A stretch of 34,535 bases of DNA, taken from assembly GCA_022824225.1 (NCBI GenBank), contig JAJEAH010000022.1:1-34535 (forward strand), in the 5' to 3' direction. The notes beneath the pieces were generated by a model that saw nothing but the letters and a program-made list of their open reading frames with translations, searched no databases and was not told the origin of the DNA. Positions 1 through 34,535 of the stretch are shown one piece after another. This DNA comes from Chloroflexota bacterium. Its GTDB lineage: Bacteria > Chloroflexota > UBA11872 > VXOZ01. Both the position numbers and the translations under genes were made by a program. How positions within the stretch are numbered: the stretch's first letter is position 1; each line of letters starts with the position of its first letter.

Positions 1-760
1 GACAGGCCTCGATGAGCAGCTTTTCCATGAAAGGATCGCCCACCTGCACCACGCCCCGATGCGAGAGATCGGGATCATCCAACGAGGCGAATGAGGCGCC
101 GTGCATGCCGTCGCGTCCGGTAGCCGCGCCTACGAGCATCAAGGTGTTGCCGGCGCCGCGCGCCCGGGCGCGAATGAGCTTTTCATGCGGTATCAAGCCC
201 ACGCACATGGCGTTTACCAGGGGATTGCCGGCATAGCAGTCAGCAAAGTTCACTTCGCCGCCTACGTCCGGGATGCCAACGCAATTGCCGTAGTGGCTGA
301 TGCCGCCCACGACGCCATTGAAGAGGTAGCGGTTGCGAGCATCGTCCGGCGGACCGAACCGGAGTGAATTGAGCAGTGCGATTGGGCGGGCGCCCATGGT
401 GAAAATGTCGCGCACAATGCCGCCCACTCCCGTGGCCGCGCCCTGAAACGGCTCCACGGCGCTGGGGTGGTTGTGACTCTCTACCTTGAAGACCACGGCG
501 AGACCGTGGCCGACGTCAACGGCGCCGGCGTTTTCCTCGCCCGCGCCAATCAAAACGTGCTTGCCGGACGTGGGCAGCAGCTTGAGCAGCGGACGCGAGT
601 TCTTGTAGCCGCAGTGCTCGCTCCACATGGCGCCAAACATACCGAGTTCTACCCGGTTGGGCGGCCGGCCGAGCAATTCGCACACGCGTTCGTATTCGTC
701 GCGGGTGAGTGAGACTTCCCGTAGATCGGCGTCAGTTAAGGCGGTATCGGTCTGAGTCAC
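1..760 (-). CDS. purL: Phosphoribosylformylglycinamidine synthase subunit PurL, N-terminal part (cut by window edge)
   Basis: PurL is the synthetase subunit of FGAM synthase, using ATP and ammonia delivered by PurQ to turn FGAR into FGAM in de novo purine synthesis. About 253 codons are present and the frame runs off the left edge. Visible PurL hallmarks are [11 protein letters not shown] near residue 40, [20 protein letters not shown] around 90-110, and the following [18 protein letters not shown]. The start is taken as GTG at 760: GAGGG lies 5 nt upstream, an in-frame TGA is at 775-773, and the only other candidate is GTG 772, which has no ribosome site. The ATG at 776 is in another frame and soon stops. 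It is the last gene of a purS-purQ-purL run, 147 nt after purQ. The rest of the gene lies outside the window. Confidence 0.96.
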
Positions 761-907
761 AGATTCCCTCACTCATGCGCATTCTATTAGAAGGGCACGG
801 TTAGATGGGCACGGTCGTAGAAGGAGCGCGCTTGCACGGAACTGGCACGCGCATGAATCAAGCGAAAGTCGCACAGGAGGCAGGGCCGCGTAGATGATGC
901 GCAAGGC

Positions 908-1630
908 TCACACCCGCGTCGAGGCAGCCGGCAAGATGCCGGCCGACACGGCTGCCGTCATCGCGCGCCAGATTCCCAAGCCGTCCGCGCTGCCCAATAC
1001 ACGTTCCGCGCAACGTTCCGGATGGGGCATGAGTCCGAAGACATTGCCAGCCTCATTGCAGATACCGGCAATGCTGTCTGTGGAGCCGTTGGGATTTGCC
1101 GCCGGCGTGGTGTTGCCCGCGCTATCGCAATAGCGCAGCAGGACTTGCCCGTTGTCACGCATGCGGTCCAGCACGTCCGGAGCCGCGACGTAGTTACCCT
1201 CGCCATGGGCGATGGGCATGTGCAACACCTGGCCCAGATGGTAAGACGACGTGAATGGGGACCCGGCGCTTTCCACCCGCACGTGCACCCACTCACAGCG
1301 AAAGTCGACCACACGATTGCGGATGAGGGCGCCCGGCAAGTGACCGGCCTCGGTGAGAATTTGAAAGCCGTTGCAAATGCCCAGGACGATACCGCCGGCC
1401 GCCGCAAATTCCGAAACGGCGTCCATAACCGGAGAAAAACGCGCGATGGAACCTGCGCGCAGGTAGTCACCGTAGGAAAAGCCGCCGGGCAAGACCACGG
1501 CATCGTAGCCGGTCAAGCTGGCGGTCTGATGCCAAACGAGGTCTGCATCTGCCTGCAATACTTCGCGGGCAACGTGAAGACAGTCGTAGTCGCAGTTTGA
1601 CCCCGGAAACTGCACGATGCCAATTCTCAC
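908..1630 (-). CDS. purQ: Phosphoribosylformylglycinamidine synthase glutaminase subunit PurQ
   Basis: PurQ is the class I glutamine amidotransferase that releases ammonia for PurL. The 240-residue product begins VRIGIVQFPGSNCDYD, has the oxyanion-strand LPGGFSYGDYLRAG near residue 50, the nucleophile elbow GICNGFQ (catalytic Cys) near 85, and the C-terminal PHPERCAE, carrying the catalytic His-x-Glu. The chosen start is GTG at 1630 because the conserved first strand begins there. It overlaps the purS stop codon (GTGA, 4 nt), indicating translational coupling. The frame is open further upstream to 1693, but that stretch lies inside purS. Length is slightly above the usual 220-230 residues. 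Identification is secure. Confidence 0.97.
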   Translation of the reverse strand: MRIGIVQFPGSNCDYDCLHVAREVLQADADLVWHQTASLTGYDAVVLPGGFSYGDYLRAGSIARFSPVMDAVSEFAAAGGIVLGICNGFQILTEAGHLPGALIRNRVVDFRCEWVHVRVESAGSPFTSSYHLGQVLHMPIAHGEGNYVAAPDVLDRMRDNGQVLLRYCDSAGNTTPAANPNGSTDSIAGICNEAGNVFGLMPHPERCAERVLGSADGLGIWRAMTAAVSAGILPAASTRV

Positions 1631-1878
1631 GGCACCGTCTCCAGGTCGAAGCGGTAGCTCTCGATGACCGGATTCGCCAAGAGTTGGCGGCACATCGCCT
1701 CTACTTCCGCATTGGCGTGCGCGGCGTCATCTGTCCCGAGTTCCACTTCCAAGTACTTGCCCATGCGCACCGCGTCAACGTCTGCAAAGCCTAGACTATG
1801 CAGGGCATCGCGGATGGTGTTGCCCTGGGGATCGAGCACGGTCGGCTTATAGGTAACGTAGATGCGGGCCTTCGTCAT
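1627..1878 (-). CDS. purS: Phosphoribosylformylglycinamidine synthase subunit PurS
   Basis: PurS is the small structural subunit that bridges PurQ and PurL in the three-part FGAM synthase of Gram-positives, archaea and related phyla. The 83-residue product has the family pattern: ARIYVTYKPTVLDPQGNTI at the N-terminus, then a DALHSLGF helix and a V..GKYLEVEL strand, ending in a short acidic tail. The ATG at 1878 is preferred because the frame's upstream extension (to 2133) has no PurS similarity and runs through low-complexity intergenic DNA. The stop overlaps the GTG of purQ. It is the first gene of the purSQL unit here. No purine riboswitch or clear promoter was recognised in the 226 nt upstream. 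Confidence 0.95.
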   Translation of the reverse strand: MTKARIYVTYKPTVLDPQGNTIRDALHSLGFADVDAVRMGKYLEVELGTDDAAHANAEVEAMCRQLLANPVIESYRFDLETVP

Positions 1879-2104
1879 AGCTCGTAGCATGCTCCATATG
1901 CTCGACGCTGGGCAAGTGTCACGGTTTGCGCCCGGCAGCCACGCCAGACTAACCCTCAGGCCAGTTCTCACCGTGCGGCGACGGCAAGATCTATTCAATC
2001 CAACTGAACGGAGCGCAGGCGCCTGTCCTTGCAATCGCCCGGGGCCGGCGCCGCGCCCATCGCGCGTCCGCCAACCTCCCGGGCCTTCCCAGCTCTGCCG
2101 GCTG
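1879..2104. other. Intergenic region upstream of purS, no clear regulatory element
   Basis: This 226-nt gap separates the end of the UPF0182 gene from purS on the same strand. It is very GC-rich near 2040-2100. A short motif at about 2009-2031 (GAGCGCAGGCGCCTGTCC) weakly resembles the core of the palindromic tandem repeats at 7403-7541 and may be a decayed copy of that family. No T-run terminator and no convincing -35/-10 pair was found. Confidence 0.4.
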
Positions 2105-5008
2105 CTACTCCTCCAACTGCTCTTCCAACTCATCCAAGAGCTGCTGGTTTAGTTCAAGCTGCTCTTCTATGAGATCGTTCTGGCGCCGGAGCGCATCCAA
2201 CAGTTGCTGCACGGTATCGCCGGCGCCCGGCGTCGCCGTACTTGGCGGCGCAAGCTGGCTGGGCGTCGGTGAAGTCCCGGCCTGCGGCGTTACCTGGGGT
2301 TGCGCCGTCGGCTGCGGCGACGGCTGCACGGCCGTCGTCGGCGTCGGCAAGATTACAGGTGGGGGTGTCGCCGTTGGCTGGGGCGACGCGGTTGAGCCCG
2401 TCGAAGTACTAGAGCCGGACTGCGTGCCGCCGCTCGCCGTCTGCATCAACCCGCTAAAAATACTGTTCACCTCTGCGCCAAACAGTTGCTCTAACCCTTG
2501 CTGGACACCTTCGGCCATGACGATATTGGAGCCATTGGCAATGATGACCCGCTTCAACTCGGGCAACTGGCCCTGCTCGGACTGGAGATAGATCGGCTCC
2601 ACGTACAGGTTCGATTGGCCGATTGGCACAACAAGCAGATTGCCGCGTATCACCCGCGAGCCGCCCTGTCCCCAGAGCGTAAACTGCTGGGAAATCGTGG
2701 TGTCCTGGTCGGCGCGGGCTTCGATCTGCATCGGCCCAAACACCAGCTTGTCTTTCGGATACTTGAAGGCAAAGAGCGAGCCATAGCCCTCCGGATCGGA
2801 CCGCGCCGCCAGCCAGGCTACCATATTATCCTTTTGTATAGGCGTATACGGCATGATGAGGATAAACTCCTCGCGCGGAAATTCGGGCAAGCGCATGATG
2901 ACGTAATAGGGCCGCACCGGCACCTGGCCGCCGCCGTAGAGTTCGCGTGGCCGCGAGAGCGCGTCTTCGCGGTTGTAGAAGATATCCGGCTTCTGCATGT
3001 GGTAGAGCGAATAGAGTTCCACCTGAACTTGGAAGAGGAACGCCGGATACCGGATGTGCTGGAGCAGCGACGGCGGCATTTCGCTCAAGGGATGGAAGAG
3101 GTCCGGAAACGCCTGTGAATAGGCCTGCAGGACCGGCTCGTCTTCCTCCACCGCGTACAAGCGTACTGAGCCGTCGTAGGCATTCACCGTTGCCTTCACG
3201 CTGTTGCGGATGTAGTTAAACGCGCCGGCCAACGGCTGTGAATAGGGATAGCGATTGGAAAACGTGTAAGCGTCCACAATCCAGAATAGCTGTCCGTCCG
3301 CGACGACAATATACGGGTCCTGGTCGACCACCAGGAACGGCGCCACCGTGGCAACCCGCTCGCGCACGTGGCGGCGGTAGAGGATTTGACTCTCCGGAAT
3401 GAGTTCATCGGAGAGCAGGATGTTCACGTCTTTGAGGTACCAGGCGTAGAGCAGCTTGCGCAGATACGTGCCGAGCCCGACGCCGGTGCGCGACTGGTAC
3501 GTAGAACGAGCGTTATCCTCGCCGCGCGGATAGTCAATCTCCTGGATGCGCGCGTTTACGATTACATAGTCGGTCGTGTTTTCACCGTAGTATATCTCCG
3601 GTCGATTGATCTCCATGATACCGGTGGGCGGCACGTCCTTGAGGAAGAATGCCGGCAACCCCTCCGGTGAGACCTCATTGACCGGACTCATGACCACGCC
3701 ATAGCCGTGGGTGAACTGCAGCCTGCGATTGACCCACGTCTGCGCGGAGCCCGGCAACTTATCCGGCGAGAGTTCCCGCGCGCCAATCATCACCTGGCGA
3801 TACTCGCCATCCACGAAATAGCGGTCAACGTCCGCGTCCAGGATGTCGTAATAGAGGCGAATGCTCTGCACCTGGTTATACGTGATGAGCAGCGGTTCCG
3901 GGTCCCAGAGGCGGAAGTTACGCACGGTTAGCGGATTGCCAACCAGCTCATCTTCAGTAACGGCAGGCTCACCGGGATGCTCCATTTCCACGATGCGATT
4001 CAGGCCGTAGGCCTCACGAGTAAACTCAATGTTGTTCTCGATGAAGGGCCGTTCCCGCTCCAACTCGTTTGGCTGCACTTCCAACCGGTGCGCCAAGCCC
4101 GGATACGCCCAGCCGCCGACAACTAAGACCAGCAGCCACAGCCCGATTCCGCCAACGGGCACCCACCGCAAATTTAGGACTGCCCCCACAACCAAGCAGA
4201 TGCCGGCCACCACGGCCAGGACCATGAGCACCTGCAAGACGGGTTGCATGATGTTTACGTCAATGTAGCTGGCGCCGTAGGCCGCGCCGCGCGTGGAGAA
4301 TTCCAGCGTGTGCACACCCAGCCAGTGGGCCCAGCCAACCGTCACCATCACGAGGAGACCAAGCACCGAAAGGTGAATCCGAATTGGCGGCCCAGCCACC
4401 AGGCTGCTTGGTATCTGCCGCCGTTCCCCCTCATCGTCCTCAGGCGAGATCATGTAGGGCAGCACCAACCGGAAGCCGTAGGAAAACACGGCCACTATCA
4501 GCACCAAGACCGTTGCGCGGAACAGCCAGGCCTGCAAGAATTCCAACAGCGGCAACGTGAAGACGAAGAACGAAAGATCCCGCTCGAAGAGCGGGTCGTT
4601 TATGCCAAATTCCACGACATTCTGCGCGCGGAGCACCGTATTCCACTGACCTGACGCCAGCAGACCGAAGATTACCGCGCCGATCACGCCCACGATTCCG
4701 GAAATGATGCGCGACGCCTGTTCCGTGCGCTGCGCGGAGTTCGAGAGAAAGTCCTCTCCGGTCCGGTAGGCCTGCCGGGCCACGATGCGGCGCACAAGGG
4801 CCATATTGCCGAAGTACAGCACGCCGAATACGATCAAACCGGCGCTGAACAGGACAATCTGAAGCGTGATGATGCGGGAAAAGACATCGGTGCGGTCAAC
4901 GCTCGCATACCACAGCCAGTCGGCAAGGATATTTGGCACGACCAGCACAAGCGCAATGAATACGACGATAGCGACGAATACGGCGCCAACAATGGTGTTG
5001 CGCTGCAT
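2105..5008 (-). CDS. UPF0182 family integral membrane protein
   Basis: This belongs to UPF0182, large membrane proteins of unknown function found mainly in Actinobacteria, Cyanobacteria and Chloroflexota. The 967-residue product has about seven hydrophobic segments in its first 300 residues (roughly 5-27, 46-68, 101-119, 160-182, 212-230, 255-277, 283-300). A large, probably extracytoplasmic domain follows, with family-like stretches such as FTHGYGVVMSPVNEVSPEGLP and RPYYVIMRLP. The tail is a Pro/Thr/Ser/Gln-rich linker of about 70 residues ending in a short acidic Leu-rich coiled coil. The ATG at 5008 is chosen because GAGG lies 6 nt upstream; GTG 5020 and ATG 5014 are in frame but poorly placed. 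It is 139 nt downstream of the FtsH-like gene on the same strand, so the two are probably co-transcribed. Confidence 0.93.
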   Translation of the reverse strand: MQRNTIVGAVFVAIVVFIALVLVVPNILADWLWYASVDRTDVFSRIITLQIVLFSAGLIVFGVLYFGNMALVRRIVARQAYRTGEDFLSNSAQRTEQASRIISGIVGVIGAVIFGLLASGQWNTVLRAQNVVEFGINDPLFERDLSFFVFTLPLLEFLQAWLFRATVLVLIVAVFSYGFRLVLPYMISPEDDEGERRQIPSSLVAGPPIRIHLSVLGLLVMVTVGWAHWLGVHTLEFSTRGAAYGASYIDVNIMQPVLQVLMVLAVVAGICLVVGAVLNLRWVPVGGIGLWLLVLVVGGWAYPGLAHRLEVQPNELERERPFIENNIEFTREAYGLNRIVEMEHPGEPAVTEDELVGNPLTVRNFRLWDPEPLLITYNQVQSIRLYYDILDADVDRYFVDGEYRQVMIGARELSPDKLPGSAQTWVNRRLQFTHGYGVVMSPVNEVSPEGLPAFFLKDVPPTGIMEINRPEIYYGENTTDYVIVNARIQEIDYPRGEDNARSTYQSRTGVGLGTYLRKLLYAWYLKDVNILLSDELIPESQILYRRHVRERVATVAPFLVVDQDPYIVVADGQLFWIVDAYTFSNRYPYSQPLAGAFNYIRNSVKATVNAYDGSVRLYAVEEDEPVLQAYSQAFPDLFHPLSEMPPSLLQHIRYPAFLFQVQVELYSLYHMQKPDIFYNREDALSRPRELYGGGQVPVRPYYVIMRLPEFPREEFILIMPYTPIQKDNMVAWLAARSDPEGYGSLFAFKYPKDKLVFGPMQIEARADQDTTISQQFTLWGQGGSRVIRGNLLVVPIGQSNLYVEPIYLQSEQGQLPELKRVIIANGSNIVMAEGVQQGLEQLFGAEVNSIFSGLMQTASGGTQSGSSTSTGSTASPQPTATPPPVILPTPTTAVQPSPQPTAQPQVTPQAGTSPTPSQLAPPSTATPGAGDTVQQLLDALRRQNDLIEEQLELNQQLLDELEEQLEE

Positions 5009-5159
5009 GGACATCCTCACAGTGTCTGTCGGGAGACGGCGTTTCTGCGTTTACAGAGCGTAAGAATGAGCAAGAATAAGGCGCACTACCCTCATGCCAG
5101 CCTCAGCACGTTGATAGTGCGCCATGAGCCAAGAGCAAACAGCCACGTCTAGCGGGCTG

Positions 5160-6992
5160 CTACGGGGAATCAGTTTGCTTATCCGCTTCCTCGCTTGAAT
5201 CCGCTTGGTTTTCGGGTGGCGAAACGGGATCGCCATTGGTGGTGGGCTCTGGGCTATCCGACGGCCCGTTGGCGCCCTGGCCCAACGCCAGCGCTCCCGC
5301 ATAGCCGGTCAGCGCTGCCACGCCCGCACCCACGGGATCTCGTTGGCCGCCCCTGGTTTCCAGTATGTCCTTAACGTCCTCACCGTGCAGTTCCAGTTCC
5401 TCCAGCAACCGCTCGGCAATGACGTGCACCTCGTCGGCGCGTTCGGCCAGGAGTTGCTTGACCTCACGGTATTGCTCGTCCAGCAACGCCTCTATGCGGC
5501 GTTTGGTGTCGGGGTCGATGCCGCCCAGGCCGCTGGGCATGGCCAGGTACGAATAGAAGCTGTTGCCCATGCCGTAGAAGCCGAAATAGCCCATTGCCAG
5601 TCGTGTTGCCTGCTGCAAGTCGGATGTCACGCCCGTGAGACCCGTGCCCAGGAAGAGTTCCTCCGCGGCGCGGCTGGCCAAGGCAACTTTGATTTCCGAC
5701 AGCACCTCTTCGCGCGTCTGCGTATAGCGCTCTTCCAGGGGCGTGCTGGCGGCCAGACCCAACGCGCGTCCGTAGCGAATAATTGTGACCTTATAGAGCT
5801 GGTTCTCCGGTTGCAGTAGGGCCATGGCGATCGCGTGGCCGGTCTCGTGATAGGCCAGCCGCCGCCGTTCCTTTTCGCTCATACTCCGAATTGGCTGGCG
5901 CAAGCCCCATTCGTTGGTCTCCCGCGCCTCGCTGAAGTCGGTGTAGGAGATGTAGTCCCGCCCCTCGAAGTGGGCCACAACGGCAGCCTCGTTGATGAGG
6001 TACTTGATGCTGACCGGCGTGTATCCCACGGTGTCGGCCGCAATCTTGTCGATGTCGATGTCGGGGTCGTGGCGCACTTTGTCCATGTAGTACTGGATGA
6101 CGTCTTTGCGGCCGTCGAAGTCCGGCGCATCGATCGTAATCTTGCGGTCGAAACGTCCGGGCCGGAGCAACGCCTGGTCCAAGACCTCGGCGATATTCGT
6201 AGCGCCAATTGTCAGCACCACGGGTTGGACGGCCTTGCCTCTGCGGAGGCCGAGGCGGCGCAGGATGCGCGCCTTCATACTCGTGTCGACGTTGGGGGGG
6301 TCCATTTCGAGCAGCAGAGTGTTGAGCATACCCATGCCGCCGCCAAACATGCCGCCCATCGCGCCCATGCCGCCGCCCATCTGCGACGTGCGGGCGGTGC
6401 CAACGGCGTCGATCTCATCGATGAAGATAATGGCGGAGCCATACTTGCGGGCGAGCCGCCGGGCCTTGCTAAAGAGCATCATGATGCGCAAGTTGCCGAC
6501 ACCCATGAACATGTTCTGGAAGCCGGGCGCGGAGGCGTAGGCAAAGGGCACACCGGCTTCCGTCGCAATGGCTTGCGCCAGATACGTCTTGCCAGTGCCG
6601 GGCGGGCCGATGAGCAGCAAGCCGCGGGAAACTTCGCCGCCCATGCGCTTGAAGTCGCGCACGCCGCGCAGCAGTGTCACGATGCGGGCCGCAACTTCCA
6701 GCACCTGCTCGTTACCCCGATAGTCCTTGAAGGAAATGCCGGTCTCTCCGCCGGGCATAATCCAGTACACTCGGCCACGGCCGAGGAACCAGAAAAGCGC
6801 AACAAACTGGATTAAGACGAAGAGAATTGCGAAGGCAAGCTGGAAGAGGGTGGCGAAGATGAGAAAGAGGATTTGCAGGACATTGCCTGCGCCAAAGGTG
6901 GCAACCGACCACCAAAACCCGATGGCGACCAGCACCCAGAGGAGAATACCCCGCCAGTGCCGACCGATGAACCCCAAGACCCCGCCTATCAT
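5160..6992 (-). CDS. Divergent FtsH-like membrane AAA+ zinc metalloprotease
   Basis: Likely a membrane-anchored ATP-dependent protease. The 610 residues hold two N-terminal hydrophobic segments (about 13-35 and 38-70), a AAA+ module with Walker A GPPGTGKT (129-136), Walker B IIFIDEID (188-195) and a second region of homology ending LLRPGRFDRKI (about 275-285), then an M41-type site HETGH (382-386) with probable third zinc ligand Asp458 in GVTSDLQQAT. Differences from classical FtsH: no large periplasmic domain between the membrane segments, a Gly/Met-rich loop at about 205-224, GYTPVSIKYLINEA in place of the GxSGADL motif, and an acidic, Pro-rich tail. All catalytic residues look intact. A paralogue or lineage-specific FtsH is more likely than the housekeeping one, but this cannot be settled here. 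Confidence 0.9.
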   Translation of the reverse strand: MIGGVLGFIGRHWRGILLWVLVAIGFWWSVATFGAGNVLQILFLIFATLFQLAFAILFVLIQFVALFWFLGRGRVYWIMPGGETGISFKDYRGNEQVLEVAARIVTLLRGVRDFKRMGGEVSRGLLLIGPPGTGKTYLAQAIATEAGVPFAYASAPGFQNMFMGVGNLRIMMLFSKARRLARKYGSAIIFIDEIDAVGTARTSQMGGGMGAMGGMFGGGMGMLNTLLLEMDPPNVDTSMKARILRRLGLRRGKAVQPVVLTIGATNIAEVLDQALLRPGRFDRKITIDAPDFDGRKDVIQYYMDKVRHDPDIDIDKIAADTVGYTPVSIKYLINEAAVVAHFEGRDYISYTDFSEARETNEWGLRQPIRSMSEKERRRLAYHETGHAIAMALLQPENQLYKVTIIRYGRALGLAASTPLEERYTQTREEVLSEIKVALASRAAEELFLGTGLTGVTSDLQQATRLAMGYFGFYGMGNSFYSYLAMPSGLGGIDPDTKRRIEALLDEQYREVKQLLAERADEVHVIAERLLEELELHGEDVKDILETRGGQRDPVGAGVAALTGYAGALALGQGANGPSDSPEPTTNGDPVSPPENQADSSEEADKQTDSP

Positions 6993-7084
6993 AGCTTCAC
7001 CGTGCCTTCCATTTTAACGGAGGATAGGTTATTGATACTGTATCACGTTTGGTGCGGAGAGTCCCTCGTCGCCGTCCATACAAC

Positions 7085-7120
7085 GGTACCCAGTCCCGGT
7101 CTCAACTGGTACCCATTATA
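7085..7120 (-). promoter_or_regulatory. Promoter and operator-like inverted repeat upstream of the FtsH-like gene
   Basis: On the minus strand TGCTATAAT (perfect -10 at 7120-7115 with an extended TGn) lies about 123 nt upstream of the ATG at 6992. The -35 region is weak. Directly downstream, over the expected transcription start, an inverted repeat has arms at 7085-7094 and 7105-7113 (GGTACCCAGT/ACTGGTACC, one bulge). A second short palindrome, TGATACTGTATCA, lies at 7033-7045 in the leader. Either could be an operator or an mRNA hairpin. Function is inferred from position only. Confidence 0.55.
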
Positions 7121-7402
7121 GCATGGGGCATTATGGTAATAGCTCCAGGGCTCTAGACAACATTAAGAATTGGATAAGAACCTGCGGAATGCGGTAAGGA
7201 ATATTACATTGGCGCAACACTTGCGCGCCCACCGAGGCGCCGCACCCAGAACTTGGGGCGCAGAGACCACGCTTGGCAACCAACCGCTGCGCCCACCCAA
7301 CGCGAGACTCTTCAGGAGAAGAAGCAAGCGAATGCCAAGCACTGCAACAGGCAGCCTGTCCGCCCAGCCGTTCGCCACCAAACGCCGCAGGGCCAGTCCG
7401 GA

Positions 7403-7541
7403 CACGCGTAGATGAAACCCACCGTAGCGCGGGGGCTTGTCCCTCGCTCCCGGTCGGTCCGGTCACGCGTAGTTGAACCCTACCGTAGCGCGGGGGCTTG
7501 TCCCCCGCTCCCGGTCGGTCCGGTCACGCGTAGTTGAACCC
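7403..7541. repeat. 61-bp tandem repeats carrying a GC-rich hairpin
   Basis: Two full units (7403-7463 and 7464-7524) and a truncated third (7525-7541) each start CACGCGTAG, with exact 61-nt periodicity. Each unit carries a hairpin core; in the second it is perfect, GCGGGGG (7490-7496), loop CTTGT, CCCCCGC (7502-7508). In the first, one base pair is broken. A decayed partial copy may precede them (about 7385-7402). The pattern fits a REP/BIME-like element rather than a CRISPR, as there are no unique spacers. Confidence 0.85.
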
Positions 7542-7588
7542 CCTAGCAGCCCGGCCACGCCGCTGGCCGCAAGATCGAGGAAGAGCGC

Positions 7589-8347
7589 ATGAACGTTGAC
7601 AAAGCCACGATCCGTGCCGGGCTGGAAGAGCTTGGCATCGTGCCCGGCGACGTGCTGTTGGTCCATAGCTCACTGCGCAGTTTTGGCTATGTGACCGGCG
7701 GCGCGAGCACCGTGATCGACGCCCTGCTCGAAACGGTTGGCGACAGTGGCACGATTCTCGTGCCCACGCTCACCTTCAGCGTGCTCAAGTCCAGCCCGCG
7801 CTACTTCTCCGTCACCCGGACTCCCTCGTCGTCGGGCAAGATTACGGAGGCATTCCGCCGGCGGCCTGGGGCGCATCGCAGCCGCCATCCCGTATCATCC
7901 GCCGCCGCCATCGGACCCCAAGCCGGCTTTCTCACGTCCGACCACCGGGATACGCCCTGCGGCCCGGACTCGCCCTATCACCGTCTCTACGCGCTGGGCG
8001 GAAAAGTCGTCTTCTTTGGCGCGTCGCTCGGGTCGAATACGCTCTTCCACTGCGCGGAGGAGATTACGGCGCCGGCGTATTTGGGCTACGCGACAATCGC
8101 AAGCGCCATTGTGGAAGATGCCGGCGGCCGCCGACACACGGTCTCAGCCCGGCGCTACGACTGCTTCGACCGCGGCGTAATCCGGTACCTGGCAAACATG
8201 GAGCCGGTATTCCGCGCGCGCGGCCTCCTGCGGTGCGTCACTATTGGGCAGAGCCGGACCTGCCTCATCCCCGCCCAGGACAATGTGGGCGTCTCTTGCG
8301 AGATTCTGGCCGAGGACCCGGACTACATCCTCTCTCCCCTACAATAG
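7589..8347 (+). CDS. AAC(3)-family aminoglycoside N-acetyltransferase-like protein
   Basis: This is a member of the Antibiotic_NAT (AAC(3)/YokD) family of acetyl-CoA-dependent N-acetyltransferases. Family signatures in the 252-residue product are DVLLVHSSLRSFGYVTGGA (about 20-38), TILVPTLTFS, the R.HPVSSAAAIGP block near 97-111, SPYHRLYALGGKVVFFGASL, and the conserved NTLFHCAEE (about 149-157). AGGAAGAG lies just upstream of the ATG. Family members include true aminoglycoside-modifying enzymes and chromosomal proteins of unknown substrate. Nothing around this gene (no integron, no other resistance genes) indicates a resistance role, so the substrate is unknown. It may be co-transcribed with nothing else, since the next gene has its own promoter. 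Confidence 0.88.
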   Translation: MNVDKATIRAGLEELGIVPGDVLLVHSSLRSFGYVTGGASTVIDALLETVGDSGTILVPTLTFSVLKSSPRYFSVTRTPSSSGKITEAFRRRPGAHRSRHPVSSAAAIGPQAGFLTSDHRDTPCGPDSPYHRLYALGGKVVFFGASLGSNTLFHCAEEITAPAYLGYATIASAIVEDAGGRRHTVSARRYDCFDRGVIRYLANMEPVFRARGLLRCVTIGQSRTCLIPAQDNVGVSCEILAEDPDYILSPLQ

Positions 8348-8370
8348 CAGCATGTTGTGGCGGGATAGCT

Positions 8371-8398
8371 TTGCGATATCTACATAATGTGGTAATAT
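8371..8398 (+). promoter_or_regulatory. Predicted sigma-70-type promoter of the nrdR-like gene
   Basis: TTGCGA (8371-8376) and TAATAT (8393-8398) are separated by 16 nt, in an unusually AT-rich patch about 95 nt upstream of the nrdR start. The stretch from 8382 to 8400 (ACATAATGTGGTAATATGT) has loose dyad symmetry and might be an operator for autoregulation. It does not match the NrdR-box consensus well enough to claim that. Confidence 0.55.
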
Positions 8399-8490
8399 GT
8401 TGCGTGTGCGTTCGCGGAGCGTGTACGGCCCGCTGGGAGTGAGACTGCGCCTACTATCTGCTAGCGATTGCAGCCAACGGAGGTAAGTCC

Positions 8491-9129
8491 ATGCGTTGCC
8501 CGCAATGCAATAGGCACGAGACCCGGGTAGTCGACAGCCGACCGGAGGAAATGAGCATTCGGCGGCGCCGCGAGTGCGCAAATTGCGGCCACCGCTACAC
8601 CACGTACGAACGGCTGGAAAACCTCGCGTGTCCGCACTGTGAGGCGGTCGAATCACGCGTGGCATCGTATCAGTTGCTCAAGGCCGGTTCCCGCCGCTTT
8701 CGGGAGTGCCTGCGCTGCGGCAGAGCGTTCAGCACCACCGAGCGGGTCGATCCGGTGCCGCTAACCGTCATCAAGCGCGACGGCCGGCGCGAGGAGTTCA
8801 ACCGGGGCAAGCTGCGGGACAAGATTAGTACGGCGTGCTGGAAGCGACCGGTAAGCTCCGAGCAAATTGGGGAAATCGTCGATGCCATCGAGGGGGACAT
8901 GCTCGCTCTGGGCGAACCGGAAGTCGATTCCACGGTTATTGGCGATCAGGTCATGCAACGGTTGCGCATCCTTGATGAAGTAGCGTACGTGCGCTTCGCC
9001 TCGGTGTACCGGCACTTTGAGGATATCGACAGCATCGCCGAAGAGATCGAGGAGTACCAGCAGTGGAAACGCCGCCGGGCCCAGCCCGACCAGATTTCTC
9101 TCTTGCCTAAAGAAGCGCCTGTGCCTTGA
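8491..9129 (+). CDS. nrdR: NrdR-type transcriptional repressor with duplicated zinc ribbon
   Basis: NrdR represses ribonucleotide reductase genes, using a zinc ribbon for DNA binding and an ATP-cone to sense (d)ATP. The usual protein is about 150 residues with one ribbon; this one is 212 with two in tandem. Ribbon 1 has C3, C6, C29, C32 and the canonical VVDSRP...IRRRREC. Ribbon 2 has C47, C50, C73, C76 with identical 22-residue inter-pair spacing and a similar R..FRECLRCGRAFSTTERV. The ATP-cone follows (about 91-180: LTVIKRDGRREEFNRGKL to YVRFASVYRHFEDID). A charged tail ends LPKEAPVP. GGAGGT sits 6 nt before the ATG. No ribonucleotide reductase gene is in the window. The frame is continuous, and the duplication looks genuine. 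Confidence 0.92.
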   Translation: MRCPQCNRHETRVVDSRPEEMSIRRRRECANCGHRYTTYERLENLACPHCEAVESRVASYQLLKAGSRRFRECLRCGRAFSTTERVDPVPLTVIKRDGRREEFNRGKLRDKISTACWKRPVSSEQIGEIVDAIEGDMLALGEPEVDSTVIGDQVMQRLRILDEVAYVRFASVYRHFEDIDSIAEEIEEYQQWKRRRAQPDQISLLPKEAPVP

Positions 9130-9254
9130 CCTGAACGCCGCTGCCGGGACGGCGCACCGCGAATCCTCCCACGGCATGCGGCCCCACGTCATGCTGCCTT
9201 AGCGGCTAGCCACGCTGCCAAACCGATAGGCCTCCCAACGCATCTGCCTGATGA

Positions 9255-9641
9255 ATGCCTGACCAATTGCGTACTCTCCTGCTCTACTGGGCCCCGCCCC
9301 TGCTCTGGATGGCCCTGATCTTCTACGGCTCCGCGCAACCCACGCTGCCTTCACTATCGGATAGCATGCTGGACTCGCTGGTGAAGTATGGCGCCCACTT
9401 TGTGGAGTACGCGGTGCTCGCTCTGCTCTGGTATCGGGCCCTCTACTCGCGTTTTCCGCATCCCAAGATTCTGCCTCTCGCATTTCTCATCACCGCCGGC
9501 TACGCCCTGAGCGACGAATTTCACCAGTCGTTCGTGCCTGGACGCAGCGCCACCTGGCAGGACATTGCGGTGGACGTGATCGGCGGGGCAAGCGCGCTGC
9601 TGGTGTGGAACACGCTGCATCAGCATTGGGGCCGCCGCTAG
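9255..9641 (+). CDS. VanZ-like family membrane protein
   Basis: A small 128-residue membrane protein of the VanZ-like family, whose namesake gives low-level teicoplanin resistance but whose general role is unknown. Four hydrophobic segments are visible (about 8-24, 43-60, 72-86, 105-120). The family signature DEFHQSFVPGRSATWQDIAVDVIGG spans roughly residues 90-114. The start ATG at 9255 has no good ribosome site; an overlapping ATG at 9251 stops after three codons. The gene lies 125 nt after nrdR on the same strand and converges on mnmE, which ends 46 nt away. Confidence 0.85.
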   Translation: MPDQLRTLLLYWAPPLLWMALIFYGSAQPTLPSLSDSMLDSLVKYGAHFVEYAVLALLWYRALYSRFPHPKILPLAFLITAGYALSDEFHQSFVPGRSATWQDIAVDVIGGASALLVWNTLHQHWGRR

Positions 9642-9674
9642 GCCCGGCCTCACCGTAGCGGCTTGGGATCCCAA
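9634..9674. terminator. Inverted repeats between convergent vanZ-like and mnmE genes
   Basis: GCCGCTA (9634-9640) pairs with TAGCGGC (9656-9662), and a 12-bp palindrome TTGGGATCCCAA follows at 9663-9674. Together they fill the 45-nt gap between two convergent genes. There is no T-run on either side, so a role as an intrinsic terminator is only suggested by position. Confidence 0.35.
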
Positions 9675-9686
9675 ACGGGAGCGCAG

Positions 9687-11087
9687 CTACTTGCCGATGC
9701 AAAAGTCGCCGAAGATGCGGTCCAGCAGGTCTTCGGGGGCGCTCTCGCCGGTGAGTTCGCCCAGCGCTGTGAGCGCCGCCCGCAGACCGATGCACACGAA
9801 GTCCTCCGGCAGCCCCGCGGCGACCGCCTGCTGTGCCTCCGTCAGTGCCGCTTCCGCCTCCCGCAGCGCCGCTTGATGGCGCAGTGAGGTCACGACCGCG
9901 CCATCCGCCGGCAGCGCAGCGCCCAGGAGCACCCGTTCGATAGCAGACCGCAAGGCCTGCAAGCCGTCCGGCGCAATCGCCGACGTTAGCGCTACCGGGC
10001 ATCCCGCCAGCACTGCCGACACCCCGTCAGCAGTGAGCGTCACGGGCAGGTCTGCCTTGTTTAGTGCCACGACGACGTGCCGGTCGCCGTCACTCTCGCG
10101 CAGTCGCCGGACTTCGCCGATTACATCGTCGTCTTCCGGTTGCAACGGCATGCTGCCGTCCAAGACCAACACGATCAGGCGAGCGGCGGCCAACGACGCC
10201 CGGCTGCGCTCCACGCCAAGGCGTTCCACCGCGTCGTCGGTTGTCACGATGCCGGCGGTGTCGGCCAGCGCCAGCGGGACACCCGCCACGTCCACAGTCT
10301 CTTCCAACACGTCCCTAGTGGTCCCCGGTATATCCGTGACGATGGCGCGGTCGGCGGCCAAGAACGCATTGAGCAGGCTCGACTTGCCTACGTTCGGACG
10401 ACCGACCAACACCGCCGGTAAGCCGTCGCGCACCATGGCGCCGGCATGTGCCGTAGCCAAGAGCTGTGATAGCACGGAAAGCGCGCCCTCCAGCGCGGCG
10501 GTTACTTCTCGAGCAGGCGCCGGCGGCACGTCGTCTTCGCTGAAGTCTATATTGGCTTCCAAACGCGCCAAAAGGGCAAGCACCTGTCCGCGGAGCGCCT
10601 GGATGCGGCGCGAAAGGCGGCCTTCGAGTTGCGCCTGGGCAAACGACAGCCCCTTGCCCGTGCGCGCGCGCACCACGTCCATCACGGCTTCGGCCTGGGC
10701 GAGATCGAGCTTGCCGTTGCAGAAGGCGCGCAACGTGAATTCACCCGGCTGGGCCGGACGCGCTCCCCGGCGCACCACTAGCTCTACCGTGCGGCGCAGC
10801 ACTGCCGGGCTGCCGTGGCACGATAGCTCGACCACGTCTTCGCCGGTGTAAGAGTGCGGTCCTTGCATGTACGTGCACAAGGCCTGGTCGATGTGCTCGC
10901 CCGATTCATCAACAACTTGCCCCAAGTAAGCGCGGTGGCTTTGCCAGGCGCCGGGCTTCTGCCGCCGAAAGCTGCGCGTGGCGATGGCCAACGCCTGGCT
11001 GCCACTCAGGCGCACGATGCCAATGGCCCCTTCACCGGGCGGCGTAGCCACGGCGGCGATGGTATCTGAGGGGTTAATGGGAAGCAT
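9687..11087 (-). CDS. mnmE: tRNA modification GTPase MnmE
   Basis: MnmE, with MnmG, builds the carboxymethylaminomethyl group on U34 of tRNAs reading split codon boxes, using a folate one-carbon unit and GTP hydrolysis. The 466-residue product is full length. The N-terminal folate-binding domain opens with DTIAAVATPPGEGAIGIVRLSG; the central helical domain holds the inserted G domain with GRPNVGKS (229-236), DIPGTTRD, DTAG (276-279) and NKAD (343-346). The invariant C-terminal CIGK (463-466) provides the catalytic Cys. No mnmG, jag or yidC neighbour, often found beside mnmE, is present. Identification is secure. Confidence 0.98.
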   Translation of the reverse strand: MLPINPSDTIAAVATPPGEGAIGIVRLSGSQALAIATRSFRRQKPGAWQSHRAYLGQVVDESGEHIDQALCTYMQGPHSYTGEDVVELSCHGSPAVLRRTVELVVRRGARPAQPGEFTLRAFCNGKLDLAQAEAVMDVVRARTGKGLSFAQAQLEGRLSRRIQALRGQVLALLARLEANIDFSEDDVPPAPAREVTAALEGALSVLSQLLATAHAGAMVRDGLPAVLVGRPNVGKSSLLNAFLAADRAIVTDIPGTTRDVLEETVDVAGVPLALADTAGIVTTDDAVERLGVERSRASLAAARLIVLVLDGSMPLQPEDDDVIGEVRRLRESDGDRHVVVALNKADLPVTLTADGVSAVLAGCPVALTSAIAPDGLQALRSAIERVLLGAALPADGAVVTSLRHQAALREAEAALTEAQQAVAAGLPEDFVCIGLRAALTALGELTGESAPEDLLDRIFGDFCIGK

Positions 11088-11524
11088 AATTCAGCGAAGT
11101 CTCGTTGCGTGCGCCGGATTCCGTCAACTTTCACTTCGGGTTCCTACGGCGCGGGCGCGACTGCGTGCGCCAGGCAAGACCGGAGCGCACGCCGCTCCCG
11201 TCCGGCCCGAACGCCATCGCCCGCCGTGAGAATCTCTGTGCGTCTCCAAGTGCAGCAAACTGCCTTAGTGGCAGTCCGCTCGTGGTAGGGGGCGATTCGC
11301 TCTCTCAACCAGGAAACAGCTTCTCGGCGACGCTCCTTTCGAAGCGGGAGCTCTCTGCGCGAGCACCCGTGCGAGCATGGCCGTCACAGTGTGCTAGTGG
11401 ACGGCGGTGGCGACGACGCCTGTAGATTCAGGTTTTATGTCGATTTCCCTGCGGGGCGCTCGAGATAGCCGTTCCGCCGTCGCGGCGCTCCCGCCAATCA
11501 CCCACGCCGGCGCAGCGCGCCCGT
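11088..11524. other. 437-bp intergenic region between pyrE and mnmE, nothing recognised
   Basis: Both flanking genes are on the minus strand. A small hairpin ACTGCC-TTAGT-GGCAGT lies at about 11258-11275, and another GCTCC/GGAGC pair around 11333-11352. No T-runs follow them. No plausible protein, tRNA or known small RNA was recognised, although the length leaves room for a leader or an unrecognised small RNA. A slightly AT-richer patch is at 11424-11450. Confidence 0.4.
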
Positions 11525-12085
11525 TCAGCAGTCGCCATCGGGCCGGATGCCCAGATCCTCGATAGTGAAGACGCTCTGGTAGGCGTAACCGGCGCGCGCA
11601 ATCGCGGCGGCGGCGCCTTGCAAGCGATCCACCAGCGTCCATATTCCGGTCACCTGCCCGCCGGCTGCCGTAACCGCTGCCGCCGCGCGCAATACCGAGC
11701 CGCCGGTCGTAACCGTGTCCTCCACGATCGCCACGTGCATGCCCGGTTGCAGCGGTCCCTCCACCTGCCTACCCGTGCCGTGTTCCTTGGCTTGGCTGCG
11801 TACGATGAGGGCGTGAACGGGACTGCCTGCGCTGAAACTGGCAATCGCCACGGCGGTCACCACCGGATCGGCGGCAACCGACATGCCGGCAACCGCGTTG
11901 GGCAGCGGCGACCCCAACGCCTGGAACATCACGCGGCCCGTGAGAAAAGCCCCCTCAGCGGAAAGCGTCACGAGGCGGCAGTCAATGTAGTAGCTGGCCC
12001 GTTTGCCGGAACTAAGGATGAAGTCTCCCGTTCTTACGGCATCATTTCGTAATAATTCACGCAGCCGCTCCCGCTCTGATGGCAC
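11525..12085 (-). CDS. pyrE: Orotate phosphoribosyltransferase
   Basis: PyrE joins orotate and PRPP to give OMP in pyrimidine synthesis. The 186-residue product has the expected opening TGDFILSSGKRASYYID, the RSQAKEHGTG loop (lysines and His contacting PRPP), and the PRPP-binding motif VAIVEDTVTTGGSVLRA. The GTG start at 12085 is preferred: AGGGA lies about 7 nt upstream and the length then matches the family. The frame is open to GTG 12115, but GGAGG there is too close to that codon. No other pyr gene is adjacent. It is divergent from the HAD hydrolase gene across 283 nt. Confidence 0.94.
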   Translation of the reverse strand: MPSERERLRELLRNDAVRTGDFILSSGKRASYYIDCRLVTLSAEGAFLTGRVMFQALGSPLPNAVAGMSVAADPVVTAVAIASFSAGSPVHALIVRSQAKEHGTGRQVEGPLQPGMHVAIVEDTVTTGGSVLRAAAAVTAAGGQVTGIWTLVDRLQGAAAAIARAGYAYQSVFTIEDLGIRPDGDC

Positions 12086-12368
12086 GTTGCGTCCCTTTCT
12101 ACAGCCCGCCCACACGACCTCCCCGATTCTACCGGCCTGTGCCCGGTCTGGCTAGCGCCTCGGCGCAGACCGGCGTACACGCCAGACCCCGGCGCAACGC
12201 GCGCCACCCACCGATGCGGCCGCCCCGCGCGGATTACGGCATTCAGCACAACACAACTGCCCCTGCGTGAGACCGCCGCCCTGGCAGACTGTCCTCGTGT
12301 TTGACTCCCGTTAGGGCGCACACCGACAATACAGGTGTCCCGCAGTTCGGAAGCACCAAACGAGAGCT

Positions 12369-13082
12369 ATGCCAACAGATTCGCGCAAAGGCGTCTTCTT
12401 CGATCTCGGCGGAACCCTGGTCTCGGCCTATCCTTCCGTCGCCGAGCACATCTCTCAAAGTCTCGCGGGATTTGGCTACCCCACGCCGCACCGAAAGGTG
12501 ACCGCCGCCCTGGCGGCAGTCCCTTTGGTATTCGATAGTCCCGAAAATCGCGGCTGGTCGTTGACTAGGGAGCGCTCGTTCGCATTCTGGAATGGGTACT
12601 ATGCGCGTGTCCTGGCGCATCTCCATCTGCCGCAGAGCCGGCACACCGCCATCGCCCGACACATTTATGACAAGCTAAGCCAACCGCAAGGCTATGCGCT
12701 CTATCCCGACGTCCTACCAACGCTCGAGCGGTTGCGATGCGAGGGCTACGTGCTGGGTCTCATCTCGAACTGGGAAGCTTGGGGCCTGGACCTCATCGAC
12801 CAACACGGCATCGGCCAATACTTCCCTACGCAGGTGCTTTCCGGCTGCGCCGGCGTGGAAAAGCCGGACACGGCTATCTACACCCTCGCCCTCGCGGAAG
12901 CCGGCATTGCCCCCGCGCAGACGCTTTTCGTAGGCGACAGTCCGCAATTCGACGTCGCCCCGTCGCTGGCGGTGGGCATGGCAGCCGTATTGATCGACCG
13001 GCACGCCGAACGGCAGCAGGCGACGCCTCAGCGCATCCGCTCGCTCCGCGAGTTACACGACCATCCCTTCCTGCAGCCCTAG
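12369..13082 (+). CDS. HAD-superfamily hydrolase
   Basis: A probable phosphatase of the haloacid dehalogenase superfamily, 237 residues. Motif I is FFDLGGTLV near residue 10-18 (DxGGT rather than the common DxDGT, so the usual second Asp is Gly). Motif II is the SN of LGLISNWEAW (about 135), motif III the Lys in GVEKPDTAIY, and motif IV is GDSPQFDV with the acidic residue spaced as usual. The cap sequence (residues about 25-110) is a C1-type helical insertion. Replacement of the general acid-base Asp by Gly resembles HDHD3-like members, so activity is uncertain. Substrate unknown. It is followed 40 nt later by recQ on the same strand. Confidence 0.85.
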   Translation: MPTDSRKGVFFDLGGTLVSAYPSVAEHISQSLAGFGYPTPHRKVTAALAAVPLVFDSPENRGWSLTRERSFAFWNGYYARVLAHLHLPQSRHTAIARHIYDKLSQPQGYALYPDVLPTLERLRCEGYVLGLISNWEAWGLDLIDQHGIGQYFPTQVLSGCAGVEKPDTAIYTLALAEAGIAPAQTLFVGDSPQFDVAPSLAVGMAAVLIDRHAERQQATPQRIRSLRELHDHPFLQP

Positions 13083-13122
13083 GCCCTGCGCCCACGCTCG
13101 CCGCCCCAAGGAAGCCAATGCT

Positions 13123-15573
13123 ATGAGTGAAAGGCCGCAGCAGACCGCCGCAGCCGGCGACATCGACGCCGTCTTGCAGTCTTCGTTCGGCCACCGCACG
13201 TTCTTGCCGCTGCAGCGCGAAGTCATTGGCACGGTCCTGAACGGCGCGAACGCGCTCGTCATCATGCCCACAGGCAGCGGCAAGTCTCTCTGTTACCAGT
13301 TGCCCGCCCTGTGCCTGGAAGGCGTGACCTTGGTGATTTCGCCCCTGATCGCGCTCATGAAAGACCAGGTTGACGCTCTGCGAGCCCGGGGCATCGCCGC
13401 CGCCTTTATCAATAGCGCCATGAGCCGGGCGGAAGCGGAGCGCGTGCAGATGGCGGCCTATCGAGGCAACGTGGACCTTCTCTACGTTGCGCCCGAACGG
13501 GTCGTGATGCCGCAGTTTCGCGACTTCCTGCACGCGCTGAATCTCAGCCTGATCGCCATCGATGAGGCGCACTGCATTTCCGAATGGGGCCACGACTTCC
13601 GGCCCGATTACCGGGAGCTTCAGGTGTTGCGGGAGAACTTTCCCGGGGTGCCCGTCATCGCACTGACGGCTACGGCCACGGAGCGGGTGCGACGTGACAT
13701 TACCGAGCAACTCCAAATGCCGGACGCGGCCCGTTTCGTGGCCAGTTTCAACCGGCCGAATCTGGATTATCGCGTCCGGCCCAAGCGTGACAGCTTCGCG
13801 GCGCTCGTCGACCTGTTGCATACTCACCGCGACGGATCGGCCATCATCTACCGTTTCTCCCGGCAGAGCACCGAGCAACTCGCCGGAGAACTGCAAGCAC
13901 ACGGCTTCAATGCCCTGGCCTACCATGCGGGACTGGCGGACGAGGAACGCCGCCTGACCCAAGAGCGATTTCAGCGCGATGAGGCGCCCATCATTGTGGC
14001 CACGATCGCGTTTGGCATGGGCGTGGACAAACCCAACGTGCGTCTGGTTGTGCACTACGACTTGCCGAAGACCATTGAGGGCTACTATCAGGAAACGGGC
14101 CGGGCAGGCCGAGACGGCAGGCCGAGCACGTGCGCGCTCTTCTTTTCCTACGGCGATAGGATCAGTCAGCAGTACTTCATCGATCAAATCGAGGACGAGA
14201 TCGAACGCGACCAAGCCAAAGCAAAGCTCGCCAAGATGGTCGCGTATTGCGAAGCGACCACGTGCCGCCGGGCATTCCTGCTGGAGTACTTTGGCGAGGC
14301 ATGGGAGGAAGCGAACTGCGGCGCGTGCGACGTGTGTCTCGCGGAGTCCACACGCGGCGAAGCGGAAAACACGTATGACGGCACCGAGATTTCCCAGATG
14401 ATAATGTCTGCGGTCATTCGCACCGGCGAGCGGTTCGGGGTCAACCACGTCATTGGTGTGTTGCGCGGCAGCCGCGCCCAGAGAATCCTACAACTCCGCC
14501 ACGACGAACTACCCGTCTACGGCATCGCCCGTACCCATGCCCAGGGGGAACTACAGGATGTCTGCGACCAACTCATTGCTATGGGCTTGCTGGCGCGGCG
14601 GGATTCAGGTTCCTTCCCTACACTGTACGTAACCGGCAAGGGCCGCCACGCGCTCAAGCAACGGGAGTCCGTGACGCTGGTCGGCTCTGGGCCGGCGCCG
14701 GAGCCGGTGCAGGCCGAGCCCGATTGGGAACTCTTTGTAAAACTGCGCACCTTGCGGCGGGAAGTGGCCGAGGAGTTGGCCGCGCCCGCCTTCGTCGTCT
14801 TCGGTGACGCGACGCTGCGTGACATGGCCGCCAAAATGCCAACGAGTGAGGCGGCCTTGCTTGAAGTCAAAGGCGTGGGGCCAACGAAATCGCAGCAGTT
14901 TGGGGAGCGGTTTCTAGGCGTGATCCGCGAACACGCGGCCGCAAGCGGGCGGGCCAACGACAGCGAGTTCTCAGGCCCGAATGCCGAGACGACAGCCATG
15001 CCCTCAGTGGAGAAAGCACGAGCTGTCCATTCTCGCGGAGACGAGAGGTGGCCGCCCGACGAGGAGAGTACCCTCGCCGCCATGTACGAAGCGGGCCACA
15101 AGCCGCCCGAAATCGCCCAAGCGCTGGACCGGCCTCCGTCTGCGGTGATTTCCCGCCTGCGCAAGCTGGGGCTTGCGCCCGACGGTCGGCCGGCGCTGAG
15201 CGCCACCCTTAGCCAAACTCGCGATCTCATCAGTCAGGGACTGAGCATCGAGGACGTAGCCAGCGAACGCGGCCTAGCGCCCACTACGGTAGTAGCGCAC
15301 GTGGAGCGCATCATCGAGGCGGCAGAAGAGGTAGACATCCAACATTTGCTGCCGCCGGCAGACCGTTGCGCGCACATCGTCGAGGCCTTTCGCTCGGCCG
15401 GCGGCAATACGCTCCTCGCGCCGGTCAAGGAACTCCTGGGTGATGACTACAGCTACGAGGAGTTGCGCCTGGTACGCTTGCGCCTGCGCCAACGAGAGCG
15501 CGCGGCAGCAGTGAGCGCCGCCCGTGATGCGGCCGGAAAGCACATCCAGCGGAAGGAACAAGCAAGCCGATGA
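13123..15573 (+). CDS. recQ: ATP-dependent DNA helicase RecQ with extended C-terminus
   Basis: RecQ unwinds DNA 3' to 5' in recombination and fork repair. The 816 residues contain Walker A MPTGSGKS (48-55), DEAH (147-150) followed by the aromatic-rich loop CISEWGHDFRP, helicase motif VI around QETGRAGRDGR (324-333), and the RQC zinc site (C381, C399, C402, C405). A winged helix lies at about 410-515 and HRDC at about 533-608. Beyond the usual end are two HTH-like units: a SANT/Myb-like segment (about 640-685, WPPDEESTLAAMYEAG...) and a region like HTH_40 (about 693-785), a domain known at the end of some RecQ proteins. The end overlaps the Nudix start by 4 nt (ATGA), so the two genes are translationally coupled. 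Confidence 0.96.
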   Translation: MSERPQQTAAAGDIDAVLQSSFGHRTFLPLQREVIGTVLNGANALVIMPTGSGKSLCYQLPALCLEGVTLVISPLIALMKDQVDALRARGIAAAFINSAMSRAEAERVQMAAYRGNVDLLYVAPERVVMPQFRDFLHALNLSLIAIDEAHCISEWGHDFRPDYRELQVLRENFPGVPVIALTATATERVRRDITEQLQMPDAARFVASFNRPNLDYRVRPKRDSFAALVDLLHTHRDGSAIIYRFSRQSTEQLAGELQAHGFNALAYHAGLADEERRLTQERFQRDEAPIIVATIAFGMGVDKPNVRLVVHYDLPKTIEGYYQETGRAGRDGRPSTCALFFSYGDRISQQYFIDQIEDEIERDQAKAKLAKMVAYCEATTCRRAFLLEYFGEAWEEANCGACDVCLAESTRGEAENTYDGTEISQMIMSAVIRTGERFGVNHVIGVLRGSRAQRILQLRHDELPVYGIARTHAQGELQDVCDQLIAMGLLARRDSGSFPTLYVTGKGRHALKQRESVTLVGSGPAPEPVQAEPDWELFVKLRTLRREVAEELAAPAFVVFGDATLRDMAAKMPTSEAALLEVKGVGPTKSQQFGERFLGVIREHAAASGRANDSEFSGPNAETTAMPSVEKARAVHSRGDERWPPDEESTLAAMYEAGHKPPEIAQALDRPPSAVISRLRKLGLAPDGRPALSATLSQTRDLISQGLSIEDVASERGLAPTTVVAHVERIIEAAEEVDIQHLLPPADRCAHIVEAFRSAGGNTLLAPVKELLGDDYSYEELRLVRLRLRQRERAAAVSAARDAAGKHIQRKEQASR

Positions 15574-16145
15574 ACGAAGACGCCCGGGATGACGCCCACC
15601 CAAAACTGGGTTGGAAGACCGTCGATTCGAAAGTCGCGTACAGCGGCAGATTCCCCGTGCGGGTAGACGTGCTCGAAGCGGATGCGGACGGCCGGCGCAT
15701 GCCCTATACCTATTTGGACATCCAGCGGGACGCCGTCGCGGTGTTGGCGCTCACGGACGCGCAAGAAGCCGTGCTCGTCCGGCAGTACCGCCACCCCTTG
15801 CGCCGCACGACGTTGGAAGTGCCCGCGGGCGCGCTCAACCGCGGCGAAGACCCCGAGACCGGCGCGCTGCGCGAATTGGAGGAAGAGACCGGCTATCGCG
15901 CCGGCGCAATCCGGCCCTTGGGAGTCTATCACCCCAGCACCCCGCTCTTGCCCCTGCTGATGCGCCTTTACTTTGCCACCAATCTTGACTATCATGCTCC
16001 CAGCCCTGACGAGTTCGAAATCATCCAGGTAGAATTGGTGCCGGTCGCGGACCTGCTGGCACAGGTGCTAGCGGGAGAGCGGCCGGAAGCGGCATTGACG
16101 GTGAGTGTATTGCTTGCCGCGCAGCGGGGCTGGCTGCCGGAGTAG
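15570..16145 (+). CDS. Nudix hydrolase, ADP-ribose pyrophosphatase type
   Basis: Probably hydrolyses ADP-ribose or another nucleoside diphosphate derivative. The 191-residue product has a perfect Nudix box from about residue 92 (G-x5-E-x7-REL-x-EE-x-G-Y: GALNRGE ... RELEEETGY), preceded by VLVRQYRHPLRRTTLEVPAGAL, the RQYR...E.PAG pattern of ADP-ribose pyrophosphatases. PLLPLLMRLYFA and a late acidic E.E follow, also as in that subgroup. The start codon overlaps the recQ stop. It ends 69 nt before the oxidoreductase cluster, which probably starts a separate unit. Confidence 0.92.
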   Translation: MNEDARDDAHPKLGWKTVDSKVAYSGRFPVRVDVLEADADGRRMPYTYLDIQRDAVAVLALTDAQEAVLVRQYRHPLRRTTLEVPAGALNRGEDPETGALRELEEETGYRAGAIRPLGVYHPSTPLLPLLMRLYFATNLDYHAPSPDEFEIIQVELVPVADLLAQVLAGERPEAALTVSVLLAAQRGWLPE

Positions 16146-16214
16146 CTTGCGGGGGCTGCATGGCAGCCGTCGCATCGCACGCACAGAGCGCTAGAGCAAA
16201 CAGAGAAGCAAAGT

Positions 16215-17111
16215 ATGCGTAACAGAACCGTACTCCTCGTTGGTGAGGACAACCTTGCCGAACGTGTCGAAGCCTATAAGCGCATCCTCTCGCCGGAGGC
16301 CATCACCATCCTCCGTCCCAGCGGCGGCGGCGAGGGACGCAACACGTTCCTCGGCGTGCCGGTTGCCCACGAGTGGCCGGGACCCGGCGACGGCATCGCG
16401 GACATTGCCGGTGAGGTTTCCGCCCGGCCCGCTGCCCTGCGCCGCGCCCTGGACAGCGGTCGCCAAGTCGTCATCCATCCGCCGTTCGGCGACTCTCTGG
16501 CTAATGAAGCCGAGGTCTTGGCTGCCTCGGGCGGAGCCGCGCGCGTAGCCCTGCCCGTGCACTTCACGCACAAGTACGAATCCGCGGCGCAGTCGGCGCG
16601 ATCCGGAATTGGCGAGATCATCACCGTGCGCGCCATCCGCGTCATGCCCCCCGCACAAGCATGGCAGCAGAGCCTTTTCTCATTGATGGAAGCGCTTGTG
16701 TTGCTGGGCGGGCCGCTCCAGCGGGTCTACGCAAAGGCCGCGGCGCTCACGTCGTCAGACACCGACACGGTGTTCTGTAACGGGCGCTACGCCAACCGGG
16801 CAATACTGTACGGCGAAATGAGTGGCGCGTACCCCGGACACTATCGCAAGGAAGTCATCGAAGTCACGGGACGCGACGGCATGGTGGAATATGATTCCAA
16901 TGCCCGCAGTGTCTGGATGGCCTCCGAGAGCGGGCTAACGTTGACCGAGGCCTATCACCGTTCGCCCTACGAGAAGATGGTTGCCGCTTACATCCAGGCA
17001 TGGGACGCGGGCGACGATACGAGCCCCACACTGCCTGACGCCGCGCCCATCATGGGCGCATACTGGGCGGCAATGAGCAGCATCGCACAGAATGAGGTGG
17101 TAGCGATATGA
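16215..17111 (+). CDS. Degenerate Gfo/Idh/MocA-like protein lacking the EKP motif
   Basis: The 298-residue product has no strong motif, but its middle aligns by eye with Gfo/Idh/MocA dehydrogenases: ALDSGRQVVIHPPF...ANEAEVLAASG stands where the family has ALxAGKHVLxEKPLA...EAxxLxxAA, followed by RVALPVHFTHKYESA and GIGEIITVRAI. The catalytic EKP is HPP here (88-90), and the N-terminus lacks a clear GxGxxG. The later part (GRDGMVEYDSNARSVWM) matches the family's substrate-domain G.KG.ie.d strand. It is likely a non-catalytic paralogue or a partner subunit. Its stop overlaps the next gene's start (ATGA, 4 nt), which supports joint production. The assignment is from pattern, not a search. Confidence 0.6.
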   Translation: MRNRTVLLVGEDNLAERVEAYKRILSPEAITILRPSGGGEGRNTFLGVPVAHEWPGPGDGIADIAGEVSARPAALRRALDSGRQVVIHPPFGDSLANEAEVLAASGGAARVALPVHFTHKYESAAQSARSGIGEIITVRAIRVMPPAQAWQQSLFSLMEALVLLGGPLQRVYAKAAALTSSDTDTVFCNGRYANRAILYGEMSGAYPGHYRKEVIEVTGRDGMVEYDSNARSVWMASESGLTLTEAYHRSPYEKMVAAYIQAWDAGDDTSPTLPDAAPIMGAYWAAMSSIAQNEVVAI

Positions 17112-18142
17112 GCGCGCCCCGGGCACTGAACATTGGCGCTGTTTCCTTCGACCACGGGCACCAGAACGGATACGTGTCGGCCATACTGGAACTGCCGTCG
17201 GCCAACCTCGTCGCCGCGTCGGACACCGTGCCCGAACAGCTCGACGCCATGCGCGGCATGTTGGCGGCGCATCCGGAAGCCCCGGAGGTCAAGGTCTTTT
17301 CGGACTACCGCGAGCTTTTGGAACTTGACGAGGTCGAGGCGGTCTCGATTTGCTCGGCCAACGCCGACCATGCCCAAATGACCATCGACGCCGCAAGGGC
17401 CGGGAAGCACGTGCTGTGCGAAAAGCCGCTCTGCATCACGCTGGAAGAAGCGGACGCCATGATTGCCGCGTGCCGGGAGGCGGGCGTGTACTTGGCGACG
17501 GCCTATCCGTGCCGGTTTGGGCCGGTGGCATGGCAGGCTAAGCAGCGCGTAGACGCCGGCGAGATTGGCGACATCCTCGCCATGCAAGGCACCAACCACC
17601 TCCGCCCCTTTACCGAAGGGTGGTTCATCGACCCGGAGCGCTCCGGCGGCGGCACGATTCGCGACCACATCGTCCACGTGACCGACTTGATGCGCTGGTT
17701 CACCGGCAAGGAGATCGTCGAGGTCTACGCGGAAGGCGACACGCTCAAGCGGCCGCACATTGCCGTGGACGACGTTGCCATTCTCGTGGAGACGTTCGAG
17801 GGCGGCATCCTTGCTTCCACCGATCCCTCGTGGAACCGGCCGGAAAACTGGACCAAGTGGGGCAACGTCTATCTGCGCGTGCTCGGCACGCGGGGCATGA
17901 TCGAATTCGAGCTGACGGGGCAGGCCGTCGTGCGCACCGAGAGCACGAGCAGCTCTGTTACGTCGATTGATACATCGGAGTCGATGAATTACTATTTGCT
18001 AAAGGACTTCTGCGAGGCCATTATCGCTGGACGCTCGCCGTTGGTCACAGGGAAAGACGGTCGCGCCGGGGTGGAAGCAATCCTGGCAGCCTATCAGTCC
18101 ATCGAGGAAGGGCGGCCGGTTCGTATCGGCGCTCGCCGGTAA
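17108..18142 (+). CDS. Gfo/Idh/MocA-family NAD(P)-dependent oxidoreductase
   Basis: Probable dehydrogenase of a sugar, cyclitol or related polyol. The 344-residue product has the catalytic ARAGKHVLCEKPL (EKP at 105-107), AYPCRFGP, the G.IGDI strand at about 151-155, and GGGTIRDHIVHVTDLMRWF with His190 and Asp193 in the usual active-site places. The nucleotide-binding loop is unusual: IGAVSFDHGH replaces GxGxxG/A. The C-terminal domain ends in typical VEAILAAYQSIEEGRPV. It is coupled by a 4-nt overlap to the degenerate paralogue upstream. The last codons lie within a 19-bp tandem repeat that continues past the stop. Substrate unknown. Confidence 0.9.
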   Translation: MSAPRALNIGAVSFDHGHQNGYVSAILELPSANLVAASDTVPEQLDAMRGMLAAHPEAPEVKVFSDYRELLELDEVEAVSICSANADHAQMTIDAARAGKHVLCEKPLCITLEEADAMIAACREAGVYLATAYPCRFGPVAWQAKQRVDAGEIGDILAMQGTNHLRPFTEGWFIDPERSGGGTIRDHIVHVTDLMRWFTGKEIVEVYAEGDTLKRPHIAVDDVAILVETFEGGILASTDPSWNRPENWTKWGNVYLRVLGTRGMIEFELTGQAVVRTESTSSSVTSIDTSESMNYYLLKDFCEAIIAGRSPLVTGKDGRAGVEAILAAYQSIEEGRPVRIGARR

Positions 18143-18215
18143 CGTCGGCGCTCGCCGGAGATGTCGGCGCTCGCCGGAGATGTCGGCTGCGCCGGAGATG
18201 TCGGCTGCGCGACGG
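18123..18215. repeat. 18-19-bp tandem repeat spanning the end of an oxidoreductase gene
   Basis: Five units of 19, 19, 19, 18 and 18 bp share TCGGCGCTCGCCGGAG or the shortened TCGGCTGCGCCGGAG (unit starts at 18123, 18142, 18161, 18180, 18198). The first unit encodes the last residues of the oxidoreductase and the stop codon sits at its end (18140-18142). This suggests slippage expansion outward from the gene's 3' end. Each unit holds a small GGCG/CGCC dyad. Confidence 0.85.
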
Positions 18216-18280
18216 TAAAGCGTTCTGTGTACTTGTGATTGAGCGCCGGTATGTAACGCTCCAGGAGGCGGAGGAAAGCA

Positions 18281-18661
18281 ATGCGAAGGCGAATGTTCTT
18301 ATTGGTGGCGGGCGCCAGCGCGCTGAGCGCGTGTCAGCTCGGTCTGGGGGAAGCGCCTCCGGAAGAAGCGCAGTTCATCCCGCTGCGCATACTCGAGTAT
18401 TCGGAAATCGTGCATCGCGGTCAAGTCGCCGTGTTGCTGGCGGGATCGAAGCCCGAGAGCGAAGTAACCCCCGTGCTCATGCGCGGCGAGGAGACTATCG
18501 CCATCGAGGAGTTCACACCCAAGCAGCCGGAGGAAAACGGCTTTGTACGCTGGACGTGGACGGTGCCTGAGAGTCTCGAACCCGGCATGTACATCGTCGA
18601 AGTTACGGCAGTGGCGGAAGAAGGCCAAATCTCCTGGTCTGAGGAATTCGAAATCCGTTAA
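18281..18661 (+). CDS. Small putative lipoprotein
   Basis: No family is recognised for this 126-residue product. The N-terminus MRRRMFLLVAGASALSAC is a lipoprotein signal with lipobox LSAC and lipidated Cys18. The mature part looks all-beta (alternating polar and hydrophobic stretches such as GQVAVLLAG, GMYIVEVTAVAEEG), like a single Ig-like or C2-like surface domain. A strong GGAGG precedes the ATG, 22 nt separate it from the next oxidoreductase gene, and 138 nt from the previous one. Position inside a dehydrogenase cluster suggests a surface-binding or sensing role, which is only an inference. Confidence 0.75.
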   Translation: MRRRMFLLVAGASALSACQLGLGEAPPEEAQFIPLRILEYSEIVHRGQVAVLLAGSKPESEVTPVLMRGEETIAIEEFTPKQPEENGFVRWTWTVPESLEPGMYIVEVTAVAEEGQISWSEEFEIR

Positions 18662-18682
18662 CGGGACAGCGAGGAGCGAAAG

Positions 18683-19714
18683 ATGGCGGGTGATCGTCTG
18701 GGCACGGCCGTTATAGGCGTGGGTCTCATCGGCGAACAACACGCCGACGTCTACGCGGCGTACCATCGTGCGAACCTGGCCCTGGTCTACGACGCCAACC
18801 CACAACGCGCTCAAGCCGTGGCCGAACGCCTGGATTGCCGGGCCGCCCCGGACCTGGCAGCAATCGCGGACTCAGACGTAGCGCTGGTGAGCGTGGCCAC
18901 CCCCGATTTTGCCCATCGCGACGCCGTCGTTGCCATGCTTGACGCCGGCAAGCACGTGCTGGTGGAAAAACCGCTGGCCACCACCGTGGCAGACGCGGTC
19001 GCTATGGTCCGGGCCGCCGAGCGCAACAACCGCCACCTGAGCATTAGCTTAGGCAACCGCTGGAGCGAGGACATACAGGACTTGCGCGACTGCGTGCAGA
19101 GCGGTGAAATTGGCGATCCCATCTTTGGCTTTTCGCGCCTTTCCGATACGGTGTGGGTTCCCACCCAAATGCTTTCCTGGGGCAGCGAATCCGGCCCGCA
19201 CTGGTTCCTCTATCCCCACACCATGGACTACATGCGCTGGATCATCGGCCAGGAGGCCAAGCGCGTATACGCCCGGGGCGAGAAACGCCTGCTGCCGCAA
19301 AAGGGCGTGGACGCCTACGACTACGTGCAAGCTATGGTGGAGTTCGAAAACTGCACCATCACGTTCGAGACGTCGTGGATCGTGCCCGAAGGCTACCCGG
19401 CCATCGTCGAACAGTACCTCTCACTCTACGGCACGAAAGGCAAAGTGACGCTGGACCGCTCCAACCGCGGCTTTGCACTGGATACGGAAGAACGGCAACT
19501 GACCATCAGACCCAAGATGTGGTCGTATTTCAAGACCCCGGATTCGTGGGGCAACTCCATGCGGAATGTGGTGGACTGCATCTTGGACGGCGGCGAACCG
19601 GCCATTCCCGGCAGCGACGGCCTGGCGGTGGTTGCGATGATCGAGGCCGCAGAGCGGTCCATCGAAACCGGCCAGCCCGTGGAGCCGGCGCGTTTGATCC
19701 AAGAGCACGCATAG
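18683..19714 (+). CDS. Gfo/Idh/MocA-family oxidoreductase
   Basis: A canonical family member of 343 residues: nucleotide-binding GVGLIG (12-17), catalytic VEKPLA (EKP at 95-97), GNRWSEDI in place of the RF motif, SGEIGDPI, and the active-site pair His179/Asp182 in PHTMDYMRW. The substrate domain has ETSWIVPEGYP and YGTKGKVTLDRSN. GAGGAG lies before the ATG. The substrate is probably a sugar or cyclitol but cannot be read from sequence. It is third of four related genes in a row and only about as similar to its neighbours as family members in general, so recent duplication is unlikely. Confidence 0.92.
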   Translation: MAGDRLGTAVIGVGLIGEQHADVYAAYHRANLALVYDANPQRAQAVAERLDCRAAPDLAAIADSDVALVSVATPDFAHRDAVVAMLDAGKHVLVEKPLATTVADAVAMVRAAERNNRHLSISLGNRWSEDIQDLRDCVQSGEIGDPIFGFSRLSDTVWVPTQMLSWGSESGPHWFLYPHTMDYMRWIIGQEAKRVYARGEKRLLPQKGVDAYDYVQAMVEFENCTITFETSWIVPEGYPAIVEQYLSLYGTKGKVTLDRSNRGFALDTEERQLTIRPKMWSYFKTPDSWGNSMRNVVDCILDGGEPAIPGSDGLAVVAMIEAAERSIETGQPVEPARLIQEHA

Positions 19715-19726
19715 CGTGATGCGCAG

Positions 19727-19750
19727 CATGCGCTAGCGGCGTAGCGCATG
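19727..19750. terminator. Hairpin after the third oxidoreductase gene
   Basis: A perfect 9-bp stem CATGCGCTA / TAGCGCATG (19727-19735 and 19742-19750) with loop GCGGCG begins 12 nt after the stop codon. No U-tract follows, so it may be an mRNA-stabilising or rho-type structure rather than a classical terminator. Confidence 0.5.
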
Positions 19751-19814
19751 TACAGGTGGCAGCCGCCGGCTGAGCGTGCGAGGGCTTTAGGGCGGCGCAT
19801 AGCAGAGCAGGACG

Positions 19815-19836
19815 TGGAGCGTGTGCACACGCTCCA
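19815..19836. promoter_or_regulatory. Perfect 22-bp palindrome upstream of the fourth oxidoreductase gene
   Basis: The half-site TGGAGCGTGTG is followed directly by its reverse complement, with no spacer, 29 nt before the ATG at 19866. A perfect even palindrome of this size fits a dimeric repressor operator. In RNA it would fold into a hairpin just upstream of the ribosome site. No regulator gene is present in the window. Confidence 0.6.
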
Positions 19837-19865
19837 TCTTCGTTTACGGGAGGAGCATTGGGGAC

Positions 19866-20876
19866 ATGGAACAGATTGGCATAGGTGTAATCGCCGCCGG
19901 TCAGATGGGCCAGCGGCACGCAAATGTCTACCGGCAGCTTCCCGACGCGCAACTGTGGGCCGTAGCTGACGTGAATGCCCAGGCCGCCCACGCCGCCGCC
20001 GATCCGGCCGGCGCAACCGTATACGCCGACTGGCGCGATCTGCTCGATCGCGAGGACATTCAGGCCGTAAGCATCTGCCTGCCGGACTGGCTGCACCGGG
20101 ACGCGGTGATCGCGGCGGCGGAGGCCGGCAAGCACATCCTGCTCGAGAAACCCCTGGCCATCGACGTGGCCGACGCTGACGACATGGTGGCTGCCGTGAC
20201 ACGGGCCGGCGTCACGCTGCTCGTGGGCCAGACCCTTCACTTCGACCCCCGCTACTCAATGCCGCTTGAAGCCTACCGGCGCGGCGATATTGGCGAGGTC
20301 ATCCACGTTTACGCCCGGCGCAACAACCCCATTACCAGCGCCGAGAAGTTCGAGGGCAACACCACGGTGCTGCAATTCCTCGGCATCCACGACATCGAAT
20401 ACGTGATCTCACTGGTGGACGAACCCGTAGTGCGGGTAACGGCCGAGTCGCATCGCGCGCTGGCTAGCGACCTCGGCATCGATGACGCCGTTTTCACGCT
20501 GGTGAGATTCGCGTCCGGCGCAATTGCCAGCTTCGAGCACGCCTGGACGTTGCCGGTGCAAGACTTCCGCGCGCTGGACGCGCGACTCGACGCCGTGGGG
20601 ACGAAAGGCATGATCCGCATCGATTGCGCGCCGGCTACGAGCATGACGGTTTCGCCGGCGGGCGTGGACACCCACGACACGTGGTACGGGCCGACTTTTG
20701 GCGACGACTACGCCGGCGCGATCTACCACGAGGTGCGGCACTTCGTGCATTGCGTCCGCACCGGCGCTGAACCGGCAGTGAGACTCGAGCACGCCTATCA
20801 AGCCGTCCGGGTGGTAGCCGCGGCGCAAGAGTCGGCCGCCACCGGCATGCCCGTTAGCCTAGCGGAGAATCGCTAA
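19866..20876 (+). CDS. Gfo/Idh/MocA-family oxidoreductase
   Basis: The fourth family member, 336 residues. It has the nucleotide-binding GVIAAGQMG (7-15), catalytic LEKPLAI (EKP at 94-96), HFDPRYSMP, RGDIGEVIHVYARRNN and GIHDIEYV (His175, Asp176). The C-terminal helix ends AAAQESAATGMPV. The start is ATG 19866, chosen because GGGAGGAG lies just upstream and the conserved first strand follows. The frame extends to GTG 19821, but that would put the start inside the 22-bp palindrome. Substrate unknown; N-terminal form and the HD motif are those of myo-inositol or sugar dehydrogenase relatives. The last codons and stop are duplicated downstream in a 49-bp tandem repeat. Confidence 0.92.
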   Translation: MEQIGIGVIAAGQMGQRHANVYRQLPDAQLWAVADVNAQAAHAAADPAGATVYADWRDLLDREDIQAVSICLPDWLHRDAVIAAAEAGKHILLEKPLAIDVADADDMVAAVTRAGVTLLVGQTLHFDPRYSMPLEAYRRGDIGEVIHVYARRNNPITSAEKFEGNTTVLQFLGIHDIEYVISLVDEPVVRVTAESHRALASDLGIDDAVFTLVRFASGAIASFEHAWTLPVQDFRALDARLDAVGTKGMIRIDCAPATSMTVSPAGVDTHDTWYGPTFGDDYAGAIYHEVRHFVHCVRTGAEPAVRLEHAYQAVRVVAAAQESAATGMPVSLAENR

Positions 20877-20959
20877 GTACCGCCCATAGTCCGTTCGTGC
20901 TGAGCTTGTCGCGGAGAATCGCTAAGTACCGCCCTTATTCCGTTCGTGCTGAGCTTGTC
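20862..20959. repeat. 49-bp tandem duplication including a gene's stop codon and a palindromic repeat half
   Basis: Units 20862-20910 and 20911-20959 differ at two positions. Each contains the last codons and stop of the oxidoreductase (GAGAATCGCTAA) plus CCGTTCGTGCTGAGCTTGTC, the left half of a dispersed palindromic element that also occurs at 33109-33127. The repeat lies in the 123-nt gap between convergent genes. Confidence 0.88.
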
Positions 20960-20999
20960 GAAGCACATCTATGAGGACGCGCGAAGGGTAGACTCATCC

Positions 21000-22271
21000 T
21001 CAAGTCACCACCCGCTCAAGCTGGCCGAACACCTTTTTGATCGCCCGCACGTATGCCGCCATCAGGGTTTCATTATTGGGTGGCGTCAGCCCCATCAGGG
21101 GGATGACCCGGTCCACCGCCTTGGCCGCATGCGGGTAGTCCTCCGGCCGGTACGTTATATCACCGCCATAGCGGCATTCCCACGGGCAGCCGCGGCCGTA
21201 GCCCTGTTTCTCCTGGAAGAGCGTCATGCGGGGCAGCAAGAATTCCGCCCGTCCCAGACCGACGCCTTCCGCCCGCAGCGCCTCGCGCACCTGTTCGCTC
21301 GCGGCGGCGGGCTCTACGTCCAAACCCACCTCTTCCGGCGCAAACTCGGCGACAAACCGGAAGTACACGTGCGTCCGATCAGTGGGCACGTGGGGCAAGC
21401 GCAGGCCGGGAATCCCCGCCAGGTGCTCGTGCAGGTACGCGGCGTTCGCCTGAATGTGCGCCGTCGTCTCAGCCAAGCGCGTGAACTGCGAGCGGACGAA
21501 GGCGTTGGACATCTCCGTTGCCCGGTACATCCAGCCCATGCCGTAGACGTTGTACTCGCGCTCGCCGTCGGAGCGGCGCCGCTCGCCAAACTGCTGCACC
21601 CGCGCGGCCATGTCCCAGGCCTCGTCATCGTCGGTCACCAGCGCGCCGCCTTCGCCGCCGGGCAGGTTCTTATTGCCGTTGAAGCTGTACGCGCCCACGT
21701 GACCGATAGCGCCAACCGCGCGGCCCTTGTACGTAGCGGCATGGGCCTGGCAGCAGTCCTCGATCACGTTCAGCCCATGCTTTGCCGCCACCGCCATGAT
21801 GCCGTCCATGTCAGCCGGCAGGCCGTAGAGGTGCACCGGCAGGATCGCGCGCGTGCGCGGCGTGATTTTCTTCTCTACCTCTTCGGGGTCCAGCGTGTAA
21901 GTCGTGGGATCGATGTCGGCAAAGGCCGGAATCGCGTTGTGGTGCAAGATGCTGGTCGCCGTAGACGACCACGACATGGGCGTGGTGATAACCTCATCGC
22001 CCGGCTGCACGCCCGCCGCGGCCACGGCCATGTGCAGGGCCGCCGTACCGCTGTTCGTCACCAGGCAGTGCTTTGCCCCCACATAGTCTTTCCACTCATC
22101 TTGCAGAGCGGCCCCCTCCGGCGCCGCCGCGCCCCACAGCACACCGCGTTCCAGCACACCCATCACCGCTTCTTTGTCTGCTGTCGTGATACGGGGCCAC
22201 CCTGACACGGAGCCCGCCGTCACCGCCGGCGGCCCGCCCAATACGGCGAGTTCTTCCTGGACTTTCAGCAT
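21000..22271 (-). CDS. DegT/DnrJ/EryC1/StrS-family PLP-dependent aminotransferase
   Basis: These enzymes transaminate keto-sugars or keto-cyclitols in amino-sugar, antibiotic and surface-glycan synthesis. The 423-residue product has TNSGTAALHMAV (PLP phosphate contact, about 72-83), PGDEVITTPMSWSSTA, Asp172 in VIEDCCQAHA, and SFNGNKNLPGGEGG with the Schiff-base Lys201. The Gfo/Idh plus DegT pairing is seen in pathways that oxidise and then aminate a ring hydroxyl (for example inosamine and kanosamine synthesis), so the pairing with the convergent oxidoreductase cluster is suggestive. AAGGAGG lies 6 nt before the ATG. It ends the minus-strand block, 75 nt after the CBM9-like gene. Confidence 0.92.
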   Translation of the reverse strand: MLKVQEELAVLGGPPAVTAGSVSGWPRITTADKEAVMGVLERGVLWGAAAPEGAALQDEWKDYVGAKHCLVTNSGTAALHMAVAAAGVQPGDEVITTPMSWSSTATSILHHNAIPAFADIDPTTYTLDPEEVEKKITPRTRAILPVHLYGLPADMDGIMAVAAKHGLNVIEDCCQAHAATYKGRAVGAIGHVGAYSFNGNKNLPGGEGGALVTDDDEAWDMAARVQQFGERRRSDGEREYNVYGMGWMYRATEMSNAFVRSQFTRLAETTAHIQANAAYLHEHLAGIPGLRLPHVPTDRTHVYFRFVAEFAPEEVGLDVEPAAASEQVREALRAEGVGLGRAEFLLPRMTLFQEKQGYGRGCPWECRYGGDITYRPEDYPHAAKAVDRVIPLMGLTPPNNETLMAAYVRAIKKVFGQLERVVT

Positions 22272-22346
22272 TGCTTCCTCCTTGCGTGCGGTCCCGTTAG
22301 CCGGTTGCTGGCGCCGGTGGTCAGAGCCTGCCCGTGCCAGATTCGA

Positions 22347-23024
22347 CTACTCTTCGCTAAAGACCACGTACCCGAACCGGTTCGGCATGTGAAACTGGAT
22401 TTCGCCGGTGGGCGACCAGGCGCTGTATTCGTCGGCATCGCGGGCGCGGTCGATGCGGTAGAAGTTGGCGCGCCAGCGGTCCCCGTGGCGGGGCGGAATG
22501 TGCGGCGCGGTCATGCACTGATCGAACGGAATGGCGATTTCGGTCGACCACGAGCGGTCCGTGCCCGTGCGGGAGTTCACGACTCCATCCACCTGCACCG
22601 CGGTCTGCAAGTCGGGGCAGTCCCAACAGAAGAGTTCGTGGCTCTTGCCGCCGCGCCGGTAGACTGCTAGGTCGACGATGACGTTGTTGGGGCTGACCTC
22701 GAATTCGAGAAACGACCACTCGTCGCAATTGTCATCCAGAAACACCTCCACCACTTCCTCATCCCACAGCGGCTCATCCCGTTTGGTATACGTGCCCCAG
22801 ATGTCGGGGTCCGTAGCGTGAAAGCCCACGTAAAGATTGGTATCGTCCCACAAGGCGCGCACAACCGTTGGGTAGCGCGGCTCGTCACCGGAGACGGTTT
22901 CTACGAGGTGCATTTGCTCGGCCTGTGCCCACGCCGGTTCGTCGAGCGCGCCGTCTACGGTGATCGGAGACGTGGCGCGGCGGCAGGTGTAGGTAGGAAG
23001 TGGGGGGAGGTCGGAATTTGCCAT
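22347..23024 (-). CDS. CBM9-like carbohydrate-binding domain protein
   Basis: A single-domain 225-residue protein resembling the family 9-like carbohydrate-binding fold (also seen in DOMON-type sugar-binding modules). Visible pattern: TVDGALDEPAWAQAE at about 22-36, then VRALWDDTNLYVGFHATDPDIW, DEEVVEVFLD, FLEFEVSPNNVIVDL, and the late WSTEIAIPFDQ and RANFYRIDR strands. No signal peptide is seen, unlike most secreted CBM9 proteins, so it would be cytosolic as annotated. No catalytic residues are expected. AAAGGA precedes the ATG. It stands between the DUF3604 and DegT genes on the same strand and may bind the same sugar. Confidence 0.82.
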   Translation of the reverse strand: MANSDLPPLPTYTCRRATSPITVDGALDEPAWAQAEQMHLVETVSGDEPRYPTVVRALWDDTNLYVGFHATDPDIWGTYTKRDEPLWDEEVVEVFLDDNCDEWSFLEFEVSPNNVIVDLAVYRRGGKSHELFCWDCPDLQTAVQVDGVVNSRTGTDRSWSTEIAIPFDQCMTAPHIPPRHGDRWRANFYRIDRARDADEYSAWSPTGEIQFHMPNRFGYVVFSEE

Positions 23025-23045
23025 TGATCTTGGTCCTTTTCACAT

Positions 23046-23085
23046 CTAGTGGGGGCCAGTTCCAGCTAGTGGGGGCCAGTTCCAG
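23046..23085. repeat. Two tandem copies of a 20-bp unit
   Basis: CTAGTGGGGGCCAGTTCCAG occurs at 23046-23065 and again, identically, at 23066-23085. It begins 22 nt upstream of the CBM9-like start codon, so it lies in that gene's immediate 5' region and could affect its promoter. Confidence 0.9.
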
Positions 23086-23230
23086 CCGGATTGGCCAAGA
23101 CCGCACTATTGCTCGTAATTGCCCGAAACGACAAGGCCTCTAGTGAGTCCTCAAGCGTCTCAAACGAAATCGCTGGAATACAGGTATGGCAGCGCCGCAT
23201 GCATCCGGACTCACTCTATCACCGGTCTGG

Positions 23231-23250
23231 ATTCCGGCTTTCGCCGGAAT
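23231..23250. repeat. REP-like palindrome (ATTCCGGC-TTTC-GCCGGAAT)
   Basis: A perfect 8-bp stem with a TTTC loop, followed by GACAG. The same core recurs imperfectly at 31547-31566, and a variant (TTCCCGC-GAAA-GCGGGAA) is at 34427-34444. This is a widely dispersed type of bacterial palindromic repeat. Confidence 0.85.
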
Positions 23251-23384
23251 GACAGATGTATGTAGCCTACAAATCCAGAAGGGCCGGCGTCCTCTGCGGT
23301 CAGGCCCATCTGCGGTCAGTGTCATCTGCATAGTCCAGAGCAGCCGCTGCTCTAGGGGTGTGGCCGCAATCTCAAACGAGCCGG

Positions 23385-25688
23385 TTACGTCACATCTAAC
23401 CACACCGGGCTCGACCACGCCATTTCTTCATCCTCTTGGGTTACGCGCACGTAGTAGAAGTCGCCGGTGGATGCCTCTGAGTCGTCTTCCCACACCAGGT
23501 CAACCCCGGATTCTGGATTCTGCCACGTGTGCACGTTCTCATTGTTCTTGACTATGTCGATTGTGCTGAGCGGCGCGGTGCCGATGACGTTCACCACGAG
23601 CCGACGCGTATCTGACGCTCCCAGCGCAATATCCTCTCCCATCCAATGGCCGTTTACCTTGAATGACAGCAGAATACGCTGGCCGGACGTGCCATAGGTG
23701 CGCCGCGCCCGCCACGCCTCGAAGACCTCTTTACGCGTGAGGCCGGTCGCCCACACCACTGCCAGACCCGACGGCTTCCAGATCGCGTCGGCCACCGACT
23801 TGCTGAACTGGTCGCCGATGCCCGCGTAGCCGGGACGCGCGTCGTGGTTGTCGCTGCCGGCGATTACGCCCACCCGCGAGCCGGTTGCGAGCACTTCCTG
23901 CAACGAGAGGCCGCCCTGCGACCGCCACGGCTGGCGCGGGTTGCCGCGTATTTCCGAGTTGCCCCAGCCGGAGTACATCTCCAGCAATCGCTCGTACTTT
24001 GGGTTGTGCTGGTGCCACTTGATTCCCGCCAAAGGATGGTGGCCGAACGCCAGCACGTCCTCACGCCCTTCGAAATGCTGCCACATGCGCTCCAGATTCC
24101 CTGTGGCAACCGTGCTGCCGCGCAGGATTTGGTGGTAGTCGTTTTCGCTGTACACATTACGGTGGCCCAGGCCGTGGTTCTCGCCGTCCGCACCCGTGTA
24201 TGCCCATTCGAAGCCGCTGATGGGCATGAATTCCCCCGGTTTGTGATAGCGCTGAACCAATATCTGATTGGCCGTCCACTGGTTGTCGGTCTCGTATTCG
24301 GCATGCTCCGAGGCGCACATGAAGTCGAGGTTGGCTATGTGGCGGCCGTGCTCGTATTGGGCCTCAATTTCGCCCACCGCGTCACCGGAGTACAGGGAGT
24401 GCGAATGGATGTCGCCAAAGTAGACCCGGTGTTCCGGCAGTTCCGCAGAGCCTACGACCGGGTTGGACACGCCCGCGAGCCCGTCATCCGTCTCAGCCGT
24501 AATCACGTACGTGCCCTCGCCCTTTGGCACCCAACTAACGCGGCAATGGCCCCCGTCACCCTCACGCAAGTAAATCGGGGCGGGGAGTTCTATATCGTCG
24601 CGGTCGCACGCAAAGCGCACGCGTCCGGTGTACGCCGGCTGGGCGAGCGCCTGGAATTGGTCCACCACCGCGACGTTGAGATCATGCGGCGCGCCGACCT
24701 GGGCATGGGCCTTGGCCGTGACGACGAGCTTGGCGGGCTTGTCTGTAACCACCGTAAACGAGTGGGCGTGGTCGCGCGCCAGCGGCAGAAACGTCTCGTT
24801 GGCGTTGGCGTCCACCCAGACCGTGAGCACCGGCATACGGTGCCACCACGCGCGCTTGTAATTGTGAGTATAGGTCCAACAGACGACGTTGGCCTGCGCG
24901 CCGGGACCGCCCCCGCTGCGGTCGCCGAAAACGAGAGTGATGGTATCGCCGGGCTGCAACGGCGCTTCGGACACGGTCACGCGAATGCCGTACTCCCGGT
25001 CGTGCAGGCCGGTGACCGGCTCGACGATTTCGGTTATGTTTACACGGCCGCTGCCTTCATGGGATACCGTCACGTAGCCTTTACCAGTCGGGTCTGCGGT
25101 CTGTGGCGTGTGGTCTTCCCGCCACAGGGAACCTTCCACGAACGCCAGAATGCCGCCGCCCACGGCGATGCCTTCTTTGCCCACGGTATAGGTCATGCGA
25201 AACTCGTGACGGGAGCAGGCAACAACCCTATCCGGGGTCAATTCGCTAAAGCCGCTGGGATCGCTGAACAGCGCGTGCAAATCGGACTCCGTGCTTACGC
25301 CCGCCGGGACGTCCAGTTCCAGATCGTCGCTGAGAATAACACCTTCAAAGCCCCGCAGCGTCGCCTCCGGTGTGGAGACGCGCATCTGCAGGAAGTTCTC
25401 GCGCAGTGCTACGGTCGCCACCCGCGTCCACACGGTTTCGGGCCGCACTTGAGGGTCCAAGCGCACGCGCCCGCTGGCGCCGTCCAGTTCGACTTCCACA
25501 TAGCGTTCTTCCGACGAATGCGGCGACACGCCCAGCCAGAGGCCGTACGGGCGGTCCGTAGGCCAGCCGCGGGTCTGGAGCGTCAGGTCGGCATTGGTGC
25601 GCTGGTAGTGCTGGCCGCGAAACGCGACCTTCTGCTCGCTATAGGCAAATTCCGTCGGCTCGAATAGCAGATAGCGGCGGTCGTTCAT
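23385..25688 (-). CDS. DUF3604 family protein (PHP-type metal-dependent hydrolase fold)
   Basis: DUF3604 proteins carry a PHP-like metal-binding region and are common near sulfatases in marine bacteria; their reaction is not established. The 767-residue product has a long beta-rich N-terminal part (to about residue 415) and then PHP-like motifs: YFGDIHSHSLYSGD (His428, His430), CASEHAEY (His462), FGHHPLAG (His550, His551) and AGSDNHDARPG (Asp613, His615). ATG 25688 is chosen: AGGAAAGGAAG precedes it and NDRRYLLFEPTEFAY begins the conserved region. The frame is open to 25841, but that extension has no family character. No signal peptide is visible, so it would be cytosolic. It is downstream of a sugar-binding lipoprotein gene and upstream of the CBM9-like gene. 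Confidence 0.88.
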   Translation of the reverse strand: MNDRRYLLFEPTEFAYSEQKVAFRGQHYQRTNADLTLQTRGWPTDRPYGLWLGVSPHSSEERYVEVELDGASGRVRLDPQVRPETVWTRVATVALRENFLQMRVSTPEATLRGFEGVILSDDLELDVPAGVSTESDLHALFSDPSGFSELTPDRVVACSRHEFRMTYTVGKEGIAVGGGILAFVEGSLWREDHTPQTADPTGKGYVTVSHEGSGRVNITEIVEPVTGLHDREYGIRVTVSEAPLQPGDTITLVFGDRSGGGPGAQANVVCWTYTHNYKRAWWHRMPVLTVWVDANANETFLPLARDHAHSFTVVTDKPAKLVVTAKAHAQVGAPHDLNVAVVDQFQALAQPAYTGRVRFACDRDDIELPAPIYLREGDGGHCRVSWVPKGEGTYVITAETDDGLAGVSNPVVGSAELPEHRVYFGDIHSHSLYSGDAVGEIEAQYEHGRHIANLDFMCASEHAEYETDNQWTANQILVQRYHKPGEFMPISGFEWAYTGADGENHGLGHRNVYSENDYHQILRGSTVATGNLERMWQHFEGREDVLAFGHHPLAGIKWHQHNPKYERLLEMYSGWGNSEIRGNPRQPWRSQGGLSLQEVLATGSRVGVIAGSDNHDARPGYAGIGDQFSKSVADAIWKPSGLAVVWATGLTRKEVFEAWRARRTYGTSGQRILLSFKVNGHWMGEDIALGASDTRRLVVNVIGTAPLSTIDIVKNNENVHTWQNPESGVDLVWEDDSEASTGDFYYVRVTQEDEEMAWSSPVWLDVT

Positions 25689-25916
25689 GCGCGCTTCCTT
25701 TCCTATCCTATGAATCGCGAACGCCGGACCCGCGTTTCGTTCAGATCCGGCGTTCACGGTGTATTCGGCGTATCGTTTCACTTCTTCGCGCTCGGTCAGT
25801 CCGGCCGCGGCTAGCCCCAAGGGGACAAGCCGGGCGGCCATATGTCAGCACAGGCGGCGCCCGCCATGGCGCCTGCCGCTTACGCTTGCCCCTGGCCGCA
25901 CCGTCGGCGCAATGCC

Positions 25917-27287
25917 CTACTGGCCGACGCCCAGCCGGGCCAGTTCTTCTTGTTCTTTTTCTAGCACCAAGTCACCGGCTTTCACCGCAGTCGCCACCGC
26001 TTCATCGATGCCGACCTCGTTCAGCCAGCCCTTGTTGAGTTCGTCCCGCACGGCCGCTACCCATTCATTCGTAAAGAACGAATACGGATACGGGTAGCCG
26101 ATTTCCATGGAGTCCACGAAAATCTTGGCCGGTTCGGGGTAGTCGCTGAGTTTCGCCCAGTTGGCCGCGCCGCGCCACGTGGCGGGCAAATTCCACACCG
26201 CCGTCGACTGCTCGCCCGCTTCGGAAGTAGTGGAGTGCTTGATGAATTCCCAGGCCTCATCAGGATGCTCGATGGGATTGAGCACCGCCATGGCGCCGGC
26301 GTGGATGACGCTGGCCGACTGCATGCTCACGGGCAGCACCTGGGCGTGCCAGCGGAATTCGGCCATTTGCGGGCGGCCAAAGAGGAACGAGCCGCTGGGC
26401 ATGAGCGCCAGTGAACCCGTGGTGAACATTTGGAAAGCGCCGCCCAGCGCCGACGCTTCCTCGTTCGTGGGCGCCACCCGGTACTTGTAGACCAGATCGT
26501 GTACCCACTTGATGGCATCCAGGCCGGGCGCTTCGCCAAACCGAAACGCGGTTTTGTCCTCGCTGAGAATCTCACCGCCGTTAATGACGATCCAGTTGTA
26601 GCCCTGGGTCTGCCCCCACGGGCCCACCTGCGTGCCCCAACGCTCCACCTTGTCGCCCTGGCGCACGGTGAGCTGCTCGGCCAGACTGAGCCAGTCCTCC
26701 CAGTTCCAGTTGTCCTGGGGCACGTCTATGCCGGCCTGCTCGAAATGGTCCACATTGTAGAACATGCCGACGGTCGCTTGGTTCTTCGGCATACCCCAGA
26801 AGTTGCCGAACAGCGTGTAGATATTGAGGGCGTACGGTGCGAATAGGTCCGCCATGTCAATGCCGTCGCGGGCGACGTATGGGTCCAATTCGGTCAGCAT
26901 GCCCAGCGCGGCGAAAGACATGATGCCGTGGGCGTTGATCCACATGAGGTCGTAGGGGATCGAGCCGGCGGCCGCCGCAATCTTGAGGTTGTTCTGCATC
27001 TCGGTCTGATTGGGCGTAATGTCGGTGGTCACGTTGATGCGATCGCCGAACTCCGCGCGATACGCCTCATTGACCCGGTTGTTGTCGTCAGCGACCACCT
27101 GGGCGTGGGTGATGCCCTTGAGTTCGACGGTCTCAGGCTCGGGAGCGGCTTCGGCGGCCGGCTTGGCTTCAGCCTGTTCCGCCTCCGGGGCGGGGGCGAC
27201 GGCGGCTGCGCCGCAGGCAGCCAGCGGAACGGCAAGACCGGATGCGCCCAGCAGCGCCAACAGCTTGCGTCGCGTCGTAACAACCAT
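25917..27287 (-). CDS. ABC transporter sugar-type substrate-binding lipoprotein
   Basis: An extracellular solute-binding protein of the family 1 (maltose-binding-like) type, 456 residues. The N-terminus TTRRKLLALLGASGLAVPLAAC has a twin-Arg-like stretch and a lipobox (LAAC, Cys25), followed by an Ala/Glu/Pro-rich linker. Typical elements: KIAAAAGSIPYDLMWINA, GMPKNQATVGMFYNVDHFEQAGID, WNWEDWLSLAEQLT, GSLALMPSGSFLF and the late PDEAWEFIKHSTT. A GGGAGGCG ribosome site is present. No permease or ATPase gene is in the window, so it is an orphan here. The substrate is probably a sugar or oligosaccharide, inferred from the family and neighbours. Confidence 0.92.
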   Translation of the reverse strand: MVVTTRRKLLALLGASGLAVPLAACGAAAVAPAPEAEQAEAKPAAEAAPEPETVELKGITHAQVVADDNNRVNEAYRAEFGDRINVTTDITPNQTEMQNNLKIAAAAGSIPYDLMWINAHGIMSFAALGMLTELDPYVARDGIDMADLFAPYALNIYTLFGNFWGMPKNQATVGMFYNVDHFEQAGIDVPQDNWNWEDWLSLAEQLTVRQGDKVERWGTQVGPWGQTQGYNWIVINGGEILSEDKTAFRFGEAPGLDAIKWVHDLVYKYRVAPTNEEASALGGAFQMFTTGSLALMPSGSFLFGRPQMAEFRWHAQVLPVSMQSASVIHAGAMAVLNPIEHPDEAWEFIKHSTTSEAGEQSTAVWNLPATWRGAANWAKLSDYPEPAKIFVDSMEIGYPYPYSFFTNEWVAAVRDELNKGWLNEVGIDEAVATAVKAGDLVLEKEQEELARLGVGQ

Positions 27288-27320
27288 GGATCGCCTCCCG
27301 GCAGTGTGCCTGATTGACTC

Positions 27321-28250
27321 TCACTTCTGCGCAACGGATACGGGAGCAGCATACTGGGCTACCGCCCTGTTTGTCAACCGTGACCACGCATCCAGTTCTT
27401 GCAGCGACCGGTCATCCACCAACGCCGCCGGCTGGCGCACAGTGGCATGGTCGATTGCTCCCGCCCGGAGGAGAAGGTGTTTCGCGGATTGAATGAACGA
27501 CTGCAGATTGCCCCCCTTAGCCACAAGGACGGGCAGCATAGCGGCATAGATAGCGCGCGCGCCGTCAGTGTCGCCCGCCACATAGCGTTCGTACACCTGC
27601 CCCATCGGGCCGATAGCATCCGCGCCGGGCATGCAGCCGACCGCGCCGCGCTCCAACGCCTCGATGAAGCCGATGCCGCCCCAGCCCACGAGCATCTTCA
27701 GCCGGTCGCCAACCTGCTCCTTCAGCGCTTCCATGAGCGGCCACGCGGGCTGCGCTTCCAGTTTCACGTATTGGATGCTCGGACACTGTTCCGCCATCTG
27801 CGCGATCACATTGGCGGTAAGCCCATACCCCACCACTTGCGGGCAGTCTTGCACCATGATGGGCACGTCTACGTTCTCGGCGATCGCGGCATAGAATTGC
27901 TGGACTCCCAGTGTATCCACGGGGCCCGGCGGCGGCAGGACCATGAGGCCGGCCACACCGGCTCCCACCAACCACCGCGCCATGCGTACGGCCTCCACAG
28001 TGGAGGCCGCCTGCAGCCCGGAAATCACCGGCACTCGTCCAGCGACTCTGCTGCCGACGGTGTCAATGATCCGCTGCTTTTCCTCTTCACTCAAGCGATT
28101 TGTCTCACTGGCGAGACCCAGGCACACCACCGCATGCGTCCCCTCGGACACGACGTAGTCGGCCAGCCGCCGGAGACTGTCGTAGTCCACCGATTCATCC
28201 GGGTAGAACGGCGTGCAAAGCACCGCCAGCACACCATGAAAGTTGCTCAT
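27321..28250 (-). CDS. DapA-superfamily lyase/aldolase, probably not dihydrodipicolinate synthase
   Basis: A class I, Schiff-base TIM-barrel enzyme of the DHDPS/N-acetylneuraminate lyase superfamily, 309 residues. The Schiff-base Lys163 is in IQYVKLEAQ. GLASETNRLSEEEK replaces the GTTGE phosphate/carboxylate motif, and VQDCPQVVGYG replaces the LYNxPxRTG strand, so the proton-relay Tyr of DapA is Gln. True lysine-pathway DapA activity is therefore unlikely. Sugar-acid (keto-deoxy) aldolase or dehydratase activity fits the neighbourhood better. It lies 33 nt upstream of the sugar-binding lipoprotein on the same strand. Confidence 0.88.
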   Translation of the reverse strand: MSNFHGVLAVLCTPFYPDESVDYDSLRRLADYVVSEGTHAVVCLGLASETNRLSEEEKQRIIDTVGSRVAGRVPVISGLQAASTVEAVRMARWLVGAGVAGLMVLPPPGPVDTLGVQQFYAAIAENVDVPIMVQDCPQVVGYGLTANVIAQMAEQCPSIQYVKLEAQPAWPLMEALKEQVGDRLKMLVGWGGIGFIEALERGAVGCMPGADAIGPMGQVYERYVAGDTDGARAIYAAMLPVLVAKGGNLQSFIQSAKHLLLRAGAIDHATVRQPAALVDDRSLQELDAWSRLTNRAVAQYAAPVSVAQK

Positions 28251-28380
28251 GCTTTCCCTTTCATTCTGCTGACTTTCCAGTCATCGTGACATAGCTGGCG
28301 CTAAAGCCCAGAGTTTGCGGACTCAAACCCGGTAGCCATCCAGGACTGTATTTCATGCCATTCCCTGAGAGTGTTGAGTA

Positions 28381-28503
28381 CTTCGTTGACAGAATCCTCT
28401 CCCCAATTGGCAGTGTTGACCGTTCATGTCAATCTGAGCGCAGCGAGGATTCTAGAGTCCGTGTCTCAACCCGCCCAAATTGGCTCGGAATCTTAGATTC
28501 CGC
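28381..28503. repeat. Dispersed repeat, copy 1
   Basis: It shares ordered blocks with 31265-31397: TTCGTTnACAGAATCnTCTC, GCAGn(G/A)TTGAC, GTTC(A/G)TGTCA, AGAGTCC(G/A)TG(T/C)C(T/C)CAACCC and AGATTCC. The two copies flank the LivJ-like and SDR genes in direct orientation. Confidence 0.75.
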
Positions 28504-28556
28504 GAACCCTATTCGTGGAATCTAGGAATTCCCGCACCCCAGGTTCTTCGTCGCTT

Positions 28557-28619
28557 CGCTCCTCAGAATGACAGATACGCTCCTCAGATTGGCAGATGCG
28601 CTCCTCAGATTGACAGATC
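28557..28619. repeat. Three tandem 21-bp units (CGCTCCTCAGAATGACAGAT type)
   Basis: Units at 28557-28577, 28578-28598 and 28599-28619 differ at two or three positions each. The unit is the common dispersed 'CTCAGAATGACA' repeat half. There are no spacers between units, so it is not a CRISPR. Confidence 0.9.
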
Positions 28620-28791
28620 GGGAACCGCCTTGAGCGCGAGTGCGTAAGATGATGCGCATATCTGCACGGTGTATGCGCAACACTATTAATTCCGCTGTAG
28701 CCTGCGATAGTCTTGCTTGACACACTCCCAAACCCATGCCGGGTGGGACCTGACGTATTGACTGCCGGAGTGCACGGAGCAGAGGAGTGCT

Positions 28792-30087
28792 CTATTCCTG
28801 CGCAGGCGCTGCAATAGGGACTACTTCCACTTCCTCGATCCGCTCGTCCGCCGTGAAGCGCCAGACGCCGATGTGACCGCGCCGCAGGTCGCCGTTTTCG
28901 TCCCAGTCCAGCGTCGTTGCCGCACCCTCGTAGTTGACCTCTCCGCCTTCCGCCAAAACCTGCAGTCCGGCGGCGATACTCTCCACTCCGGCAGTCACAA
29001 CCACGCCCGGCTCGCTGCCGATGGCGCGCAACTCGTCGCGTATGGCGGCGCCTTCTACGCTTTCTGCCGCCTGGGCAGCAAGCGCCAGGGCGATGGTTGC
29101 GTCATATGTTTCCCTAACGTAGGCGTATTCCGGCAGCGACCCATATTCGGCGGCATAGGCCGCTTCCCAAGCGGCGGCCGAAGCGCTCTTGGGATCGGAT
29201 GTCCCCGCCGTGCCGTACATGCCGCCCAGGCGGTTGCCGCCAATTGCGCGCACTAACGCCGGGCTCTTCGCGGCGTCGCCAAATAAGAACTGGTCGTATA
29301 TTCCCTGCGCCAACGCTTCACTCACAATAGTCTCTGCCGCCTGCTCGAAGGTAATGACGACGAGCGCCTGCGCGCCTTTGCCCGCGCTCTGCTGCAGCGC
29401 AGCGCGTACGGCGGTCTGGTCGGGATCGAACACTACCATTGCGATTTCGCCTTCCCAAGCAGCGGCAAAGGCGTCTGCCAGGCCCTGCCCCCACGCGTCA
29501 TCTATGTAGATGACGCCAACATTGGTGAAGCCGAGCTCTCGCGTGATGCGCGCCAGTACGGGGCCTTGGGCGCTATCGGCAAGGGCGGTGCGAAAGAAGA
29601 AGTCGTTGTCCGCTGCCGTAGTCAGCAGCGGTGAGGTAGCAGAGGGACTGATAAGCGGTATGCCCGCAGGCCCGGCTACACGCTCCGCCACCTGCAGCGA
29701 GTTGGCGCTGGAACTGGGGCCGACGAGCGCGTGGACCCCCTCCTCCTCGATCAGGCGCCGCGCCGCTTCCACCGCCACCGTTGGGTCGCGGGTAGTGTCG
29801 CCCACCGCGACTTCCACCGGGAAGCCAAACACGCCGCCGCCGGCGTTGATGTGCTTGATAGCCATATTGAAAGCACGCTGCCGTTCTGTCGCTCGCTCTG
29901 TTGCGCCCTCGCTAAAATTCAGCAGCAGACCGATCTTCAAAGGAGTGTCGGCCGCCGCGGCCGGCGCAATTGGAGTCTGGGAGCGAAGCTCCGTCCTGCC
30001 GCAGCCTGCGGCCCCAAGAAGTAAGACGAGGCAGAATGCCGTGCAGAATACGTGGCTGATTCGCCGTCGGAGAAACACCAGTGTCAC
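28792..30087 (-). CDS. LivJ-like ABC substrate-binding lipoprotein (periplasmic-binding fold type I)
   Basis: A 431-residue member of the branched-chain amino acid or amide-binding group (Peripla_BP_6). The signal peptide ends in lipobox LGAAGC (Cys29). Then come PLKIGLLLNFSEGATERA, AIKHINAGGGVFGFPVEV, ALVGPSSSANSLQVAERVAGPAGIPLISPSATSPLLT and FTNVGVIYIDDAWGQGLADAF, in the family order. The start shown is GTG 30087, where GGGAG is very close. GTG 30078 would give better spacing with the signal peptide intact, so the start is uncertain by three codons. No permease or ATPase gene is adjacent. The ligand is unknown; such proteins bind amino acids, amides, urea or aromatic compounds. Confidence 0.92.
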   Translation of the reverse strand: MTLVFLRRRISHVFCTAFCLVLLLGAAGCGRTELRSQTPIAPAAAADTPLKIGLLLNFSEGATERATERQRAFNMAIKHINAGGGVFGFPVEVAVGDTTRDPTVAVEAARRLIEEEGVHALVGPSSSANSLQVAERVAGPAGIPLISPSATSPLLTTAADNDFFFRTALADSAQGPVLARITRELGFTNVGVIYIDDAWGQGLADAFAAAWEGEIAMVVFDPDQTAVRAALQQSAGKGAQALVVITFEQAAETIVSEALAQGIYDQFLFGDAAKSPALVRAIGGNRLGGMYGTAGTSDPKSASAAAWEAAYAAEYGSLPEYAYVRETYDATIALALAAQAAESVEGAAIRDELRAIGSEPGVVVTAGVESIAAGLQVLAEGGEVNYEGAATTLDWDENGDLRRGHIGVWRFTADERIEEVEVVPIAAPAQE

Positions 30088-30161
30088 TCTCCCAACATAG
30101 ATTCAACTTGAGACGCTACCCTACTCCCAAGCACTGCGGCGCGCAATTGAAATGGCCGTGC

Positions 30162-31127
30162 CTACCGGGCCTCTGTACCTGCGGATTCTGCCGTCAACGA
30201 CTCGCTCACCCCCCACAGCCGCCGCGCCGCCTCCGCGTCATACGAAACCGGCGACGATTCCACCGCCTCGCGCCGTTCGAAGAAGCGCCCACTCACTTCA
30301 GCAACTTCGGGCGCGGCGGCAAGGTAGACCACGGTATCTGCTCCCTGCGCCGGTGTCAGTAGGAGCGGGCGGGCAAGCTTCACGGCAAACCCAAGCAACG
30401 GCGGCAAGTGTCTGAAGAGCGCTGTTGACACCACGCCGGGGTGGAGGCAATTCGCGGTGACACCGGTACCCACCAAGCGGCGGGCCAACTCATACGTGAA
30501 ATAGACGTTCGCAAGTTTCGACTGGCTGTAGACGTCAAACGGCACATAGCGCTGCTCATTCTGCAAATCGTCGAAGTTGAGCGGGACCCGCCGGTGCGCC
30601 CCGGAGCTGACGGTTACGATGCGGGCGGGCGCGCCGGCCTTGAGCCGGTCGAGCAGGAGATTGGTGAGCAGAAACGGCGCGAGGTGGTTTACGGCAAATA
30701 TCAGCTCCAGACCGTTTTCGTCTGTCACCCGCCGCTCCCACGGCGTCACGCCCGCATTGTTGACAAGCACGTCGAGCCGGTCGCATTGCGCCAGAATTGC
30801 CGCCGCCTCGCGTACCTGCTGCTGGGAACTGAAATCGGCTAGCACGAGCGAAACGGCATCGTTGCCCGTTTGCGCCTTTATGTCGTCCAGAGCCTCAGTC
30901 CCGCGCGCCTCGCTCCGGCACACCAGCACCACCGTCGCGCCCATACGCGCCAATGCCAGCGCCGTTTCCTTACCGATGCCGGAGTTCGCGCCGGTGACCA
31001 CGCAGACCTTGCCCCGCAAATCGACGTCGATAGGGTCGAGCGTCGCCTTGCGGGTCCGGCTGATGGCCTTAAGGCCCACACCCAGGTTGGACGTTGCGGT
31101 CTGAACTCTTCTTAGCATTGGTGACAT
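30162..31127 (-). CDS. Short-chain dehydrogenase/reductase, retinol-dehydrogenase-like
   Basis: An NAD(P)-dependent SDR of 321 residues. The Rossmann motif VVTGANSGIGKETA begins near residue 43, CRSEARG follows strand 2, then the cofactor Asp of LADFSSQ, NNAG near 133, catalytic Ser in VTVSSGAHRRV, and YSQSK (Tyr-x3-Lys). NHLAPFLLTNLLLDRL and the CLHPGVVSTALFRH loop match the retinol dehydrogenase/WW-oxidoreductase-like subgroup. About 38 residues precede the domain; whether translation starts at ATG 31127 or at the ATG three codons later is open. The true substrate is unknown. The nearest gene on the same strand is 74 nt downstream (LivJ-like). Confidence 0.92.
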   Translation of the reverse strand: MSPMLRRVQTATSNLGVGLKAISRTRKATLDPIDVDLRGKVCVVTGANSGIGKETALALARMGATVVLVCRSEARGTEALDDIKAQTGNDAVSLVLADFSSQQQVREAAAILAQCDRLDVLVNNAGVTPWERRVTDENGLELIFAVNHLAPFLLTNLLLDRLKAGAPARIVTVSSGAHRRVPLNFDDLQNEQRYVPFDVYSQSKLANVYFTYELARRLVGTGVTANCLHPGVVSTALFRHLPPLLGFAVKLARPLLLTPAQGADTVVYLAAAPEVAEVSGRFFERREAVESSPVSYDAEAARRLWGVSESLTAESAGTEAR

Positions 31128-31264
31128 GGCAAACGTCTATGTGCCCGCAATAGGCGACAAGTAAAGCTCTGCGCGCTGGATCATCCGCTGCAAGACCTAC
31201 CACTTACCTACTGACACGAGTGACAGCGAACGCACTTTCCGCCATTCACCGCAAGTGTTGGCCA

Positions 31265-31397
31265 GTTCGTTTACAGAATCTTCTCTCTACTAAGCAGCAT
31301 TGACAGTTCGTGTCATTCCGCGCGGAGCGTCGAACAAGGTTCGCGGAATCGAGAGTCCATGCCCCAACCCCCCTCTAGGCTCCGCGTCATAGATTCC
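31265..31397. repeat. Dispersed repeat, copy 2
   Basis: The direct-orientation counterpart of 28381-28503, with small insertions and substitutions. It also contains CATTCCGCGCGGAGCGTCG...TTCGCGGAAT, a local imperfect palindrome around 31315-31350. Confidence 0.75.
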
Positions 31398-31546
31398 TCA
31401 CTCCGCTGCGCTCCGTTCGGAATGACATGTGAACGAGCTATGCACGGTACTGAGTTTCCCTGCTTGGACTGCCAAGTCTGTCAAGGAATTACCTGGCATT
31501 TACAATTCCCGGCGAAGGACGGAAACCACTTTCTCCGCACTCCTGG

Positions 31547-31566
31547 AATCCGGCTTTCGCCGGAGT
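31547..31566. repeat. REP-like hairpin after the sulfatase gene
   Basis: AATCCGGC-TTTC-GCCGGAGT with one mismatched pair, 11 nt beyond the sulfatase stop codon on the transcribed side. It may protect the mRNA 3' end. Same family as 23231-23250. Confidence 0.7.
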
Positions 31567-31576
31567 GACAAAACAC

Positions 31577-33058
31577 CTAATGCCGTACATCCACCTGCCA
31601 GTACTCCGTGTGTGCGCCGGGCTGATTCTGGTTGCGCATGTCCTCGTCCGGCACGTGCACCTCGTCCCGCACCGGCAAGTCGTCGTCTTCCAGGTACTTC
31701 CCGCCGCGCTCGCGCTGCCGGCGCAAGAGTTCGTCGCGCAACTCCTCTTTCTTGGCCGCGGCGCTGCGCTCGTAGGCCAGGTTGTGCGCCTCCCGGGCAT
31801 CGGTCTCCAGGTCGAAGAGCAGTTCCGCGGGGCCTTCCGGGTACCACATGTACTTCCAACGGCCGTCCGTAATTCCCAGGTAGACGCAGTCCAGACGCAG
31901 GTCTTTGCCGGTGGGCCCGGGGCCGTTCACCCCTTCAAGGTACCGGCGCGGCGATTCAAGCTCGCCCCGCGCCAGGGCTACCAGGTCCTGGCCGTCGGTT
32001 TCGGCGGGCGGCTCGCCGCCGGCCGCCTTGACCAACGTCGGCAGGATGTCGGCATGGGTCACCGGGGTTGCGACTTGCGTGCCGTGGCAGCGGTTGTCCC
32101 AGCTACTCGGCATGCGCATGGCAAATGGGACATGCGCCGACGGCTCGTGGAAGTGACTCTTGGCGCCGGCGCGGTGGTCGCCCAGGAACTCACCGTGGTC
32201 TGAAGTATAGATGATCATCGTGTCGTGATAGAGCCCCAGGTCTTCCAACGCGCTGTACACCCGCGCCATGTTGTAGTCGATCTGCGTGATCAGTCCGTAG
32301 TAGGCCGATCGCGCCTCACGGATTATCTTCGGGGGCATGAGGTCGTAGGTCCGGCGCTTCTGCTGCTTGGCGAACGCCGGCGGACACTGGTCGCTGTCCC
32401 GCCAGTCGCCGATGACGGGGGCCGGAATCTCTTCCTGGCGATACATCGAGTAGTAGGGCTCCGGCGGATCGAACGGCGGGTGGGGTTTCGTGAATGAGCA
32501 CCAGAGAAAGAACGGCACGGTTGGGTCCCGGCGAAAGTGTATGTACGCCACGCACTGTTCAGCAATCCACGAGGTAAGTGTCAAGGCTTCGGGCACCGTG
32601 GCCATGCCGGGGTAGAGCTCGTTCTGGCCCAGGCCGTGCCGCATGGGCTGCAACGCGTTGCCTGAGTGGCGCATCTGGCGGTAGTAGTCATCGGGCAGGA
32701 TCATTTCTTCGAAGCCGTGCCGCGCCCGCTCCGGCCCGAAATGCATCTTGCCGATGGCAATCGTCTGGTAGCCCAGTTCCCGCAAGTGCGCCGGCAACGT
32801 GCCTTCCCGGCCCAGGATCTTAGACGTGATGCCGTTGCCGGTCATGCCGTGACTGAATACCTGTTGGCCCGTCATGACGCCCATGCGCGAGGGCACACAC
32901 ACCGGATCATCCGAGTAGCCGCTCGTGAACGTGACACCCTCGTGGCGCAGGCGGTCATAGTGCGGCGTGCGCAGGAAAGACGGCCCCGCGCCGCCGGAGG
33001 CGTCGTAGCGTTGCTGGTCGGTTGTAATGAGCAGGATGTTCGGCTGGGTTTGAGCCAT
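31577..33058 (-). CDS. Type I sulfatase (alkaline phosphatase superfamily)
   Basis: A sulfate ester hydrolase of 493 residues. The formylglycine signature is CVPSRMGVMTG with Cys54 in C-x-P-S-R, to be converted by an FGE maturase not present here. Other active-site elements are the metal Asp in LLITTDQQRYD (about 14), GKMHFG (Lys104, His106), the FTKPHPPFDPP block (Lys191, His193), and TSDHGEFLGDH (Asp287, His288) followed by KSHFHEPSAHVP. ATG 33058 is chosen: GGAGGG lies 8 nt upstream, and the extension to TTG 33085 has no family character. No signal peptide is visible, so this would be a cytosolic sulfatase acting on an imported ester. The substrate is not deducible. Confidence 0.95.
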   Translation of the reverse strand: MAQTQPNILLITTDQQRYDASGGAGPSFLRTPHYDRLRHEGVTFTSGYSDDPVCVPSRMGVMTGQQVFSHGMTGNGITSKILGREGTLPAHLRELGYQTIAIGKMHFGPERARHGFEEMILPDDYYRQMRHSGNALQPMRHGLGQNELYPGMATVPEALTLTSWIAEQCVAYIHFRRDPTVPFFLWCSFTKPHPPFDPPEPYYSMYRQEEIPAPVIGDWRDSDQCPPAFAKQQKRRTYDLMPPKIIREARSAYYGLITQIDYNMARVYSALEDLGLYHDTMIIYTSDHGEFLGDHRAGAKSHFHEPSAHVPFAMRMPSSWDNRCHGTQVATPVTHADILPTLVKAAGGEPPAETDGQDLVALARGELESPRRYLEGVNGPGPTGKDLRLDCVYLGITDGRWKYMWYPEGPAELLFDLETDAREAHNLAYERSAAAKKEELRDELLRRQRERGGKYLEDDDLPVRDEVHVPDEDMRNQNQPGAHTEYWQVDVRH

Positions 33059-33098
33059 GGAGTCTACCCTCCAGTGAGTGTCCAAATCAATGCTCTCA

Positions 33099-33149
33099 CG
33101 CTCTCATCCGTTCGCGCTGAGCTTGTCGAAGGGTGAACGGATGAGAGCG
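33099..33149. repeat. Long perfect inverted repeat upstream of the sulfatase gene
   Basis: A 15-bp arm (CGCTCTCATCCGTTC, 33099-33113) and its exact reverse complement (33135-33149) enclose a 21-nt loop containing GCTGAGCTTGTCGAAGG. It is the full-length form of the palindromic element whose left half is duplicated at 20862-20959. It lies 41 nt upstream of the sulfatase start, so it could form part of that gene's 5' region. Confidence 0.88.
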
Positions 33150-33186
33150 CTCCCTTATCCTGAGCCAAATGTGTTTCGATGAGCCT

Positions 33187-33214
33187 GTGCTGAGTTTTTC
33201 GAAGTGCTCAGCAC
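33187..33214. repeat. Second palindromic repeat in the sulfatase upstream region
   Basis: GTGCTGAG (33187-33194) pairs with CTCAGCAC (33207-33214) around TTTTTCGAAGTG. A further CCTCAGCACGAGCGGTTCAGAATGAC-type half follows at about 33248-33272. The three elements make a small cluster between the glycosidase-like and sulfatase genes. Confidence 0.8.
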
Positions 33215-33286
33215 GAACGTACGTCAACGCCTACATAGCACGGCTGCCTCAGCACGAGCGGTTCAGAATGACGTATGCGCACAGGC

Positions 33287-34312
33287 CTACAGTTCCTGAT
33301 ACGCCTCGACCACATTCTGCCAGGCCAACGCCGGATCGCCGCCCCAGTCATAGAGCGTGCCGCCCGGTTCGCCCAAGAACGACCACACGGCCAGCATGTC
33401 CGCGCCCATTTCTGCTGCGGTCAAAATAGTGCGCTTCACGTCCGGCTCGCGCTTCGGCGGAATCCAAATCGACTGCACCCAAATCTGGCAGGGCTTGTCG
33501 TATTTGTGCGCAAGTTCGATTGCCTTGCGCGTATTGTGCTCGAAGTACTCCCAGTCCCCGCCGTGGCGGTGGATCCAGTACGGGTCGGTGGAGAATACAT
33601 CCACTTCAGGCACCGCGACAAAAGGCTCCCAGTCGTCAACGCCGTACCAGCCGGGACCCGAAGCCGGATGGTTCCCACTCTCATCCAGCGGCATCAGGCA
33701 GAGCACGTTCTCACCGCCGCCGACTTCCTTGCTGGCGCGAAGCAGTCGTGTCAAGAATATCAGAAGTGAGTCCTGGCGAAACTGGCGTACGTCGGCATCG
33801 AGCTGCGTCGGCATGGCGCGCTTGAAGCGTCGGGAAAAACCCTCCTGGCACGACGCGCAGCGGCACGCCCACACGTTGGGAAAGTTGCTGTCGCTGGAGA
33901 AATGCGGCTCATCCCAGAAGACGCCGTCCGGCGCAAAGTGCGGCGTGATCTCCCGCACCCGCTCCTCCATCCATGCGGCAAACTCCGGGTTGTTCGGACA
34001 CGCCATGGCTTCCGTGGAGCGAACGCCGTTGGAGAAATACTGCGCGGCCGCCGGATTTTCCAGGAGATAACGGGTCGATTGGATGTAGGAAGCGAACGCC
34101 CCAAAGCCGTGCCAATTCAGATACACCTTGAGTCCGAGCTCGCGCGCTTTCTCCACGATGCGTTCCCGGGCCGCCCTGAAGACGTACCAGTCACTCTCGT
34201 TCAGCGTCATGTTGATGGACGTGCACCCGGCGGCCTTGATTTCCTCCAGGTCCTGATCGTTGTGGTGCGGATACCAACCACCCGCGTAGGCGACGTTCTT
34301 GTCTGCGACCAT
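33287..34312 (-). CDS. Putative TIM-barrel glycosidase-like protein
   Basis: A 341-residue product with the look of a (beta/alpha)8 glycosidase-like protein, not assigned to a named family. GWYPHHNDQDLEEIKAAGCTSINMT resembles a first strand and helix. GLKVYLNWHGFG is a later strand, and DGVFWDEPHF (about 130-139) has the Asp/Glu-bearing strand end seen in such enzymes. It is followed by a Cys cluster in CRCASCQEGFSRRF, also seen in some uncharacterised glycosyl-hydrolase-like proteins. VDVFSTDPYW and PCQIWVQSIWIP give further barrel strands. No signal peptide is seen. It is upstream of the sulfatase gene on the same strand. Function is inferred and may not be hydrolytic. Confidence 0.65.
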   Translation of the reverse strand: MVADKNVAYAGGWYPHHNDQDLEEIKAAGCTSINMTLNESDWYVFRAARERIVEKARELGLKVYLNWHGFGAFASYIQSTRYLLENPAAAQYFSNGVRSTEAMACPNNPEFAAWMEERVREITPHFAPDGVFWDEPHFSSDSNFPNVWACRCASCQEGFSRRFKRAMPTQLDADVRQFRQDSLLIFLTRLLRASKEVGGGENVLCLMPLDESGNHPASGPGWYGVDDWEPFVAVPEVDVFSTDPYWIHRHGGDWEYFEHNTRKAIELAHKYDKPCQIWVQSIWIPPKREPDVKRTILTAAEMGADMLAVWSFLGEPGGTLYDWGGDPALAWQNVVEAYQEL

Positions 34313-34423
34313 ACGGCGTCACTTCCCTTCCTTCCCAAAGCGCTGTTTGCGTTCCACGCAGATCGTGTCCGCAACTCGTCTATCGGATCCGTCACTGCCA
34401 TGAAAACAGCGCGACGGGTCTCG

Positions 34424-34534
34424 TCATTCCCGCGAAAGCGGGAAGGTGGATTCACATTTCAAGTGCAACACCTGGTTTATGAATACTTCGGCTGGCGTTT
34501 GGTACCCGAGGCACTTGCGCGGGGTATGGTTGTA
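34424..34534 (-). CDS. IS30-family transposase, C-terminal fragment (cut by window edge)
   Basis: The last 36 codons of an IS30-type transposase. The frame reads YNHTPRKCLGYQTPAEVF and then INQVLHLKCE, the typical end of the family's DDE domain (NxRPRKxLxxxTPxEVF). The reading frame leaves the element and ends at a TGA inside a neighbouring REP palindrome (34424-34426), so the final residues STFPLSRE come at least partly from the target DNA. The rest of the gene and element continues beyond the right edge. Confidence 0.85.
   Translation of the reverse strand, partial: YNHTPRKCLGYQTPAEVFINQVLHLKCESTFPLSRE
34427..34444. repeat. REP-like palindrome at the IS boundary
   Basis: TTCCCGC (34427-34433), loop GAAA, GCGGGAA (34438-34444). 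The IS30-type sequence begins directly after the right arm, so the palindrome or its edge is the likely insertion target. Confidence 0.8.
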
Positions 34535-34535
34535 G
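34445..34535. mobile_element. IS30-family insertion sequence, one end
   Basis: The element enters from the right edge. Its outer end is placed near 34445, where GGTGGATTCACATTTCAAG abuts the REP arm GCGGGAA; this boundary is approximate. The terminal inverted repeat probably lies within 34445-34480 and overlaps the transposase 3' end. The other end is outside the window, so target duplications cannot be checked. Confidence 0.6.

Follow-up and report, generated by a model that had tools for sequence, protein, structure and literature searches.

Sponge Chloroflexi (Anaerolineae and Caldilineae) are described as rich in arylsulfatases and in genes for uronate and inositol degradation, and it has been suggested that they use sponge glycosaminoglycans (PMC6306507). 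Among single enzymes, BT1918 (PDB 7oz8) is an S1_46 exo-sulfatase on 3S-GlcNAc that acts in the periplasm (PMC10154612). Expansions of orphan binding proteins are represented by the Bug proteins of Bordetella and by 434 TTT solute-binding proteins (SBPs) in Rhodoplanes (PMC5994714).

Here, we analysed a stretch of 34,535 bp (the window), which is the entire contig C17 of a Chloroflexota metagenome-assembled genome (MAG; 3.37 Mb, 87 contigs, 95% complete). Its closest relatives come from records of Chloroflexota MAGs (RHO3_bin_22, Plut_88905, SB0662_bin_44 and a long-contig assembly), and their isolate names indicate that the relatives are probably sponge-derived and that the source organism is probably a sponge symbiont. 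In their expanded sulfatases and sugar catabolism, the sponge Chloroflexi of PMC6306507 resemble this genome, whereas the block of sugar-metabolism genes in the window is not described in the consulted sections of that source and is devoid of a uronate isomerase route. The block forms the right half of the window, beside recQ-NUDIX housekeeping genes; the left half contains purine synthesis, ftsH-like, nrdR, mnmE, pyrE, recQ and NUDIX genes, several of them named from sequence reading. Rfam and tRNA scans found nothing. A sequence-only reading had interpreted the block as a candidate intracellular pathway for a sulfated and/or aminated sugar or cyclitol, and all the genes that it named proved to be open frames where it had placed them and to match their families.

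Enzymes of the block

The genes are arranged in two convergent groups, GfoA-B-C-D on the plus strand and GHb-sulfatase-SDR-PBP6-DapA-SBP1-DUF3604-CBM9-DegT on the minus strand, with gaps of 350-550 bp inside the block, which consists of several small transcription units. Promoter and terminator scans gave results no better than those for shuffled sequences.

Four Gfo/Idh/MocA proteins had been proposed, three of which are canonical according to Pfam, while the fourth, GfoA (16215..17111, plus strand), falls below the cut-off (PF22725, 23.9 bits versus 27). GfoA has neither the GxGxxG nor the EKP motif, shows 66-73% identity within the genus and is, judging from these residues, probably non-catalytic rather than a working dehydrogenase. 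The frame of GfoB (17108..18142, plus strand; PF01408/PF22725/PF02894) overlaps that of GfoA by 4 nt; EKP is present at position 105, and the usual GxGxxG glycine motif is absent. GfoC (18683..19714, plus strand) matches Pfam and carries the canonical motifs (GVGLIG and EKP), and GfoD (19866..20876, plus strand), also a Pfam match with EKP, likely starts at Met16 of the ORF beginning at 19821, as inferred from G003. Both GfoC and GfoD possess the NAD-binding domain and the EKP lysine, and 3ezy is the best solved match for both GfoB and GfoD. An additional oxidoreductase, a short-chain dehydrogenase (SDR; 30162..31127, minus strand; PF00106, PRK06197-like), was missing from the earlier gene list.

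The DegT/DnrJ/EryC1/StrS PLP aminotransferase (21000..22271, minus strand), also named earlier, matches PF01041 (287 bits) and contains the FNGNKNLPGGEGG segment. Its nearest solved relative is 8gyh (303 bits), which we take to be Fic25, a non-sugar enzyme acting on a non-proteinogenic amino acid, and the next solved matches are cyclitol or sugar aminotransferases, including scyllo-inosose aminotransferases. One alternative is that the Gfo and DegT proteins are biosynthetic and, like known Gfo-DegT pairs, produce an aminocyclitol or an amino sugar, and that the hydrolases are unrelated to them. The scyllo-inosose aminotransferases among the DegT relatives and the best family-level matches of the Gfo proteins, which include myo-inositol and UDP-GlcNAc dehydrogenases, all far below the cut-offs, point in this direction. 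However, no glycosyltransferase, nucleotidyl-transferase, cyclitol synthase or phosphatase was recognised in the block by ORF reading and family matching, and uptake is what the sulfatase and the binding proteins suggest, so that we regard a biosynthetic locus as quite improbable.

The DUF3604 protein (23385..25688, minus strand; PF12228) can be assigned more precisely than before to the CehA/McbA-type metallohydrolases, since it scores 83.8 against a cut-off of 80 in the NF038032 model. Its ORF reaches 25841, its start is probably Met52 (~25688), from where the matches of relatives begin, and metal-type motifs (HSH, SEH and GSDNH) are present. CehA/McbA members include a carbaryl hydrolase. 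This membership, together with 8gyh as the nearest solved relative of DegT, would suit a role of these two enzymes on amino acids, amides or carbamates rather than on sugars, a reading under which the aminated sugar would be wrong but a sulfated substrate may still hold; the neighbours, however, belong to sugar-type families, the DegT matches that follow 8gyh are sugar or cyclitol enzymes, and we consider this reading unlikely.

The DHDPS-superfamily lyase (DapA homologue; 27321..28250, minus strand; PF00701, 123 bits) had been described as a DapA-type aldolase without the DapA triad. Inspection confirmed that the Thr-Tyr-Tyr triad positions are changed, and the protein does not reach the dapA equivalog model (TIGR00674, 115.9 versus a cut-off of 206). 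Its best solved match is 3fkk, an L-2-keto-3-deoxyarabonate dehydratase (93 bits), with which it shares the MVQD-P and K-(I/L)-E segments, although the score is low and no arabonate pathway genes were recognised near it. Because the dapA model failed and the best solved matches are L-2-keto-3-deoxyarabonate dehydratases, a sugar-acid lyase is likelier than DapA.

The CBM9-like domain protein (22347..23024, minus strand), already recognised in the sequence-only reading, matches PF06452 with 48.9 bits and has no signal peptide. GHb (33287..34312, minus strand) is a putative glycosidase, TIM-barrel-like, whose family has DEP and CxCxxC as invariant motifs; on its own, GHb gave no match in Pfam or NCBIfam. 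Its homologues weakly match GH42 (best 1.3e-4) and GHL6, the PDB profile matches of the family to glycosidases, including fucosidase or galactosidase structures, have E values of 0.006-0.03, and fold prediction from sequence alone gave a pLDDT of 45. Relatives of GHb with 32-35% identity occur in three other Chloroflexota genomes.

The sulfatase (31577..33058, minus strand; ORF reaching 33085) probably starts at Met10 (~33058), from where the matches of relatives begin. Both the PF00884 fold match (157.5 bits) and the C-x-P/A-S-R motif of S1 formylglycine sulfatases were found, the latter as an intact CVPSR at residue 63, in agreement with the earlier identification. Each of the six genus genomes has one FGE (PF03781) gene, and the motif and this gene mark the sulfatase as activable. 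Its nearest solved sequence, over nearly the full length, is BT1918, which is periplasmic, whereas the window sulfatase has no signal peptide. A second sulfatase of the genus, 65% identical, has an SBP gene and the FGE gene in its vicinity but is accompanied by a different gene set. In a simple hydropathy scan for an N-terminal hydrophobic segment, none of the hydrolases and other enzymes showed a signal peptide, while both binding proteins have a lipobox, as had been stated before; the enzymes are thus predicted to be cytoplasmic, and desulfation in the cytoplasm is plausible.

Gene order within and outside the genus

All six sequenced species of the genus share the order of the block up to the limits of their contigs, and the pathway proteins are mostly 75-95% identical across the genus. 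The housekeeping genes from purL to NUDIX are syntenic in the same alignment too. Since these neighbours keep their order as well, the conservation of the block reflects vertical synteny, and synteny alone therefore does not show functional linkage. The order also tolerates changes: in G001, the slot of SBP1 lacks this gene, and the space between CBM9 and DegT is occupied by a TolB-like protein in G002 and by an MFS transporter plus a phosphoglycerate-mutase-like protein in G003 (all named by sequence inspection).

Outside the genus, the best class-level DegT homologues are ~40% identical and the best sulfatase 51% (G022), and the rest of the set is absent from their neighbourhoods. The GHb neighbourhoods in G075 and G263 have no gene set in common with the window, and the third relative lies at a contig edge. 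In the other 394 sampled genomes of the phylum, no homologue of the DapA-type lyase with E below 1e-60 was found. Thus, no co-localisation of the set was seen outside the genus in the neighbourhoods that could be inspected. The sequence-only reading had staked its case on conserved co-localisation in relatives, an expectation that holds within the genus but fails outside it in the inspected loci.

Another important point is whether the genes, drawn from hugely expanded families, came to lie side by side by chance and were kept so by vertical inheritance, each under separate regulation and with no shared function. The genome contains 82 Gfo/Idh/MocA (PF01408), ~29 sulfatase-like, 25 DegT-like and 23 DUF3604-like proteins in 3.37 Mb, corresponding at uniform density to 0.44 Gfo, 0.16 sulfatase, 0.13 DegT and 0.12 DUF3604 genes per 18 kb, and an 18-kb stretch with three canonical Gfo genes would arise about twice per genome at these densities. 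These numbers, the equally syntenic housekeeping genes, the lack of co-localisation in the inspected loci outside the genus, and the insertions and gaps within the block all favour chance. On the other hand, the joint set is expected at ~7e-6 per window and ~0.001 over the genome, an estimate that assumes uniform and independent placement of families picked after the fact, and nearly all members are kept across the genus while the proteins diverge by 10-25%. The clustering exceeds uniform chance, and catabolic genes commonly cluster; we therefore treat a neighbourhood without shared function as a serious possibility, though not the favoured one. The gene island is real and genus-level, with an ordinary cast of enzyme families, and looks like one of many similar islands in these genomes.

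At the contig edge, the C-terminal end of an apparent transposase (34429..34534, minus strand; YNHTPRKCLGYQTPAEVFINQVLHLKCES frame) is present, presumably of the IS30 type. Past this point, the relatives have a D-serine-dehydratase-like PLP enzyme, a second DapA homologue, an M20 peptidase, a second sulfatase, an NYN-domain protein and an SBP paralogue; the genes that follow the block in the relatives are located on contig C30 in the window's own genome.

A candidate catabolic island

Sulfated amino-sugar catabolism is the best fit to the block and agrees with what PMC6306507 reports for sponge Chloroflexi. We propose that the block is a catabolic island specific to the genus, whose probable substrate is a glycan fragment with sulfated amino sugars, and judge this reading about evenly poised between right and wrong; the substrate, the order of steps and the catabolic direction are our inference. 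Building on family membership, gene order, predicted cytoplasmic location and an activable sulfatase, the route would begin with the entry into the cell of a glycan fragment with sulfated, probably amino-substituted sugars. The sulfatase would remove sulfate in the cytoplasm, and the glycosidase-like barrel of GHb may open the glycan. The Gfo-type dehydrogenases would then oxidise the freed sugar, DegT would transfer an amino group to or from a keto-sugar, and the DapA-type lyase would act on the resulting 2-keto-3-deoxy sugar acid. For uptake, SBP1 and PBP6 would need permeases encoded elsewhere. If the island does desulfate a host glycan inside the cell, it would offer a testable route by which sponge symbionts could feed on the host matrix.

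In weighing this island, we counted in its favour the gene order in the genus, the family matches, the CVPSR motif with its FGE gene, the BT1918 and 3fkk matches, the lack of a recognised glycosyltransferase or nucleotidyl-transferase in the block, the published gene content of sponge Chloroflexi (PMC6306507), and a homologue of GfoC in G263: this genome carries two, at 57% and 55% identity, one of which sits between the permeases and the ATPase of an ABC importer. Counted against it were the purL-recQ synteny, perhaps mere inheritance, the lack of co-localisation outside the genus, the gaps and insertions, the SBP1 gap in G001, and 8gyh, which may not be a sugar enzyme. It also speaks against the island that we recognised no member of the usual kinase, lactonase or sugar-acid dehydratase families there.

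Whether the island is one dedicated pathway is a separate matter. The genes are neither co-directional and tightly spaced throughout nor, in the inspected loci, recurrent in unrelated genomes, as would be expected of a single-pathway operon. The nearest homologues from other genera are found in gene neighbourhoods that differ from one another, and no kinase, glycosyltransferase or nucleotidyl-transferase that would complete a route was recognised. A single dedicated pathway is unlikely because the block comprises several transcription units with gaps of hundreds of base pairs and tolerates unrelated insertions. The sequence-only interpretation finds support in the conserved order in the genus, the cytoplasmic enzymes, the intact formylglycine motif with one FGE gene in the genome, and a nearest solved sulfatase that acts on sulfated GlcNAc, but the single pathway and the idea of import first were not supported.

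Binding proteins and permeases

The two solute-binding lipoproteins named earlier are both present. SBP1 (25917..27287, minus strand; PF01547, 88 bits) is of the sugar type, with an RR motif and a lipobox (N-terminus MVVTTRRKLL...LAACG), and PBP6 (28792..30087, minus strand; PF13458, 161 bits) is of type I (Liv-like), with the lipobox LGAAGC. Solute-binding proteins normally feed membrane permeases. Neither gene has the adjacent permeases and ATPase of an SBP-dependent ABC importer: no PF00528 permease was found on contig C17, nor did one appear within 30 kb downstream in G001. The proposal that import comes first is thus weak, with no permease nearby and a genome very poor in sugar permeases.

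The shortage extends to the whole genome. In the window's own genome, to which the SBP count refers, 77 SBP_bac_1 (PF01547) proteins stand against 17 PF00528 permease domains; PBP6 could also be served by permeases of the PF02653 family. A permease within 5 kb was found for only 5 of the 77. Typed by family matching for most and by sequence reading for the rest, only four permeases are of the sugar type, all on contig C49, and the others are of peptide/nickel, phosphate, amino-acid, iron/phosphonate-like, betaine, sulfonate and molybdate-like types. PF00528 domains number 16-18 in each of the five better genus genomes, the 9-contig G001 among them; the shortage is therefore not due to missing assembly. 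Within the class, most other families have 21-61 such domains, f5 has 15-19, and one incomplete genome has 12.

This shortage of permeases for the binding proteins is the more unusual feature of the block. It is possible, though still somewhat doubtful, that members of this genus carry ~70 orphan binding lipoproteins of the ABC sugar type, one of them in this island, which either use one or two MalFG-like permease pairs (C49) jointly or capture or sense solutes without transport, so that every catabolic island would supply a receptor of its own for an importer used by all. The Bordetella and Rhodoplanes expansions are similar in combining many solute-binding proteins with few membrane components; their proteins, however, are of the TctC/TTT type, whereas those of the window genome are ABC-type SBP_bac_1 lipoproteins. 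In the literature searched, no paper on an orphan expansion of ABC sugar-type binding proteins was found. More broadly, the mismatch concerns the very means of sugar uptake in such symbionts, and it cautions that a binding protein should not be counted as an importer when MAGs are annotated.

We do not claim that islands are built around orphan binding proteins, as Gfo genes occur near SBPs only slightly above chance: among the matches listed, 13 of 25 Gfo genes have an SBP within 8 kb (p 0.01) and 9 of 25 have one within 5 kb (p 0.035). For the DUF3604, DegT and sulfatase genes among the matches listed, no such excess over chance was seen. In the stretches read, loose patterns gave a lipobox-like match in 17 of the 19 SBP-like frames and a twin-arginine-like match in 16.

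Binding proteins and permeases across the genome

Across all contigs of the Chloroflexota genome to which the window belongs (G000), 17 BPD_transp_1 permease domains were counted against 77 SBP_bac_1 binding proteins, and permease counts are low in the whole genus. Only four of the 17 domains are of the sugar type, all of them on contig C49, where a single stretch (L099, G000:C49:15500-29000) holds the sole sugar-type permease pairs of the genome. These pairs are accompanied by a 1024-aa protein whose SBP_bac_1 domain spans residues 620-914, by a membrane protein of NHL/TPR/Yip1 type and by a DUF5696 protein. On contig C22, three binding proteins alternate with two sulfatases (L097, G000:C22:1-13500), and no permease was found near them.

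Continuation of the island and repeats

Past the end of the window, the candidate sugar-catabolism island carries on in another contig of this genome, C30; the window itself closes with the C-terminal portion of what appears to be an IS30-type transposase (34429-34534). Short interspersed repeats of the GTGCTGAGCTTGTCGAAG type and CTGGATTCCGGCTTTCGCCGGAATGACA occur in the intergenic gaps of the island (20862-20963, 33107-33204, 23227-23254 and 31543-31570), and CGCCGGAGATGTCGGC-type tandem repeats (18126-18207) lie immediately past the Gfo/Idh/MocA oxidoreductase GfoB.

An acetyltransferase homologue

An AAC(3)-family acetyltransferase homologue (7589-8347), identified by a PF02522 match that does not imply a resistance function, is adjoined by nrdR.
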